Below, one piece after another: positions 1 through 60,815 of a stretch of 60,815 nt of DNA. Source of the stretch: Candidatus Hinthialibacter antarcticus (GTDB lineage Bacteria > Hinthialibacterota > Hinthialibacteria > Hinthialibacterales > Hinthialibacteraceae); contig JAVCCE010000056.1 in the NCBI GenBank assembly GCA_030765645.1, positions 1 through 60,815 on the forward strand. Direction: 5' to 3'. A program made the translations under genes and the position numbers. The first letter of the stretch is position 1. Every line of letters begins with the position of its first letter. The notes below the pieces were generated by a model. That model was not told the origin of the DNA. It made no database searches and worked only from the letters and a program-made list of their open reading frames with translations.

Positions 1-99
1 AAAACAGCACAAATAAAGCGATACATTCAAACAATATTTCAAGGGCTGGCTTCATTTTATTCAGCCTTGCCCTTGCCACCCCTTAAGTCAATGACATTG
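1..99. repeat. Dispersed repeat R1, copy 1 (nested hairpin)
   Basis: This segment is repeated at 32606-32704 with one visible mismatch over 99 bases (position 31, A here and G there). The copy may continue beyond the left edge of the window. Its core (40-75) is a nested hairpin: outer arms CAAGGGC and GCCCTTG enclose a smaller stem GGCT/AGCC. Related cores with the same outer arms but a different inner stem occur at 18551-18582 and 58702-58733. No coding potential is apparent, and it looks like a REP/MITE-type element. Confidence 0.85.
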
Positions 100-165
100 C
101 CACCTTGGGGCGTAAGAAATACTTGAAGCCATCTCAAAATAATTTGTACTTTCGTTGCGAAAGGA

Positions 166-262
166 GTGGGTACATCTCTCTTCGCTTCGGTGCGGGCTTT
201 CAGGCCCTTTTGCACAGGCGCTCACAGAGTTGCACCCACGCCTAATTTGGCTCGTCAAAAAT
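166..262 (+). repeat. Dispersed repeat R2, diverged copy
   Basis: This is a diverged copy of the palindromic element seen at 20015-20190 and 55341-55515. Shared landmarks are a GGGTAC start, the block GTGCGGGCTTTCAGGCCC, TTGCACAGGCGCTC and AGAGTTGCACCCA. The ends can fold back on each other. Unlike the other two copies it is not beside a pseudopilin gene. Flanking sequences at 127-138 and about 280-291 (ATCTCAAAA and TTTTGAGAT) also form an inverted pair. Confidence 0.7.
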
Positions 263-310
263 AGGGCGAGTTTTTATATTTTTGAGATGGTTTTTAGTTC
301 AGAAAAAGAA

Positions 311-333
311 AAAGGGGCGATGAACGCCCCTTT
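311..333 (-). terminator. Terminator of the FG-GAP gene
   Basis: The arms AAAGGGGCG and CGCCCCTTT form a 9-bp stem, followed on the minus strand by a pyrimidine-rich, T-rich run. It lies 28 bases beyond the stop of the gene at 361-1479. Confidence 0.8.
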
Positions 334-360
334 AAATTACATTAGGTATAATTTGTTAAT

Positions 361-1479
361 CTATTTTAATTCAATTAGATAGAGGCCACTTTTTCCGGGG
401 AGGACGAGGTCAACGTCGCCGTCGTCGTCAATGTCGGTAAGAGCGGGATTTAACCCGAAGCCTACGGTTCCGCCCTCATGGATGGTGTTGCGTTTCCAAT
501 CTTTTTTCGCGGAATCATACTCATACGCATAGACGCAAAGCGGGTCGTCCGCACCTGGATCGTTGCCGTTGTGAGCGCGAAAGCGCTTTCCAGTGACGAG
601 GTATTTTTTGCCGTTTTGTTTGAGATCAACCATGCGGATGTAGTGCGCTTGCGACCAGGATTTGTCAATCTCATGCTTCGTCCAGGTGCGTTTTCCGTCT
701 TGAAGAGATTGCTCGAACCAATAGAGCCCGTAGTCGTGGCCCATACCCCAAACCACGTCATTGAGGCCGTCGCCGTTCACGTCATGCACTTCGATAGGGA
801 CGCTGGCGGTGCCGAGTTCAAATTCGCCGAACCAGGTCCATTCCATCGTTTCGCCGTTCATTTTGCCTTTGTACCAGCCATGCGGGGTGACGAGGTCGGT
901 GACGCCGTCTTTATCGAGGTCGCCATAGCCGAGGCCGTGACCTGCGCCTTGTTTGCCTGCTTCGCGCTTGATCCAGGCGGCTTTTTTGGGGGCTTTTTCA
1001 TACCACGCGACGGCGGTACTGATGTTGGGCAGAAAGTCGGCTTCGCCATCCTGGTTGATATCGACTTCCAGTCCAGTTTCCATGTTGCCCGGGGTATCAA
1101 TTGAGTGTACCGCCCACTCATCGCAGCAAGAGCCGGGATTTTCGCGCCAGAAAACACTTTGGCTGAACCAGGTGCATGATACCAAGTCGATGTCGCCATC
1201 GCCGTCAACGTCTTGCATGGTATGAGCAAAGTCGTCGTAATATTCGTGTTGTTCCTCAAGGCTGGCGAATTTGTGTTTTTCCCATTTGGGCGCTTCATAC
1301 CAAAATTCACCGCAGAGAATATCTTTCTTACCGTCACCGTTTACGTCGGCGACGCCTGCGGCTTCAAATTTTGAGTCGGCATTAATGGTTTGTACGCTCC
1401 ATTCCAATGCGCTTTCGGCGGCGGGTACAATAGAGATTGATGCGATTGCGGCGAATAAAGCCATAGCAAAACGTTTCAT
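361..1479 (-). CDS. Exported FG-GAP/VCBS repeat protein
   Basis: This is a 372-residue predicted exported protein. An N-terminal signal peptide (MKRFAMALFAAIASISIVP, then an AESA-type cleavage region) is followed by repeated Ca-binding loops of the form D-x-N/D-x-D-G-x-x-D, for example DVNGDGKKD, DVDGDGDID, DINQDGEAD, DLDKDGVTD and DIDDDGDVD. These repeats are typical of FG-GAP/VCBS beta-propellers, as in integrin alpha N-termini and many bacterial surface proteins. The start at 1479 was chosen because GGAGGAAT lies just upstream and the signal peptide begins there; an in-frame ATG at 1533 would add 18 non-signal residues. It follows the CHAT gene by 57 bases and may be co-transcribed with it. 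The ligand or partner is unknown. Confidence 0.85.
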   Translation of the reverse strand: MKRFAMALFAAIASISIVPAAESALEWSVQTINADSKFEAAGVADVNGDGKKDILCGEFWYEAPKWEKHKFASLEEQHEYYDDFAHTMQDVDGDGDIDLVSCTWFSQSVFWRENPGSCCDEWAVHSIDTPGNMETGLEVDINQDGEADFLPNISTAVAWYEKAPKKAAWIKREAGKQGAGHGLGYGDLDKDGVTDLVTPHGWYKGKMNGETMEWTWFGEFELGTASVPIEVHDVNGDGLNDVVWGMGHDYGLYWFEQSLQDGKRTWTKHEIDKSWSQAHYIRMVDLKQNGKKYLVTGKRFRAHNGNDPGADDPLCVYAYEYDSAKKDWKRNTIHEGGTVGFGLNPALTDIDDDGDVDLVLPGKSGLYLIELK

Positions 1480-1536
1480 TTGATATTCCTCCTGGATAGA
1501 AAAGCACCTTATTTTACGAAGAATCCGTTCCAATTG

Positions 1537-4278
1537 CTATGCGCCGGACGCAGCCCCGCCGCTGGTGAGTTGGTGTAGTTGTTCTTCAATAAAAACGGCG
1601 AGTTGGTCGATGGAAGCTCGAATGCCGTCTGCGCGCGGGCTGCGTAGGAAGAAGGCGCTCCATTGCGCTTGGCGCGCGTGCGCTTGCGCTTTGCGCAGAA
1701 GGTGAAGATCGAGCGTTAAAACGGCCAGTTTGGCTTCTGCTCGCGCCAAGGTATCTAAGTAAGCGAAATTGCGCGGGTCTTTGGCGACGGCGCGTTCTGC
1801 CAGTTTGACTGCGGCGCCATACGCGGCCTGTTTTTCTTGATTGCTATCCATGAAGTCGGCGCGAAGGATATTGACCATGGCTGCGATATTCTCACGGTAA
1901 TCGCGTACGGTCGCTTCCTGGTTCAACGAAGACGCCTGGCGCAGCAAGTGTTCGCATTCCATCAATAAGTCCTGATCGCCTTCCTGCGTGTATTGATACA
2001 GGGCGCTATCAGCATAGACGATGCTAAGCAGCCAGTCTTCATGCGCGTTTGCGCGTAGAGATTCCGGGGCTTGGCTGACGGCCCGTTGGCGCAAGGCGCG
2101 TTCGAGTATCTGTATAACGCGCGCGGTCCGTTGGTCCGCCTGGATTTCTGTATTGCGTTGCAAGATGGTCTGGCGGATGAATTCGGTGGGGAAACGCGCT
2201 GATTGTTCAAGCCAGATATAACAGAACGCCACCAGGATGGCGCTGCCGACCAATGGCCAGAATTTGCGCCAGGAAAAAGCGATCAATGGCTTACGCTTTT
2301 TTGATGCGCGCCAGGAAGTTTCCTTGACGATTTTGATGGTGCTTAAGGCAAATATCGTGATGATGGCGACGCAACCCGCCAACCAGCCGATTTTGCGGTA
2401 GTGCTTAATATCCAGTTCGATTGAGATGAATAGCACATAGAGAGTAATCAAACAGAGAATGGCGAACGAAAGAAAATAGAAGGTGCCGTACGAGTGGAGT
2501 GAGTCGCGCCGCCGGATGTGATAGATGCTGGAAACCGACAACAATAGCGCTAGGCACAAACTCAAACATCCAACCAGCCCATACCAGAACACCGGCGCGG
2601 AAAGCGTTGTGAGGTTCGCCAGCCCAACGACTTGCGCGGTCAGTAAATCCAAACGGGAAAATGAATAGGAAAATCCAAACCCAAACGCGGCGCCCGCAAA
2701 CAACGATAACGGGAACGGCATGAGCGGAAAACCATCATGAGAAGAAGCGGGGGATGATTCTGCGCGATGGATAATCTTTTGATGGTTGCGCCGGGTCAAC
2801 CATGCAGCGAACAGCGACGCGCCCAGAAATGACAGCGGGCCGATGAGAAAGATGCGGATTAATTCACTGATGATTTCACCGTACGTCAGATAACTGAGAT
2901 CGACGGTTTCCGGCAGGATGAATGCAAGGTTTTGAACGCCCAACAATACGCCGCTCAACAGGGCGATGATAAAACCGAGCGAGAGGTGGTCGGTGTAATC
3001 GCTTGGGTTCAGCCAGTCGGCGAAGCGGGTGTACATACTTTGCACGGTGCGTTCCATGAAACCGCGCCCGCGTGGGATGAATTCGATCCCTGGCGGGATA
3101 TACGCGCGAAAGCGCCCCCATAACGGCGCCGTATCCGTGTCCGGCCCGCGCAGCGAACGCCGCGCCGCTTCGACCGCGCCGACGATGGTTGGCGTCAGAT
3201 GGGGCGTTTGCAAAGACTGGTCAATACAAAGGGATTGATAAAAGCGCCGCGCCGCCAAAATGGGTTTGTCGTTATCTTCAATCTCGGCTTGATACCCCAA
3301 GACGCACAATCCCAGGTCATGCAGGCCGGACGCGAAACCCGCCGAGTAGCGGCCCCGGCTGGAAGAACCGCATGCGTTTAAAAAGAATATGGCTGGAATC
3401 TTGTTCTTTGGCGCACTTTCCTGGACGGAAGTCAGTAGTGTTCTCAGCCGCGAGACCGAAACATAATCAGGATCACCCTTATCATCCTCAAAACATAAAC
3501 ACGGCTCGTCATCCACCATCACGCCGTGGCCGATGAAATGCAGAATGGTTTTGGGACCGCCTTGAGACGAACGCAACGCGGCGTCTAATTGCGCAACCGT
3601 TTTGACGCCTCCGGGGCGCCGCCGCGATAGAGAAGGCCAAATTCGGATCAGGCCGCCTGACCAATCCTGTAAGGAACGCAGCATCTCAATTTCTTCTACG
3701 CTATGCGGCAAAGATGGCAAGCCGATTTTTTGCAGCGCCTCTTCATTTCCCGTTGCGAAGGGCGTCGCCAGAATGACGCCCCAAGTGGAGACATCAATTT
3801 TCTGCTTGTTGATCGACTCGCTGTCGCGGGTATGAGAGCGAATGATTTGCAGCCCATAGCGCCAACTGAGGTAGGTTTCGCCGTCGTGTAAGAGTTCCCA
3901 GGGCAAATCCTCTAACGCAAGACAGCGCTCTTTGGCGTCGTGAGAGGGAATCGGAAATTGCAACACCAGCGCCCGGTCGGATTCGTCGTCTTGTAAATTG
4001 GCGAATGTGTGGATTAACGTCTTTTGGGCTTCCGCGCCAAGCAATTCGTATAAACGCCTACCTGTTTCTTGCGCCTGACGGTCCCAAGCGCCAAACCATG
4101 CGCCGGATGATACGTCTTTGGTTTGCAACGGGAGGTTGCCCGCGCCGGTAAACCGCCGGGTGGGCCAGGCAAACTGCAATGAGATGTGCTTGCCGGTCTG
4201 ATAATAAAAGTCGACCGCCAAACCGCCGTCATTTTCATGCGGTTCGCCAAAACTCCAATTGAGCCGAATTTCTCCCAT
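1537..4278 (-). CDS. CHAT-domain protease-like protein with multipass membrane region
   Basis: This 913-residue protein has three parts. Residues 1-150 are a beta-rich lead-in. Residues about 160-400 form a CHAT (caspase HetF associated with TPRs) domain. The expected catalytic pair is visible: His251 in HFIGHG and Cys303 in FFLNACGSS. From about 430 to 690 come several hydrophobic helices, then a soluble helical C-terminal region (about 710-913) that looks TPR-like. CHAT proteins are caspase-like cysteine peptidases, some of which act in cell-suicide or CRISPR-linked (Craspase) defence. A CHAT domain followed by a membrane segment suggests signalling or damage at the inner membrane, but the substrate is unknown. 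No gasdermin-like or CRISPR gene is adjacent. The neighbours are an FG-GAP protein downstream and a divergent FecR-domain gene. Confidence 0.8.
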   Translation of the reverse strand: MGEIRLNWSFGEPHENDGGLAVDFYYQTGKHISLQFAWPTRRFTGAGNLPLQTKDVSSGAWFGAWDRQAQETGRRLYELLGAEAQKTLIHTFANLQDDESDRALVLQFPIPSHDAKERCLALEDLPWELLHDGETYLSWRYGLQIIRSHTRDSESINKQKIDVSTWGVILATPFATGNEEALQKIGLPSLPHSVEEIEMLRSLQDWSGGLIRIWPSLSRRRPGGVKTVAQLDAALRSSQGGPKTILHFIGHGVMVDDEPCLCFEDDKGDPDYVSVSRLRTLLTSVQESAPKNKIPAIFFLNACGSSSRGRYSAGFASGLHDLGLCVLGYQAEIEDNDKPILAARRFYQSLCIDQSLQTPHLTPTIVGAVEAARRSLRGPDTDTAPLWGRFRAYIPPGIEFIPRGRGFMERTVQSMYTRFADWLNPSDYTDHLSLGFIIALLSGVLLGVQNLAFILPETVDLSYLTYGEIISELIRIFLIGPLSFLGASLFAAWLTRRNHQKIIHRAESSPASSHDGFPLMPFPLSLFAGAAFGFGFSYSFSRLDLLTAQVVGLANLTTLSAPVFWYGLVGCLSLCLALLLSVSSIYHIRRRDSLHSYGTFYFLSFAILCLITLYVLFISIELDIKHYRKIGWLAGCVAIITIFALSTIKIVKETSWRASKKRKPLIAFSWRKFWPLVGSAILVAFCYIWLEQSARFPTEFIRQTILQRNTEIQADQRTARVIQILERALRQRAVSQAPESLRANAHEDWLLSIVYADSALYQYTQEGDQDLLMECEHLLRQASSLNQEATVRDYRENIAAMVNILRADFMDSNQEKQAAYGAAVKLAERAVAKDPRNFAYLDTLARAEAKLAVLTLDLHLLRKAQAHARQAQWSAFFLRSPRADGIRASIDQLAVFIEEQLHQLTSGGAASGA

Positions 4279-4477
4279 AGGGTTCTTGTCCGTTTTGGTT
4301 CACAATACAGATCAATTCAAGATAAGCATAGCCAAATCAAGGCTTGCTGCCTATGCAATCGTTTATCTTTCTTGTCGTAAAACGACTTGTTCGTAAGTCA
4401 TTTTAGCTAAATGGTTTTGTTATGCGATACCATAATCACATAAGATGATGAAAAATGTTTCAATTGAGAGGGGACGG

Positions 4478-7204
4478 ATGATGAATACCTTTAATTATAA
4501 AATGTGGTTCCTCCCCATGTGGATGGCCGTATTCGCTTTGGTCGCTCCCGCGTTTGTTGCGGCGGAGGATACGCCAGACCCGCCGCGAGTCGCGCGCATT
4601 TCAGCCATTGAAGGCAGCGCGTCGCTCTGGACGGACGATGAAAACGAATGGCAGGCGGTAGACGTGAATTCGCCCGTCTTGGGTGGAGACCGCGTCTATG
4701 CAGGCGTTGGCTCTCTGGTTGAAATTCAACTGGGGGACGATGTTTTTGTCCGGCTGAACGAACAAACCTATATTTCGCTTCCCTATTTAGAAGAAGATTT
4801 TGTTCGCATCGAAGTGGAACAGGGCAGCGTCAATGTGAACGCCAAAGAAACCGAATATGACCGCCCGCCGCTTGAGGTGATGGCTTCGACGTTTTTAGCG
4901 ACGATGGATGAACCCGCTAATGTGCGTTTTGACGTTCAACCGACTGGAGCGGAAATTGCCGTCCAGCGCGGACGCTTGAACGTCAACATAGACAAAGAGC
5001 GCTTCATTCGGGTTGAGCGCGGTGAAAAACTGATTGCGCCGAGAGCTGACCCGGACACCTACACCAAAATGCCAATCAGTCCGGCGGACGCTTTTGATAA
5101 ATGGGTGGATATTCGCGATGCGGCGACAGCAACCATCTCGCGTGAGCCGCAGGTTTCAACGCGCATCTCCGGCTACCAGGACCTCGACCGATATGGTGAA
5201 TGGGTCAATGTTCCAACCTACGGGACCGTGTGGCGCCCGGCGACGTCAACCGTAGACTGGGCGCCGTATCGTGAAGGGTATTGGACTTGGCGTTATCGTC
5301 ATGGTTGGGTGTGGGTGTCGTATGAGCCGTGGGGATGGGCGCCGTACCACTATGGCCGTTGGGTGCATACAAACCGGTATAACTGGGTGTGGACGCCGCA
5401 TTACGCCGCGTACGTTGGGCCGAGTTATCATTACCGCCGTCCTTACTGGTATCCCGCGTTGGTTTCGTTTACCTATGCAGACCGGGGCGACTATTTCCGC
5501 TTCTCAGTTGGCGGTGGGCGTAGTTACTACAACGATTCCATCGGTTGGTTCCCGCTTGGGTATAACGATCCCTACTACTGGAATTGGGGATACTATAACA
5601 ATCACCATCGCAATCATTATTACTATGACGATTATCATCGCGGCTTCCATCGTCGCGGCGGCAACACCTTTATCAACAATGGAAACATCGTCATCAATGA
5701 CTATGATTATGATAATTACCAAGTGAAGAATGCGGTCACTGTTATGCCGCGCAAAGATTTCACCGCCAGCGTGTATGATCGCAAAACTGGGGTGACGGTG
5801 CAGACCTCCGCAAGGCGCGCGGTTGCGCTGGGCGAGAACGCGATGAATAGCGTCCCCGATGTCCGCGCGGTGCGGACGGAAACGCAAAAGACGAAATTGG
5901 CGATGAAAAATTCAAGCCAGCCGTTGACTTCGCCGTCGCGGGTTGTTTCAGACCGTAGTTTTATGTCGAGTTCAAAACCGCGCAGCATTACGACTGATGA
6001 CGCCAAACCGGTTGCGATGACGACGACCAAGCCCGCCCGTCTGCGTGACGCGGAAACGCCGCGAATGAAAATGAGCAACCCGGCGATTGATGAAAAACGG
6101 GTGAAAGTCGCGCAGCGGTCGACCGTCGATGTGAAGACAATACGCCAGTCGCAAGCCGCGTCGCCCAGTCGAAGCGGACAAGCAGCGGGGCGCGTTGAAA
6201 CCTCGCCGTCGCGGACGGTTTCGCCTGACAGAACCACATCGCCAAATCGAAACCCATCTACGGTTGCTCCGCAAACCCGCAGCCGAATTTCGGCGCCGTC
6301 TGTTTCAACGCCAGGCGAACGCTCTAGCCGCTCGGTGACGAAGCCAAACAGCCCATCCAGAGTTGGGCAGCCGCAAGAGCGTTCGGTTCAACAAGCGCCG
6401 TCGACAGTGAAAGAGCGCTCTTCGCGCGCACAAGAACTGCGTTCGCGACGGACGGTCACACCGCCAAATTCACAGGCGGCGCGCAATCGTCAACGCGTGA
6501 CCGAACCGAGCATGAGCATGAATTGGTCGGAAGCGGCCCGCAACCGGAGTTATTCGATTAATTCAAGGTCGCGTTATGAGTCCGAATCGGGTTCCCGCGC
6601 CATCACGCCGCCGGTGCGCGTACAGGCGCCGCGCAATTCGGGCAGCGTAACTTCGACGCCGAGGACGTATAATTTGCAGGGCCGGGGAGCATACTCTGTC
6701 TCGCCGTCTCGATCTGAAGCGAATTCAAACGTGAGAGTGTATAACCGAAGCGGGCAGTCTTCCGAACCAAGCCGCAGCATCCCGCAGAGAGAGACTTCGG
6801 TGCGGCGTTCCAATATTCAAACTTTCTCGCCGGAGGCCAGTCCGCAGAGGTCGACTTCCAGGCGTTCTTCTTCGCCGTCGGTTTCATCGCCGCGCTCGAG
6901 TGAGCGGTCTTACAACGTCTCGCCGTCACGGTCGTCATCGAACCGTTCGAGTTCCGTGTCGCCGTCGCGCAGTTCCAATTCGAGTAGTCGGATGAACAGC
7001 CCATCGGTTTCTCGCTCGCAACCCAGCCGTTCGATTTCTCCGTCGCGTTCGTCCAGTTCATCAAGCCGTTTGAGCAGCCCGTCGGTTTCGCCTTCGCGTT
7101 CGAGCGTTGGAACCTCTCGCGCATCGCAAATGCGAAGCAGCTCTCCTACGCGATCCAGCGGCCCGACATCCAGCGCCGCCGCATCGAGAGCAAGAAGACC
7201 GTAG
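4478..7204 (+). CDS. Exported FecR/DUF6600 protein with Arg/Ser-rich tail
   Basis: This is a protein of about 908 residues. After a signal peptide (ending near FVAAED) comes a FecR-type beta domain (about residues 30-185; I-EGSASLW, GDRVY, LNEQTYISL). A DUF6600-type segment follows (about 220-300), rich in Trp and Tyr, with WAPYREGYWTWRY and WGWAPYHYGRW. Next is a Tyr/His/Asn-rich stretch. From about residue 450 to the end the chain is low-complexity and very basic, with many SPSRSS repeats. GAGAGGGG upstream supports the start at 4478 or 4481 rather than 4445. FecR domains in exported proteins of this kind are probably structural or ligand-binding rather than regulatory. The tail is probably disordered and could bind polyanions such as cell-wall polymer or DNA, but that is speculative. 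Several long reading frames opposite the tail are composition artefacts. Confidence 0.8.
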   Translation: MMNTFNYKMWFLPMWMAVFALVAPAFVAAEDTPDPPRVARISAIEGSASLWTDDENEWQAVDVNSPVLGGDRVYAGVGSLVEIQLGDDVFVRLNEQTYISLPYLEEDFVRIEVEQGSVNVNAKETEYDRPPLEVMASTFLATMDEPANVRFDVQPTGAEIAVQRGRLNVNIDKERFIRVERGEKLIAPRADPDTYTKMPISPADAFDKWVDIRDAATATISREPQVSTRISGYQDLDRYGEWVNVPTYGTVWRPATSTVDWAPYREGYWTWRYRHGWVWVSYEPWGWAPYHYGRWVHTNRYNWVWTPHYAAYVGPSYHYRRPYWYPALVSFTYADRGDYFRFSVGGGRSYYNDSIGWFPLGYNDPYYWNWGYYNNHHRNHYYYDDYHRGFHRRGGNTFINNGNIVINDYDYDNYQVKNAVTVMPRKDFTASVYDRKTGVTVQTSARRAVALGENAMNSVPDVRAVRTETQKTKLAMKNSSQPLTSPSRVVSDRSFMSSSKPRSITTDDAKPVAMTTTKPARLRDAETPRMKMSNPAIDEKRVKVAQRSTVDVKTIRQSQAASPSRSGQAAGRVETSPSRTVSPDRTTSPNRNPSTVAPQTRSRISAPSVSTPGERSSRSVTKPNSPSRVGQPQERSVQQAPSTVKERSSRAQELRSRRTVTPPNSQAARNRQRVTEPSMSMNWSEAARNRSYSINSRSRYESESGSRAITPPVRVQAPRNSGSVTSTPRTYNLQGRGAYSVSPSRSEANSNVRVYNRSGQSSEPSRSIPQRETSVRRSNIQTFSPEASPQRSTSRRSSSPSVSSPRSSERSYNVSPSRSSSNRSSSVSPSRSSNSSSRMNSPSVSRSQPSRSISPSRSSSSSSRLSSPSVSPSRSSVGTSRASQMRSSSPTRSSGPTSSAAASRARRP

Positions 7205-7230
7205 TATGACTCAATCAATATTCATATTGG

Positions 7231-7265
7231 CCCGAATCTACGTAGTGAGTGGATTCGGGTTTTTG
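7231..7265 (+). terminator. Terminator after the FecR/DUF6600 gene
   Basis: CCCGAATC (7231-7238) pairs with GATTCGGG (7252-7259) and is followed by a short T run. It lies 27 bases after the stop codon. Confidence 0.8.
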
Positions 7266-7323
7266 GTGTATAAGAAAAAGCCCGCAGAGACATCCCCAAG
7301 CCTCGCCAACCAAATGAGTTGAC

Positions 7324-8304
7324 TTACTCGATAGTCGTTCGGTGTTTCTCTAAAATTTTGTCGATAGCGGTTAAATCATTTTCGCTGATTTCCGTATTGC
7401 CTGCTTTGACGTTTTCCAGCGCTTGATCTGCATTTCGCGCACCCGCCAAGACGTGAGTGACGCCGGGTTGAGCGATTGTCCAAGCGAGAACCAATTGGGC
7501 GATGGTTAATTCATAGTGTTCGGCAATCGGTTGGAACTCGTTCAACATCGCCAGAACGCGCGCGCGATTTTCTGTGCTGAAACGAGAGCGCACTAGCCGG
7601 ACGTCTCCCTCTTTCAATTTGCGCTCCGGTGTTAGTTTGCCTGTCAGCAGCCCCATCGCCATTGGTGAGTACGCGAGAAGCGCGATGTTATTTTCCATGC
7701 AATGCGGCAGTTGGTCTTCTTTGATTTCAGGGTCCAACATGCTGAATTTTTCCTGATCGCAATCTAACGGGCCGGCGCTGGCGTATTGCTTCATTCGCTC
7801 TGCGTCGCAATTGCTTACGCCGATGGCGCGAATTTTTCCCTCGCGCTTGAGGTCTTGTAATGTCGCCATTGTTTCTTCAGCGGGGATTGTTGGGTCTTGC
7901 CAATGGGTTTGGTAGAGATCAATGCAATCAATGTTGAGCCGCGCCAAACTTTGTTCGACTTCCCAACGGATCGAATCGGCGGCCAAGTGACGGTTCACCG
8001 ATTTGCCTTCAAGATCAAAAAAGTGTTCGCCTTTGTCAAAATCCCAACGTAGGCCGCACTTGGTCGCGATGACGACTTGGTCGCGTCGGCCTTCGATGGC
8101 TTTGCCGACGAGAGTTTCAGAGACGCCGAAACCATAAACGGCGGCGGTGTCGATACAGTTGACGCCGTTGTCGATGGCGGCGCGAATCGCATCAATCGAC
8201 GCGGCTTCATCGGTTCCGCCCCACCAGGTACCGCCGATGGCCCATGTGCCCAATACGATTACGCTGGCTTCAATGCCGGACTGTCCTAATGTGCGACGCT
8301 TCAT
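7324..8304 (-). CDS. Aldo/keto reductase
   Basis: This is a 326-residue NAD(P)H-dependent oxidoreductase of the aldo/keto reductase superfamily with a TIM barrel. The catalytic tetrad is in place: Asp in NCIDTAAVYG, Tyr in the same motif, Lys in VVIATKCG and His in YQTHWQD. The cofactor-binding C-terminal part (VLAGARNADQ) is also recognisable. AGGAGAAG precedes the ATG at 8304 by a good spacing. It is divergent from the thioredoxin-like gene. The substrate cannot be read from sequence; the family reduces carbonyls on sugars and aldehydes, and this subgroup is often annotated as oxidising sugar alcohols. Confidence 0.9.
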   Translation of the reverse strand: MKRRTLGQSGIEASVIVLGTWAIGGTWWGGTDEAASIDAIRAAIDNGVNCIDTAAVYGFGVSETLVGKAIEGRRDQVVIATKCGLRWDFDKGEHFFDLEGKSVNRHLAADSIRWEVEQSLARLNIDCIDLYQTHWQDPTIPAEETMATLQDLKREGKIRAIGVSNCDAERMKQYASAGPLDCDQEKFSMLDPEIKEDQLPHCMENNIALLAYSPMAMGLLTGKLTPERKLKEGDVRLVRSRFSTENRARVLAMLNEFQPIAEHYELTIAQLVLAWTIAQPGVTHVLAGARNADQALENVKAGNTEISENDLTAIDKILEKHRTTIE

Positions 8305-8411
8305 GGATATCTTCTCCTAATGGGTCAATTTATTTTTGGGTTTGCGTTGCTCCATCGTTATACTGTATAGTAACTCAGCAAAATAATATTTTACGTTTGG
8401 AGCACTCAAAA

Positions 8412-8957
8412 ATGGTTCGTAATTTCTTTTCTGTATTTGTTGTATTAATTTTATGCGCAATGCTGCTTTCTCCAAGTGCATTCACCGCAGAAGATACGCC
8501 GCCGCTGTTGGGCGAAATCGCCCCGGATATTCAAACCAAAACAATCGAAAACAAAGATTTTAAGATGAAAGACCTGAGAGGCAAATTGGTCTTGGTTGAT
8601 TTTTGGGCGACATGGTGCCCGCCGTGTAAGGCGGAGTTGCCCCACTTGAGAGAGATATATGCTAAGTACCATAAAAAAGGCCTGGAAATCGTAAGCATCT
8701 CTGCGGAAAGCGTCAATACAATTCAGCCTTTCGCAAAAGCCAAAAAAATGGATTGGATTCATATCAGCGATACGCACAAACGGCTGTTAGCGAAATATAG
8801 CGTTGAGTCTTATCCATCGCCTTTTTTAATTGGGCCTGATGGTAAGCTGCTTGAGAAACATGTTCCATTGCGGTTGCATTTTCTCGAGAAAACGATTGAA
8901 GAACATATCGGCAAAGTAGACCCCAAAGTATTAAAAAAAGAAGACGCTGCTGAGTAA
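8412..8957 (+). CDS. TlpA-like thioredoxin-fold protein
   Basis: This is a 181-residue exported thiol-disulfide protein. An N-terminal signal (residues 1-26, MVRNFFSVFVVLILCAML...) is followed by a TlpA/ResA-type thioredoxin domain. The active site is WCPPC, with Cys69 and Cys72. The cis-Pro region SYPSPFLIGPDGK is present. Family members reduce cytochrome c maturation substrates or other periplasmic disulfides. The start at 8412 is set by the signal peptide; upstream in-frame ATGs at 8244 lie inside the divergent gene. The stop codon directly abuts the next ATG, so the downstream gene is probably co-translated. Confidence 0.88.
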   Translation: MVRNFFSVFVVLILCAMLLSPSAFTAEDTPPLLGEIAPDIQTKTIENKDFKMKDLRGKLVLVDFWATWCPPCKAELPHLREIYAKYHKKGLEIVSISAESVNTIQPFAKAKKMDWIHISDTHKRLLAKYSVESYPSPFLIGPDGKLLEKHVPLRLHFLEKTIEEHIGKVDPKVLKKEDAAE

Positions 8958-9656
8958 ATGAAAGCAAGCGCGTCGCATCCTCAATTGAACACTGCAACGC
9001 CGCGGCGAAAGTCGCGGCGTTTATTGCGTTGGGGCGTGGGAGGATGCCTTGTACTGTTTGCGATTTGGATGTTTCAGCCCATTGATGTGTTGTTAAATTA
9101 TGTATTGGTGTATGAAACGCCAATGAAAAACGTCGATGCAATTTTTATAACGCAACTGGGTGAAACTAAAACAGCGGCGGATTTATTCCACAATGGCAGC
9201 GTGAAGCGAATATTGATTTTGCACGGCCCAAGCCCGGAGTACCGTGAGGCGGACCCGCCCATTTCTCCGCATACCTTTATTCGGGATGAGTTGCTCAAAC
9301 AATTGACGCCTGCACACGCGATTGCGCACCTGCCGTATCAAGCCACCAACGCCGTAGACTCACACCGTCTTATACGTGAATGGGTGTTTGCGAACAACGT
9401 GAAATCCATTGTCGTTTTCCCGCCAAAATACCACTCGTTTTATAACAAGATGACCCATGAGCAAACCTTGGGATTTGAAGGAATCGAGTTGGTTGTCAGG
9501 CCTGTGGATGAGAACGGGATATGGCGCAAGCAAATTTTGAGTATAGAAAATTTGTTTATACGCATGGCTTGGTGGCGATTGGTGGATTTGCCGAAATTGC
9601 GCGCCGAATTCGGATATGGAAAACCGTTGACCGCCCTTTCGGAAGACGCCGCCTAA
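8958..9656 (+). CDS. DUF218/YdcF-like membrane-anchored protein
   Basis: This 232-residue protein starts at the base after the TAA of the thioredoxin-like gene. A membrane helix (about 24-45) precedes a Rossmann-like domain with alternating hydrophobic strands (VDAIFITQLG, VKRILILHG, VKSIVVFPPKYHSFY). The order resembles the DUF218 (SanA/ElyC/YdcF) family, linked to envelope integrity and undecaprenyl-phosphate metabolism in other bacteria. The typical GG and E-x-x-S-x-N-T motifs are weak here, so the assignment is tentative. Its TAA overlaps the stop codon of the convergent M20 gene. Confidence 0.55.
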   Translation: MKASASHPQLNTATPRRKSRRLLRWGVGGCLVLFAIWMFQPIDVLLNYVLVYETPMKNVDAIFITQLGETKTAADLFHNGSVKRILILHGPSPEYREADPPISPHTFIRDELLKQLTPAHAIAHLPYQATNAVDSHRLIREWVFANNVKSIVVFPPKYHSFYNKMTHEQTLGFEGIELVVRPVDENGIWRKQILSIENLFIRMAWWRLVDLPKLRAEFGYGKPLTALSEDAA

Positions 9657-10915
9657 GGCATATTCATCGCAATTTCCGCATAGACCCGCGCTGTTTTAAC
9701 CAATGAGTTCACATCGCAATGTTCTTTGTCGCCATGAAGTCCCGCGCCTTCAACGCCATAACCGATCGCCGGGCAATTGGCGTAATTCGTGAAAAAGTGC
9801 AAGTCAGTGAAAGCGCCGAACATTCGTAATTTTGCGCGTGAGCCATAGACGGTTGACGCTGCCTTCTGGGCGATTTTACAGAACGGATGTTTGGGATCGG
9901 TATATCCCGCATTAAACGCCATCGTATAGTTGATCGACGCGTCTAAGTTCTTGTCGCGCTTTATGGCGGATTGAAGCAATGCGTCATACTCGTTACTCAG
10001 TTCTTTTACATCTTCTTCCGCAAGCAGCCGACGGTCAAAGGTGAAATGAAACGAGTCTGGGATAATATTGACCTTGGAGCCGCCGCCCGATACGCCGCCC
10101 AGCGTAAGCGTCGGGTGTTTGGCTGCGGCGTTATTCATCATTTCGTTTGTTTTGCGTTGTTGATGTTGGGCGTGTAACTCACGAAAACTTTCGGCGAGTT
10201 TGACGCCGTGTTCAAAGGCGTTCACACCGGAAGCGGGGTTCGAGCCGTGCGCCGCTACGCCGCGAATATGGACATCGCCCCACAATACGCCGCGATGCCC
10301 GTAGGCAACTGTATCGCCGCTACCGCCTTCGCAGACAACGCAGGCGTCAGGCGAAACGATTTTTTCTTTAGTTAAATAGCCAACGCCGCAGGCGCCGCCG
10401 ATTTCTTCATCAGCGGTAAAAGAGAGTTCGATGTTCCAGGGCGGTTGGACGCCTTCGGCTTGTATGGCCTTCACGGCGAAAATTGAGGCCGCCAAACAGC
10501 CTTTCATGTCTTCCGTCCCTCTGCCGTACAAACGCGTACTTTTCAATACGGGCCGGAACGGGTCCGTTTTCCAATTAGGCGAGGCGGGCACTACATCGTA
10601 ATGGCTATTGAAATGCAGCGTGCGATCCGCGCCGACGTCCCAAAGGGCGATCACGTTATAGCGCGGGTAGCCGAGCGTTTCTTTCGGAGCGTATTTCTCT
10701 TGGTATGCGTTCGGGACGCGCAACATGCGCACGTTCATCCCCATGTCTTCGACTACGTCTTTCAGAAAACCCGCACAGGCTTTGAAGTCTCGCCCCGGAG
10801 GATTTTCCGTCGGAAACGAACAGATCGCCTGAGTTAGATCAATAATTCCGCTTCGGCGCTCTTTCAAATATTTCAACATTCCATCTGTGCGAGTGGTCAA
10901 CGGTTTTAGATTCAT
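9653..10915 (-). CDS. M20-family deacylase/peptidase (ArgE/DapE-like)
   Basis: This is a 420-residue di-zinc M20 metallohydrolase. The ligand and catalytic motifs are present in order: HFNSHYDVVP (His, Asp), YGRGTEDMKG (bridging Asp), ADEEIGG (general-base Glu), a lid-domain HGSNPASG, and a C-terminal GLHGDKEH carrying the last ligand. The family removes acyl groups or residues from N-acyl amino acids and small peptides, as in acetylornithine or succinyl-diaminopimelate hydrolysis; the exact substrate is open. The start at 10915 gives an ATGA overlap with the stop of the upstream YfhO-like gene, so the two are translationally coupled. A longer frame to 11023 would overlap that gene heavily. 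Confidence 0.88.
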   Translation of the reverse strand: MNLKPLTTRTDGMLKYLKERRSGIIDLTQAICSFPTENPPGRDFKACAGFLKDVVEDMGMNVRMLRVPNAYQEKYAPKETLGYPRYNVIALWDVGADRTLHFNSHYDVVPASPNWKTDPFRPVLKSTRLYGRGTEDMKGCLAASIFAVKAIQAEGVQPPWNIELSFTADEEIGGACGVGYLTKEKIVSPDACVVCEGGSGDTVAYGHRGVLWGDVHIRGVAAHGSNPASGVNAFEHGVKLAESFRELHAQHQQRKTNEMMNNAAAKHPTLTLGGVSGGGSKVNIIPDSFHFTFDRRLLAEEDVKELSNEYDALLQSAIKRDKNLDASINYTMAFNAGYTDPKHPFCKIAQKAASTVYGSRAKLRMFGAFTDLHFFTNYANCPAIGYGVEGAGLHGDKEHCDVNSLVKTARVYAEIAMNMP

Positions 10916-13716
10916 GATTGACTTCCATTGCGTTCGGTTTCTCTTTCGCGAAGCAGCCATAAGCGGGGGTATAGAAACAACAACGAAAAAATTAACAAAA
11001 GCGCCGTCGTGCTGAGTGAGCATCCATAATAATAGAGTTTTGGGAAATACTGAAACTCAATTTCATGCGTCCCGGCGCTCACTTGGACGGCCATGAGTGC
11101 ATGATTGGCGCGGTAGACGGTGAGTGGTTTTCCATCTTGCGTCGCCGTCCAATGAGGTGAATAGCCTTCGGCGACTGCGAGTATCGCGTCGAAATCCGCC
11201 TGAATATCAAGCGTGAAAGAATCCGAGTGGTTTCGGTTGTATTCAATGGTTGCGTTGCCTTGCAGCCGTTGCGAGTTGGCGGCGCGTTCCGGCGCGGGGC
11301 CGTCGTTTTTATCAAAGAAGACGGGCAGCGGTTGATCGTGCGGCCATTCATTCATTTGCTCAATCATGGTTTCGATGCGCTCATATTCAATCGGAGAACG
11401 GCTTAAGTACGCCATGCCGGGACATGTTTCATTCTTCCAAACTGAGACTTCGGCTGCATCGGTGATTCGCGGCAGCGTGTTTTGAGATGCGTCGGCAAAT
11501 ACGCCGTAAACCAGCAAAGAAATATTAGATGTTGTGAGTTCGATGGAAACGGCGTCTATCGCCTGGTTGGTCTGTACGGGGTATATCGCCTCATACTGCC
11601 GCGCTTTGAGGTATCCAAACCGGGAGGGAATTGGAAACCAGCGATATTCTGTTGCCGGGCGGTGCGCCGCTGTATCCGGCCCATATTGGACGAACTGGTC
11701 GGCAACGTCGACGCCGATGCGAACCGGAAACGTCTGTACGGTTTGCGATGCGCTGAGAAGATGGACGCGGCCAATCTGCGCGCCTTGTTGCAGTCGCCCC
11801 GCGCCGACCGTGACCCAACGCAATAACAGGCTCTCGATCCGTTGCGGTTGTTGAAGCGAGGTTTCTACCCGGCTTGGTTCATCAATCGCCACTTGTCCTT
11901 GATAGAGCGTCAGCGTGTTGGGGCGGCCCACGATTGCGCCGACGCCGAGCATATCCAACATGCGCGGCGGCAGCGTCTTAAAGCGGATATTACGGTCGGG
12001 GTGGACGATCTCTGAGTGACCCGCCCAAGCGCGAGTGAGTTCGGCATACTGTTTTGGAATTAACGGGTCATAGCCTTGAGCGTCATATACTTGAAAGACT
12101 TCATTGAGCCGGGGGGAGATCACGGGACGGACGTAACGCATACGGATGTCCATTCCACTGTCGAGAGTTGGGTCAAACCCGCACATCCGCGCGAACGGTT
12201 GAGCGCTTTGCCAATCATGGATCGCCCGGGCGGTGCGCGGCGCTTGCATGTATGTCGAAGGCGTTGTTTCTAAAAATAAGCGTTGCGTGTATTGCGCCGA
12301 TTGCGCGGCAATGAGCAGTACCAAAATGGATAGGCATACGTTGGGTTTGATCCAATTTCTCGCCATGCACGCAATTACAAGCAGCGTGAGGCCGATCCAT
12401 AAACAACAGGTGAATAGCGCCCAGGCTCCATCGCTGTAGGCGCCGGGCTGAAAGGGTTGCGTTAATCCAGAATGAACCAGAGTCGAAAACAACGTGGGGT
12501 TGCTCCACGCTGCGCACAGCCAGATGGCGGACGCGATCAAACCGCCCGTCAACAGCACAACGCTGCGGCGGGGAGAGGGGGACATATTTAACAACGCTTC
12601 CGCGCCGAAGCCTGCAAAAATTGGCAGGGCCATTGCCGCCATCAATAAGGACCGGTTGGGTAGATTGAGTGCGTTCCAACCGAGCAGCCATTGATACATC
12701 AGGGGGTAGAGAACCCCTTGCCTGCCTGCGGTCAATAATGCGGCGAAGATAACGGCGAAAGTCAGCGGCCAACGCAATTGGCGCGGCATCGTCTTCCAGC
12801 CAATCGGCAAAAGCAAGAGCGCGGTTGCGCCGATGTAGCAGGTTCCTTCCCAAGGGTCGAGACGGGAAATACCCGGCTGGCTTAATCCGCCGATAAAGCA
12901 CTTCCATAAATCCGCAAGAGGAATTGACCCTGCTAGCGCCTCATGTAATCCCAACTCGGTGCGTACGGTGGCAGGCAGATTGAACAGAGCGGGGATGAGC
13001 ATCCCGCAGGATAATAACAGCGCTGTCAAAACCATTGCGGCGTACATAGACAATGAACGACCAAGAGATCGCGTGTTGAAGGAAGTGAACCCAATATGCA
13101 AAATGAAAGACAATAGCAGTAGGTACGCTGCTGTATGTGGAACGCCCGCTAAGATTGTCATGGAGAGAAACAAACTTGCGACCATCAGTGGAATATAAGA
13201 ACCGCGTTGCAGCGCCAATAAATTAAAATAGAGAAACGCCGGCGCCCAGGCGGCGCCTTCGAGAATGCCCAGGTTTGTGATTTTACATCGCCAGTAGGTG
13301 TTCAATAAAAACGCGGACGCGCCGAAGAGCGCAGCCAGCGGCGACAGGCGAAGCCCGCGCAACAACAAATACATGCCAATTCCGCCCAGCGCATAATGAG
13401 CAATGATTAAAATAGGAAACGCCGTTTGCGCGGGCAACAACATCGCGATCCAGGCGGGCCAATAGAGCAGCTGCGCTTGCGGATTGGCGTCGCGGGGGAA
13501 CCCGCAGAATTGGTAGGGGTTCCATAAGCCAACATCCGCATCGCCTTGCATTGCAACCTGGGGATAGAAAAACAGCAGGGAATCAGAGTCCAGCGGCAGT
13601 TGCCCTAAAAATGCAATGGACGAATTACAGAGCATCGCGATTGCAATCAACAGCAAGACGCTGACGGCGTCAAAGCGTTGCCAACGGGGAACTTCACAGA
13701 TTGGCGGGTTCGCCAT
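10912..13716 (-). CDS. YfhO-like polytopic membrane protein
   Basis: This is a 934-residue integral membrane protein. A dozen or so hydrophobic helices fill the first 550 residues, with a DSDSLLFFYPQ loop after the first helix and FPRDANPQAQLLYWP soon after. An extracytoplasmic beta-rich domain (about 560-900) and a final membrane helix follow. This plan matches the YfhO family (GT-C fold), some members of which glycosylate lipoteichoic acid or other envelope polymers. The D-x-D near residues 40-45 fits GT-C catalytic loops. The donor and acceptor are unknown. It is followed by the coupled M20 gene and is divergent from a polyprenyl sugar transferase, so the area may serve envelope glycan synthesis. 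Confidence 0.8.
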   Translation of the reverse strand: MANPPICEVPRWQRFDAVSVLLLIAIAMLCNSSIAFLGQLPLDSDSLLFFYPQVAMQGDADVGLWNPYQFCGFPRDANPQAQLLYWPAWIAMLLPAQTAFPILIIAHYALGGIGMYLLLRGLRLSPLAALFGASAFLLNTYWRCKITNLGILEGAAWAPAFLYFNLLALQRGSYIPLMVASLFLSMTILAGVPHTAAYLLLLSFILHIGFTSFNTRSLGRSLSMYAAMVLTALLLSCGMLIPALFNLPATVRTELGLHEALAGSIPLADLWKCFIGGLSQPGISRLDPWEGTCYIGATALLLLPIGWKTMPRQLRWPLTFAVIFAALLTAGRQGVLYPLMYQWLLGWNALNLPNRSLLMAAMALPIFAGFGAEALLNMSPSPRRSVVLLTGGLIASAIWLCAAWSNPTLFSTLVHSGLTQPFQPGAYSDGAWALFTCCLWIGLTLLVIACMARNWIKPNVCLSILVLLIAAQSAQYTQRLFLETTPSTYMQAPRTARAIHDWQSAQPFARMCGFDPTLDSGMDIRMRYVRPVISPRLNEVFQVYDAQGYDPLIPKQYAELTRAWAGHSEIVHPDRNIRFKTLPPRMLDMLGVGAIVGRPNTLTLYQGQVAIDEPSRVETSLQQPQRIESLLLRWVTVGAGRLQQGAQIGRVHLLSASQTVQTFPVRIGVDVADQFVQYGPDTAAHRPATEYRWFPIPSRFGYLKARQYEAIYPVQTNQAIDAVSIELTTSNISLLVYGVFADASQNTLPRITDAAEVSVWKNETCPGMAYLSRSPIEYERIETMIEQMNEWPHDQPLPVFFDKNDGPAPERAANSQRLQGNATIEYNRNHSDSFTLDIQADFDAILAVAEGYSPHWTATQDGKPLTVYRANHALMAVQVSAGTHEIEFQYFPKLYYYGCSLSTTALLLIFSLLFLYPRLWLLRERETERNGSQS

Positions 13717-13879
13717 GCTTTTTTGAACTCCATGTAAAAGGTCGATGGTTATATATCAGTTCTATCGCCCGTTGTCATCGGGTGGAGCCTGGCGCATCAA
13801 CCTTTGTTCCTTCGATTTTCATCTGGATAACGATATGCTCCAAACATCATAACGTGAGAGAAAAAAATCTGCAGCGGCA

Positions 13880-15337
13880 ATGCAGCAGCGCATGATAATG
13901 ACGAAACAAAAGAGGGGCGTGCCAAAAGGCCCGTTTTGGAAATTTGCCTTTGTTGACTTGGCGATTGTTTTTCTTTCGCTCGGCGCCGCTTTTTCCATAC
14001 ACATCCGCGAGATTTCCACGCAAAACCTGAACGTCTATATTCAATTGCTGCCGCTGATTGTGATGATTCGCCTGACATCGTATTTCGCTTTCCGGTTATA
14101 TGACTATAGCCGCCCCGTGACCCAATTTGATATTTTGTATATGACGTTTTGGGCGAACCTGGCCGCGCACGGCATCGAAAGTTTGTTAATTCTCTATACG
14201 GGGACGTATTTCTCTGACCGCGCCGTATTAGGATGGGCGCCGCTTCACACCCCGAACCCTGACGCCACCGCCTACCAAATATCACGAATCATTCTAGCGC
14301 TCAATTTCTTCAATAGCTGGTTGCTGTCGGCGTTGTGGCGCATGTTGTATTTATATCGCCGCTTGCGCTGGGGCTATGACCGCACCCGCTTATTAATCGT
14401 TGGCGCCGGGCCGTTAGGCGAGAGCGTCCATCGCGACATTGAGCAATACTCACGGCTTGGTCATCACGTCGTCGGTTTGGTGGATGATGATCTCGAACCG
14501 GGGTCGGACAATGCGCAGGTATTGGGAGTAATGAATGATCTTCCGCAGCTCGTTGAACGCGAAGAAATTGACGAAATTATTGTGACCAGTCGTCGGGCGA
14601 CCCGCCAAACGATGCTAGAAATTCTTACTCAATGCCGTTCGACTGGGTGCAAGGTGTACTTACTGCCGGAACTCTATGAAGTCGCCATTGGGCAAGTTGA
14701 GATTGGACAAGTGGCGGGCATCCCGCTGATTACAGTCGGTATGGCGCCGTGGAGCGACTGGAAGCGTTTCGTGAAACGCAGCTTTGATCTGGTGTTTTCG
14801 ATGATTGCTTTGATTGCGCTATTTCCCGTTTTATTGGTGACGGCGATTGCGATCACGCTTGACAGTCGCGGCCCGGTGTTCTATCAGCAAACCCGCGTTG
14901 GGCGCGACGGCGCGTTGTTCCGTATACTTAAATTCCGCACCATGCGGCAAGACGCGGAAACCAAAACCGGGCCGGTGCTCGCTGATGAAGAAGACCCGCG
15001 CGTTACCCGCATTGGGCGCATCTTGCGCCGCGTTCATCTGGATGAACTGCCGCAGTTGATTAATGTGTTTAAGGGAGAAATGAGTTTGGTGGGGCCTCGT
15101 CCTGAACGGCCTCATTTTGTTGAGAAATACCGCAAAGACATACCGTTATATCGCCTGCGGGAAAGTATTCGCCCCGGCATGACGGGCCTCGCGCAGATTC
15201 ATGGATTTTACAAAACGCCGATGGAACACAAACTGCGTTACGACCTCGCTTACGTCAACAACATGACGTTTCTTCTCGACATCAAAATCATCTTCAATAC
15301 CGTACGCGTATCGCTTTCCGGGCATGGGACAATTTGA
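13880..15337 (+). CDS. Polyprenyl-phosphate sugar-phosphotransferase (WbaP/WcaJ-like)
   Basis: This 485-residue protein initiates exopolysaccharide or O-antigen repeat units by moving a sugar-1-phosphate to undecaprenyl phosphate at the inner membrane. Four N-terminal membrane helices and a Rossmann-like CoA-binding domain (LLIVGAGPLGESVHRDI, about residues 172-188) precede the C-terminal bacterial sugar transferase domain (about 295-485). That domain has KRSFDLVFS, GPVFYQQTRVGRDG, ILKFRTM, HLDELPQL, MSLVGPRPE and RPGMTGLAQI. The first ATG at 13880 lacks a clear ribosome site, so 13892 or 13898 are alternative starts. No glycosyltransferase cluster follows. Confidence 0.92.
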   Translation: MQQRMIMTKQKRGVPKGPFWKFAFVDLAIVFLSLGAAFSIHIREISTQNLNVYIQLLPLIVMIRLTSYFAFRLYDYSRPVTQFDILYMTFWANLAAHGIESLLILYTGTYFSDRAVLGWAPLHTPNPDATAYQISRIILALNFFNSWLLSALWRMLYLYRRLRWGYDRTRLLIVGAGPLGESVHRDIEQYSRLGHHVVGLVDDDLEPGSDNAQVLGVMNDLPQLVEREEIDEIIVTSRRATRQTMLEILTQCRSTGCKVYLLPELYEVAIGQVEIGQVAGIPLITVGMAPWSDWKRFVKRSFDLVFSMIALIALFPVLLVTAIAITLDSRGPVFYQQTRVGRDGALFRILKFRTMRQDAETKTGPVLADEEDPRVTRIGRILRRVHLDELPQLINVFKGEMSLVGPRPERPHFVEKYRKDIPLYRLRESIRPGMTGLAQIHGFYKTPMEHKLRYDLAYVNNMTFLLDIKIIFNTVRVSLSGHGTI

Positions 15338-15359
15338 ATTGTGAACTCAATGATTGCGC

Positions 15360-15442
15360 GGGGAGGGCGAGTCTCCCGACGAGCCGCGAACTATCGAAAT
15401 GTATGCTCTTTATTGCGGCTCACCAGGAGGTTCGCCCTCCCC
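15360..15442. repeat. 83-bp palindromic element R3, copy 1
   Basis: GGGGAGGGCGAGTCTCCC at the left end and GGTTCGCCCTCCCC at the right end are parts of two 28-base arms that fold together with a few G-T or mismatched pairs. A 27-base loop lies between the arms. The same arms occur in opposite orientation at 42829-42911 around a clearly different loop. It lies between the stops of two convergent genes. Confidence 0.85.
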
Positions 15443-15526
15443 AAAAATCACCACTACCATTGGTGGGTTAAGAACTTATCCTCCGTCTAAAATTTCGCAG
15501 CAGAGACACACCGAACCATGACGCAA

Positions 15527-17212
15527 TCACCCCGGTGGAAACAGATCGACCGTCTTCTTTGTCTTGGATTTATTCTCTTCAACGGAACCCATCATCGCTT
15601 TATAAAAATCTTCGCCATACTCACGCGTTTTGACGACCACTGGCATTGGCGTGGCGTGTCCGAGGATGAGCGCCTGCTGTTTGCTGTCGAGCGACGCCAA
15701 TACGTTGCGCAACGCCGCTGCCCCCGATACGCCAGTGAATACCGCATTGATATCTTTTTCATCGTTCAATAGCGCGGTCACGCGGGTTCCTAACTGGGAA
15801 AGTATTTCGTCGTCGATCCCCGAAGGCCGCTGATCGACCACCAGCAGCGAGACGAAATACTTACGCAATTCGCGCGCGATGGTTCCAAAAATTGTCTGGC
15901 GCGCAGCGGCGGGATTCAAAAACTTGTGCGCCTCTTCGATGGTAATCATCAGTGGGCGCGGGCGGTCTTCGAGTTTCTGCGTCGCCATATATTTTTCCGC
16001 CTGATTGACCCATGTCTCATGGATGCGGCGGCTGATCAGGTTCGCGACCAGCAGGTACGACAACATGCTGGAGACGCGGCCAAATTCGAGGTCAATGTTG
16101 CGCCCCTGTTGCAACTCTTGAATCAATCGCCGAACGCCGACGCGGTTGGATTTGACATGCTCCTCATCTTTGTGCGCTTTTTCTGTGACGAAGGGCAGGT
16201 TGCGCACCGCACTTAATTTTCGGTACAACGCCGCCAGGCTTTCTTTGTTGGCGCCGATCTCTTCGGCGAAGTCTTTCATTCCCGCCGGGTCTTGGTCGAG
16301 CAACTCGCTAAGCCATTTTTTCTTGAAGCGGTTGCGTAAGATGTAAGCCGTTTCGATGGCGGTAGTGTGCAGGTTGAGTTCATCCTGCAGCGGCGCGATG
16401 TCTTCAACGTCGATCTCGCTGAGGGGAATCTCAAGTTCCAGATCGACGCTGACGTTACGCGCGCGGGCGGATTCAGGATCAAGCGTGCAGATGAGCACCT
16501 GCTGCCCGAACAGGTTTTTGAGGCCCTTCACAAACGTGTCTTTGCCAGAGCCGGATTCCTTGCGCGTCTGCCAGCCGTATTCGCTGTGCATGTCAAAAAT
16601 CAGGTTGACGGCTTTGTTGTTGCGGATAATGCCCGCAAGGATGAGCCGCGTTAAAAACGTCTTGCCCGTCCCGGTTTTTCCGAAGACGCCGTTCGAGCGT
16701 TCGATCAAACGGTCGAGGTCGAGGCACACTTCGATGTCGTCCATGTCGATGGGCGAGCCTAGGTTAAAGAAGCGCTTGCTCTCGTCTTCTTTGCCGAAAA
16801 TTTTGTCGATATCAATAGATTGCGCGCTCCACACAGTCGAGAAGTGCACCGGGATGCTCTTGACCGGGCGCAAGTCTTCATCGCGCTTGATGGTTTCTTT
16901 TCGCTCGACCATCAGCATCGGTTTGAGCGAAAGCGTGGCGTAGGTGTGGTCGCCCGCTAATACGTCGCTGAGCAACGATTCCCGCGCGGGCGGATCGCGC
17001 AGGATCGACGCGCTGGAGGCGTCGAGGCGTACATCCGTTATCATCGAGAAGAAATCGAGTTGCTTGCCCTCGACCACGACGAACTTGCCCGCGCGCACTT
17101 CTTCGACCGAGACATCGGGGTCAAGCCGCATCTCAAGCCCATCGCTGAGCGAGCCGGAGGTGACCACGCCCAGGCGGTCCTCTTCATTACGGGGAGTCAG
17201 TTTTTCAGCCAT
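15527..17212 (-). CDS. HerA-like hexameric ATPase
   Basis: This is a 561-residue FtsK/HerA-superfamily P-loop ATPase. The N-terminal 70 residues look like a HAS-barrel (GVVTSGSLSDGLEMRL...GKFVVVEGK). Walker A is GKTGTGKT at 178-185. Walker B is ITIEEAHKF near 425, and the sensor region VVDQRPSGIDDEILSQ follows. HerA proteins are DNA translocases that usually work with the NurA nuclease in end resection, and others drive defence systems. No NurA is recognisable nearby. The gene overlaps the upstream 215-residue gene by 16 bases, so the two are almost certainly one unit. A complementary-strand frame within it is a shadow. Confidence 0.85.
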   Translation of the reverse strand: MAEKLTPRNEEDRLGVVTSGSLSDGLEMRLDPDVSVEEVRAGKFVVVEGKQLDFFSMITDVRLDASSASILRDPPARESLLSDVLAGDHTYATLSLKPMLMVERKETIKRDEDLRPVKSIPVHFSTVWSAQSIDIDKIFGKEDESKRFFNLGSPIDMDDIEVCLDLDRLIERSNGVFGKTGTGKTFLTRLILAGIIRNNKAVNLIFDMHSEYGWQTRKESGSGKDTFVKGLKNLFGQQVLICTLDPESARARNVSVDLELEIPLSEIDVEDIAPLQDELNLHTTAIETAYILRNRFKKKWLSELLDQDPAGMKDFAEEIGANKESLAALYRKLSAVRNLPFVTEKAHKDEEHVKSNRVGVRRLIQELQQGRNIDLEFGRVSSMLSYLLVANLISRRIHETWVNQAEKYMATQKLEDRPRPLMITIEEAHKFLNPAAARQTIFGTIARELRKYFVSLLVVDQRPSGIDDEILSQLGTRVTALLNDEKDINAVFTGVSGAAALRNVLASLDSKQQALILGHATPMPVVVKTREYGEDFYKAMMGSVEENKSKTKKTVDLFPPG

Positions 17213-17844
17213 TTATCCAGTCGCGCCATCATCCGGCGCAGGGTTTCGTAGTCGTCGCGGTAGAGTTGCGAAAGTTCTTTGCCGATCTTTACCGCTGCGG
17301 CTTTGTCGGTTTCGAATTCATCGCTTCGTTTGAGCGACGACAGTTCATCTTTTCGATTAACGCCACTCGCTTGAAGAAGGTTGATGCATACCTTCAGCAG
17401 CAATTCTTCGGACGACGCCCGGCCTGAATCATAGATCAGGCGAAAGAAGCCCAGGTCGGATGCGATTGTCTGCATGAGTTCATTGCCGCAATGCGCGACG
17501 CCCGCGTGCAGCCCCGGCGGGCGGCTGGGAAGCCCATATAAAAAGCGTCCATTGACGATTTCACCGATGAGAAGCGCTTGAAACTGCTTGCGCATCAGGG
17601 CGAACAATTGCGGATGCTGCGCGGGGAGTTGGTCTTCGGCGATTCCGGTCATGGCGGGCTTGCGATAGCCTTCGGGACCGACCACTTCGACGTTAAACAC
17701 CACCGCGACGCAGCGGCTCGACTTGCCCGCGCACACCAGCGAGCCGAAGCCGGGGCCGTCAACTTTGAGTTTGCTTTGTCCGGTGATTTCGGTGGTGCTG
17801 GTTTGGATGATTTCGCCGATTATTTCGCTCATCAATTCGCCCAT
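17197..17844 (-). CDS. HAS-barrel-like partner of HerA, function unknown
   Basis: This 215-residue protein overlaps the start of the HerA-like gene by 16 bases. Residues 5-60 (IGEIIQTSTTEITGQSKLK...VAVVFNVEVVGPEG) resemble the HAS-barrel found at HerA N-termini. The rest is helical and charged, ending DYETLRRMMARLDKWLKN. A conserved-looking middle PSRPPGLHAGVAHCG has no match known to me. NurA-type catalytic acidic motifs are not evident, so it should not be called NurA. The start could also be the Met at 17832 (MSEIIGE). It probably regulates or recruits the ATPase. Confidence 0.55.
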   Translation of the reverse strand: MGELMSEIIGEIIQTSTTEITGQSKLKVDGPGFGSLVCAGKSSRCVAVVFNVEVVGPEGYRKPAMTGIAEDQLPAQHPQLFALMRKQFQALLIGEIVNGRFLYGLPSRPPGLHAGVAHCGNELMQTIASDLGFFRLIYDSGRASSEELLLKVCINLLQASGVNRKDELSSLKRSDEFETDKAAAVKIGKELSQLYRDDYETLRRMMARLDKWLKN

Positions 17845-17955
17845 GTCGAGAATAGATGAACCAGTATGGCGCCATCCGATGATGCGGCAATCCCTGAGTT
17901 TGCGTCCGGCGTCTTGATTTCCCTCATGGCGGGGTTATGATTTCAATCGTTCTCA

Positions 17956-18028
<73 letters not shown>

Positions 18029-18153
18029 CAAACCCTCCCCATCCCAGTGAAGTCTTTTCACCTTAACTGAAAATATACTTATTCCACTTAACAACCAAGG
18101 TAGGGTGGGATCGCGCCAGCAGCCTACCAAGTAATGTATCAATCGTTTGAAAT

Positions 18154-18172
18154 GCCGGGTTAAGAACCCGGC
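18154..18172. repeat. Small perfect hairpin between tRNA and antitoxin gene
   Basis: GCCGGGTT and AACCCGGC form an 8-bp stem with a 3-base loop. It has no T run on either strand, so it is probably a repeat fragment rather than a terminator. Nearby GGTAGGGTGGGATCG (about 18100) resembles the palindrome fragments after ftsK. No gene is apparent in the rest of 18029-18262. Confidence 0.5.
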
Positions 18173-18262
18173 CTGCAATGCTGGATTGCAATTTCATCAA
18201 AGATTGTCAATCTTTGTCAGTGCGGATACAATATTAAAAGATAGAGCGAAGGGTTTTCAATT

Positions 18263-18526
18263 ATGCATGTATCCCTGACGGAACGGCTTGAAGAGTTCGT
18301 TAAAGAAAAAGTCGAGAGCGGACTTTATAACAACTCCAGCGAAGTGGTACGTGAGGCGCTGCGGCTTTTAGAGCAAGAAGACCAACTTCGCAAGATTAAA
18401 CTCGAGCGGCTGCGTGATGCGATCCGCGTTGGCGACGAACAATTCGCTCGCGGTGAATTCAGCAACCGCACCATCGACGACATCATTGCCGATAATGAAG
18501 CCGCCGCAAAAAAATCCCGCAAATAA
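18263..18526 (+). CDS. ParD-like antitoxin without an adjacent toxin
   Basis: This 87-residue protein resembles ParD/CopG ribbon-helix-helix antitoxins. The N-terminal MHVSLTERLEEFVKEKVESG and YNNSSEVVREALRLLEQ match the DNA-binding fold (about 1-45). The acidic C-terminal tail (FSNRTIDDIIADNE) would wrap the toxin. ParE normally starts within a few bases of the parD stop. Here the next 165 bases hold only a repeat (18551-18582) and the 3' end of an opposite-strand gene. It is therefore an orphan: either a solitary repressor or the remnant of a decayed module. Confidence 0.82.
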   Translation: MHVSLTERLEEFVKEKVESGLYNNSSEVVREALRLLEQEDQLRKIKLERLRDAIRVGDEQFARGEFSNRTIDDIIADNEAAAKKSRK

Positions 18527-18550
18527 AATGTCTCCATACAGATTGGGTGG

Positions 18551-18582
18551 CAAGGGCAAGGCCGCGAAGCGGGCAGCCCTTG
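18551..18582. repeat. R1-family nested hairpin
   Basis: Outer arms CAAGGGC and GCCCTTG are the same as in the 99-bp repeat, but the inner stem is CCGC-GAA-GCGG. Almost the same sequence recurs at 58702-58733. It starts 24 bases after the ParD-like stop codon. Confidence 0.8.
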
Positions 18583-18694
18583 ATAATTTTTCCCTCATCC
18601 TAACCTTCTCCCAGAGGGAGAAGGGATTTGGTTGTCACTCCACTTAGCGTTGGCGTCATTCACGAGCGCAGCAAAAGCAGCCCACCGGAATGAA

Positions 18695-19183
18695 CTACAC
18701 GACGCACAGACATGCAATGAAATAGAATATTGCACTTAGAACCGAAAAAAATGTCCGAATATGGTTCCAATTAGTCCAGGTGCGGCAGTATTCGAGCCAA
18801 TAGGTCTCCGTTTCTTTGTCCTCAAAATTCATCGAATCTAATCGTTGATTCATTGGCACATTACAGACGCCTGTGACTAAAATTACGCCAAAGAAATAAG
18901 TAAGCCCTCCAGCAAGGGTCCACCAAAATTCATTGTGAGTCGCGTAGAAAAATGAAAAAATCATAAGTGAAAATGAATAAGGAACCATCCCCATCAACAA
19001 GACCATAAAAATGGAACGGTATACCTTCCGGTTGATGAGTTGCATACATTCAATGCCGGCAGCGGGATTGGCGGCGTCAAGCGATCGCATGATGAAATCG
19101 GAAAACGCTAAAAATATTCCCGCCACGAGTCCGCATGATAATGCGGCGATGCTGCATCCAATTAGTAATAAATGAGTCGTCAT
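18695..19183 (-). CDS. DUF1772 (anthrone-oxygenase-like) membrane protein
   Basis: This 162-residue protein has four hydrophobic helices (LLLIGCSIAALSCGLVAGIFLAF, a helix at about 55-80, TLAGGLTYFFGVILVTG and a C-terminal helix). The features NVPMNQRLD and YCRTWTNWNHIRT(F) between helices 3 and 4 match the DUF1772/anthrone oxygenase-like family. The start at 19183 is set by GGGAG at proper spacing. Most bacterial members have no proven activity. Nothing in the neighbourhood suggests a pathway. Confidence 0.78.
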   Translation of the reverse strand: MTTHLLLIGCSIAALSCGLVAGIFLAFSDFIMRSLDAANPAAGIECMQLINRKVYRSIFMVLLMGMVPYSFSLMIFSFFYATHNEFWWTLAGGLTYFFGVILVTGVCNVPMNQRLDSMNFEDKETETYWLEYCRTWTNWNHIRTFFSVLSAIFYFIACLCVV

Positions 19184-19386
19184 TTTTACGCTCCCAAGCA
19201 CTTAAAATCAGCGTTATTTTGAGGCGATTGTAGGCCAAGGCCGCGAAGCGGGCTTCGCTTTGCTCGCGATGACGCGAATGGCAGTTTTTTTCTTCATTTG
19301 CAAAAAAGTCGTATTATGGTAGTTTTATATATACTTGCCCGCAATTGTTCCTGCGGCTATTTCGATTCATATTTGGTAAAGGGGCT

Positions 19387-20010
19387 ATGAAAATTTTAAA
19401 CTCATGTCGTGGATTTACATTGATTGAACTTTTGATTGTGGTGGCGATAATCGGCATCCTCGCGGCGATTGCGGTGCCTAATTTTCTGAATGCCCAAGTC
19501 CGCGCCAAACTCTCGCGCGTCTATGCCGACCAACAGGCGCTTTCAACCGCGATCCAGATGTATAGTTTCGATCATGGCCGCTCGCCGATTGGTTCACTTG
19601 AGGGCGTTTCGCTGGGAATCTATTCCGCCAATGATCGCCAGGCGCTCAAGGCGTTGACTACGCCGACAGCCTATATGGGCGCATTGCCCTTTGACCCATT
19701 TATGAAAGGCGCTGGCGGGACGCTCGATTCCGACACCAACCGGGCGTCATTTACCTACAACAGTATGGAAAACCCTGATTGGCGCGGCGGCAACTACCAA
19801 ATGGCTTATGAAGCGGGCTATCGCTGGTATATGTTTTCGCCCGGCCCGGCGAATACTCAAGGCGCGCCTTGGCCAGACTATTTGCTGGCGTCAAATAACG
19901 CCCGCTACAGTGGTCAGCCCGAAGACCCCAAAGACCGCGTTTACAAAGCAAGCAACGGTATCTCGTCACAGGGGTGGATTATCCGCTCCAGCGCGGGGCA
20001 GTATGAATAA
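19387..20010 (+). CDS. Pseudopilin (type II secretion/type IV pilus-like)
   Basis: This 207-residue protein carries a prepilin leader: a short basic start MKILNSCRG, cleavage before FTLIELLIVVAIIGILAAIA, then PNFLNAQVRAKLSRV. The conserved Glu at +5 of the mature protein is present. The C-terminal region (about 60-207) is a globular head with YSFDHGRSPIG and a Gly/Asn/Ser-rich loop. It would be exported, processed by prepilin peptidase and assembled in a pseudopilus. AAGGGG precedes the ATG at 19387. Only five bases separate its stop from a 176-bp repeat that also ends a truncated pseudopilin at 55498-55701. Confidence 0.9.
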   Translation: MKILNSCRGFTLIELLIVVAIIGILAAIAVPNFLNAQVRAKLSRVYADQQALSTAIQMYSFDHGRSPIGSLEGVSLGIYSANDRQALKALTTPTAYMGALPFDPFMKGAGGTLDSDTNRASFTYNSMENPDWRGGNYQMAYEAGYRWYMFSPGPANTQGAPWPDYLLASNNARYSGQPEDPKDRVYKASNGISSQGWIIRSSAGQYE

Positions 20011-20014
20011 ATCT

Positions 20015-20190
20015 GGTTCATCCGGTAAGTGAGTACTTGCATTGATGGATGGTCATGATTTTGATTACGAAAACGTATCCCGGCGTATCAATAATTGAAA
20101 AACCAATTCAGGCATGGGTGCAACTCTGGGAGCGCCTGTGCATAAGGGTCTGAAAGCCCGCACTGAAGCGAGCAGAGTTGTACCCATGCC
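20015..20190 (+). repeat. Repeat R2, pilin-associated copy
   Basis: This segment of about 176 bp begins GGTTCATCCGGTAAG right after the pseudopilin stop and recurs in reverse orientation at 55341-55515. Its second half (20111-20190) is a long imperfect hairpin with GGCATGGGTGCAACTCTG at one end and CAGAGTTGTACCCATGCC at the other. The rest of 20191-20431 shows no gene and is AT-rich. Confidence 0.85.
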
Positions 20191-20431
20191 ACATGCGATG
20201 AAACCTCAATTCAATTTATAAAAAAGCACTCAATTTACGGAAGAACCATATTACAATATGCTGCAAACAGTACCTATAATATGCGCTTGATGAAAAGACA
20301 ACAAAAATATTACTGAATAAATCAGATTTAAAACGCTTCGTTTTTGGCGGCTAAGTGCTTTAATTTATTTAATACACAAAAACATTAATATATATTCGTT
20401 GAAACAACGCACACACTAAGGAACTGAAGAT

Positions 20432-21886
20432 ATGAGCGAAGCTCCAACCAGAAAAATCACACTCATTCCCGGCGACGGCATTGGCCCTGAAGTGGTCAAC
20501 GCGGCGCGCAAGATCATCGAAGCCGCTGGCGTGAAAGTTGAATGGGAAGAATGCGAAGCCGGCGCTGTTGTCTTTAAAAAAGGCTTGGCCTCCGGCGTCC
20601 CCCAAGAAACCATCGATTCAATTCACCGAACGCGGGTCGCGCTGAAAGGGCCGCTGCAGACGCCCGTCGGCTATGGCGAGAAAAGCGCCAACGTCACCTT
20701 GCGCAAAATGTTTGAGACTTACGGCAACATCCGCCCGGTGCGCGAGATGCCCAGCGTGGCGACGCCCTTCGTCGGACACGACGTGGACGTAGTTGTCGTT
20801 CGCGAAAACGTCGAAGACCTCTACGCCGCCATTGAGCACATGCAAACCCCCGGCGTTGCGCAGGGGTTGAAACTCATCAGCCAAAAAGGCTCCGAAAAAA
20901 TCATGCGGCTGGCGTTTGAATACGCCCGCTCGCAGGGCCGCAAACTGGTGCACTGCGCGACCAAAGCCAACATCATGAAACTCACCGAAGGCACGTTTAA
21001 GCGCGTTTTCGAACGGGTCGCGCCAGAATACCCCGACATCGAAGCGCAACACATCATTATTGATAACTGTGCGCACAAACTCACCATGCACCCGGGCCAG
21101 TTCGACATCATCGTCACCACCAACATGAACGGCGACATCCTTAGTGATTTGTCGTCTGCCTTGGTGGGCGGACTCGGCTTCGCGCCTTCAGCAAACATCG
21201 GCAACGAAGTCGCCATGTTTGAAGCCGTCCACGGCACCGCGCCCGACATCGCGGGCACTGGCAAAGCCAACCCGACCGCGCTGGTTCTTTCCGCGATCAT
21301 GATGCTGCAACACATCGCCGAATTTGAGGCCGCTTCGCAAATCGAACACGCGTTGTTCGCCACGCTCGAAGAAGGCAACAAACTCACCAGTGACGTCATC
21401 GGTTCGCGCGGCGTCACCACCGACGAATTCACCGCCGCCATCATTGAGAACCTGGGCAAGAAGAGCACGAAAGTATCCGACCGCGAGTTTAAGCCCATTC
21501 TTTTGCCGCAAGTGACCCGCGACCCCGACATGGTCAAGGCAGAAAAACGCGAAGTCATCGGCGCTGACATCTTCATCGAAGAAGGCTGCACGGCGGGCGA
21601 CCTGGGCGAAGACCTCAAAGCGCTGACGGTAGGAACGCCGTTGTTGCTCAAAATGATCTCAAACCGCGGTACGCAAGTCTTTCCGCTGACCGATAATTTA
21701 ACCGACTGCGTCGATCACTGGCGCTGCCGCTTTTTGTTGGACAAAAAAATGGACGCCGATGAAGCCGACGGCGTCATTACTGATTTTCTGGTCCTCCTGC
21801 GCGGCAAACACCGCTGGATGCACGTCGAGAAGTTGCAGGTTTTTGACGGAGAAAACGCCTTCACCAAAGCGCAAGGCGAAGATTAA
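20432..21886 (+). CDS. icd: NADP-dependent isocitrate dehydrogenase
   Basis: This is a 484-residue enzyme of the isocitrate/isopropylmalate dehydrogenase family, which decarboxylates isocitrate to 2-oxoglutarate in the TCA cycle. The motifs are ITLIPGDGIGPEV at the start, the substrate-binding ANVTLRKMFETYGNIRPVR, the Tyr/Lys region DLYAAIEH and KANIMK, the metal-binding DILSDLSSALVGGLG, and EAVHGTAPDIAGTGKANPTA for the cofactor site. A C-terminal extension of about 140 residues (from about 345) matches the longer type known from Thermus and Rickettsia. The start follows GAACTGAAG. An opposite-strand 276-codon frame is a shadow. Confidence 0.92.
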   Translation: MSEAPTRKITLIPGDGIGPEVVNAARKIIEAAGVKVEWEECEAGAVVFKKGLASGVPQETIDSIHRTRVALKGPLQTPVGYGEKSANVTLRKMFETYGNIRPVREMPSVATPFVGHDVDVVVVRENVEDLYAAIEHMQTPGVAQGLKLISQKGSEKIMRLAFEYARSQGRKLVHCATKANIMKLTEGTFKRVFERVAPEYPDIEAQHIIIDNCAHKLTMHPGQFDIIVTTNMNGDILSDLSSALVGGLGFAPSANIGNEVAMFEAVHGTAPDIAGTGKANPTALVLSAIMMLQHIAEFEAASQIEHALFATLEEGNKLTSDVIGSRGVTTDEFTAAIIENLGKKSTKVSDREFKPILLPQVTRDPDMVKAEKREVIGADIFIEEGCTAGDLGEDLKALTVGTPLLLKMISNRGTQVFPLTDNLTDCVDHWRCRFLLDKKMDADEADGVITDFLVLLRGKHRWMHVEKLQVFDGENAFTKAQGED

Positions 21887-21933
21887 TATAGACTGGCGAG
21901 TTTTTGATCGACCGTTAAAATTCCATTTAAGGA

Positions 21934-21961
21934 TTGACACGGCGCGGCTGAAACTTACAAT
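21934..21961 (+). promoter_or_regulatory. Sigma-70-type promoter of leuA
   Basis: TTGACA (21934-21939) and TACAAT (21956-21961) are separated by 16 bases, five to six matches each to the consensus hexamers. It sits just before the T-box leader, so transcription should start near 21968. Confidence 0.75.
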
Positions 21962-21967
21962 AAGGTA

Positions 21968-22237
21968 AATTGTCAGAAAGACAGTGAAGAGGAGTAGTAA
22001 GCGTCACTGCGAACATACAGAGAGCCGAAATTTGCTGAGAACCGGTTGTTCGAGCCGCTGAACTCGCCTTGGAGTCGCCTTCGCAAACGCCGAAAGGCTT
22101 GTAGTTGAGGCCGGGTCGCGCCCGTCATCACGCGTAACGAAGGGCGGTTGGGTTTCCAATCGCTGAACCAGGGTGGTACCACGAGGAACGCACAACGCCT
22201 CGTCCCTGCAATACGGGACGGGGCGTTTTCTATTTTT
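21968..22237 (+). promoter_or_regulatory. T-box riboswitch (leucine type) of leuA
   Basis: The leader has the hallmarks of a tRNA-sensing T-box. A stem I region contains AGGAGTAGTAAG and the AGAGAG distal motif (near 22018-22024). A likely specifier codon CTC (leucine) lies at 22063-22065, in GAACTCGCC. The T-box sequence GGGTGGTACCACG is at 22171-22183. The TGGT within it would pair with an uncharged tRNA 3' end ACCA, and leucine tRNAs carry A73. A strong hairpin with a T run follows (22194-22237). The expected effect is readthrough into leuA when uncharged tRNA-Leu accumulates. The specifier position is my reading by alignment to the family and has not been computed. Confidence 0.88.
22194..22237 (+). 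terminator. T-box regulated terminator
   Basis: AACGCCTCGTCCC pairs with GGGACGGGGCGTT around an 8-base loop, with one G-T pair, followed by TTCTATTTTT. The left part overlaps the antiterminator region, as expected for a T-box switch. Confidence 0.88.
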
Positions 22238-22288
22238 CGCCCATTTTCGCAAGTAGCAAATAAGCAATACCGAAAGGAGGTGGGTTCC

Positions 22289-22396
22289 GTGCTCGCCCTA
22301 ACAGACGAAAGCGACCTTAGCGACTTAACAGACTTAACCAAGGCCCAATCGGCGGCGCAACCCACCGCCCAACACAGAAAGAGGATAATCACATGA
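22289..22396 (+). CDS. Candidate leucine-rich leader ORF coupled to leuA
   Basis: This 35-codon ORF starts with GTG seven bases after a near-perfect AAGGAGGT (22274-22281). It begins VLALTDESDLSDLTDLTK, with five leucines in the first 16 codons, written CTC, CTA, CTT, TTA and TTA. Its TGA (22394-22396) overlaps the leuA ATG as ATGA, so ribosomes finishing it could reinitiate on leuA. It lies downstream of the T-box terminator. It could be a leader peptide adding translational control by leucine, or a chance reading of a short repeat (GACTTAACAGACTTAAC). The excellent ribosome site and the exact overlap favour translation. Confidence 0.5.
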   Translation: MLALTDESDLSDLTDLTKAQSAAQPTAQHRKRIIT

Positions 22397-23940
22397 GCAA
22401 GCCCAATGACAAAATCATTGTTTTTGATACCACCCTGCGCGACGGCGAACAGTCGCCCGGGTTCAGCATGAACATCAAAGAGAAAATCGAATTCGCCTTT
22501 CAATTGAAGCGCCTGGGCGTCGACGTGATCGAGGCGGGCTTCCCTATTTCGTCTGAAGGCGATTTTGAAGCGGTCAAAGCGGTCGCCAAACAAGTTGACG
22601 GCCCGCAAATTTGCGGCTTGGCGCGCGCGTTAGAGAAAGACATCGACCGATGCTGGGAAGCCGTACAGCATTCCAACAATCCGCGCATCCATACCTTCAT
22701 CGCCACCAGCGACGTGCACCGTGAAAAGAAGTTGAAGAAGACCGAAGCCCAGGTACGCGACATGGCGGTCAAGGCGGTTAAACACGCCCGCCAATACACC
22801 GACAACGTCGAGTTCTCCACCGAAGACGCCGCGCGCACCGGACGCGAATATATCTGCACCGTCATCGAAGCCGCCATCGACGCTGGCGCCGCAACCATTA
22901 ACGTCCCCGATACGGTGGGCTACTCAAACCCGTGGGAATTCGGCTCGCTGATCGAATATATCTTCGAGCATGTGCCCAACGTCAACGACGCCGTCATCAG
23001 CGTCCATTGCCATAACGACATGGGCTTGGCGGTGCCCAACTCACTGGCCGCCGTACGAGCGGGCGCGCGCCAGATCGAGTGCACCATCAACGGCATCGGC
23101 GAACGCGCCGGAAACGCCTCGCTCGAAGAATTGGTAATGAACATCGTCACCCGGCAGGATTGCTTCCCTTACAAGGTTGACGTGAAAACTGAGCAGATTT
23201 ATCCGACCAGCCGTTTGCTGACCCGCTTCACGGGCATCGGCGTACAGCCCAACAAGGCCATCGTCGGCGCCAACGCCTTCGCGCACGAAGCGGGCATCCA
23301 TCAGGACGGCGTCCTCAAAGAACGCACGACGTATGAAATCATGTCGCCGGAATCCGTCGGCTGGGCAGGCAGTTCGATGGTGCTGGGCAAACACTCCGGG
23401 CGCCACGCCTTCGCGACCCGCATTCAGGAACTGGGCTTCCATTTGGAAGACAAAGAACTGGAAGACGCCTTCAACGCCTTCAAAGATTTGGCGGATTTGA
23501 AGAAAACCGTCTTCGATGAAGACCTGATCGCCATCGTCGGCTCGCAGGCGCAATCCGAAGAAAACTGGAAATTCAAATACAACCACTTGTGGTATTCGAG
23601 CGACCCCGACAAGAAGCCGAAAGCCAAGGTCAAACTCGAAACCGCCGATGGGATCATCGAAGGCGAGAGCGACGGCGACGGCGCAGTTGATGCGGCGTTT
23701 TCCAGCATCAAAACGCTGACCAATATGGAAGACGCCGTCTTGATTGACTATCACGTTGGCGCAGTCACGCGAGGCGCGGACGCACAAGGTTCAGCGAACC
23801 TGGTGTTGCGCAACGGCGACAAGCAGGCGACCGGACGCGGCGTCGATACCGACGTGGTACGCGCCAGCGCGAAGGCCTTCGTCAACGCGGTCAACAAACT
23901 CGTCGCCGACAGCGGCAAAGAAAAAACAGAGGTGGTGTGA
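22393..23940 (+). CDS. leuA: 2-isopropylmalate synthase
   Basis: This 515-residue enzyme condenses acetyl-CoA with 2-oxoisovalerate, the first step of leucine synthesis. The DRE-TIM barrel signature TTLRDGEQSPGFSM is at residues 11-24. The metal-binding HCHNDMGLAVPNSLAAV is present, as are NGIGERAGNASLEE and KHSGRHAF. The C-terminal LeuA regulatory domain (about 370-515), which senses leucine in this family, is complete. AAAGAGG precedes the ATG. Leucine control is therefore visible at two levels: the T-box leader and the allosteric domain. Confidence 0.95.
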   Translation: MSKPNDKIIVFDTTLRDGEQSPGFSMNIKEKIEFAFQLKRLGVDVIEAGFPISSEGDFEAVKAVAKQVDGPQICGLARALEKDIDRCWEAVQHSNNPRIHTFIATSDVHREKKLKKTEAQVRDMAVKAVKHARQYTDNVEFSTEDAARTGREYICTVIEAAIDAGAATINVPDTVGYSNPWEFGSLIEYIFEHVPNVNDAVISVHCHNDMGLAVPNSLAAVRAGARQIECTINGIGERAGNASLEELVMNIVTRQDCFPYKVDVKTEQIYPTSRLLTRFTGIGVQPNKAIVGANAFAHEAGIHQDGVLKERTTYEIMSPESVGWAGSSMVLGKHSGRHAFATRIQELGFHLEDKELEDAFNAFKDLADLKKTVFDEDLIAIVGSQAQSEENWKFKYNHLWYSSDPDKKPKAKVKLETADGIIEGESDGDGAVDAAFSSIKTLTNMEDAVLIDYHVGAVTRGADAQGSANLVLRNGDKQATGRGVDTDVVRASAKAFVNAVNKLVADSGKEKTEVV

Positions 23941-24026
23941 GCACGGTTTTGTCATTGCTTAGTTTTTGTCGGGTGGGTTCTTAATCCCATCGGTTCAACC
24001 ATCCAATTAACCGTAATATTTAATAG

Positions 24027-24063
24027 GGCGGGCTTGTTCGCGGCGACGAATAACCCGCCTTTT
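24027..24063 (+). terminator. Terminator of leuA
   Basis: GGCGGG (24027-24032) and CCCGCC (24054-24059) bracket a loop with a smaller TTCG/CGAA stem and are followed by TTTT. Confidence 0.7.
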
Positions 24064-24146
24064 CATTTATATAGTGGTTGCCCGAATTTAAGCCCGCACC
24101 GAAGCGAGACGCGCCCAACCTGTCGCCAAAACGCCTTCATGCAATC

Positions 24147-24178
24147 AAAAAAAAATCCGCACCAGAGCGATGCGGATT
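24147..24178 (-). terminator. Terminator of the amt-PII pair
   Basis: AATCCGCA (24154-24161) and TGCGGATT (24171-24178) form a stem with a run of eight or more T on the minus strand, 60 bases beyond the PII stop. A GC-rich inverted pair at 24193-24216 (GGCGGG/CCCGCC) lies between it and the gene. Confidence 0.78.
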
Positions 24179-24236
24179 GGTAGTCAAAAACCCGGCGGGA
24201 GCAGTCGCGCCCCCGCCAGTTAATTTGTTGGTTCAA

Positions 24237-24575
24237 TTAGAGCGCTTCGTTTGAGCGCTCACCGGTGCGGATACGGACCGCATCGTTAAGATCATAGATA
24301 AACATTTTGCCGTCGCCGACCTGCCCGGTGTTCACCGCGCTGCGAATGGTGTCGATCACGCGTTCGGTCATGTCTTTCTTCACGACGACTTCAACCTTGA
24401 TCTTGGGTTGAAACTCGACGGTGTATTCGCGCCCGCGATAAATTTCCTGGTGACCGCGCTGACGGCCATAGCCGCGCACTTCGGTCACGGTCATACCGAC
24501 GACGCCCAGTTCTTCGAGGGCCGTTTTCATCGCGTCTAATTTATGCGGACGAATAATGGCTTCAATTTTATTCAT
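24237..24575 (-). CDS. PII nitrogen signalling protein, copy 1
   Basis: This is a 112-residue PII protein (GlnB/GlnK family), a trimeric sensor of 2-oxoglutarate and ATP/ADP that binds targets such as Amt channels. The start MNKIEAIIRPHKLD, the T-loop GYGRQRGHQEIYRGREYTV with Tyr51 (the uridylylation site in other bacteria), and the nucleotide motif TGQVGDGKMFI are conserved. It starts four bases after the stop of the ammonium channel gene, so the two are coupled. The ATG at 24575 is preferred to an upstream extension. Adjacency to amt favours a GlnK role. Confidence 0.92.
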   Translation of the reverse strand: MNKIEAIIRPHKLDAMKTALEELGVVGMTVTEVRGYGRQRGHQEIYRGREYTVEFQPKIKVEVVVKKDMTERVIDTIRSAVNTGQVGDGKMFIYDLNDAVRIRTGERSNEAL

Positions 24576-24579
24576 GATG

Positions 24580-25944
24580 TTACTCCCTGTAGGAGCCAAT
24601 CGGGCTCATTCCCGTATCGGCATGATTATACGCCACTTCTCCGTGAACGCTTAGGTCAAGACCCATGGTTTCGTCTTGTTCGGCAACCCGCAACGGCATG
24701 AACAGGCCAATGACTTTCAAGAAGATAAACGTCCAGACGCCCGCCCACGCAGCAGCAGCAACAACGCTGACAAACTGAATCCAGACTTGATTGGCGTTGC
24801 CTGCGATCAACCCTTCTGCGCCGACCGTCGCGAAAATGCCGGTGGCAATTGCGCCCCAGGTTCCCGCCAGGCCGTGTACACCGAACACGTCGAGCGAGTC
24901 ATCGTAACCAAACATCGGCTTCAACGTATTCACGCCGATGAAACTCACCACGCCTGCGCCAACGCCGATCACGATCGAAGGCAACACTTCAACCCAACCC
25001 GCTGCGGGAGTAATTCCGACCAAGCCCGCTACAGCGCCCGTTGCGCAACCCAGCAGCGTGGGCTTGCCGTTGGTAATCCATTCGATCAACGCCCAGGTCA
25101 ATCCCCCCGCTGCAGCAGCCGTATTGGTGTTAATGAAAGCCAGCGCCGCCAAACCATCAGCAGCCAACGCGCTGCCCGCGTTGAAGCCAAACCAGCCCAC
25201 CCAAAGCAACGCAGCGCCGATCAGGGTCAAGACAATGCTATGAGGCGGTTTGATGCTATTGGGGAAACCGTTACGCTTACCAACCAGCATACAGGCCACC
25301 AGGGCGGAAAACCCGGAACTAATATGGACCACCGTGCCGCCCGCGAAATCAAGCGCATGGCTCTCACCCCATAAACCGCCCGGCCCTAACCAACCGCCGC
25401 CCCACACCCAATGGCACAAGGGAGCATAAACGATGGTCGTCCAGAGAAGCATGAAGATCACATAAGCGCCGAATGTCATACGCTCAGCAATGGCGCCGCT
25501 AATCAACGCGAAGGTGATGATAGCGAACGTCCCTTGGAACATGACCCAAAGCAGGTGCGGGATCGTCAAACCGGGAGCGACGTCCTCGTAGCCGATTCCC
25601 TGCAAGCCGAAGTAATTCAGCCCGCCGATAAACTGATTGACGTCATCGCCAAACGAAAGCGTATAGCCAATCAACACCCAATGAATGCTGATAAAACACA
25701 GCGCGAAAAAACTGTGCATCAGCGTCGAGAGAACATTGCGTTGACTGACGAGACCGCCATAGAACAACGCCAGACCCGGCGCCGTCATCATAATGACGAA
25801 CGCAGTCGAAACGAGAATCCAGGCGGTGTTGCCTGAATCAATCGCCGCTTCTTCTTGCGCAAACGCAGGAACCGCAGCGAGCACGAGAAGTACGGCGAGA
25901 AAACCAATACGACGGAGAACGAGAGATGCTTCAAAACAGTTCAT
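24580..25944 (-). CDS. amt: Ammonium transporter, copy 1
   Basis: This is an Amt/MEP/Rh channel of about 454 residues. An N-terminal signal peptide (MNCFEASLVLRR, then FLAVLLVLAAVPAFAQ) is followed by eleven membrane helices. Conserved features include MTAPGLALFYGGLV, HWVLIGYTLSFG, DFAGGTVVHISSG with the first pore His, and FGVHGLAGTWGAIATG with the second. The GGGAGGT site fixes the start at 25944. It is followed by a PII gene, the classic amt-glnK arrangement. No sigma-54 promoter was found in the 200 bases upstream, unlike the second copy. Confidence 0.93.
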   Translation of the reverse strand: MNCFEASLVLRRIGFLAVLLVLAAVPAFAQEEAAIDSGNTAWILVSTAFVIMMTAPGLALFYGGLVSQRNVLSTLMHSFFALCFISIHWVLIGYTLSFGDDVNQFIGGLNYFGLQGIGYEDVAPGLTIPHLLWVMFQGTFAIITFALISGAIAERMTFGAYVIFMLLWTTIVYAPLCHWVWGGGWLGPGGLWGESHALDFAGGTVVHISSGFSALVACMLVGKRNGFPNSIKPPHSIVLTLIGAALLWVGWFGFNAGSALAADGLAALAFINTNTAAAAGGLTWALIEWITNGKPTLLGCATGAVAGLVGITPAAGWVEVLPSIVIGVGAGVVSFIGVNTLKPMFGYDDSLDVFGVHGLAGTWGAIATGIFATVGAEGLIAGNANQVWIQFVSVVAAAAWAGVWTFIFLKVIGLFMPLRVAEQDETMGLDLSVHGEVAYNHADTGMSPIGSYRE

Positions 25945-26145
25945 TGGGTAACCTCCCAAAAATAAAAATTACTTGGCATTATGCACATTGAACGAAGATA
26001 TTACAAGAATAAGAGGACAAAATCGCCCAAGTAGAAGCAAGACACATAGCAGATTAGAATTAAGTTAGTTAAATCAAATCTGTCAATTAAAACCTATACA
26101 GAAATCAACCGAACCGAACTTTTTTAAAAAGATCGCGCCCATTTT

Positions 26146-27507
26146 TTATTGGTGCGCTTTCCACCCGCTGTTACCCGCCGGGCTTGTTGCTCGAAACATC
26201 CCAATGGATGGGATATCGCCCCAGCAATCGCCATTACCATCGCCAATCGGTGACGGAGCAATTGGCAGGTCGCCGACAACATCAGCAAGCGCCATCCCCG
26301 CCGCTTTCGCCGGGCTATCGGGTTGAAGATGAAAATCCCCCGATTGCGCATCAACAAAACGCGGGTCTTCTTGAACCAGGTTGCCGAATGTTTCGCCGGG
26401 CAAGTTGGCCCGTGAAAAGTTCGCGTTCTCTGTGTGATAAATCAAATTATGCCCAAAGCGAAATGTTTCCGGCTTGGCGCCGCCGCCGATGTTCACCAGC
26501 GTATTCACCCGCGCGTCAATCAGCACAATGTTGTTGGCAAAGACATTATTTGATGATTGCGCAAAACGCTCCGCTGTATTTTCCTGCAAAATTCGCGCGA
26601 CCCATTTTTGTGGATGGTCGATCACGTTATGAGCAAACAATCCGTTGATGCAGCCGACAAACGCAATCGCCGCCTGGCTTCCCGTAAACAGGTTGGCAAT
26701 CACTTGAATATCAGACGCCTCATAGGGCGCGTCAATCGGACGAAAATACTCCAGGCCCGTGCTGCCGCCCATGTTCACCGCCCGGTCTGTGATGTCGGTG
26801 AACTGGTTGGCGTATATCAATACGCGGGCGGATCCGCCCTTTGCCTGAACGCCCGACGACCCGCCGTCGCCGAACCAGCAATGAGCAATCACGCCGTCAT
26901 GGCAGCCCACCATGTCAATATACGAGCCGCTGCTTCCGGGGCGCTCAATCCGGCAATTTTCAATGCGGAAATGGTCCAGGCCGGACAGTTTGATCCCGTC
27001 GTGATTGCCATCGGGGCCGATATCTCTGACAGTCAAACCGCGTAGAACCACATGATGCGCAGGCGTGTCAAACGACATGCCGTCATCAATGTTGAGTCCA
27101 TTCGAGGCAGCGCCTTCGACGCCGAAATTCTCCAACACCACATACGCGGGATCGGTCAATTGGATTGCGGTGTTTCCACCGGAGAAAACCGCCTCGCCTT
27201 CATCCGGCCCGGTGATCTTGATTGGCTGCGTTGCTGTACCTTTCAGGTTGGCGATGTGTTGCCCCGCGATGTGATTGCCGGATGCTAAGTGGATGATGGT
27301 TCCTGGAGAGGCTTCACGCGCTGCGCGTTCTAAGGTGCGGTAGGGGTTCGCCGCGCCGCCGTCATTGTCGTCTGAGCCGCCGGGCGAGACGTAGAATTCG
27401 GTTGAATAGACCGCGCCGTCGTCAAACGCAGGCGGTAAGGCGCACTCTTGCGCATAAGAAAACGGAAAAGCAACGATACAAAGAACAATGATGAAATTGA
27501 AGCGCAT
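26146..27507 (-). CDS. Exported parallel beta-helix protein
   Basis: This 453-residue protein has a signal peptide (MRFNFIIVLCIVAFPFSYAQ) and a right-handed beta-helix body, the pectate-lyase-like fold common in polysaccharide lyases and carbohydrate-binding surface proteins. The entry motif FYVSPGGSDDNDGG...NPYRTLERAA is typical of DUF1565-type helices, with later coils such as VVLRGLTVRDIG, FRIENCRIERPGSSG and VIAHCWFGDGGSSG. Catalytic residues cannot be assigned. It sits between two amt-PII pairs on the same strand, 125 bases from one and 201 from the other. That is an unexplained position for a carbohydrate-related protein. Confidence 0.85.
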   Translation of the reverse strand: MRFNFIIVLCIVAFPFSYAQECALPPAFDDGAVYSTEFYVSPGGSDDNDGGAANPYRTLERAAREASPGTIIHLASGNHIAGQHIANLKGTATQPIKITGPDEGEAVFSGGNTAIQLTDPAYVVLENFGVEGAASNGLNIDDGMSFDTPAHHVVLRGLTVRDIGPDGNHDGIKLSGLDHFRIENCRIERPGSSGSYIDMVGCHDGVIAHCWFGDGGSSGVQAKGGSARVLIYANQFTDITDRAVNMGGSTGLEYFRPIDAPYEASDIQVIANLFTGSQAAIAFVGCINGLFAHNVIDHPQKWVARILQENTAERFAQSSNNVFANNIVLIDARVNTLVNIGGGAKPETFRFGHNLIYHTENANFSRANLPGETFGNLVQEDPRFVDAQSGDFHLQPDSPAKAAGMALADVVGDLPIAPSPIGDGNGDCWGDIPSIGMFRATSPAGNSGWKAHQ

Positions 27508-27548
27508 ACCATACCCTCGTTAATATTGAGTTTTCATTGATGATATCA

Positions 27549-27582
27549 CGGAACCGCCCTTCCGGTTGAAAGGACGGTTCCG
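27549..27582. repeat. Inverted repeat between PII copy 2 and the beta-helix gene
   Basis: CGGAACCG and CGGTTCCG form an outer stem with an inner CCTT/AAGG pair. No T run follows on the minus strand, so it may be a weak terminator, an RNA-stabilising hairpin or a repeat. Confidence 0.55.
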
Positions 27583-27632
27583 CTTAACGAGAGATTTGAT
27601 GCATTCTACGCCGGGCATGTCCCAGCGATTGT

Positions 27633-27971
27633 TTACAGTGCTTCTTCGGATCGTTCGCCAGTACGAATACGGATCGCATCCGCAATGGCGTAGATGAAGA
27701 TTTTACCGTCGCCAACCTGTCCGGTGTTGACCGCATTGCGAATCACATCGACAACGCGTTCAGTCAGGTCTGCTTTGACGGCGATTTCAACTTTAATCTT
27801 GGGCTGAAAGGCCACCGTGTATTCACGGCCGCGGTAGAGTTCATGATGTCCGCGCTGACGGCCAAATCCTCGTACTTCGCTGACCGTCATACCTGTTACG
27901 CCCAATTCTTCTAAGGAAGTCCGAAGGTCTTCCAATTTATGGGGCCGGATAATCGCTTCTACTTTATTCAT
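27633..27971 (-). CDS. PII nitrogen signalling protein, copy 2
   Basis: This 112-residue PII protein is closely similar to copy 1 (MNKVEAIIRPHKLED; T-loop GFGRQRGHHELYRGREYTV with Tyr51; TGQVGDGKIFIYAIADA). It follows the second ammonium channel by 58 bases. The high similarity of the two amt-PII pairs suggests an ancient tandem duplication with the beta-helix gene inserted between. Transcription from the sigma-54 promoter at 29551-29567 probably reaches it. Confidence 0.92.
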   Translation of the reverse strand: MNKVEAIIRPHKLEDLRTSLEELGVTGMTVSEVRGFGRQRGHHELYRGREYTVAFQPKIKVEIAVKADLTERVVDVIRNAVNTGQVGDGKIFIYAIADAIRIRTGERSEEAL

Positions 27972-28029
27972 TATTGTTATCTCCTTAGCGTCTGGTTCAA
28001 TGTAGTTCTGTTTTGCTCAACCGGCCGAA

Positions 28030-29427
28030 TTAGCGGCTGGTCACGACCGAAAAGTCTGAGTAAGCGGATGCGCCGTGTTCGCCGAAGTCGAGACCTTCCA
28101 TCTCTTCTTCTTCGGAAACCCGCAGACCAATCGTAGCTTTCACCAGACTAAAGATAGCGAAGGACACTATGAACGTCCATAAGAAGCCTGCTCCAACGCC
28201 GATGAACTGTGTGACCAACTGGCTAGCGCCGCCGCCGAAGAACAGGCCGTTGACGCCGCCAAAGGCTTCTTGCGCGAACAGACCCGCAGCAATCGTGCCC
28301 CAGGCGCCGCAGACGCCGTGGACGGAAACCGCGCCGACAGGATCGTCAATGCCCATGTTCTCAATGGCGAGAACAGAGATCACAACGATGATGCCGCCGA
28401 GAAAGCCGATGATGATGGCTGAAACCGGGCTGACGTTGTAGCAAGGGGCGGTAATGGAAACCAAACCAGCCAATGCGCCGTTGAGCGACATGCCTGCGTC
28501 AGGCTTTCCGAATTTGATCCAAGCGGTAACCATCGCGCCGATGGCGCCCGCCGCCGCCGCCAAGTTGGTGGTTACGGCGATCACTGCCATGTCGCCGCCA
28601 ACCGCTGTTGTGGAACCGGGGTTAAAGCCAAACCAACCCAACCACAAAATGAAGACGCCCAAGGCCGCCATCGGAACATTGTGGCCAGGGATAACGCGCG
28701 GCTTGCCGTCTGCGCCATACTTGCCAATACGGGGGCCGAGAACAATGGCGCCCGCGAGGGCCGCCCAACCACCGACAGAGTGAACAACGGTCGAACCGGC
28801 GAAGTCAATAAAGCCCAGGCCTTCGAGCCATCCTTCACCTGCAAACAAACTGCCCCACGCCCATGAACCGAAGACGGGGTAAACTAAACCAGTGATGAAG
28901 ACGGTGTAAACCAAGTAGCCTTTAAACTTGGTGCGCTCCGCCATCGCCCCTGAAACAATCGTCGCTGCCGTCGCGGCAAACACGGTCTGGAAAATCCAGA
29001 AGGTATACGTCCAATATTCGGGGCTGCCGTCTTCGGCGAACATATAGCCGAAGAGCGCGAAGCCATCGGTGCCGATGAAGCCTTTATATGTTGTCCCGAA
29101 CATCAACCCAAAGCCGAACAGGAAGAAAATGATCGAACCGATAGAGAAGTCCATCAGGTTCTTCATCATAATGTTCACCGCATTTTTGGCGCGAGTGAAC
29201 CCGGCTTCCACCATGGCGAAACCGGCTTGCATAAAGAAGACCAAAAACGCCGCTAAACACGTCCACAAAATATTCGCATCATCTCGTAATAATGATAATT
29301 CCGTTTCGGCGTCAAACGCCGCTTCTGCATCTTGTGCACTGGCAACGCCAGAGAACATAACGGTTGCGATCACTAAGACCGCAAGAATACTGAACCAACG
29401 ATTCGCCCGTTCTGACTGAATTCGCAT
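28030..29427 (-). CDS. amt: Ammonium transporter, copy 2
   Basis: This is a 465-residue Amt channel with a signal peptide (WFSILAVLVIATVMFSGVASAQ). An acidic lead segment follows, then eleven helices with FVFFMQAGFAMVEAGFTRAKN-type elements, DFAGSTVVHSVGG (first pore His) and VSVHGVCGAWGTIAAG (second). It resembles the longer Amt subgroup, so the two channels are paralogs of different types rather than a recent copy. AAAGGAGA precedes the ATG at 29427. A sigma-54 promoter sits about 125 bases upstream, consistent with nitrogen-limitation control. Confidence 0.93.
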   Translation of the reverse strand: MRIQSERANRWFSILAVLVIATVMFSGVASAQDAEAAFDAETELSLLRDDANILWTCLAAFLVFFMQAGFAMVEAGFTRAKNAVNIMMKNLMDFSIGSIIFFLFGFGLMFGTTYKGFIGTDGFALFGYMFAEDGSPEYWTYTFWIFQTVFAATAATIVSGAMAERTKFKGYLVYTVFITGLVYPVFGSWAWGSLFAGEGWLEGLGFIDFAGSTVVHSVGGWAALAGAIVLGPRIGKYGADGKPRVIPGHNVPMAALGVFILWLGWFGFNPGSTTAVGGDMAVIAVTTNLAAAAGAIGAMVTAWIKFGKPDAGMSLNGALAGLVSITAPCYNVSPVSAIIIGFLGGIIVVISVLAIENMGIDDPVGAVSVHGVCGAWGTIAAGLFAQEAFGGVNGLFFGGGASQLVTQFIGVGAGFLWTFIVSFAIFSLVKATIGLRVSEEEEMEGLDFGEHGASAYSDFSVVTSR

Positions 29428-29550
29428 GGACAGGATTCTCCTTTCACAGTTCAATTTGGATTTAATAAGAATCTTTTGGCGACCGCCCTTCCCGGGGTGA
29501 GAGACAGTTCAACCAATAGCAAAAAAGCCACAATTGCTTCTTCTTCTATG

Positions 29551-29567
29551 GGCAACTGTCATGCCAA
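29551..29567 (-). promoter_or_regulatory. Sigma-54 promoter of amt copy 2
   Basis: Read on the minus strand the site is TTGGCATGACAGTTGCC. It has GG at -24 and GC at -12 separated by exactly 10 bases, close to the TGGCAC-N5-TTGC consensus. It faces amt copy 2. The stretch 29568-29905 beyond it shows no gene. Binding sites for the NtrC-type activator were not identifiable by eye. Confidence 0.85.
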
Positions 29568-29905
29568 TCCTACCAATCAGTAGGCGAGAGGAGAGTAAGG
29601 CATTGAAAACAGGCAGGTTAAGTTAGACAAAACGAGAACAGATTGGAGCAGCGCCCACAAAAACCCTACATGAATGTAGTTGAAATCCAACCATGCTGCT
29701 CAAAAAGTGACAATACAATCTGAACAGAAACAGACTCAGAAATCCGCTGCGTTCAAAATTGACTCTCCAAATTTATTCATGTTTTTTCATCTGTTTTAAT
29801 TACATTTGCTCATTTCTAGTTATATCGTGACGAAGTGAAATTTATCCTTTATAGTTCTCAAGATACATAATTTGAATTGCATTTGTTTTTCAGAGGAATG
29901 GATTG

Positions 29906-32434
29906 ATGAACTTTATTCAGCGCAATGCAGCCATCGCATGTTTTATGTTTTTTCTAAGCATAACTAGCAGCCAAAGCCAGGTCGTCATTAACGAAATTCA
30001 CTACAACCCGCCCGATATCGGAACCGAAGACGGCCTCTTTCGCGAATTCATCGAACTCTATAACGCAGGCAGCGAAAGCGTCGATCTGACCGGATACGCT
30101 TTCGATGACGGAATTACGTATACGTTCCCAGACAATGCAAGCATTTTTCCCGGGCAATATATTGTTCTTGCGAAAAATTTAAACCATAGCGTCTGGCGCA
30201 ATAGTTCCTTTCGCATCTTTGGCCCGTATGAAGGCCGCCTCGATAACGGCGGCGAGCGCGTCACGCTGCGAAATGCGCAAGGCATAATTGTCGAAACCAT
30301 CCGTTATAACGACGCCCCGCCCTGGCCGCGCGGAGCAGACGGCTATGACGCATCGCTAGAGCGCGTTGATCCAACTACGCCAACGGATGACTCTCATTCC
30401 TGGCGGGCGTCAACCAATCCAGGCGGAACCCCCGGCGCAGTGAACTCGGTGCATGGAACGCCGCCCTACCCCACTCTGACCGAATCAACCTTCACCCCCT
30501 CAAACCCGACATCGTCCGACGCAGTGCAGATGCAAGTCACGTTAGACGCGCCCGCGTTAATTGAATCGGTATTTCTGAACATTGACGACGGCGCCAATGA
30601 AATCACCGGGACCACCGTCTTTGAATCCGCCAGTCCATGGCGGTTCTGGAAAGGGACCACTGCGCCTTCGGACGCTTCCGAATGGACAACGCTAGCGTTC
30701 CGGGATTCAAACTGGCAAAGCGCGCAAGGCGGCTTCGGCTACGGCGACCTGGACCGCGTCAATACAACGCTAAACGACATGCGCAGCAATTACTCAACGC
30801 TGTATCTCCGAAAAGCCTTTTCACTGCCCACCCTAAGCGCCCGTCAGGCGTTTTTTCTCGACATTTACTATGACGACGCCTTTATTTGTTATATCAACGG
30901 CGTTGAAGTCGCCCGCGAAAACGCGCCGGATACTTACACCAACAATTCACTTGCGGCAGGCGGCCATGAGTCGAATTCGCTTTCGACATTTGCTCTGCCC
31001 CATTCGGTTTTCACGCAGGGCGAAAACGTCATTGCGCTGGTCGGCTTCAATATCTCGCTGGGGGGCAGTTCTGACTTCGTGCTGGCGCCGTCGCTGCGCT
31101 ATCAAGACAACAACTCATCACGAATCGAGATGACGAAAACGGCGCAAACCAACGCCAGCGCCATTTATCAAGCGACGCTGCCCCCGGCGCCGTCGCAAAC
31201 CATTGTCCGAACCAACCTGACAATTCAACTGACGGACGGCGGCGATGTGACCTTGCCGCATTCCGCCGAACCCACGCCGTTTCTTTCGTATTTCGTTTAT
31301 GACAATGAGATCGAATCGACGCTGCCGCTGCTTTGGACCATGCAGCCGAAATCCAGTCCCTTGTTGACCAATGGACGCACCTACGGCGCGGCGGTCGCGT
31401 TGCCCATTGGCGCCGCGCATCCAACGCTTTTCGATGGTGCGCTCATCATACCCTCCGAGAGCGGGCGCGAGAAAATTCGCTTCATCAAAGGCGCAGAATT
31501 TTTCGGCGACCGCACCATCAATGTCATCCCCGAAGTTCCAACCGGCGGCACCAACGCGGGCATCAGTTCGCCTTATCGTGAGCATTTGGGCTATTGGTTC
31601 TTCAGTCAGATGGGCGTGCTGTCGCCCTGGGGTGAATTCTACCGGACGATTGAACTGCCCTTCTCAACCCAAAACACCCAACGTCAACAACTGGTATTTC
31701 AACAAATCAACGAACGCTTTTTAGAAATGCACGGGCTTGACTCAAACGCGGATTTATACAAGCTCGAGCGCCGCGCCAACCCCAACTGGGAAAAACACAC
31801 CAACCTCGCCGAAGGCAACGCCAGCATTAACGAATTGCTCAACGCGTTAAATTCATCCCGCCGCGAGACCATTGAGACCCGTTTTAATCTCGACAACATG
31901 CTGGCCTTTAGCGCCGCTTCGATTTTCACCAGCAACTGGGACGGCTACTGGCAAAATTATTGGACGTACCTCGACCCCGCCACCAACCGCTGGGAAATGT
32001 ACCCCTGGGACCTGGATTGGATTTGGGGCGCCACCCCGCCGCCCAACACGGGGCCGATGTACGCTGAGATGCCGCTATCGTTTCCCATTGACGGCAACGC
32101 CATCGGCGACCGCAACGTATCGCGCCCGGCAGGCCCCGTCACCTCGCCGATGCACCAAGACCCTCAGTATTATGAGGCCTACATCCAACGCTTGAGCGAC
32201 GAATTTAACCATACCTTCGGGCAGGCGTTTCTCTTTGCGAAAATTGATGCCGACCAACAACAATTGTTAGCGGATTTAGCATTACTCAACCAGCAGACGG
32301 GACGTAATGTGGGGCAACGGATACAGCAGATACAAAGTTCGTATGAAACCTTAAAAGAATACATCATCCGCCGCCGCGCTTATCTGCAACCCCGTTTGCC
32401 GCAGAGCGTCAACGACTGGGCGGTCTATGAATAA
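29906..32434 (+). CDS. Exported LTD and CotH-kinase-like protein
   Basis: This 842-residue protein has a signal peptide (MNFIQRNAAIACFMFFLSITSS) and an N-terminal lamin-tail domain (about 25-165). Lamin-tail marks include VVINEIHYNPP, FIELYNAGSESVDLTGY and GERVTLRNAQG. After a beta-rich middle part, residues about 540-800 look like a CotH kinase domain (LYKLERRANPNWEKHTN, FNLDNMLAFSAASIFTSNWDG and YPWDLDWIWG). In Bacillus, CotH phosphorylates coat proteins. This LTD-CotH combination is common in exported proteins of Planctomycetes-like bacteria and its substrates are unknown. GAGGA lies eight bases before the ATG. The C-terminus, SVNDWAVYE, resembles the ends of two other exported proteins in the window. 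Confidence 0.82.
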   Translation: MNFIQRNAAIACFMFFLSITSSQSQVVINEIHYNPPDIGTEDGLFREFIELYNAGSESVDLTGYAFDDGITYTFPDNASIFPGQYIVLAKNLNHSVWRNSSFRIFGPYEGRLDNGGERVTLRNAQGIIVETIRYNDAPPWPRGADGYDASLERVDPTTPTDDSHSWRASTNPGGTPGAVNSVHGTPPYPTLTESTFTPSNPTSSDAVQMQVTLDAPALIESVFLNIDDGANEITGTTVFESASPWRFWKGTTAPSDASEWTTLAFRDSNWQSAQGGFGYGDLDRVNTTLNDMRSNYSTLYLRKAFSLPTLSARQAFFLDIYYDDAFICYINGVEVARENAPDTYTNNSLAAGGHESNSLSTFALPHSVFTQGENVIALVGFNISLGGSSDFVLAPSLRYQDNNSSRIEMTKTAQTNASAIYQATLPPAPSQTIVRTNLTIQLTDGGDVTLPHSAEPTPFLSYFVYDNEIESTLPLLWTMQPKSSPLLTNGRTYGAAVALPIGAAHPTLFDGALIIPSESGREKIRFIKGAEFFGDRTINVIPEVPTGGTNAGISSPYREHLGYWFFSQMGVLSPWGEFYRTIELPFSTQNTQRQQLVFQQINERFLEMHGLDSNADLYKLERRANPNWEKHTNLAEGNASINELLNALNSSRRETIETRFNLDNMLAFSAASIFTSNWDGYWQNYWTYLDPATNRWEMYPWDLDWIWGATPPPNTGPMYAEMPLSFPIDGNAIGDRNVSRPAGPVTSPMHQDPQYYEAYIQRLSDEFNHTFGQAFLFAKIDADQQQLLADLALLNQQTGRNVGQRIQQIQSSYETLKEYIIRRRAYLQPRLPQSVNDWAVYE

Positions 32435-32462
32435 ACCACCCTCGACTAAAGTCGAGTGGTTT
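32433..32462 (+). terminator. Hairpin after the CotH-like gene
   Basis: CTCGAC/GTCGAG and AAACCA/TGGTTT stack with a 2-base bulge on the left arm, directly over the stop codon. Only a short T run follows, so termination strength is uncertain. Confidence 0.5.
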
Positions 32463-32605
32463 GGTTAGCGGATAAATCCGCCTCAAAATTCACAGGTTCT
32501 CCCCCCGAAGTTTGGGGGGGGGAGTTAGAGGCAATGTCATTGACTTAAGCCTTTTAGCCCCTCTTTTTAAGGGGGGACGGCGCTGAAAGCGCCAGGGGGG
32601 ATTCC

Positions 32606-32704
32606 AAAACAGCACAAATAAAGCGATACATTCAAGCAATATTTCAAGGGCTGGCTTCATTTTATTCAGCCTTGCCCTTGCCACCCCTTAAGTCAATGAC
32701 ATTG
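32606..32704. repeat. Dispersed repeat R1, copy 2
   Basis: It matches 1-99 with one visible mismatch. Poly-G/C palindrome fragments (AAGGGGGGACGGCGCTGAAAG and CTAGGGGGGATTC) flank it on both sides, forming a composite repeat block at 32500-32720. No gene is apparent in 32435-32806. Confidence 0.88.
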
Positions 32705-32748
32705 GGCTAGGGGGGATTCTGATGCACCCGCGCCGTAGGTATGGCATT

Positions 32749-32781
32749 AAAAAAGCCTGCATCCAAAATGAATGCAGGCTT
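32749..32781 (-). terminator. Terminator of the hydroxyacyl-CoA dehydrogenase gene
   Basis: AAGCCTGCAT and ATGCAGGCTT form a 10-bp stem around a 9-base loop, followed on the minus strand by a T run. It lies 26 bases after the stop. Confidence 0.88.
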
Positions 32782-32806
32782 TCGGTTTTATCTATAGGAA
32801 AATTGC

Positions 32807-33706
32807 TTAGTTGGCGCTGCGGACAATACTTCCGTTGACGCGCGCCGCTTCCGGGCGTTCATATTCAAAGAAGCCCTTGCCCGACTTCACGCCGAGGTGG
32901 CCCGCCCGTAACAGTTTTTTCAACAGGGGGCACGGACGGTATTTGATTTCGCCGAGTTCATGGAACAAGTGGTCCATTTGAAATACGACGGTATCAAGCC
33001 CCATCGCATCCGCGTAGTGCAGCGGCCCCAGTTGCATCCCGCAGCCCAACATCATGGCTTTGTCGATGTCTTCCGCAGACGCGACGCCTTCCATCAAGGC
33101 GTAAACCGCTTCGTTGATTAAAGGAACCATAATACGCGTGGTGACATAGCCCGGCCATTCATACACTTCAATCGCCGTCTTGCCGATTTCATCTGAAAAG
33201 CGCTTCACCGTCGCCATGGTTTGGTCGGAGGTTTCAAGCCCGCGCACCAACTCAACGACAGGGCGGCGATGCACCGGCGCATGAAAGTGAATGCCAATGA
33301 ATTTTTCGGGACGGCCCGACTCCATCGCGAGGTTACTGATTGAAAGAGTCGAGGTATTGGTCGCGAAAATCGTACGCGGCCCGCACACTTTTGAGAGTTC
33401 ACGAAACAGCTCGGTTTTTAACTCGAGGTCTTCATTGATCGCTTCAATTACGAGATCAACATCGCGAAAATCATCTAGCGATTTTGTTGTGACGATCTTC
33501 GCAAGAATCGCTTGTTTTTCTTTTTCGGTATGGCCCCACTTGGCGATTTCGTCGTCAATTTCCGCCGCAACGCCCGCCAGAGCGCGTTCAGCCGATGCAT
33601 CTGAGATTTCTCTCAGAACGATGTTGAATCCCGATTGCCCTACGACGTGCATGATACCCTGGCCCATGGTGCCGCCGCCGATAATGCCGATGCGTCGAAT
33701 TTTCAT
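32807..33706 (-). CDS. 3-hydroxyacyl-CoA dehydrogenase family protein
   Basis: This 299-residue enzyme oxidises 3-hydroxyacyl-CoA (for example 3-hydroxybutyryl-CoA) with NAD. The N-terminal Rossmann motif GIIGGGTMGQGIM lies at residues 8-20. The catalytic His region is IHFHAPVHRRPVVELV, where most relatives have an HFxNP-type motif, so the active site differs in detail. The C-terminal helical domain (about 190-290; YVTTRIMVPLINEA, DKAMMLGCGMQLGPL) is complete. GAGGAT precedes the ATG at 33706. The physiological substrate is inferred only from the family. Confidence 0.88.
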   Translation of the reverse strand: MKIRRIGIIGGGTMGQGIMHVVGQSGFNIVLREISDASAERALAGVAAEIDDEIAKWGHTEKEKQAILAKIVTTKSLDDFRDVDLVIEAINEDLELKTELFRELSKVCGPRTIFATNTSTLSISNLAMESGRPEKFIGIHFHAPVHRRPVVELVRGLETSDQTMATVKRFSDEIGKTAIEVYEWPGYVTTRIMVPLINEAVYALMEGVASAEDIDKAMMLGCGMQLGPLHYADAMGLDTVVFQMDHLFHELGEIKYRPCPLLKKLLRAGHLGVKSGKGFFEYERPEAARVNGSIVRSAN

Positions 33707-33837
33707 TTGTATATCCTCAAAATGATGTGAGTGCGATGAAGTCATTGGCTACAAATAAAATGCAACCTCTACTAACGTTCTAGTCTAACACAGGAAGCGC
33801 CCAATGCGGAACGGTTTGAAACGGAAAAAACAAACGT

Positions 33838-34230
33838 TTAACTTTTTATCCGAGGTTGTTGAAGCAGTTCGCACGCCATATCCAACACATCCGCCCGGCG
33901 AAAGGGTTTTGGCAAATAGGGGCAAGACCCATGCGATAAAAACGTCCGGTAGCGCTCTTCGTCCGTATAGGCGCTCATCACAATCACAGCGGTAGCCGGA
34001 TAATACCGTTTGACTTCTTGAATTAAAGACACCCCGTCTAGATTGGGCATTTGCAAATCCGTAATGACCAAATCAACCGGGCTTATTTGCAACTGTTCTA
34101 ACGCATCTTTCCCGTCCTCTGCAAGTGAAACAGTATAGGAACCGTCGGCGAAGATTGTTTGCAGAATCGAGCGGTAGGAGCGGTCATCATCAACGATGAG
34201 AACGGAGTGTTTATCTGTTAGATTAACCAT
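33838..34230 (-). CDS. Single-domain response regulator (CheY-like)
   Basis: This 130-residue receiver domain has no output domain. The phosphoacceptor Asp58 (LVITDLQMPNLDG), the acidic pocket DDD near 14-16, Ser86 in place of the switch Thr (VMSAY) and Lys108 (LPKPF) are all in place. No kinase or chemotaxis gene is adjacent. It could relay phosphate in a two-component chain or bind a flagellar-motor or pilus target. A sigma-54-like site at 34634-34648 has wrong spacing and was rejected. Confidence 0.9.
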   Translation of the reverse strand: MVNLTDKHSVLIVDDDRSYRSILQTIFADGSYTVSLAEDGKDALEQLQISPVDLVITDLQMPNLDGVSLIQEVKRYYPATAVIVMSAYTDEERYRTFLSHGSCPYLPKPFRRADVLDMACELLQQPRIKS

Positions 34231-34792
34231 GCTGTACGCAGCCCAAAGAAGTATCTAAATTTTGTGATGCTGTCATCACATCAAAGCAGTAAGTATGCCA
34301 AGTAACAAATGCGGCCTCAGACTTCACCTTGCAAAACCAACACGAAACGGATGCCAATAACAATAGTTGATGCACCGGGTCTGTGTTCAATGAAGGTTCC
34401 ATACGACATTCAATTGACCAATCCGCAGGTTTCACTCCATGGAAACAACACAGATCAAAACACTTATAACCTTCTTGCCGCAATAGACTTGACCGATCTT
34501 CAATCATCAGCGGGCAATTTAAAAATAGGAGATATTCATACGGATTCATCTAAACACAACCATGCTTATCCATCTTGTAATATTTAAAGTGACTACTTTT
34601 TATTATTTTTCGGTAGCAAAGAATGACGTCTATGCAATTTTTTGCCATTCTTGGCAATCAGAAGCCCCGCCGTTGTCATATTTGGCAAGAGGCGAATTTC
34701 TTCCCTAATTGAAAAATCCCACAATTGGCTATTAAACAAAATCACATTTTCGACGATAATGCGACAATGCAGAATTTTGTCTAAAGGTATGG
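34231..34792. other. Gene-poor stretch
   Basis: No convincing gene was found in these 560 bases. A minus-strand frame at 34223-34549 (108 codons, Cys-rich, no family resemblance) and a plus-strand frame at 34309-34587 exist, but neither has a good ribosome site or plausible protein features. The stretch is AT-rich and probably holds the promoters of the flanking genes. Confidence 0.5.
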
Positions 34793-35602
34793 ATGATGGT
34801 TAGCGGACCGACCGCAGTCAGCGGCAACTCGCTCATTCAATTTCGGCCTGATCCAGGCGAGCCAGCCGCCCGCCTCAAAGCGCCGGAAACTCAAACCGCT
34901 CTGCTTGTCACCGCACAAGAGCAGCGCAACGAAACCCGTCTGCGCTCTCAAGCCATCGCCCGCGGCGACGACATCGTCTTTTCAAACCGCACCTTCACTC
35001 TCGGCGTGGGCAACCTCAGCCCCATCTATAACGGCGGGCTGACCACCGTCTCTACGCGCTCCGACGCCAATGGCTTCGCGCCCGATAACCCGCCAAGCGC
35101 ATCGGCGAATGAAACCAGCCAAACCGAAGACGAACCGGTTGAACAAGATGCGCGCGCTATCCCCGAAGACCCCGAAGAAGCAGTCCAACCCAGCGAGGAA
35201 GAACTGCAACGCGAAGAACAATCCCTGGATAACGACGAGTCGCGCCTCGAACGCAACTTGACCCGCGCCCAGGTCGAACAAGAGCAGGCCATCCAGAGCG
35301 CTGACCCCGTGCAGTTTCAGCAAGCGCAGCGCGACGAGGCCCAACTCGAACGCGAGCAGGAAACGCTCGACCGCGAAAAACGCCGGAACGAATTAGACCA
35401 GGCGGAACAACGTCTGCAAGGTTTCCTTGAAGATGCTAGCGGGGCGCTGCAAGACAGCGCGAACGCAGCAGCGGGCGTGTTAGATGTATTGTTTGGATTG
35501 AACGCGCCGACGGTTGCCGATTCAAGCGCACCCGCGCCCGCTCTGGCGCCCGCTGGAGGCGGCAGCCCCGGCTTCTTCGCCGGCGCCCCACGGGTGGGGT
35601 AG
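34793..35602 (+). CDS. Coiled-coil protein of unknown function
   Basis: This 269-residue protein has no recognised domain. The N-terminal 100 residues are Pro/Ser/Thr-rich (IQFRPDPGEPAARL and TFTLGVGNLSPIYNGG). An acidic segment (about 100-150) leads into a strongly predicted coiled coil (about 140-220) rich in Glu, Gln and Arg (EREQETLDREKRRNELDQ). A low-complexity Ala/Pro/Gly tail follows. No signal peptide is visible. The DNA has a different base texture from its neighbours, and a long opposite-strand frame in the coiled coil is a shadow. The start could be 34796 (both after AAAGGT). A scaffold or flagellar-type role is possible but unsupported. Confidence 0.65.
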   Translation: MMVSGPTAVSGNSLIQFRPDPGEPAARLKAPETQTALLVTAQEQRNETRLRSQAIARGDDIVFSNRTFTLGVGNLSPIYNGGLTTVSTRSDANGFAPDNPPSASANETSQTEDEPVEQDARAIPEDPEEAVQPSEEELQREEQSLDNDESRLERNLTRAQVEQEQAIQSADPVQFQQAQRDEAQLEREQETLDREKRRNELDQAEQRLQGFLEDASGALQDSANAAAGVLDVLFGLNAPTVADSSAPAPALAPAGGGSPGFFAGAPRVG

Positions 35603-35686
35603 TTTTCAGGTATTATTACCTTTTTTTCAATTTTCTCTATCGCTTTACGCCCCCCTTTTGTAAGGGAGGCTTGACCGATTGCAACC

Positions 35687-36304
35687 TTACTTTTCTATCA
35701 TGACATCATACCGCACGAAGGTTTTGTCGGGCTTGAACGGCATCGACCAATCCCAGGTGGTAAATTCACTTTTAATGACTTGCCCGTCGATGAGAATTTG
35801 GACTTCGCGAATCGCCGATGACTGTTCGGCGACCGTGTTCACGATGCTGTAAATGGTCGCCCATTCCGCCAGCGCGTTGAGTGAATTTTTGTCTATGAGT
35901 TGCGGCGAAAATGAGATATACGCACAGTGGTCTTGTTCGCGCCAGAAGACCGACTGCAACTGCGTGCCTTCGGGGACGGGATTGAGCATTCCGTCTTGCC
36001 GGGGGCCGCGCATCAACTCGGTCACAGCGGTGTGCAGTCGTTCGGTCAGCGTTTCGTTCGGCAGGGTTTGGACCACTTCATACGACAGCAGGTCATGCGA
36101 CGCCGTCGGGAAATAGAGCCGAATCATGTCCATCGGCCCCGTGGGCATTTCCGCAGGCTCTGATTGTGCGTCGATGATTGCCTGGGGGATGGGAATGTCG
36201 GTGGTTTCGAGTTCTTGCAGCCGCAAATAGAAATAGCCCGCCGCCGCCAAACTGGCGGCAAGAACCAAGATCAAAACGCCGATGAATATCGTCCGTAAAT
36301 CCAT
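35687..36304 (-). CDS. GerMN-domain protein
   Basis: This 205-residue protein has an N-terminal membrane anchor (about 6-28, IFIGVLILVLAASLAAAGYFY) and a GerMN domain (about 60-200). The domain reads MIRLYFPTASHD..., then TELMRGPRQDGMLNPVPEGTQL, YISFSPQLIDKN, IVNTVAEQSSAIREVQILIDGQ. GerM proteins of spore formers bind near peptidoglycan-remodelling machinery, and in other bacteria they accompany amidases. Here the gene starts six bases after the stop of an amidase-fold gene, so the two probably act together at the cell wall. The downstream 80 bases before the opposite-strand gene hold a partial CCCCTTTT-type repeat. Confidence 0.82.
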   Translation of the reverse strand: MDLRTIFIGVLILVLAASLAAAGYFYLRLQELETTDIPIPQAIIDAQSEPAEMPTGPMDMIRLYFPTASHDLLSYEVVQTLPNETLTERLHTAVTELMRGPRQDGMLNPVPEGTQLQSVFWREQDHCAYISFSPQLIDKNSLNALAEWATIYSIVNTVAEQSSAIREVQILIDGQVIKSEFTTWDWSMPFKPDKTFVRYDVMIEK

Positions 36305-36310
36305 CCCGGC

Positions 36311-37543
36311 TCAGCCCCCGTCCACGCGATAGGCAGGCTGTTCTAACAACACGTTTTGGATCGCCGTTGTGAGATAGGCCGCGATAGACATCTGAATGGT
36401 TTCGCTGCTGAGATAGCGCGCCGACGCCGCGTGATTGAGGTTGCCCAGTTCAAGTACAACACCGGGCATGGTCAAACCGCGCAACACCGCCATGCGGCCA
36501 GGACGCGGATCGGCTTCGACTTTAATCAGGTTGGTGGTGCGATATAACGACGCGAGTTCCTGCAATAACGCTCCTGCCAGACGGCGGCTGGAAACAACAT
36601 GGCGCTGATATGCGTTATGCCACGTTTGCAGCCCGGGAGCGAACACTGTATTGGGGTCAAACGGCGGCGCCACATCTAATTCGGGGTTCATATAATACGC
36701 GGCGGCGTGAGCGACGTTGGCGGAATGCAACCGCCCGCATTGAATACTGATAAACAGGCGGCCTTGTACGCGGTTGGCTGCGGCGATGCGTTGTTCATTG
36801 GTGACGCCGCTTGCGCCGCGCCGAGTAAGCGTGACGTCAAAGCGCCCATCTTCTTTGAGCAGGCTCTCGATTTTTTCACAGATCGACAGCGTCAGTCCCG
36901 CTTCACGTTGCGAAAACATCGCAGAGGCGCCGGGTTGTTCGGAGTCGTTGCCCGGGTCTAACACAATCATGGCGCCGCTAACGCGATTGTAAGGTTGAGA
37001 CGGCGCATAGAAATCAATCGTCGGCGTCGGCTGCGCGGGGAAAAACTGAAACGGCGGCGGGGTTGAAGTCGGCCCGACTTGATATTCATACCCTGTATCG
37101 CTTTGACGAAACGGAACGGGCGTCGGCGGCTCCGCGCCTGCTTCAGCGAACGCGACCTCTGGAAACAATATGACGTCTACCATATAGAAAGGGACATAGA
37201 TCACGCTATTTTGCCGCAGCGGCGTTACTCCAGTGTGGACAATGCGCGTCCCAACCATCACGCGTTGGTCGCCAAGGCGCATCCCCACGCGGACGCCGTC
37301 GGGGCGATAAAAAATCACCGTGCCCGAAATGCCGTCATAGGTCCATCGTTCAGGGAAATACGACGCCAGATCAGCAGCGGAAATATATTCGCCGCCTTCG
37401 AGCACTTTGGTTTGGAAGCGAATGGTTTGGAATTCCGTTCGTCCGAGTAGTTCCCGCGCAAACGGCGTTTGCAAACAGACAAGCGCCAACCCGACGGCGG
37501 CGATAAGAAAGAAGGTCCGGTTTTGCAAGACTGGCGTCAGCAT
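36311..37543 (-). CDS. Amidase_3-fold protein with lost zinc ligands
   Basis: This 410-residue protein has an N-terminal signal or anchor (about 10-26) and a beta domain similar to the copper-amine-oxidase N-terminal/AMIN type (about 48-130). The C-terminal N-acetylmuramoyl-L-alanine amidase (Amidase_3) fold covers about 190-405. The fold's motifs are recognisable, but the first zinc His is Asn199 (DPGN for DPGH) and the SIH His is Gln268 (ISIQ). Glu214 and the catalytic-type Glu365 (VVLELG) are kept. It is therefore probably not a working amidase and may bind peptidoglycan or activate a partner. The start at 37543 was chosen for the hydrophobic N-terminus. The GerMN gene follows by 6 bases. 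Confidence 0.78.
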   Translation of the reverse strand: MLTPVLQNRTFFLIAAVGLALVCLQTPFARELLGRTEFQTIRFQTKVLEGGEYISAADLASYFPERWTYDGISGTVIFYRPDGVRVGMRLGDQRVMVGTRIVHTGVTPLRQNSVIYVPFYMVDVILFPEVAFAEAGAEPPTPVPFRQSDTGYEYQVGPTSTPPPFQFFPAQPTPTIDFYAPSQPYNRVSGAMIVLDPGNDSEQPGASAMFSQREAGLTLSICEKIESLLKEDGRFDVTLTRRGASGVTNEQRIAAANRVQGRLFISIQCGRLHSANVAHAAAYYMNPELDVAPPFDPNTVFAPGLQTWHNAYQRHVVSSRRLAGALLQELASLYRTTNLIKVEADPRPGRMAVLRGLTMPGVVLELGNLNHAASARYLSSETIQMSIAAYLTTAIQNVLLEQPAYRVDGG

Positions 37544-37628
37544 TCCGTTTGGTCCGATTGCGCGAAAGATGAACGGCAAGCAAAAATTAGCACAAGCCGT
37601 TGTTTTACCAAGGGCGCATAAGGGTATA

Positions 37629-40600
37629 TTAAGAATACGATTGGTCGGGCGCAAAGTAAGGCGGCGCCAACACTTTTCCCAACCCTTCCGATTTCCGCCC
37701 ATCCAGCCGGATATGGTAGTAGCGAATGCAATGATGAGCAGTGAGTTTGATAATCATCCAATGATGGTTTGACGCAACGCCGTAGCGATTGGGCGGCTCC
37801 GACACAGGAAACGACAACGCAACGCTTTCGTTCGGCGGCGCGACAAACGGCTGATGATAGGGCGTGATCGAGGTCAACGAGACTTCGCCGCTGAGCGTAG
37901 GGTTCCACGCTTCCAGCGGGCTAATCACCCGCACGTCACCGATAACGTCAAAGGGATATGCATGTTGCAAATTCACGTTGAAGCCTTCGCGGGTCAGAGT
38001 CATCGAGAGGTCAAATTCCGGCGCGGGGCCGATGTGGATTAAATCTTCAATCGAAATCCCGCCGCACTGCGTCCGCGCAATGACGGCGCCCTCTTTTTTT
38101 ACGCCGTCGAGAATGAGGTGCAGCGGCGTAATTTGATACCCGCCGCCCTGCAAACGGTACCCCACTTTTGACGGAACCACCCGCCAGCCCGGCGGCGCCG
38201 AAATATCGACTTCTCCCTGCGCCGTGCGATCAGGCGAATTATTGACCGTAACCAAATCAAGGTGATGAACGGTGTTGTTGCGAAAGCGCCCGTCGAGGCG
38301 AATTTGACCGCGCAACGAAATCGCGACCGGCGTCAAGCCAATCGGCGCCGCGCCGGAATTCTGCCGCCAGTAGCGGGTATGCGTAATCAGCGGCGGCGCG
38401 TCCGACTCGACGCCCGGCGCGGCTGGCTCGGTCTTGAAATCAAATTGATACGACACAATCTCATTAGCGTGGGCCAATGCGCGCACAAACTGGTCTTCCC
38501 GAAAGAGTTCGCGCTTTTCAGGCAGCGCTTCTTCGAGCAGCGTAACCGCTTTCACATTACGCAGCGGCGTCTTGGCTTCGATCCACACGTTGGATTCTTC
38601 GCCGTGCGCTTCATAGGCGCGCAGCACAACCGAAGAAAGCGGCGATGGTTTTGAAACGCATTTCCATTCGCTGAATCCGGCGGGCTTCATCGCAGACAAG
38701 ATCATGTTCGGCGGCTCAACCGACAAAAATGAATGCTGCGGCGCCATGTCGCCATGGTGCGGCTCGACCGGCAGCGTAGTGATTTCGTGGTGATATTCCA
38801 TCGCGCGGCGGGGCGTCTCAGCCAGGCGCCAGTCGCCCGCGTGGGGATACAACCGATACGAAAACACGTGCGACTTGCGATCGGCGAAATCGGCGGGCCA
38901 GCCCGTTTGTGCGCGGGAATAAGGCGCGGTTTGCAGCAACGAAAGCCCAAGGACGCCGTCGGCCATGTAGGTGCTCAAGGGCGTCCCGGTTTGGAAGACG
39001 GCGAACCCGGCGTCGTCAATCGGCGTCAGGCTTGAAATAAAACACGCGGACGCGGGACATTCCCAACGGTGAGAGACCGTGTTGTTCACCATTTCCTCGA
39101 CGATCTGCTCAACCAGCGCAGGCGTTTGTCCCGCAAGAATCAATACTTTCACCGGGTTCGCGGGCGTACCAATTTCTGCATCTTCCACCGCGAGAAACAC
39201 CGAACCGAATTGCTCGAGGTTGCGGGTAAAATAATCCGCCGCGTCCGCATTGCGGCTCAAGAGATGATGGGTGTAATCGTTTTCTTCGCGCAGTCCAATC
39301 GAAAAAATGCAAGCAGGCGCGGCGTTGCGATTTTCGGTTTGCAGCGCTTGCCCCGGCTGCGACGACACCCCATGCCGCGCCAAGTGCTTCATCAGCGCGT
39401 CGCCTGCTGCGCGGTATTTTTTGTCGGGCGTGACCAGTTCGCTGGGGCCGACGGCGAGGCTGGCGGTTTCTTCTCCGGCGTCCACAAAACGGATGAGAAA
39501 CGTCCAGCTGATATCGAGCCAACGCTCGCTGGCTTGTAAATTCAATCCGCGCTCGTTCCATTCAGTCGGACGCGCGTTTTGCAGCGAGACCAACCCGCTA
39601 CGGCCCGCCTTGGCGTAGAAGCGGTCTTCGAGCACCGGCGCCGCGCCTGGATGGTTTAAGGGAAACGCCGCGAGATACATGTCGCGGTAAGGCGCAGTCG
39701 GGTCATCCAGCCGCGATTCTCGCCCCCGGTAGTCGGCCAGCAGCGTCACGCAGTCGATATACGGAAGGCCGTCATACAATTTGATTTCCTGGATGCGACG
39801 ACACGACCCCGGCCCCGCGCCGCGCACCAACAAACGCCGACTGACCGGGCCTTCATAATAATCAAACGCCGGCGTAGGGTCGATCGCGGCTTCGATGCCG
39901 CCGCGCAACACAAAGCCGTCGCGGGGATTTTCCGGCTCGTCAATCGGCAGCGTCAGCAAGACATTTCCAGGGTGAGAATGATCTTGGTTGATCCATTCTT
40001 TGCCGGAATCTTTATCAAAGAGACTAACGATGCCGCCGCCGCGGTCGGGGTCGATCTCCACCCGGAAAAATTCATTCTCGACCCAGGTCTGGCGTTGCGC
40101 GCGCTTCAAATAGGGCGCTTGCACGTCATGCGCGGGCGTTCGGCGTACGCCGACAAACCCGGTCGCGGGCATCTGGCTTTGCACCCATATAAGGTGCGCA
40201 TGGGTGGGGTGGTCTTCGGCGTCGCTATCGACTTTTTCAATCTCAAATGGAATCGGCTCGCCCTCTTGATCGGTCAGCGAAAATGGAGAGAAATCCGCAT
40301 CCACATCAACCATGCAACGCACCAAACCCTCTTGCCGCCAAGGCAGGCTGTTAAATAACAACATCGACAACGCGCCTTGTTTGGGCTGGGTGTCCACGCG
40401 CGCCGCGATACGCTGCAGCGAATCGTTCCGCGCAGTAGTCGCGGCGTCTAACGCCTGATGGAGCGCGTCCAGGCAATCCGCGAAAACCAACTCGCTGCCG
40501 CCGAAGGCGACGCCCTGCTTGCTTTGCGCGAAGAGCAACTGCCTCCAGGCGAATTCGATGCCGTGAAATGAAACCGGGCGCCCCATCACCGCCGCCAAGG

Positions 40601-41540
40601 TCGTCCAGACCTCGGCTTCATAGAGGCGGTTTTCGGTCAGACGCGCAGCCTGTTTCAAGTCGCCGCGCGCAGCGGAGCGGCCATAGGATTCGGGCGGCCA
40701 ATCGGCGGGCATCCATTCCAATTCGATTTTCTTGCCGGAAACCTGGCTGTCAATATAGGAGAAAAACTTTTCCGCCGCCGCGCCGGTACACACCAGGGCG
40801 GGATCATTCGCGCCCCACTCTCGACCGCGTCCTACCATCTCTGGTTGCGGCGCAGGTTCCTCCAGCGAATCGAGCAACACCGCCGCCTGGCTTTGCGCAT
40901 GTTCACTTTGAATTGCATCCAGCGAGCGCTCCAAACGTTCGGGCAAGGTCAAACTGGAGGGCGGCAATTCGAGGCGTTTCACATACACCCAATCGCCGTT
41001 CGGCGCCGACCACACAAACAGCCCCGGCGATTGCGTCGGGCCTAGATGAGAGCGGTTGGGCGCCAGCATGGCCTTCACGCCGCATTGCGACAAAATTTGC
41101 GGCAACTGCGACGCGTGCGCATCCGACTCGCCGTTAAGAAAGACTTTCGGCGTAATGCCCGCTGTTGTTTTCGCCCAAACATGCCCATAGACAATAGCGC
41201 GCACCAACGCCTCGCCGCCGACGAATGATTCCATTGGCGGAAGGTAGGCCGCGCCAATCGCGACGCGTTCCTGCTGGGCGAGACGCACCACCCAGGCGCG
41301 TTCTTCCGGGTAGAGATCAAGATAAGGTTTGAGCGTATCGACATTGGCGAGAAACACGCCATAGTACGGGTCCGTACGACAGGCGAGCAGGTGTTGCGCA
41401 ATATGAACCAGGTTTTGTTCGGTGGTTTCGGCTTGGGTGTTCAATCCATAAGGCGCTGCATCAAACCCCGGCTGATAAAACACCGTTGGACGCTTTAACC
41501 GAACACGTTTAAACGTCGAGCGTTTTCCTTTAAAAAGCAT
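37629..41540 (-). CDS. Divergent GH38/alpha-mannosidase-like protein
   Basis: This 1303-residue protein has the plan of a GH38-type alpha-mannosidase: an N-terminal barrel (about 1-300), a helical middle part and large beta-sandwich domains (about 430-1290). The barrel signatures are altered. The family's H-x-D-x-x-W at the start reads QPGFDAAPYG (Asp27 kept, first His absent). The nucleophile region usually read as D-x-F-G-H-x-x-Q-L-P appears as ESDAHASQLPQ (Glu138 at the usual Asp, His142 kept). The protein may be inactive or act on an unusual substrate. No signal peptide is visible. It precedes the amidase-like and GerMN genes on the same strand. Confidence 0.65.
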   Translation of the reverse strand: MLFKGKRSTFKRVRLKRPTVFYQPGFDAAPYGLNTQAETTEQNLVHIAQHLLACRTDPYYGVFLANVDTLKPYLDLYPEERAWVVRLAQQERVAIGAAYLPPMESFVGGEALVRAIVYGHVWAKTTAGITPKVFLNGESDAHASQLPQILSQCGVKAMLAPNRSHLGPTQSPGLFVWSAPNGDWVYVKRLELPPSSLTLPERLERSLDAIQSEHAQSQAAVLLDSLEEPAPQPEMVGRGREWGANDPALVCTGAAAEKFFSYIDSQVSGKKIELEWMPADWPPESYGRSAARGDLKQAARLTENRLYEAEVWTTLAAVMGRPVSFHGIEFAWRQLLFAQSKQGVAFGGSELVFADCLDALHQALDAATTARNDSLQRIAARVDTQPKQGALSMLLFNSLPWRQEGLVRCMVDVDADFSPFSLTDQEGEPIPFEIEKVDSDAEDHPTHAHLIWVQSQMPATGFVGVRRTPAHDVQAPYLKRAQRQTWVENEFFRVEIDPDRGGGIVSLFDKDSGKEWINQDHSHPGNVLLTLPIDEPENPRDGFVLRGGIEAAIDPTPAFDYYEGPVSRRLLVRGAGPGSCRRIQEIKLYDGLPYIDCVTLLADYRGRESRLDDPTAPYRDMYLAAFPLNHPGAAPVLEDRFYAKAGRSGLVSLQNARPTEWNERGLNLQASERWLDISWTFLIRFVDAGEETASLAVGPSELVTPDKKYRAAGDALMKHLARHGVSSQPGQALQTENRNAAPACIFSIGLREENDYTHHLLSRNADAADYFTRNLEQFGSVFLAVEDAEIGTPANPVKVLILAGQTPALVEQIVEEMVNNTVSHRWECPASACFISSLTPIDDAGFAVFQTGTPLSTYMADGVLGLSLLQTAPYSRAQTGWPADFADRKSHVFSYRLYPHAGDWRLAETPRRAMEYHHEITTLPVEPHHGDMAPQHSFLSVEPPNMILSAMKPAGFSEWKCVSKPSPLSSVVLRAYEAHGEESNVWIEAKTPLRNVKAVTLLEEALPEKRELFREDQFVRALAHANEIVSYQFDFKTEPAAPGVESDAPPLITHTRYWRQNSGAAPIGLTPVAISLRGQIRLDGRFRNNTVHHLDLVTVNNSPDRTAQGEVDISAPPGWRVVPSKVGYRLQGGGYQITPLHLILDGVKKEGAVIARTQCGGISIEDLIHIGPAPEFDLSMTLTREGFNVNLQHAYPFDVIGDVRVISPLEAWNPTLSGEVSLTSITPYHQPFVAPPNESVALSFPVSEPPNRYGVASNHHWMIIKLTAHHCIRYYHIRLDGRKSEGLGKVLAPPYFAPDQSYS

Positions 41541-41744
41541 TGGCGTCCTGAGCAGCGCGAAGCGAGTGGCGCGATCGTTTCAGTTATCAGCGAGCGAAAC
41601 ATATACGTCTATCAGTTGAACCAAGTTAGAATACCAACAAACCGTGTTTGAGATAAGGTTTTATTGTTGTATCAAACAATTGAATTTGGCTGAGGCAATA
41701 CGCCTCGAAGCGTCCAAAGATCAAAAATCACCTTGGGAGCCGTC

Positions 41745-42761
41745 ATGTCAAAATCGAAACCCAAACTCGCCGTCACTATGGGCGATCCGTCCGGCGTCGG
41801 GCCGGAGATCATCGCCAAAGCCTTTCATCAGGACGATGTTTTGCAGCGTTGCCGCCCGGTGATCGTCGGCTCAGAACGCGCCTTGCAACGGGCGTTTGAA
41901 TTCACCGGCGTTTCTTTCGCATATCAAACCGTCACCGGCCCCGCCGAGGCGAACGACGGCGTCTGTTTATTCAATGACGAAACCGGCTTAGGCGCGAACC
42001 TGCCTCTCGCAGAGATTGACGCCTCCTGCGGCGATGCGGCCTTTCGCTGGCTGTCGCAAGCGATCACCTGGGCGAAAGCGGGCGCCGTCGACGCCATCGT
42101 CACCGCGCCGCTGCACAAAGTCGCCATGAATCAGGCCGGACACCATTTCGCAGGCCATACCGAAATTCTCGCCGACCAAACCGATACCGAAGAGTTCAGT
42201 TTGATGTTAATCGCCGGCGGGTTCCGGGTGGTGCACGTCACCTGCCACGTCGCCATGAAAGAGGTGTCGTCGATGCTCACCCCAAAGCGCATTGCCATGA
42301 CGGTGCGCCTATTCAACCAGGCGCTGACGCGGCTCGACGGCAAACCGCCGCGCATCGCCGTCTGCGCCTACAACCCTCATGCGGGCGAAGAAGGCCTGTT
42401 TGGCCGCGAAGAGATCGACGCCATCGCCCCGGCGGTCGAGCAATGCAAGCGCGACGGCGCCAACGTCTTTGGCCCCTACCCCAGCGACTCGATTTTCCCG
42501 CAACTAATCGGCGGAAAATTCGACGGCGTGGTGGCGATGTATCACGACCAGGGGCATATTCCATTCAAGACGACGAATTTCGGGTTTGATCCCGACAAGG
42601 GCGAGTGGAAAACTGTCACGGGCGTCAACGTAACGCTCGGCCTACCGATAATCCGTACTTCGGTCGACCACGGAACGGCCTTCGACCTAGCCGGAACCGG
42701 CAAAGCCTCCGAACGCTCGTTGCTCGACGCGATAGACGTAGCGATTCGGTTGGCGGAGTGA
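41745..42761 (+). CDS. pdxA: 4-hydroxythreonine-4-phosphate dehydrogenase family
   Basis: This is a 338-residue PdxA, an NAD- and metal-dependent enzyme of pyridoxal-phosphate synthesis. The motifs MGDPSGVGPEIIAKAF, TAPLHKVAMNQAG, HFAGHTEILAD, NPHAGEEGLFG, YHDQGHIPFK and VDHGTAFDLAGTGKA are all present, with His and Asp metal ligands intact. A short insertion after PFK (NFGFDPDKGEWK) is seen in PdxA2-like members, some of which act on related sugar acids, so the exact substrate is not certain. GGGAG precedes the ATG at 41745. It stands alone between unrelated genes. Confidence 0.9.
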   Translation: MSKSKPKLAVTMGDPSGVGPEIIAKAFHQDDVLQRCRPVIVGSERALQRAFEFTGVSFAYQTVTGPAEANDGVCLFNDETGLGANLPLAEIDASCGDAAFRWLSQAITWAKAGAVDAIVTAPLHKVAMNQAGHHFAGHTEILADQTDTEEFSLMLIAGGFRVVHVTCHVAMKEVSSMLTPKRIAMTVRLFNQALTRLDGKPPRIAVCAYNPHAGEEGLFGREEIDAIAPAVEQCKRDGANVFGPYPSDSIFPQLIGGKFDGVVAMYHDQGHIPFKTTNFGFDPDKGEWKTVTGVNVTLGLPIIRTSVDHGTAFDLAGTGKASERSLLDAIDVAIRLAE

Positions 42762-42828
42762 TAGAAATTTCCGTGTGGAGCGCAAGCCGCTGCGGCGATC
42801 AGCCCGCTCTACCAGGGCTTTTTGTTTT

Positions 42829-42911
42829 GGGGAGGGCGAACCTCCTGGTGAGCCGCATGAAACCGATAACGCTTCTCATTCTCGCGGCTCGTCGGGAGAC
42901 TCGCCCTCCCC
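42829..42911. repeat. 83-bp palindromic element R3, copy 2
   Basis: It is the same length as the element at 15360-15442, and its two 28-base arms match it in inverted orientation. The 27-base loop between the arms shares only about 12 positions with the other loop. It lies between pdxA and the anti-sigma gene, past both stop codons. The rest of the intergenic sequence 42762-43021 carries only a terminator. Confidence 0.85.
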
Positions 42912-42962
42912 TCGCTTTGACCGTGATGCTTTTCTGGAAAGCATGTGACCACACAGGCTAAC

Positions 42963-42987
42963 AAAAACGCCCCTGTGGACAGGGGCG
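42963..42987 (-). terminator. Terminator of the sigma/anti-sigma operon
   Basis: CGCCCCTG and CAGGGGCG form an 8-bp stem followed on the minus strand by TTTTTG. It lies 35 bases after the anti-sigma stop. Confidence 0.85.
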
Positions 42988-43021
42988 CTCCAGATGAGGC
43001 ATTTGTGAATGGTAGAATGGT

Positions 43022-44047
43022 TTACAGATCAGGCGTGTTGGCGCCAAGCCCTTCGACCAATGGCAGGCCGCCCTCAAATTTCGGCGCGATGGGGGCTTTT
43101 TGTTGCAAGGAACGGTCGCTGCGCGCTTCATAGAAGCGGTCGAGACGCGCCAGCAAACTGGTGTCGATGGGGTCGGGCGCGCTTAAGATGGTCTTTCCGT
43201 TGCGCGTGATGACGTTGGTTTGTTGTTCATTGGTCAAGACGGTGCTGCCCATCATGCTGCGGCCTAATTTTTCGACGATAACCCGGCCTTCACGCACGCC
43301 AACCAGCGTGTGCTTATCGGCGCCCACTTCGACGCCGACGTAGAACTGGGTTCCAAAAACAGTTGTCTTTGAGTTGGTCGTCACCACGCTAAAGGCTTCT
43401 TTGGCGGGGCGTACATCAATAAAAATTTCACCCGATTTCAGGCTAACCCGGCGGTCGTTGCCTACGCTGGCGGCGCCGCCGCCTTCCTGAAACGACTCAA
43501 TCGAAAACCACGTGCCCGCCGAGGCGTACAATGTGGAGCCGTCCGGTAATTCAAAAAACTCGCCTTCGGGGCGAACCACGTACATCAGGTCATATAAGGT
43601 CGTGCGCATCACCTTACCGCTGCGGGTGATGTTGAAATATTGGTCACTCGCCACATCGCCCACTTGAGCAGTCAACAGAGCGCCGACCAAGCAGACCAGC
43701 AGCGAAATCGCGGCGGCCATGTGCGGGCGGCTGCGCACGAACGTCACCACCGTCATTTCATAGAGCCAGCCCTGCATACGCGTCCAGATGGTTTCGGGGC
43801 TGCGGTGTTCGAGCAAGTACATGACGTTGGCGGAAAACGCAACATCCGGCGCAAAGGGCGCGGCCTGGCGGCGCAGGCGCCCTGCGAGCATCGATTCTTC
43901 TAGGGACAGTTCCGACAGAAACGCCGAGCAGTCGGCGCACTTGTTCACATGCCGGTCAACGCGGGAGCATCCGCTTTCCGACAGTTCGCCGTCGTGGTAC
44001 AAGACCACTTCTTGTTCCCATTCGGTACAGCAGCCTTTAACGGCCAT
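43022..44047 (-). CDS. Anti-sigma factor with zinc finger and FecR domain
   Basis: This 341-residue membrane protein begins with a zf-HC2-type anti-sigma domain (about 1-60) with the motif H-x-x-x-C-x-x-C in RHVNKCADC. One membrane helix (about 140-160, MAAAISLLVCLVGALLTAQ) separates it from an external FecR beta domain (about 190-310; ELPDGSTLYASAGTWFSI and VSLKSGEIFIDV, TTVFGTQFYV). In FecR systems the external part senses a signal and the internal part holds the sigma factor. The ATG at 44047 overlaps the end of the sigma gene by 11 bases, and GGAGAGAAG precedes it. The ligand is not evident, since no TonB receptor is nearby. Confidence 0.87.
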   Translation of the reverse strand: MAVKGCCTEWEQEVVLYHDGELSESGCSRVDRHVNKCADCSAFLSELSLEESMLAGRLRRQAAPFAPDVAFSANVMYLLEHRSPETIWTRMQGWLYEMTVVTFVRSRPHMAAAISLLVCLVGALLTAQVGDVASDQYFNITRSGKVMRTTLYDLMYVVRPEGEFFELPDGSTLYASAGTWFSIESFQEGGGAASVGNDRRVSLKSGEIFIDVRPAKEAFSVVTTNSKTTVFGTQFYVGVEVGADKHTLVGVREGRVIVEKLGRSMMGSTVLTNEQQTNVITRNGKTILSAPDPIDTSLLARLDRFYEARSDRSLQQKAPIAPKFEGGLPLVEGLGANTPDL

Positions 44048-44603
44048 ACTCTTCTCTCCGTGCCTGTTCCATCCGCTCCCGTAAAATACGACGACCTTCA
44101 AACAATCGAGACCGCACTAAGTCCACTGGCCAATCCAGCAATTCGGCGATCTCCAGATAAGAATAATCTTCCATGTATTTCAGCCTGAGCGGCGTCCGGT
44201 ATTTTTCAGGGAGTCGCTCGAGCCGTTTCAGTATATCTTGCCCGAGTTCGCCGCCGTCTGACGTCTTGGGCTTAAGCGCCACGACGTTTGGGGAATGTTG
44301 GGGCAGCGATTCGTCAAACGGTTCGGATTGAATCTTGCGCGACCGGATCGAGTTGTAGCAAAGATTGCGGGTGATGCCAAACAGCCAGGGGCCGAATTTG
44401 TTGGGGTCTTCTATCTCTCTGAGTTTCTGAAACGCCAGCAAGAACGCCTCTTGTGCGATATCTTGGGCTTCCGGCCCATGCCCGAGCATTCCGTTCGCGA
44501 GAAGAAACACTTTTTTCTGATAGCTTTCTACCAGTGGGCGAAAACACTCCCGCTTGCCTTTGAGCACCTGTTCAATCAATGTTGCCTCAGTTTTTTCAGG
44601 CAT
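44037..44603 (-). CDS. ECF-type RNA polymerase sigma factor
   Basis: This 188-residue sigma-70-family factor has only regions 2 and 4. Region 2 includes PEAQDIAQEAFLLAFQKL and FGPWLFGITRNLCYNSIRSRK. Region 4 includes LERLPEKYRTPLRLKYMEDYSYLEIAELLDWPVDLVRSRLFEGRR. The start at 44603 is chosen at MPEKTEATLIEQ; a frame extending to 44681 adds residues that look non-native. The downstream FecR/anti-sigma gene overlaps its end. The genes it controls are unknown. The palindrome at 44700-44731 lies in its promoter region. Confidence 0.9.
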   Translation of the reverse strand: MPEKTEATLIEQVLKGKRECFRPLVESYQKKVFLLANGMLGHGPEAQDIAQEAFLLAFQKLREIEDPNKFGPWLFGITRNLCYNSIRSRKIQSEPFDESLPQHSPNVVALKPKTSDGGELGQDILKRLERLPEKYRTPLRLKYMEDYSYLEIAELLDWPVDLVRSRLFEGRRILRERMEQARREEYGR

Positions 44604-44699
44604 CAACGAAACCGTCCGTTTTCTAAAAGAGATAGCACAAAAAGGCCAAAGTGTCAGAAGTTGGTTACTTTTTTCCCCCAATTCAACATTCTGCTAAAA

Positions 44700-44731
44700 A
44701 GTATACCTCTTGTGAAGGATTGTGGTATACT
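44700..44731. promoter_or_regulatory. Inverted AGTATACC/GGTATACT pair between divergent genes
   Basis: Perfect 8-base arms AGTATACC and GGTATACT lie 16 bases apart. Each contains a TATACT hexamer pointing outward, one toward the sigma gene and one toward the exported protein gene. They could be divergent -10 boxes or an operator. No clear -35 boxes at 17-base spacing were found. Confidence 0.4.
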
Positions 44732-44867
44732 GGCAGCACAATCACACACCCGCATCATGTGAATCAATTCATTTGTAACTTAATACAAATCAAACATCAT
44801 TGTAATCACAATCTCATTTCCGATCTCTTTTATGTGATGCTCATAAATTTATCTTGGAGGAAGTACA

Positions 44868-46253
44868 ATGAAAAAGCGTTTTTTCGTCGTTGCATTACTC
44901 GTCGCCCTCGCGCCAGTGTTTGCCATCGCGCAAATAGAACCCACGTTTACCATCAGCGACCCCATCACCCTGTTCCCTGATACGCAGACCAAGGAAGCCG
45001 GTCTGGCGGTCAACACCACCGAAGGGATTAATGAAGTTCTGTTTGTCACCATTGATACCATCGCCATCGACGTTGACCCCATCACGGGCGAAGACGCCGC
45101 CGAAGCCGTGTTTGGGTTTTATTACAATCCAATCACGCTTGCGCAAATTGGCGAACCCTTCATCATCGTCGGCAATCCGCGCGGTAGTTTGCAAAAACTG
45201 ACGGTAACCTACAACCCCGTCAACAATAAGTATTTTGTTGCAGTTGCGGCGGACAGCTATTCACCAAGCGGCGCCCGCGTTCCCTTGATGGCCATCGTCA
45301 ACCCCAGCAGCGAATCTGAGCATGTGTTCAAAGCATGGGCGTGGGACGCTGAAACAACGCAAAATTATCAAGATACCGCCGTCGCCGCCAGCACCAAAAA
45401 CGGAAACTTGCTGTATGTCAGCGAATATTCTCCTGCCGAAGACGGCGGTGAAGGCGTCATCGGCTTGTTGTATGACATGGAAGGCAATTTACTTTCCAGC
45501 GGAAACACTCGTTTAGACCAAGCCGCATCCGATAAAATCATTTCCGATGAAGATGAAGACGATCCAGATGTATATTACCTGCCTGAAAATGATGTTTTTC
45601 TTTTCATTTGCAACACAGACCTGGGTGACGTCCCGAACCGTATTTTCGCCGAAGTCATCCAGCCTGAAATCGGTTCTGACGGCTTGTTGCAATTGGGCGA
45701 GATTCAAATCGTGTCTCAATTACGCAAAGACTTCGATGCAGGACACCCATCAGCCGTTGAAAACCCCTTCACGGGTGAATTCATCGGTGCATTAGATTAC
45801 GGGAACGGCTCTGAAGGCGGCGACTTGTTCTTCTTCAACATTGGCGGTGCGCCAGGTTACGCCTTGACCGAATCGCAAGATCAAATTCCGTACCTTGAAG
45901 CAGCGGGCAACAATCCCTTCAGTCAGCGCCACCCGCGCTTTGCGGTCGATCAAACCAGCGGCGTCATCGTCGTGTCTCACAACGCCCGCGACGGCGTCTT
46001 TCAAGGCATGGCGTTCACACTACTCGGCCCTGACGGCGCCATTCTTCCTGGTCGCCCGGACGATTTGTACAAATTAGTCGAAACGCCAACGGTCATTAGT
46101 AATGACGCTAACTCCCATGACGTAAAATGGGACCCGAACAGCGATTCGTTCCTGGTGATTTACGCCACAGGCGGCGGACTGACCAACGTCGTTCGTTTGA
46201 CTGTCACATCAGACCACATGCCCGCAGACATCGACAACTGGATGACCTACTAA
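44868..46253 (+). CDS. Exported protein of unknown function, W-x-x-Y tail
   Basis: This 461-residue protein has a signal peptide (MKKRFFVVALLVALAPVFAIAQ). The body is beta-rich, with repeating strands that suggest a beta-propeller (for example EAGLAVNTTEG, KYFVAVAADSY, GNLLYVSEYSP, HPRFAVDQTSGVIVVSHNAR). No known catalytic motif was seen. GGAGG precedes the ATG. The C-terminus DIDNWMTY resembles the ends of the CotH-like protein and of the protein at 48174-49739. It is transcribed away from the sigma operon and ends with a strong terminator. Confidence 0.75.
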   Translation: MKKRFFVVALLVALAPVFAIAQIEPTFTISDPITLFPDTQTKEAGLAVNTTEGINEVLFVTIDTIAIDVDPITGEDAAEAVFGFYYNPITLAQIGEPFIIVGNPRGSLQKLTVTYNPVNNKYFVAVAADSYSPSGARVPLMAIVNPSSESEHVFKAWAWDAETTQNYQDTAVAASTKNGNLLYVSEYSPAEDGGEGVIGLLYDMEGNLLSSGNTRLDQAASDKIISDEDEDDPDVYYLPENDVFLFICNTDLGDVPNRIFAEVIQPEIGSDGLLQLGEIQIVSQLRKDFDAGHPSAVENPFTGEFIGALDYGNGSEGGDLFFFNIGGAPGYALTESQDQIPYLEAAGNNPFSQRHPRFAVDQTSGVIVVSHNARDGVFQGMAFTLLGPDGAILPGRPDDLYKLVETPTVISNDANSHDVKWDPNSDSFLVIYATGGGLTNVVRLTVTSDHMPADIDNWMTY

Positions 46254-46281
46254 TTCCGTTTCGTTATTACGCAACTCTTAA

Positions 46282-46313
46282 AACGCCTGGACGAGTGTCC
46301 GGGCGTTTTTTTT
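46282..46313 (+). terminator. Terminator of the 44868-46253 gene
   Basis: AACGCC-T-GGAC and GTCC-G-GGCGTT form a stem with one mismatch, followed by eight T. It lies 28 bases after the stop. Confidence 0.9.
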
Positions 46314-46404
46314 ATTTGGCGACGTTTGGCATTCATCATGCTTTGGCAAGAAAGCATCATGAACGACAATCAAACTTCCATCCATATTAACTTGCGAGAA
46401 TGCA

Positions 46405-46449
46405 GAATCCCCCCTAGCCCCCCTTATTAAGGGGGGCTAGGGGGGATTC
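46405..46449. repeat. Perfect 45-bp palindrome
   Basis: Two 21-base arms that are exact reverse complements enclose a 3-base loop. The arms start GAATCCCCCCTAG and carry runs of six C and six G. Related fragments occur at 32557-32604 and 32705-32719. No gene is apparent between 46254 and 46605. Confidence 0.85.
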
Positions 46450-46605
46450 GTAAATGTCTTTCGAGTTGCCTGCTTTGATAGCCGAACATGCAGCCGCGTC
46501 ATTGCGCACAAGGCATTTTGTCCACCGGGTAAAACGATTCACGTCTTTTTATTTCTCTATCGCTTGCCGGACGCATAGAAACAACGCACAATCGCTGCCA
46601 AGCCT

Positions 46606-47982
46606 ATGAGCGACTGGACTCCCCTGTTTAAGCATACGTTTTCGCCCCAATCCGAAGCCCCGCCCCCATCAGCAGGCGTGTGGTTTGCGGTCATGCACGG
46701 CATTCAATCGTTGCGAATCAATTGCTCCATTGATGCTCCGCCGCCATTGGTTGAAATTATTTTATTTGGCCCCAACAACGAATTTCGCGGGCGCTGGGAC
46801 GCCGCATTTCAAGGATGGAAAGTCCTCGATCAACAAGGCGCCGATGATGGATTCATCACTGGCGATATCCAGTCCGGTCAATGGCGCATCGAACTCCGAC
46901 ATGATGACGCCGCATTAAGCGAACTACGCGCCTCGGTTCTCGTAGAGGGTTCTACAAGCGCCGTACACAAAATGCCTGAACTGCTGATCTACCAACCCGA
47001 AGACGAAGAACCCGACGAAGATGCGCCCTCGTCATGGATGATCGGCGAACTATACGAAACCACTACCCGTTCCAACGGCGCCATGTCGGTTAATCAAACG
47101 CTGTCCGCCTATCAAAATAAGGATTGCGGTTTCGTCGTGCTGGCCGACCGCAACCAGCCGCCGTTAGAAAAATACGCAATCGACCCGGGCTTATCGGTCA
47201 TTCGCGGGCAATCACTGCAAACGCCGCAAGGAAACGCCCTGCTGCTTGGCGTACGCGAACGCATTGATTGGAAAGACGCCGAGGGCGAGAAACCCCTCGC
47301 CAGTTTGATACGCGAAACCCATATCGCAGACGGGCTGTTCTGCCTCGCGGAACCGTTCGCCCGAGAACACACGCCTTGGCTTGAGGATGAAGAAGCAAGC
47401 GCCTTGATTGATTTGCTGCAAATCTGGCCGGGACAATGGGAAAAGCGCTTTGCTGAAATTCAAAAAGCCATGACCTGCTGGGACGCCCTATTGAACCAGG
47501 GCTTCCGCATTTACGGCATGGCGGGCAAAGGGCCGCAAGGACGCGCCGACGACGAAGACGCAGTTCGTATTCCAAAAACGGTTGCATTCACACAAGGCCC
47601 CAGCGAAACCGCGCTGCTTTCGGCGCTCAAACAAGGCCGTTTTTATAGCACCGTCGAACCAGCCCTCTCGCTTTGGACGGAATCGGCGCACGGCGGCGCC
47701 ATGATCGGCGATGAGATGCGCCTGCCCATCGGAACGCCCTATCTGCTCTACCTCTCCATCAGTCAATTAGAAAAAGGAGGATATTTCACCGTCCGCACCA
47801 ACGAGGGAATCTATTGTCAAACACCCTACTCAACCCGTAAAGACACCACATTTAAGTTGGTCGGGTCCGCCCATTCGGGCTGGCAGTGGTTCCGGCTCGA
47901 GGTTTATCAATTCGCGCGGCCTTTTGATCGACTCATTGCTTTTAGCAACCCTATTTTCATCCGTGGAATCGTAAGCGCATAG
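46606..47982 (+). CDS. Degenerate PHP/CehA-like metallohydrolase-fold protein
   Basis: This 458-residue protein follows the layout of CehA/McbA-type PHP-domain phosphoesterases, but the metal-binding motifs are changed. The family's DLHxHT reads ELYETT (148-153), SDG reads SNG (156-158) and TDHN reads ADRN (180-183). Around 310-320 MAGKGPQG takes the place of GGSDAH. Later, GPSETALLSALKQGRFYST keeps the pattern of the family's C-terminal helix. No signal peptide is visible. It is probably a non-catalytic binding protein, though a chemistry without those ligands is possible. Its neighbours are exported proteins of unknown role. Confidence 0.6.
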   Translation: MSDWTPLFKHTFSPQSEAPPPSAGVWFAVMHGIQSLRINCSIDAPPPLVEIILFGPNNEFRGRWDAAFQGWKVLDQQGADDGFITGDIQSGQWRIELRHDDAALSELRASVLVEGSTSAVHKMPELLIYQPEDEEPDEDAPSSWMIGELYETTTRSNGAMSVNQTLSAYQNKDCGFVVLADRNQPPLEKYAIDPGLSVIRGQSLQTPQGNALLLGVRERIDWKDAEGEKPLASLIRETHIADGLFCLAEPFAREHTPWLEDEEASALIDLLQIWPGQWEKRFAEIQKAMTCWDALLNQGFRIYGMAGKGPQGRADDEDAVRIPKTVAFTQGPSETALLSALKQGRFYSTVEPALSLWTESAHGGAMIGDEMRLPIGTPYLLYLSISQLEKGGYFTVRTNEGIYCQTPYSTRKDTTFKLVGSAHSGWQWFRLEVYQFARPFDRLIAFSNPIFIRGIVSA

Positions 47983-48173
47983 AATTCATAGATATATACA
48001 CAACCGATCTTTAATTATTTTTCATTTTTTACTAGCAATTACTTTTTATATATCGTAAGATCACTACTCATCTCGCAAATACTTCCAGTGAAACAATTTA
48101 TTAATCGTTTTTGTTAAATATTCATTTCGACTAGTTCATCTTTGTCTATTTTTTTTGTTGTAGTGGAGGAATT

Positions 48174-49739
48174 ATGATGAAATTAGTATTTCGTAATGTA
48201 GTTGTTTGTTGCGTCGTCTCATTGGTTGTTTCTTCGGTATCAGCCCAGACGCCTCACCGTGCTGAAGATGTTGGACTTGTGCGCGCCACGCCCGATTCCA
48301 TTGGGTTCAACACTGGAGCTGACAATCAATCCAACTGGGAAGGCTACATGTCAAAAACGGGCGACGGAACAATCATCCTGTGCGTCAACACCTTCGCAGA
48401 CGGAGATGCAGGCGGAGATTCAGAAGTCGCCGCGCTCGTTGTCATGTTTCCTGACGGAAGCATTCATGAGTTTTGGGGCTTCTATTCGGATGACGGCTCG
48501 CCATATACCAAGAATATGGACATCATCCGCACCAACGGCAATCCGCCTTCCGTTGCAGGCGATAAACGCCCGGGCAGCCGCAAATTCATCGTCGGCAATG
48601 AAGCAACTCCGATGGATTTCGACGAATTTCAGAGCGACGGTCGTTGGGACGGCAATGATTACTCCGACCATATTTTCGCTGTGCAAATTTTAGAGATGAC
48701 TGACAATGGCCCTGTTAAAGTATCCAACGTCATCGACCCGGCCTATGGCGGACAAACGGGTCAAGGCGTCGGCAAAATTCGTAAAGGCGGAACCATCGGC
48801 CTGTCAAACGGCAACTTCGTCGCTGGCGGCGAAGACCGCACTGGCGAACGGTATCCAAACAGCAGCATTATCAACGGTGAAGACGGCTCCATCGTTGCTG
48901 GCCCGATGAACTTAGCGGGCGACGGCAATTCAAACGAAATGTGGGAAGGCCTGGTCGCGTATGACGGCGGCTTCGCCATTCGTTTAAATCGGCTCGGTAA
49001 CGCCCCGGCTGGCGAACCCAACCCGATACGTCTTCGCTTCTATACCAATGCGGGAGAATTTCGCGGCGAATGGATTCAAGACACCGTTGCTGTTGAAGAA
49101 TTCGGCGGCGAAGCGTTAGACCTCAACAATAACCCTAACGGTCGCACCACCACAATTAACGAAGACACTCGCGGCGATTCGGTCCGCGTCCGCGCGAACA
49201 TCGACGGCAACGCCCTTTACTATGCCGGTCGCGGTTGGGACTTAGACGGCGCCGATAAAAAGTGGGTGTATTTAACCAAAATTGATGCAACCACCATGGA
49301 AACCATCGGCGAAATTCGCGTCAACGAGTTGGCCGAAGACCCAAATAGCGACTTCGAAAACTGGGCGGAAGCGGGACGCGTTTCGTGTGACGTTGACCCC
49401 AACGGCAATGTGACTGTTGTTTGGTCAGACACATCCAATAACTTAAAAGAGCAAGTCATCGCTCGTATATTCAATAGCGACATGGAACCAGTCACGCCGT
49501 CGTTCCTCGCCTTCCAGGGCAGCGACATTGGCTTCGGCGCTGATGGCGGAGAGATCACAGACATTGAAACGCGTAATCCTGACGTCGCCATGACCAGCCA
49601 GTACATCATGATTTCTGCGATTGCGACGGACTTCACCATCACTTCATCGCAAGAACCCGCTCCGGCAAAATCCAGCCTCTTCACCGTGCTGGAAAACCCA
49701 TTAGCGGATTCGGACGTATCACAATGGAGCGTCTATTAA
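48174..49739 (+). CDS. Exported protein of unknown function, W-x-x-Y tail
   Basis: This 521-residue protein has a signal peptide (MMKLVFRNVVVCCVVSLVVSSVSAQ). The body is acidic and rich in Asp, Gly and Asn (for example DGNDYSDHIFAVQI, GRTTTINEDTRGDSVRV and NGNVTVVWSD). It has the look of a beta-propeller or lectin-like surface protein, without catalytic motifs. The C-terminus DVSQWSVY matches the pattern seen in the proteins ending at 32434 and 46253. GGAGG lies before the first ATG; 48177 is an equally good start. It ends with a strong terminator. Confidence 0.72.
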   Translation: MMKLVFRNVVVCCVVSLVVSSVSAQTPHRAEDVGLVRATPDSIGFNTGADNQSNWEGYMSKTGDGTIILCVNTFADGDAGGDSEVAALVVMFPDGSIHEFWGFYSDDGSPYTKNMDIIRTNGNPPSVAGDKRPGSRKFIVGNEATPMDFDEFQSDGRWDGNDYSDHIFAVQILEMTDNGPVKVSNVIDPAYGGQTGQGVGKIRKGGTIGLSNGNFVAGGEDRTGERYPNSSIINGEDGSIVAGPMNLAGDGNSNEMWEGLVAYDGGFAIRLNRLGNAPAGEPNPIRLRFYTNAGEFRGEWIQDTVAVEEFGGEALDLNNNPNGRTTTINEDTRGDSVRVRANIDGNALYYAGRGWDLDGADKKWVYLTKIDATTMETIGEIRVNELAEDPNSDFENWAEAGRVSCDVDPNGNVTVVWSDTSNNLKEQVIARIFNSDMEPVTPSFLAFQGSDIGFGADGGEITDIETRNPDVAMTSQYIMISAIATDFTITSSQEPAPAKSSLFTVLENPLADSDVSQWSVY

Positions 49740-49772
49740 TTTAACGTACTATGGTTTTATGACCTTTTCCCA

Positions 49773-49800
49773 GGCCCGGCTCACGCCGGGCCTTTTTTTT
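49773..49800 (+). terminator. Terminator of the 48174-49739 gene
   Basis: GGCCCGGC and GCCGGGCC form an 8-bp stem with a TCAC loop, followed by eight T. Confidence 0.93.
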
Positions 49801-49899
49801 ATTCACCCGGAAACGAATGTCCGCTTCTACGCTCTCAATCAAAACCGTGCTAGGGTTTTATAGAATTATCACCTCATCTCCAGGAGACGCAGCCAAGGC

Positions 49900-50826
49900 A
49901 TGTTCGCCTATATCATTAACCGGTCGTTACACACCATCCCCGTGCTCATTGGCGTCAGCATGTTGACCTTTCTCATGTTCCACGCCATCCCCGGCGACCC
50001 GGCCCGCATGATGGTCGGAATGCGCCCCGACGTGACCACCATCGAGCAGTTGCGTAAACAATGGGGCTACGACCAACCGTTATATGTCCAATATTGGCGT
50101 TTTGTGAAGAAAGCCGTCACCGGCGACCTGGGGCGCTCCACCTATACAAACCGGGAAGTCACTCCGGTCATTTTAGATCGCGCTCCTGCGACCGCGTTAC
50201 TCGCGTTTGCCGCGATGGTGTTCGCCGTCGTTGTCGGACTGCCCGCTGGCGTACTCTCCGCTTTAAAACGAAACTCCTGGTTGGATTTCGGCTCTATGAT
50301 GTTTGCGCTGATGGGGCTGTCGATCCCCATATTTTTTCTGGCGATTATCCTGCTGTGGGTTTTTGGCTATGAGATGAAGTGGTTTCCGCTTTCGGGGTAC
50401 ATCGACCGCAACGGCTGGGCCGCGTTGATTTTGCCCGCCATCGCGCTGGGTACGCGCCCGCTCGCCATCATGGCGCGTTTAACGCGATCCAGTATGCTTG
50501 AAGTGTTGCGCAAAGATTACATCCTCACCGCCCGCGCCAAGGGACAAGGCGAATGGGCCGTAGTCTTCAAACACGCCTTTCGTAATGCGTTTAACCCGGT
50601 CTTCACGGCTATCACCGGCTCAATGGCAAGTTTGTTGGTCGGTAGTTTTTTTGTCGAAATTATTTTCCAATGGCCGGGCATTGGTCAGTTGGCCATTCAA
50701 GCGATCCAACAGCGCGACTTGCCCATGATTCAGGGGACGGTGTTGTTTGCGGCGCTGATTTTTGTCATCATCAACCTGCTGGTTGATATTGGATACCGCA
50801 TTCTTGATCCACGGGTGAAGTTATAA
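49900..50826 (+). CDS. Oligopeptide-type ABC permease (DppB/OppB-like)
   Basis: This 308-residue inner-membrane permease has six helices. It has the family's N-terminal RSLHTIPVLIGVSMLTFLMFH, LRKQWGYDQPLYVQYWRF and the EAA loop TRSSMLEVLRKDYILTARAKG. The C-terminal GQLAIQAIQQRDLPMIQG motif is present. It pairs with the next gene (shared base at 50826) to form the membrane channel of a peptide or nickel importer. Neither the solute-binding protein nor the ATPases are in the window, so the transporter depends on parts encoded elsewhere. Confidence 0.92.
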   Translation: MFAYIINRSLHTIPVLIGVSMLTFLMFHAIPGDPARMMVGMRPDVTTIEQLRKQWGYDQPLYVQYWRFVKKAVTGDLGRSTYTNREVTPVILDRAPATALLAFAAMVFAVVVGLPAGVLSALKRNSWLDFGSMMFALMGLSIPIFFLAIILLWVFGYEMKWFPLSGYIDRNGWAALILPAIALGTRPLAIMARLTRSSMLEVLRKDYILTARAKGQGEWAVVFKHAFRNAFNPVFTAITGSMASLLVGSFFVEIIFQWPGIGQLAIQAIQQRDLPMIQGTVLFAALIFVIINLLVDIGYRILDPRVKL

Positions 50827-51677
50827 TGAAGACGCTCTTTCGCCAAAAAATGGTGCTCGCGGGATCAATCATTACCCTTACGCTGGTGTTGGTTTCGTTT
50901 CTCGGCCCACTCATCAGCCCGTATACTATTCAAGAACAAACTCTCTCGAACGCGCTGAGCGCTCCATCCTTCAGCCATTGGATGGGTACCGACAACTTTG
51001 GCCGCGACGTGTTAGTGCGCGTCATGGAAGGCGGACGCATTTCACTCTTCGTCGGCGTGATTTCACAAAGCATCGCGCTCATCATCGGCGTCCCGCTGGG
51101 TTGTCTGGCGGGGTATTTTCGCGGGTGGACAGACGGCGTGGTGATGTGGCTCGTTAACGTATTCTGGTCGTTTCCCTACTTGCTTCTCGTGATGGCGATG
51201 AACATCGCCATGGCGGACATGTTTTCGCCGATCGTGCGGGTCTTCATCGCCGTCGGTTTGGTGAGTTGGGTGCTGGTTGCGCGCATCGTGCGCGGGCAGG
51301 TCATGTCGGTGAAAGAGAACGCGTACATTGAAGCGGCGCGCGCGTTTGGGTTTTCGACGCCGCGCATCATTTTCCGCCATCTGATCCCCAATATCATTAC
51401 GCCCATTTTTGTCGTTGTAACGCTGGGCTTTGCCGAAGCCATCATCGCAGAAGCCGCGCTGAGTTTTCTTGGCCTAGGCGTTGAAGCGCCCAATCCCAGT
51501 TGGGGGCAAATGATTGCGGTACACTACGGACGCATCTTCTTCGCTCAAGGCTGGTGGATCGCCTTCTTCCCCGGCGTCGCCATTATGGCGGCGGTGTTGG
51601 GGCTGAACCTGTTGGGCGACGGCTTGCGCGATTTTCTTGACCCGCACCTAAAGGACGAACTCGAGGGCGCCCGATGA
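50826..51677 (+). CDS. Oligopeptide-type ABC permease (DppC/OppC-like)
   Basis: This 283-residue permease has an N-terminal OppC-type helix (MVLAGSIITLTLVLVSFLGPLISPY), HWMGTDNFGRDVLVRVMEG, six helices and an EAA loop (ENAYIEAARAFGFSTPRIIFRHLIPN). The ending LNLLGDGLRDFLDP is typical. Its ATG shares one base with the stop of the first permease gene. Its own stop overlaps the ATG of a GT39-like gene (ATGA), an uncommon follower for this transporter type. Confidence 0.92.
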   Translation: MKTLFRQKMVLAGSIITLTLVLVSFLGPLISPYTIQEQTLSNALSAPSFSHWMGTDNFGRDVLVRVMEGGRISLFVGVISQSIALIIGVPLGCLAGYFRGWTDGVVMWLVNVFWSFPYLLLVMAMNIAMADMFSPIVRVFIAVGLVSWVLVARIVRGQVMSVKENAYIEAARAFGFSTPRIIFRHLIPNIITPIFVVVTLGFAEAIIAEAALSFLGLGVEAPNPSWGQMIAVHYGRIFFAQGWWIAFFPGVAIMAAVLGLNLLGDGLRDFLDPHLKDELEGAR

Positions 51678-53260
51678 ACAGCGCTGACGGTTCTGTTGCT
51701 CAGCGGAACTCGGCGTTGCTTCTCCCTGCGTTGCTCTGTCTACAAGCCCTACTGTTTCTCATCGACCATTTTATTAACTTCAAACCCCTTTGGGTGGATG
51801 AAGGCTACTCGGCGCTCTTGGCGCGGCGTTCGTTTTCTGAAATTCATCAGGCTTTAATTTATGACGCCGGGCCGCCGCTGTATTACGACTTGCTGCATAT
51901 CTGGCGGGCGGTCTTCGGCGAGTCCGAACTGGCGCTGCGTTCGCTGTCGCTGTTGTTTGGATTGCTTTCAACCGTCTTGCTCTACCATTTCGCCAAGCGC
52001 TGGCTGTCGCCGCGAACCGCGTTCTATGCGGCGTTGATTTGGGTCGTGCATCCGTTATCGCTTTTTTATCTCAGCCAAGCGCGCAATTACACCCTGCTGA
52101 TTGCTCTGGCGATTTGGTACGCCGACCGCCTGCTGGCTTATCTTCACACACAAAAGTTCACCGACTTATTGCAAATCGCGCTTGCGCTAACGCTGTCGGT
52201 TTATAATCACAACATAGCCTGGTACGTCGCAATGGCGGGCGGGCTGTCTTCGTTATACTTCACGCGCGATTGGAAGCGCATCGGCGCGTTATTCATTGCG
52301 CACGTCATCCCCGTGTTGTTCTTTCTGCCCTGGCTGCCAGTGATGCAACAACAACTGGCGAACACTGAAATGACCACCGCCTGGATCAAAGACGTATGGA
52401 CGGTTTTCGCGCCGCTGATTTCGATCTTATGCCTTTCGATTGGCGCCACATTAAACCACATGACTCACCCTTGGACTCTTTTATTGTTTTTACCCATGCT
52501 CGCTTTTTGGCCAATCATCAATTACAGATGGCCCGATTTTTTTCCCGACGAACAAAAGAAACGGGTGCGTTGGCTACGACTATTTTCAATCTTCCTCCTG
52601 CTTGGCCCCTGGCTGCAATCAGTTTTGTCGGATCCAATTTATATCATTACAAGAACAGACTTTATTGCATTGCCGTTTCTCGCGATTGCCGTTGCACCTG
52701 GATTCACGCGATTTCCGAATTTGAAACTTCTCTGGAAAACTCTTATTTTAATCGGCCTAGTCGCTCCAATTCTTGTCGCAGTCGGTTTTGGCGTAGGTTC
52801 AGAGCGCGGCATCCCGACATCGTTTGGTCAGAAATATCTGTCTGAAAAAACGATTACTGATTACATTGAACGCCAAGGCAAACCGGGCGACATTGTGATA
52901 TGCACTGATGTTTCGCGTCCGGTCATTGAATATTATCTTTCACCAAAAGGCTTTAATTTCACATCATTCCCACCCGACATGAACGATCAATTGGCGCATT
53001 ACAATGAAAATTGGTATCGCGAGAATTTAAATCTTGAGCAGGAAGCGATAACCACGATTCAAACGGCGAAAAACCTATTGCAAGAAGATTCTTCTATGTG
53101 GGTTGTGGTTTCATTTCGCTCCCCCGTTAGCAAATTTCTCGAGGAGGCGTTACAATCCGACGCTGAGTTGTTTGGTTCGCCGAATCCAATCCGGGCGCCG
53201 CGCATGGGAATTCGTATGCCCGTCACAGACATGTTTATCTTTCGCTATGAACAACGATAA
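51674..53260 (+). CDS. GT39/ArnT-like membrane glycosyltransferase
   Basis: This 528-residue protein has about eleven membrane helices. The first external loop holds LWVDEGYSA, the acidic motif of GT-C enzymes that use polyprenyl-phosphate sugars. GPPLYYDLLHIWRAVFGESELALRSLS matches the mannosyltransferase/ArnT family. The C-terminal soluble part (about 420-528) faces the periplasm. It would glycosylate proteins or lipids at the outer side of the inner membrane; the acceptor is unknown. The ATGA overlap with the upstream permease and 14-base overlap with the next gene show tight coupling. Confidence 0.85.
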   Translation: MNSADGSVAQRNSALLLPALLCLQALLFLIDHFINFKPLWVDEGYSALLARRSFSEIHQALIYDAGPPLYYDLLHIWRAVFGESELALRSLSLLFGLLSTVLLYHFAKRWLSPRTAFYAALIWVVHPLSLFYLSQARNYTLLIALAIWYADRLLAYLHTQKFTDLLQIALALTLSVYNHNIAWYVAMAGGLSSLYFTRDWKRIGALFIAHVIPVLFFLPWLPVMQQQLANTEMTTAWIKDVWTVFAPLISILCLSIGATLNHMTHPWTLLLFLPMLAFWPIINYRWPDFFPDEQKKRVRWLRLFSIFLLLGPWLQSVLSDPIYIITRTDFIALPFLAIAVAPGFTRFPNLKLLWKTLILIGLVAPILVAVGFGVGSERGIPTSFGQKYLSEKTITDYIERQGKPGDIVICTDVSRPVIEYYLSPKGFNFTSFPPDMNDQLAHYNENWYRENLNLEQEAITTIQTAKNLLQEDSSMWVVVSFRSPVSKFLEEALQSDAELFGSPNPIRAPRMGIRMPVTDMFIFRYEQR

Positions 53261-54869
53261 CAAAAAAACACTCATGGAAGACGCCAAGCACGGCGCGTTT
53301 ATCGCCGCTGTCGCGGGGCTGTTGCGCTTGGTCTATATGCGCGCGTTTCTTGGCGCGTTGCCCAATGCGCTGCATCCGTCTAACGATGCGCGTTCCTACT
53401 GGGAACTCAGCCTGCGCATTTATCGCGAGGGCTGGCTACTGCCCAACGACGGCCCCTTTTATCAAGCGCCGCTCTATCCGTACGCGCTTTCGGCGTTGCA
53501 CCAATTCGGCATCCACAGCATCGCCAACATGCTTTGGCTGCAAGCCGGGCTGGGCGTCGTCAATACGCTGCTGACGTTTATTCTGGCGCGATCATTCTCC
53601 TCGCGCCCCGCCGCGACCGCCGTCGCACTGCTGTTTTCATTCAGCCATTTGGTTTTATTTTTAGAAAGCAAACTACTGGCGGCGACACTTGGAACCACCC
53701 TGCTTTTATGCTTCGCGTTATGCGCAGTGCGATGGCTCCATACCCGCGCCGCGCACATGCTGGCATTCGCGGGATTGCTATTCGGGCTCACGCTGTTATG
53801 CCGCCCCAACCAGATTTTCCTGTTCCCGTTTCTGGTCGCATTTTTCATCTGGCAGGGACGAAAACAGAAATCACTTTTGATGACGCCGTTGATTTTTTTG
53901 GTTGCAACCCTCATCGCGATCACGCCTTCGTTTTTGCGCAACGGTCTCGTCGGCGGCGACTGGGTCCCCTTTACGGCGAACGCGGGCGTAACCCTCTACA
54001 TGGGCAGCAACCCGCAGGCGCAGGGCGGCCTGGCGCCAATCGAAGGCTTGTCAAACGACATCGAAGATCAACACACCCAAAGTATCGAACTCGCCTCGCA
54101 ACTGGCGGGCGAAGCGCTGTCGCCTTCGCAGGCGTCCAATTTCTGGGTCAAAAAAACCATCGCCTGGGCGGCGGGCAACCCCGTTACGTTCACCATACTG
54201 GAAGCGAAGAAATTGCTGTGGTGTTTGTACTACGCCCCGCCTGCGGTGAATGTTTCGACGCACTTCGAAAGCGCGTTTATCGGCTGGCTCGGGCTATTAT
54301 CCTGGCCAACGGCATTCATTCTTGCACTTGGCTTAATCGCGTTGCCGTTGCTGCCGCGCATGGGCGACAAGGGATGGTTTCTGCTGGCATTGTTCTGCGG
54401 ATACCTCTTGTTGAGCCTGACCTACTACGCCTCCGACCGTTTTCTGGCTGCGATGGCGCCGTTTTTCGCGATTCAAGCGGTGATTGCCGTCACAACATAC
54501 CTAGGCTCCAAACGCAGTGCGCTGGCGAATGAACGTATGCGCTGGACGATATGGATCGCGCTTTGTTTCGTACTTGCTTTTAATCCGTTTTTATCCTGGA
54601 ACGCCGCCAATGAAACCGGTATGGGCTATTACAACCTGGGCGTGTTTCATGAAGAGCAAGGCGAGTTTGCTGATGCCTTTGGCGCGTACAAAGACGCATA
54701 CAAATACACACCCAACAACCCCGCATTGCTACTCAACCTGGGCGTACTCTACGCCAAACAGGGCGACTTGCAGCGCTCCAGCCAGTTCTTTGAGCGCGTG
54801 TTGGAACTTGCCCCAAACCATCCCGAAGCAAGGCAAAATCTAGAGATTAATAAGCAGCGGATGAATTAA
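53247..54869 (+). CDS. GT39-like glycosyltransferase with C-terminal TPR repeats
   Basis: This 540-residue protein has multiple membrane helices with an early loop HPSNDARSYWELSL (acidic GT-C motif) and PNDGPFYQAPLYPYALSALH. It ends in at least two TPR-type repeats (about 455-540; GYYNLGVFHEEQGEFADAFGAY, NPALLLNLGVLYAKQGDLQRSSQF and the family's NHPEARQNL pattern). The ATG at 53247 lies inside the end of the previous gene; a later Met at 53274 is possible. TPRs suggest it docks to another protein. A plus-strand 332-codon frame at 53534-54532 is a shadow. Confidence 0.82.
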   Translation: MNNDNKKTLMEDAKHGAFIAAVAGLLRLVYMRAFLGALPNALHPSNDARSYWELSLRIYREGWLLPNDGPFYQAPLYPYALSALHQFGIHSIANMLWLQAGLGVVNTLLTFILARSFSSRPAATAVALLFSFSHLVLFLESKLLAATLGTTLLLCFALCAVRWLHTRAAHMLAFAGLLFGLTLLCRPNQIFLFPFLVAFFIWQGRKQKSLLMTPLIFLVATLIAITPSFLRNGLVGGDWVPFTANAGVTLYMGSNPQAQGGLAPIEGLSNDIEDQHTQSIELASQLAGEALSPSQASNFWVKKTIAWAAGNPVTFTILEAKKLLWCLYYAPPAVNVSTHFESAFIGWLGLLSWPTAFILALGLIALPLLPRMGDKGWFLLALFCGYLLLSLTYYASDRFLAAMAPFFAIQAVIAVTTYLGSKRSALANERMRWTIWIALCFVLAFNPFLSWNAANETGMGYYNLGVFHEEQGEFADAFGAYKDAYKYTPNNPALLLNLGVLYAKQGDLQRSSQFFERVLELAPNHPEARQNLEINKQRMN

Positions 54870-54882
54870 AAGTGGCGCTTTC

Positions 54883-55206
54883 ATGAATAAAAATATTGAA
54901 ATCGTACGCGGTAGCGGTAATATCTATGCGGATTTTAATCTGCCAGATGCTGACGTGCGACAAACAAAAATACTTCTTGCTTCAGAAATTGTTAAGGTAC
55001 TAAAAACCAAAAATATTTCGACTCGTCAGGCTGAGAAATTAACCGGCGTTGACCATAGCGTATTTGTAAAACTGCGCAAACCAGAACTCAAAGGAATGAC
55101 CATTGACAGGCTGATAACAATTCTCAATAAACTAGACCAAAAGGTAGACTTTGCTATAACGGTTACAGAAAGACGTTTTGAACAAAAATCAAAAGTACAC
55201 GCCTGA
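54883..55206 (+). CDS. HTH (XRE-like) antitoxin-type regulator
   Basis: This 107-residue protein has a helix-turn-helix core at about 25-85 (ASEIVKVLKTKNISTRQAEKLTGVDHSVFVKLRK). It resembles the XRE-type antitoxins of HigBA or RelE/Gp49-like pairs. The matching toxin normally lies just upstream. Here the preceding gene is a glycosyltransferase ending 13 bases before it, and a repeat and a pseudopilin fragment lie downstream. It is an orphan, perhaps a free repressor. Confidence 0.75.
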   Translation: MNKNIEIVRGSGNIYADFNLPDADVRQTKILLASEIVKVLKTKNISTRQAEKLTGVDHSVFVKLRKPELKGMTIDRLITILNKLDQKVDFAITVTERRFEQKSKVHA

Positions 55207-55340
55207 ATTTTGATACAGTTTCCCATAATCAGATTGGATAAACTCATTTCCAGCATCTTGTTGTCGCTCAAATGAATTATCCAGGTTCTTCCGAAAACTG
55301 GGTACTTTTTTATAAACTGAATTGAAATTTCGCTGCACGC

Positions 55341-55515
55341 GGCCTGGGTACAACTCTGCTCGCTTCAGTGCGGGCTTTCAGGCCCGTTTGCACAGGCGCT
55401 CCCAGAGTTGCACCCATGCCTGAATTGGTTTGTCAATTATTGATCCGCCGGGATACGTTTTCGTAATCAAAATCATTGCATTCATCAATGTAGGTACTCA
55501 CTTACCGGATGAACC
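55341..55515 (-). repeat. Repeat R2, copy fused to a pseudopilin gene
   Basis: This is the reverse complement of the repeat at 20015-20190, over about 175 bp with scattered differences. The first 18 bases of the element, in its own orientation, form the last codons and stop of the pseudopilin gene at 55498-55701. The remaining sequence up to 55207 shows no gene. Confidence 0.85.
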
Positions 55516-55701
55516 ATTATCCATTTGAAACGCCTGAAATGCGTTTGAGAAGGTATAGAAATTGGCTTGCGTATGGGCGATTTTCGCCTTCATTTGCGCA
55601 TGAAGAAAGTTTGGAACCGCAATGACGACAAGAACCCCAATGATCGCAACGACAACCAAAAGTTCGATCAATGTGAACGCCAATTTGCGATTATTTCTCA
55701 T
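55498..55701 (-). pseudogene. Truncated pseudopilin
   Basis: This 67-residue frame has a normal prepilin start: a short leader MRNNRKLA, cleavage before FTLIELLVVVAIIGVLVVIAV, then PNFLHAQMKAKIAHTQANF. It stops right after the conserved M-D-N-G position, ending GSSGK. The same letters are encoded by the first bases of repeat R2, so the gene loses its globular C-terminal head (about 140 residues) at the repeat edge. GAGGT precedes its ATG. It may be a remnant, or a minimal pilin-like peptide if still expressed. Confidence 0.8.
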
Positions 55702-55734
55702 TTTGAAACCTCAATTGAGTGTGTTTCACGATCA

Positions 55735-55936
55735 ATGAAAAAATAATAATAATAAAATTCTGTAAAAAAAATCTTTTAAAATAACAACTAAGAAGATTGT
55801 ATACCATTTCCATCCACAGTTTGTTCACAATGACTGAAAAATCTGAAATGACTTGTCTTGTTGGCTATCCTATTACACCAGCTAAAACTTATCCACTGTG
55901 GATAACCCGGCAATCCATTCCCTATTTCCATTCACA
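55735..55936. promoter_or_regulatory. AT-rich region with DnaA-box-like sites
   Basis: An AT-rich stretch (about 55735-55800) is followed by CCATCCACA (55810-55818), TTGTTCACA (55821-55829), a 17-base palindrome TTATCCAC-T-GTGGATAA (55889-55905) and CCATTCACA (55928-55936). The palindrome holds TTATCCACA on the minus strand, an exact match to the DnaA box. The others match at 6 or 7 of 9 positions. No gene lies in 55702-56038. It could be a replication origin or a DnaA-controlled promoter of ftsK. Confidence 0.45.
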
Positions 55937-56038
55937 CCAATCTGTCGTACCATACGATCCCGCATCGAGTTAGGCGGCGGCGGTTTAGAATTTGCTTAAC
56001 CTTTATTTTAAACCGTCGATCACTTTGGGTAGGGATAG

Positions 56039-58495
56039 TTGTCTGTGGGCAAGCGAATATCCAAATCAAAAAAACGTGATCGTTGGATGCAGCACTTCAG
56101 CGAATCAATGAACTCTATGCACACACAAGCGCAAGATGCAGTAATGGAAGCGTGGCAAGAACTCGACGGCGAACGCCGCCGTGAGATTCTGTCTATCATG
56201 CTGTTCGCATTATCGTTGGCCTCCATACTGGCCTTGATCTCATACAACCCCGCCGACCTCGCGGCAGGGTCGCTCGCCATGGACGGCGCACAACGAATTC
56301 ATAATTGGATCGGCAAACCCGGCGCCTGGCTGGCCTGGGCGATTACCTTTGTGTTCGGCTCGTCCGGCTTCGCGGTGCCCGCCCTATTGTTAATGTGGGG
56401 AATCGACCGCATCCGCAACGGGGTCGACTCGCCCATCCGAAAATTACGCATCGCGGGCTTCGCCGTCTTACTGATTATCTCATCGAGTTTTTTGGGGATG
56501 CTCACCCATGCGCTGCAACCGCATGTTTCCGATGAACAGCTGTGGCGCATCTGCGGCGCCATCGGTTACACCCTCAATCGCCGCTTGTCTGAGTTGGGGC
56601 CGATGGGCGCGATTATCCTCAATGGGTCACTGCTTGCTGTGTCTCTATTAGTCTGTACGCCGTTCTTGTTCACCCGGTTTTTCCAGACGGCCGCCGAGTT
56701 TTTGTTCCCTGAACACGAAGCCGTTGATGACGAGAATGAAGAAGACTTCATTGCGAATGAAACCATCACCGAATCGGGCGGGCGCATTACCCTGCAACCG
56801 TTCCGCGAAGGCGCTGCACCAGACGCTTACCCCACCGTGAGTTTCCACGATGATGAATATAATGACGACGATGACGGCGGCCTGCCTTCATTATTGACGG
56901 AACATCAATCCGAAACAAAGCCAGTCGAAACCGCTTCGCCTGCGCTGGCGCCCTTACAGGAAAACGGCGAGTTGCGCATTGTCACCAGCGAAGAAGAAAC
57001 CACCGAAGAAATCGACATGGGCGTCAACTTGATCGAAACGCCGACGAATGATGAATACCAACTGCCCTCGATTCAATTATTAGAAAAATCCGAACAAACC
57101 CGCCCCGAAGTCGCTCGCGAAGAAATCATCTATAACTCGCAGATGCTCGAGCAAACCCTGTCGGACTTTAACATCAGCGCCAAGGTGGTTGAGGTCAACT
57201 ACGGGCCGACCATCACCTGTTATGAAATAGAACCTGCGCCGGGCATCAAAATCAGCCGCATCGAAAACCTGGCCAACGACATCACCCGCGCACTCAAAGC
57301 GGAGATGGTGCGAATCGTGGCGCCCATCCCCGGCAAGGGCACCGTCGGCGTCGAGGTCCCCAATCAACACCGCTCTGACGTGCTGCTGCGCGACGTAATC
57401 GCCAGCGACGGATATCACAAAACCGAGTCGAAACTCAAAGTCGCGCTGGGCAAAACCATCAGCGGCGAACCGTTCATTTTTGACCTGATGAAAGCGCCTC
57501 ACCAATTGGTCGCGGGCGCGACCGGATCAGGTAAGTCGGTGTGCATCAACACCATCATCACCTCGATTCTCTACAACGCGGCGCCGCACGAAGTCAAACT
57601 GCTGCTGATTGACCCCAAACAAGTCGAACTGGCGTTGTATAAAGACATCCCCCATTTATTATCGCCTGTGGTGACCGACCCTAAGAAAGCGGGCGCGGCA
57701 TTGCGCTGGGCGGTCGAAGAGATGGAGCAGCGCTACCGCTATCTCAAAAAAGCGGGCGTACGCAATATCAAAGAATACAACAAAAAGCGCATGTCGCAGC
57801 AAAAGGGCGACCTGGGCGAAACCGAACAATCGCAATTGCTGCCGGGGTTCTTGCCCTTCATCGTCATCATCATCGACGAACTCGCCGACTTGATGATGGT
57901 GGTGCGCCAGGAAGTCGAAGGCGCGATTGCGCGCTTGGCGGCGATGGCGCGCGCGGTCGGCATCCACCTGGTGCTGGCGACGCAACGCCCCTCGGTTGAC
58001 GTGTTGACCGGCGTAATTAAAAACAACTTCCCCGCCCGCATGGCGTTTCAGGTTTCATCCAACACCGACTCGCGCACCATTCTCGACATGAAGGGCGCCG
58101 AATCGCTGATGGGGCGCGGCGACATGCTGTTCACCCCCGGCGGCGCAGGCAAGCCCATCCGCCTGCAATGTTCATTCGTCTCGACCGAGGAAGTCGAAGA
58201 GGTGTGCGATTTCGTGCGCTCGCAACAGGAAGTCGATTACGTTCAGGAAGAATTTATCCCCGCTGAGGAAACAAGTTCCGGCGGCGGCAGCGGCAGCGAT
58301 GTGGAAGACGAACTCTACGAAGACGCCCTACAAGTCATCATGGAAAACGACGCGGCTTCGACCTCGCTGTTGCAGCGACGTCTTAAGATCGGCTATGGAC
58401 GCGCCGCCCGCCTGCTCGACCTGATGGAAGAGCGCGGCATCGTCGGCCCTCCGCGCGGCAGCAAACCCCGCCAAATTTTACTGAACGGGATGTAA
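56039..58495 (+). CDS. ftsK: DNA translocase FtsK/SpoIIIE
   Basis: This 818-residue protein moves DNA through the closing septum and coordinates chromosome dimer resolution. Four N-terminal membrane helices (about 40-215) are followed by an acidic linker (about 220-360). The motor domain has Walker A GATGSGKSVCIN near 493, Walker B IVIIIDELADLMMV, and RNIKEYNKK and LATQRPSVDVLTG motifs. The C-terminal gamma winged helix (about 750-818; STSLLQRRLKIGYGRAARLLD) recognises KOPS-type signals. No ATG lies at the reading-frame start; TTG at 56039 or GTG at 56045 after TAGGGATAG is used, or ATG at 56087. Confidence 0.93.
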   Translation: MSVGKRISKSKKRDRWMQHFSESMNSMHTQAQDAVMEAWQELDGERRREILSIMLFALSLASILALISYNPADLAAGSLAMDGAQRIHNWIGKPGAWLAWAITFVFGSSGFAVPALLLMWGIDRIRNGVDSPIRKLRIAGFAVLLIISSSFLGMLTHALQPHVSDEQLWRICGAIGYTLNRRLSELGPMGAIILNGSLLAVSLLVCTPFLFTRFFQTAAEFLFPEHEAVDDENEEDFIANETITESGGRITLQPFREGAAPDAYPTVSFHDDEYNDDDDGGLPSLLTEHQSETKPVETASPALAPLQENGELRIVTSEEETTEEIDMGVNLIETPTNDEYQLPSIQLLEKSEQTRPEVAREEIIYNSQMLEQTLSDFNISAKVVEVNYGPTITCYEIEPAPGIKISRIENLANDITRALKAEMVRIVAPIPGKGTVGVEVPNQHRSDVLLRDVIASDGYHKTESKLKVALGKTISGEPFIFDLMKAPHQLVAGATGSGKSVCINTIITSILYNAAPHEVKLLLIDPKQVELALYKDIPHLLSPVVTDPKKAGAALRWAVEEMEQRYRYLKKAGVRNIKEYNKKRMSQQKGDLGETEQSQLLPGFLPFIVIIIDELADLMMVVRQEVEGAIARLAAMARAVGIHLVLATQRPSVDVLTGVIKNNFPARMAFQVSSNTDSRTILDMKGAESLMGRGDMLFTPGGAGKPIRLQCSFVSTEEVEEVCDFVRSQQEVDYVQEEFIPAEETSSGGGSGSDVEDELYEDALQVIMENDAASTSLLQRRLKIGYGRAARLLDLMEERGIVGPPRGSKPRQILLNGM

Positions 58496-58503
58496 ACTCA
58501 AAC

Positions 58504-58641
58504 GGTGGGCTGCTTCGCGAGCCCACCCTACCTCGGATGAATGAAGCGTTTCAAGTAGGGTGGTGTTGAGCGAAGCGAAACCCACCAATAGAAACCATAC
58601 AAAAATCAATGGTGGGATTCATTGCATTCATCCCACCCTAC
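58504..58641. repeat. Palindrome cluster after ftsK
   Basis: Three hairpins follow the ftsK stop: GGTGGGCT/AGCCCACC (58504-58527), GGTGG...CCACC around a GCGAAGCG core (58559-58587), and GGTGGGAT/ATCCCACC (58611-58637). The first may serve as a terminator of ftsK. No gene lies in 58496-58748. Confidence 0.65.
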
Positions 58642-58701
58642 TTTGGATTTTCAAATAAACCAAACATCAGCGTCATTAACTCTGTTGAATAGGTGGGGTG
58701 G

Positions 58702-58733
58702 CAAGGGCAAGGCCGCGAAGCGGACAGCCCTTG
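58702..58733. repeat. R1-family nested hairpin
   Basis: CAAGGGC and GCCCTTG enclose CCGC-GAA-GCGG, as at 18551-18582. The flanking GGGTGG is shared with that copy. Confidence 0.8.
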
Positions 58734-58748
58734 AAGCAATCAACCGAA

Positions 58749-58970
58749 TCAAACAGCGCGGGCGTTGGCGATTTCTTTGGGATGAATTTGTCGAACCTGG
58801 TCGGCGGTCAGCGTCTCAACGGAAACCGTGCCGCCATTCAACGTCATAAACTCGACTTCATAACCGCGCCCGTTTTCATAAACTTGCACAATTGTTCCGA
58901 TATCGCCTTTGACGAGATTGCTTTCAGGCAAATCTTTTGTTAGAACAATACGGTCAAACTCTTTAAACAT
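58749..58970 (-). CDS. DUF4926 small protein
   Basis: This 73-residue protein matches the DUF4926 pattern: DRIVLTKDLPESNLVKGDIGTIV, then YENGRGYEVEFMTLNGGT, then ETLTADQVRQI. It is probably a small SH3-like beta-barrel. It starts three bases after the stop of the DUF6883-like gene, an arrangement seen repeatedly in other bacteria. A toxin-immunity or toxin-antitoxin pairing is suspected but unproven; DUF4926 would be the protective partner. Transcription comes from upstream of the DUF6883 gene. Confidence 0.8.
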   Translation of the reverse strand: MFKEFDRIVLTKDLPESNLVKGDIGTIVQVYENGRGYEVEFMTLNGGTVSVETLTADQVRQIHPKEIANARAV

Positions 58971-58973
58971 TTT

Positions 58974-59309
58974 CTACCCTGCCGGATACGCGGTCACAAA
59001 TTTCGGATGACTTTCATTATTTAGTATAATCCAAACAGACCGAATTCTTGAATCCCGGTTTTTTGGATTTGGCAATACGCCTTCTACTATATATTTTACA
59101 CCAAATTGAGTCTCTTGTGTACAAACTATAGAATTTCGATTCGCATGAATGAGAATCGCCTCTTGAAACTCATGGCTATTCTGTATCGAAAAACCCAATT
59201 GATTAAAGAACTTCGCTTTGAACCTTCCATCGGGATGATCGTTAGACAACAAGTAGTAGATCAACTTTTTAGAGTCAATAAATGCGTTCTCAACAAAAGG
59301 TAAAATCAT
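58974..59309 (-). CDS. DUF6883-like protein
   Basis: This 111-residue protein shows the DUF6883 pattern: LPFVENAFIDSKKLIYYLLSN, HPDGRFKAKFFNQLGF, FGVKYIVEGVLPNPKNR, and a C-terminal VWIILNNESHPKFVTAYP. The domain also occurs at the C-termini of phage-head and polymorphic-toxin proteins, where it is suspected to be a nuclease-like toxin. Its AT-rich DNA contrasts with the neighbouring ftsK and dehydratase genes, a hint of transfer. No signal peptide is present. Function is not established. Confidence 0.75.
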   Translation of the reverse strand: MILPFVENAFIDSKKLIYYLLSNDHPDGRFKAKFFNQLGFSIQNSHEFQEAILIHANRNSIVCTQETQFGVKYIVEGVLPNPKNRDSRIRSVWIILNNESHPKFVTAYPAG

Positions 59310-59322
59310 CGTACCGATACTG

Positions 59323-60654
59323 CTACGGCCTGATCACGCTGCCGTCGCGGCGGCGGGTCATGCCCCATTGCAAATCAAACGGCGGGTCTTCTTTAATGGG
59401 GAACTTCTTCGCTTTCGCTTCATCTACGTCGATGCCCCAGCCAGGCGCCTCATTGGCGAAGCAATAGCCGTTTTCAATCTTCATACATCCAGGGAAGACT
59501 TCCTGAGCGGCGTCGTTGAAGATGTGCTGCTCTTGGATGCCGAAGTTATAACTCGACAGGTCGAGCGCCACGTTGGCGGCGTGGCCGAAGGGCGAGTTGT
59601 CGCCGGGGCCATGCCATGCGGTCTTCACGCCGAACGCCTCGCACAACGCAGCGAGTTTACGCCCGGGCGTCAGCCCGCCGATCTGCGACAAATGCACCCG
59701 GATATAATCAATCAGCCGGTCTTGAATCAGCCCCAGCCATTCGTTTGGATTATTAAACAGTTCGCCCATCGCGATCGGCGTCGCGCTCTGCTCGCGAATA
59801 TGGCGGAAGAAATCGACTTCCTCAGGCGGCAGCGGATCTTCGAGGAAAAACAGCTGGTGCTTTTCCAACTCCTTCGCCATGAGCAGCGCCTGCGCGGGCG
59901 AAACGCGCTCGTGGATATCATGCAGCAGTTCAACGTCAAAACCGAATTGCTCACGCAAATGGTCGAACAGCCCTAGGGTTGACCGCATATAGACCGCAGG
60001 CTCAAACACACGGGTGCCTTCGGGCAGGTGTTTGGGTTTATCGGCCTTGCCGCCGCCCGCGCCGTAGCCGCCGTCGTAACCCGGCGTCGCCATTTGGGCG
60101 CGCACATGACGGTAGCCGCGCTCTTTCCACTTGCGGATATTGTCTTCGACCTCTTTCGGATCGCGGCCTGACGCATGCGCGTAGAGGTCGGCGGCGAAGC
60201 GGCATTTTCCGCCCAGCAGTTGATAGACTGGCATCCCGGCGCGCTTACCTTTGATGTCCCACAGCGCCATATCGACGCCGCTCATGGCGTTGTTGAGCAC
60301 TGGGCCGTTGCGCCAATAACTGCTGACATAAGACGACTGCCAGATATCTTCGATGGCGTCGGGGTCTTTGCCGCGCAGGAACGGGTCGAGAAATTCATCG
60401 ACGGCGTAGGCCGCCAGTTTGGCGCGTTGGGTGAAGGTGGCGCATCCCCAGCCGTAGAGGCCGGGCTGGTTGGTTTCGACTTTGACCACCACCAGGCGGA
60501 TGCGTTCGGGCGCGGTCATGAGCGCTTTGACTTTGGTGATTTTGACGGGTTCGCCCACGCCGAAGTTTTGCGGCGTTTGGACGGCCAGCGCGCTTTGCGT
60601 GGTTGCGCCGACTCCCAGGCTTGATAACATGGCCAACAAATTTCGACGTTTCAT
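59323..60654 (-). CDS. Mannonate-dehydratase-like enolase-superfamily enzyme
   Basis: This 443-residue protein begins with a Tat-like signal (MKRRNLLAMLSSLGVGATTQ), followed by an enolase-superfamily N-terminal cap and barrel. The metal ligands appear as Asp in LLHDIHERVS, Glu in FLEDPLPP and Glu in MGELFNNP. A His in TAWHGPGDNSP and the ending WGIDVDEAKAKKFPI match the D-mannonate dehydratase (ManD)/RspA subgroup, which dehydrates sugar acids such as mannonate. Export by Tat would be unusual for this group, so the signal should be verified. Uncertainty remains between ManD and related sugar-acid dehydratases. Confidence 0.82.
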   Translation of the reverse strand: MKRRNLLAMLSSLGVGATTQSALAVQTPQNFGVGEPVKITKVKALMTAPERIRLVVVKVETNQPGLYGWGCATFTQRAKLAAYAVDEFLDPFLRGKDPDAIEDIWQSSYVSSYWRNGPVLNNAMSGVDMALWDIKGKRAGMPVYQLLGGKCRFAADLYAHASGRDPKEVEDNIRKWKERGYRHVRAQMATPGYDGGYGAGGGKADKPKHLPEGTRVFEPAVYMRSTLGLFDHLREQFGFDVELLHDIHERVSPAQALLMAKELEKHQLFFLEDPLPPEEVDFFRHIREQSATPIAMGELFNNPNEWLGLIQDRLIDYIRVHLSQIGGLTPGRKLAALCEAFGVKTAWHGPGDNSPFGHAANVALDLSSYNFGIQEQHIFNDAAQEVFPGCMKIENGYCFANEAPGWGIDVDEAKAKKFPIKEDPPFDLQWGMTRRRDGSVIRP

Positions 60655-60708
60655 GATTGGTTCTCCTGCATTCAGTTTTGGTATTAGAGGTAGCGACTGT
60701 CTTGGTTG

Positions 60709-60815
60709 TCAAGTTGTTTTTTCTGGTGAAAGTGGTTTGGCGATGACATTGAGGATACATAGAAGTTTTCGCATTGCAGCAATGAGAGCGGTCATTTTGG
60801 CTTTTCCGTTCGCAA
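60709..60815 (-). CDS. C-terminal end of an IS110-type transposase (partial)
   Basis: The minus-strand frame runs in from the right edge and ends at 60709. Its 34 residues read ANGKAKMTALIAAMRKLL-CILNVIAK and then a short basic tail. This is the usual end of IS110/IS116 DEDD transposases, whose last helix has a K-x-A-L-x-A-x-M-R-K-L pattern. The catalytic domain lies beyond the window. The element lies about 55 bases from the start of the mannonate-dehydratase-like gene. Confidence 0.75.
   Translation of the reverse strand, partial: ANGKAKMTALIAAMRKLLCILNVIAKPLSPEKTT

Follow-up and report, generated by a model that had tools for sequence, protein, structure and literature searches.

A nine-residue C-terminal tail is carried by a class of Sec-exported proteins in Candidatus Hinthialibacter antarcticus, and it looks like an undescribed address label for the cell surface. 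A sequence-only reading of the window (the whole 60,815-nucleotide stretch analysed) had noticed that three exported proteins with different bodies share a similar ending, and had proposed a short tag unlike any known motif. All three reading frames translate to the endings claimed (SVNDWAVYE, DIDNWMTY and DVSQWSVY; Table 1), and the core of the proposal is supported. Of the signal peptides assigned to all three, those of P0002 and P0003 are clear, while that of P0001 is plausible. The two predicted propeller-like proteins belong to no recognizable family, with no Pfam match for P0002 and none above cut-off for P0003. Orthologues of P0002 are present in 6/6 genomes of the family, and homologues of P0003 in 12/14 genomes of the phylum. 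The window's other exported proteins do not have the tail, as had been stated. One of them, at 26146-27507, ends in GWKAHQ, a borderline form.

Table 1. Tail proteins of the window, with their signal peptides (approximate) and C-terminal tails. Scores are from a PSSM built without the window.
Feature	Coordinates	Strand	Details
P0001, exported	29906..32434	+	Lamin-tail domain and CotH kinase domain; ends SVNDWAVYE
P0001 signal peptide	29906..29980	+	Start ATG 29906; plausible, heuristic rating 'ambiguous'
P0001 tail	32405..32431	+	SVNDWAVYE, one residue beyond Tyr; score 13.5
P0002, exported	44868..46253	+	Predicted beta-propeller (sialidase/YncE-like by fold); ends DIDNWMTY
P0002 signal peptide	44868..44933	+	
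P0002 tail	46227..46250	+	DIDNWMTY; score 14.9
P0003, exported	48174..49739	+	Predicted propeller-like fold; ends DVSQWSVY
P0003 signal peptide	48174..48248	+	
P0003 tail	49713..49736	+	DVSQWSVY; score 19.7

The pattern first read from these endings, [SD]-[VI]-x-x-W-x-[VT]-Y, proved too narrow, finding one further protein in a 1.64 Mb sample of the genome. The tail consensus is [TS]-[SDA]-[VI]-x-[DNE]-W-[SMA]-[LIVM]-[YHF] followed by 0-3 residues and the stop, with Y, H or F mostly as the end and at most three residues beyond. Forty-nine proteins in the sample carry it, which extrapolates to ~150 per genome. With signal peptides assigned by a heuristic and the window excluded, the expression [VI]..W.[LMIV][YFH].{0,3}$ matched 33/467 exported proteins compared with 3/1063 cytosolic and membrane proteins (odds ratio 27, P = 1e-14, Fisher exact test), and shuffled ends gave a mean of 0.16 matches (maximum 2). 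With this enrichment among signal-peptide proteins and near absence from cytosolic ones, the tag passes the refutation test that the sequence-only reading had set.

A PSSM built from the data matched 53/476 exported proteins, 0/210 membrane proteins and 6/880 'cytosolic' proteins, at least one of the six being a missed signal peptide; among internal windows, 0.05% matched. With a strict threshold, 52 of the 58 matches in exported proteins lay no more than 3 residues from the end, and none at 4-29 residues. The tail is present far above chance, which confirms its existence, and it is almost confined to Sec-exported proteins, as is expected of a C-terminal sorting tag. Just a tenth or so of the exported proteins have it, and lipobox proteins do not (0/38, compared with 53/438 other exported proteins; P = 0.014).

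Beyond the tests suggested by the earlier reading, the tag also holds up on unrelated bodies, on conservation across two phyla and on predicted disorder. Single-linkage blastp grouping placed 62 tail proteins in ~40 unrelated groups, with bodies that include lamin-tail (LTD)/CotH, FG-GAP, laminin-G and NHL/Vgb domains, MtrC/MtrF-like multiheme cytochromes, CBM11, a subtilase with a P-domain and an M1 peptidase with fn3. By their domains, these bodies would be those of surface or secreted proteins. The kind of body is by itself no predictor of the tail, since tail-free FG-GAP, WD40 and laminin-G proteins also exist. The tail's Trp is invariant in six P0002 orthologues and, among 19 P0003 homologues (30-52% identity), occupies one of just four invariant columns; the tail Val is near-invariant in homologues at this level of body identity. 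Presence on unrelated bodies and conservation between distant genomes are what a sorting tag would be expected to show.

In AlphaFold models of P0002 and P0003, the tail (residues 514-521 in P0003) has pLDDT <50 after a confident last strand, and is thus predicted to be unpacked or disordered. The linker before it varies in length among homologues and in some proteins is Pro/Thr-rich (for example, PTPTPTEVTSIIDWLLHVDH). Of the three roles originally suggested for the tag, sorting, anchoring or folding, the last is weakened by this predicted disorder together with the variable linkers.

Within the window's phylum, all five families examined have the tail, as does a single second phylum, in which families f168, f170 and f174 gave zero matches. 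Neither the other phyla (~370 genomes) nor reversed-pattern controls showed an excess. The tail is most abundant in families f1 and f2. A first pattern census undercounts lineages whose tail reads W-R-L-Y (f3) or ends in His.

Open-access papers searched for the motif, or for such a tag in either phylum, gave no relevant result. We compared the tail with the C-terminal tags known elsewhere. Judged by the tripartite layout of LPXTG, PEP-CTERM, GlyGly-CTERM and MYXO-CTERM, it has no transmembrane helix after the motif, the stop following 0-3 residues on, and no Arg/Lys cluster at its end. Known NCBIfam CTERM tags were rejected, no model having matched any of 13 tail proteins scanned. Among the closest parallels is MYXO-CTERM/myxosortase of Myxococcota, a tag on unrelated Sec-exported proteins that are sorted to the surface with a type II system (PMC11980579). 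It too is a phylum-level C-terminal tag on dozens of such proteins, but is built of an invariant-Cys signature, a membrane-spanning helix and an end rich in Arg, all three of which are missing here. GlyGly-CTERM/rhombosortase is described as a C-terminal tag of Gram-negative type II substrates that can function as a motif in its own right (PMC3237569, PMC13393428); the tail would share that route if it is indeed exported by type II secretion. However, the GlyGly tag is built from a Gly/Ser-rich motif, a hydrophobic region and basic residues, and the tail lacks both its Gly run and its helix.

PEP-CTERM/exosortase is likewise a many-to-one tag on unrelated exported proteins, and its 'VPEPSTWAL' loosely resembles tails such as 'VPNWSVY', but the tail is without its helix and Arg cluster. 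Exosortase (PF09721) is present in f4 and f5, and was not detected in G000 or in any genome of f3 or of the tail-richest families f1 and f2, on which ground we rejected this system. The type IX C-terminal domain is a signal for both outer-membrane secretion and surface anchoring, but it is a folded domain of ~75 positions in Pfam, compared with ~9 residues here. It was rejected because no Por_Secre_tail match exceeded the cut-off in 14 genomes (one sub-threshold match occurred in G000). A search for the SprA translocon returned 0 matches in 14 genomes, and a control set was equally silent.

The tail probably serves as a linear C-terminal sorting motif, to which a putative dedicated receptor in the envelope would bind for export through the outer membrane or for anchoring. 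In this model Sec would take tail proteins out of the cytoplasm, their signal peptide would be cleaved and they would fold in the periplasm. The flexible final stretch of ~10 amino acids, [TS]x[VI]x[DNE]Wx[LIVM][YHF], would then bind, as a short peptide, to a single receptor. This putative receptor would then hand them over to an outer-membrane exit, most plausibly a type II secretion system, or to surface anchoring. Recognition by a common receptor, delivery to the surface and the type II route are inferred. Against this reading, no candidate receptor or processing enzyme came up in the analysis, and most exported proteins are without the tail. The broader proposal is that two phyla have an undescribed sorting pathway: a putative dedicated envelope receptor would read a soluble C-terminal peptide of nine residues that lacks a membrane anchor, and would export or anchor >100 surface proteins per genome. 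We regard this proposal as evenly balanced between right and wrong.

Type II secretion would be the likeliest exit. Secretins occur in 14/14 genomes, and a GspD above cut-off adjoins GspK- and GspM-type genes. At the best type II locus, a 231-residue protein in the GspC position sits between the GspM-type gene and GspD, and neither a PDZ domain nor any other Pfam match was detected in it, so an obvious docking site is missing there. In Vibrio cholerae, the periplasmic PDZ domain of the GspC protein EpsC selects type II substrates (PMC12369372), which is a precedent for PDZ-based choice in the periplasm. EpsC differs from the case here both in its known signals, which lie in Ig/Fn3 folds rather than in a C-terminal peptide, and in having the PDZ domain. 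The signal read by type II systems has so far been elusive, and how uncultured Gram-negative phyla choose their surface proteins is the wider question. A short, portable, sequence-defined tag would make the surface proteomes of both phyla predictable from sequence, and its presence implies a receptor necessarily common to both.

Alternatively, the tail might serve in assembly, much as a minimal dockerin would: proteins already secreted would attach through it to a shared scaffold or surface layer, and secretion itself would not involve it. Such a role would fit a tail that is short, disordered, preceded by linkers and found on unrelated bodies of surface type, and aromatic residues are well suited to binding peptides or glycans. 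We nevertheless think it unlikely, as multiheme cytochromes carry the tail in addition to matrix-like proteins, and no scaffold with repeated binding modules came up in this non-systematic survey. Less likely again is an envelope quality-control handle, recognized by the PDZ domains that DegS/DegP/Prc-type proteases or chaperones carry. The tail is C-terminal, hydrophobic and aromatic-ending, and PDZ domains canonically bind the extreme C-terminus, as when DegS senses misfolded proteins (PMC12369372). However, 17/62 tails have 1-3 further residues, charged ones included, meaning that the Tyr does not require a free carboxylate. The conserved Val and Trp sit 6 and 3 residues before the Tyr, and a degron is unexpected on so many proteins of surface type only.

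Compared with the proposed sorting motif, two structural roles fare worse still. An intramolecular cap, in which the tail completes the last strand or blade of its own body, would suit the two window proteins predicted to be propellers, rings often closed by C-terminal strands, but low tail pLDDT, variable and Pro/Thr-rich linkers and the many different folds make it very improbable. The signals that direct barrel insertion by BAM have an alternating residue pattern. The tail has an aromatic C-terminal residue in common with such beta-signals, but its spacing (Val-6, Trp-3, Leu-1, Tyr-0) lacks the alternation and its bodies are soluble domains, not barrels, which leaves this role scarcely credible. 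That the tails arose by chance, shared ancestry or copied DNA ends is next to impossible: a minority do have repeats in common (one blastp cluster has 14 proteins), but the controls with shuffled ends, reversed patterns, cytosolic proteins and genomes of other phyla all reject chance, and the ~40 unrelated groups and the unlinked codons reject ancestry or copying. Codon identity is no higher in tails (36%) than in bodies (39%) and therefore indicates selection on the peptide, not copied DNA.

The three window proteins P0001, P0002 and P0003 end as the sequence-only reading had it, translation of their reading frames giving SVNDWAVYE, DIDNWMTY and DVSQWSVY, respectively. The signal peptides that it ascribed to all three are clear in two and plausible in P0001, which starts at ATG 29906 and was classed as ambiguous by our rule. 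P0001 has lamin-tail and CotH domains (Pfam), and a Pfam search of P0002 and P0003 returned no match above cut-off. Contig C56, which makes up the window, is one of the 78 contigs of a 5.15 Mb genome (G000). Another exported protein of the window ends in GWKAHQ, which may be a diverged version of the tail; VDDWKKHDH and CIDWRAHE in the relative G006 are ends for comparison.

Coordinates of tail-bearing proteins and other observations in G000
Feature	Contig	Position	Strand	Position in locus
P0001	C56	29906-32434	+	
P0002	C56	44868-46253	+	
P0003	C56	48174-49739	+	
Exported protein ending GWKAHQ	C56	26146-27507	-	
Three tail-bearing MtrC/MtrF-like multiheme cytochromes inside 18 kb	C59	100950-118277		
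Pair of neighbouring short secretin genes (360 and 373 aa)	C66	45164-47367		L065:5164-7364
GspD divided over two genes	C15	44390-46993		L053:4390-6990

Counted over 62 tails, the consensus is T/S at position -5, S/A/D/P at -4, V (44) or I (12) at -3, any residue at -2, D (26), N (11) or E (8) at -1, W (56) at 0, S/M/A at +1, L (35) or I/V/M at +2, and Y (37), H (13) or F (5) at +3, followed by no further residue in 45 tails, one in 12, two in 2 and three in 3. The preceding linker is mildly proline-rich, with a Pro/Thr repeat in some proteins. Codon identity at same-residue positions was 36% among tails, equal to that of the bodies (39%); the likeness therefore lies at the protein level and does not reflect copied DNA.

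For enrichment we used stretches of G000 summing to 1.64 Mb, with genes called by a home-made hexamer model (87% coding) and signal peptides assigned by a home-made simple rule. This sample held 49 tail-bearing proteins, which extrapolates to ~150 per genome. W..Y occurred within the last six residues of 25/321 exported, 0/136 membrane and 1/596 cytosolic proteins. With the window removed and a small sample of relatives added (0.8 Mb, four relatives), the regular expression [VI]..W.[LMIV][YFH].{0,3}$ matched 33/467 exported proteins versus 3/1063 cytosolic and membrane proteins (odds ratio 27, P = 1e-14, Fisher test), and 1,000 shuffled-end runs gave a mean of 0.16 matches (maximum 2). The association of the tail with signal peptides thus held up, cytosolic proteins being nearly devoid of it. 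A nine-position scoring matrix (PSSM) grown from an exported-protein seed exceeded 7 bits in 53/476 exported, 3/163 ambiguous, 0/210 membrane and 6/880 cytosolic proteins, an enrichment that is partly circular because exported proteins formed the training set; the regular expression, the shuffles and the phylum census below are free of this circularity. At least one 'cytosolic' match bears an evident signal peptide overlooked by the rule. The same threshold was passed at 0.05% of internal cut points in exported proteins, and 52/58 high-scoring occurrences lay at most 3 residues from the end, with none at 4-29 residues. Trained without the window, the matrix scored the tails of P0001, P0002 and P0003 at 13.5, 14.9 and 19.7.

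A DNA census with V-x-x-W-x-[LVMIF]-Y-stop gave 309 matches versus 28 for the reversed pattern in 14 genomes of the window's phylum (the first phylum), which may be Hinthialibacterota. Tails were confirmed at loci in families f2, f3, f4 and f5, with a W-R-L-Y variant in f3: in G001 of that family, Arg directly follows the tail Trp at three protein ends (L234, L254 and L262). Two relatives traced via FtsK, bacterium RI_285 and 'Candidatus Omnitrophota' Zod_Metabat.949, both carry the tail. Forty genomes around G173 and G025, a second phylum that may be Sumerlaeota, gave 249 matches versus 25 reversed; the richest single genome had 39 versus 0, and several families of this phylum had none. The matches lie at the ends of long reading frames, several of which encode signal peptides (for example, ...TSVSDWTLY and ...STDVDDWMVY), and the matrix trained on the first phylum gives them good scores. 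The residue preceding Trp was left free in the pattern, and among the listed matches it was D, E or N in 63% for the first phylum, 58% for the second and 6% for other phyla. In ~370 genomes of other phyla, none exceeded 7 matches and controls were similar; an earlier pattern gave 284 matches versus 337 control in 179 genomes, a set that includes two genomes of the second phylum.

Homologues of P0003 were found in 12/14 first-phylum genomes. Their alignment (19 sequences, 30-52% identity to the first) has only 4 invariant columns out of 628, the tail Trp among them; the tail Val is kept in 18/19, and the preceding linker varies in length and sequence. In six P0002 orthologues (IDNWMTY, VNGWMVY, VSDWMIQ, TEHWSIY, VDSWMLM and VNDWNLF), Trp is invariant and its neighbours differ. 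AlphaFold2 predicted propeller-like bodies, supported by fold matches, confidently for P0003 and somewhat less so for P0002, with pLDDT <50 for the tail of P0003 (residues 514-521) and for that of P0002 (residues 451-461). Conservation at an end predicted to be disordered is the hallmark of a peptide motif recognized by a partner; binding a partner is what a motif of this kind, short, unpacked and at the terminus of exported proteins, is able to do.

As the sequence-only reading proposed, the tail matches none of the known tags. It may work in the manner of CTERM sorting tags, but it lacks both the helix and the basic end of the tripartite CTERM class and so is not a member. The tail proteins scanned matched no NCBIfam CTERM model, no match to the T9SS tail domain reached cut-off, and exosortase is absent from f1 and f2, the families richest in the tail. 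Across families, exosortase is present in f4 and f5 (G010-G013) and absent from f1, f2 and f3; families of either group have the W tail. A search of the open-access literature found no prior description. We rate the tail as a putative C-terminal protein tag whose motif is undescribed and for which no partner is known.

The 62 tail proteins sort into 40 groups that blastp could not relate to one another, with bodies that include FG-GAP, laminin-G, NHL/Vgb, CBM11-like, WD40, MtrC/MtrF-like multiheme cytochrome and CotH/lamin-tail types. None of 38 lipobox proteins bears the tail, versus 53/438 others (P = 0.014). The surface or secreted type of the bodies and the lack of the tail on lipobox proteins lead us to favour a role as a sorting tag: once a protein has been exported by Sec and has folded, its tail would dock on a common envelope receptor, which would export or anchor the protein. 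The MtrC/MtrF-like cluster on C59 suggests surface electron transfer.

Type II secretion would be the likeliest exit, given 4-9 secretin genes in each of the 14 first-phylum genomes and, in G000, a GspD over the curated cut-off that adjoins GspK- and GspM-type genes, with further pseudopilins present. In Shewanella, cytochromes of the MtrC type are secreted by the type II system, which fits such an exit. Proteins with MYXO-CTERM (PMC11980579) or GlyGly-CTERM tags show that type II secretion can be linked to a C-terminal tag. In Vibrio, the PDZ domain of GspC picks substrates (PMC12369372); the GspC-position protein of the best G000 type II locus gave no PDZ match. The paired short secretins on C66 are another possible exit. 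Each has a signal peptide and matches the C-terminal part of secretins only, and the pair adjoins a TPR protein; similarly arranged pairs occur in other f1 and f2 genomes. The divided GspD on C15 comprises a 469-aa protein (N0 and short secretin domains) followed by one of 390 aa (secretin channel domain), and adjoins GspF-, GspK- and GspM-type genes.
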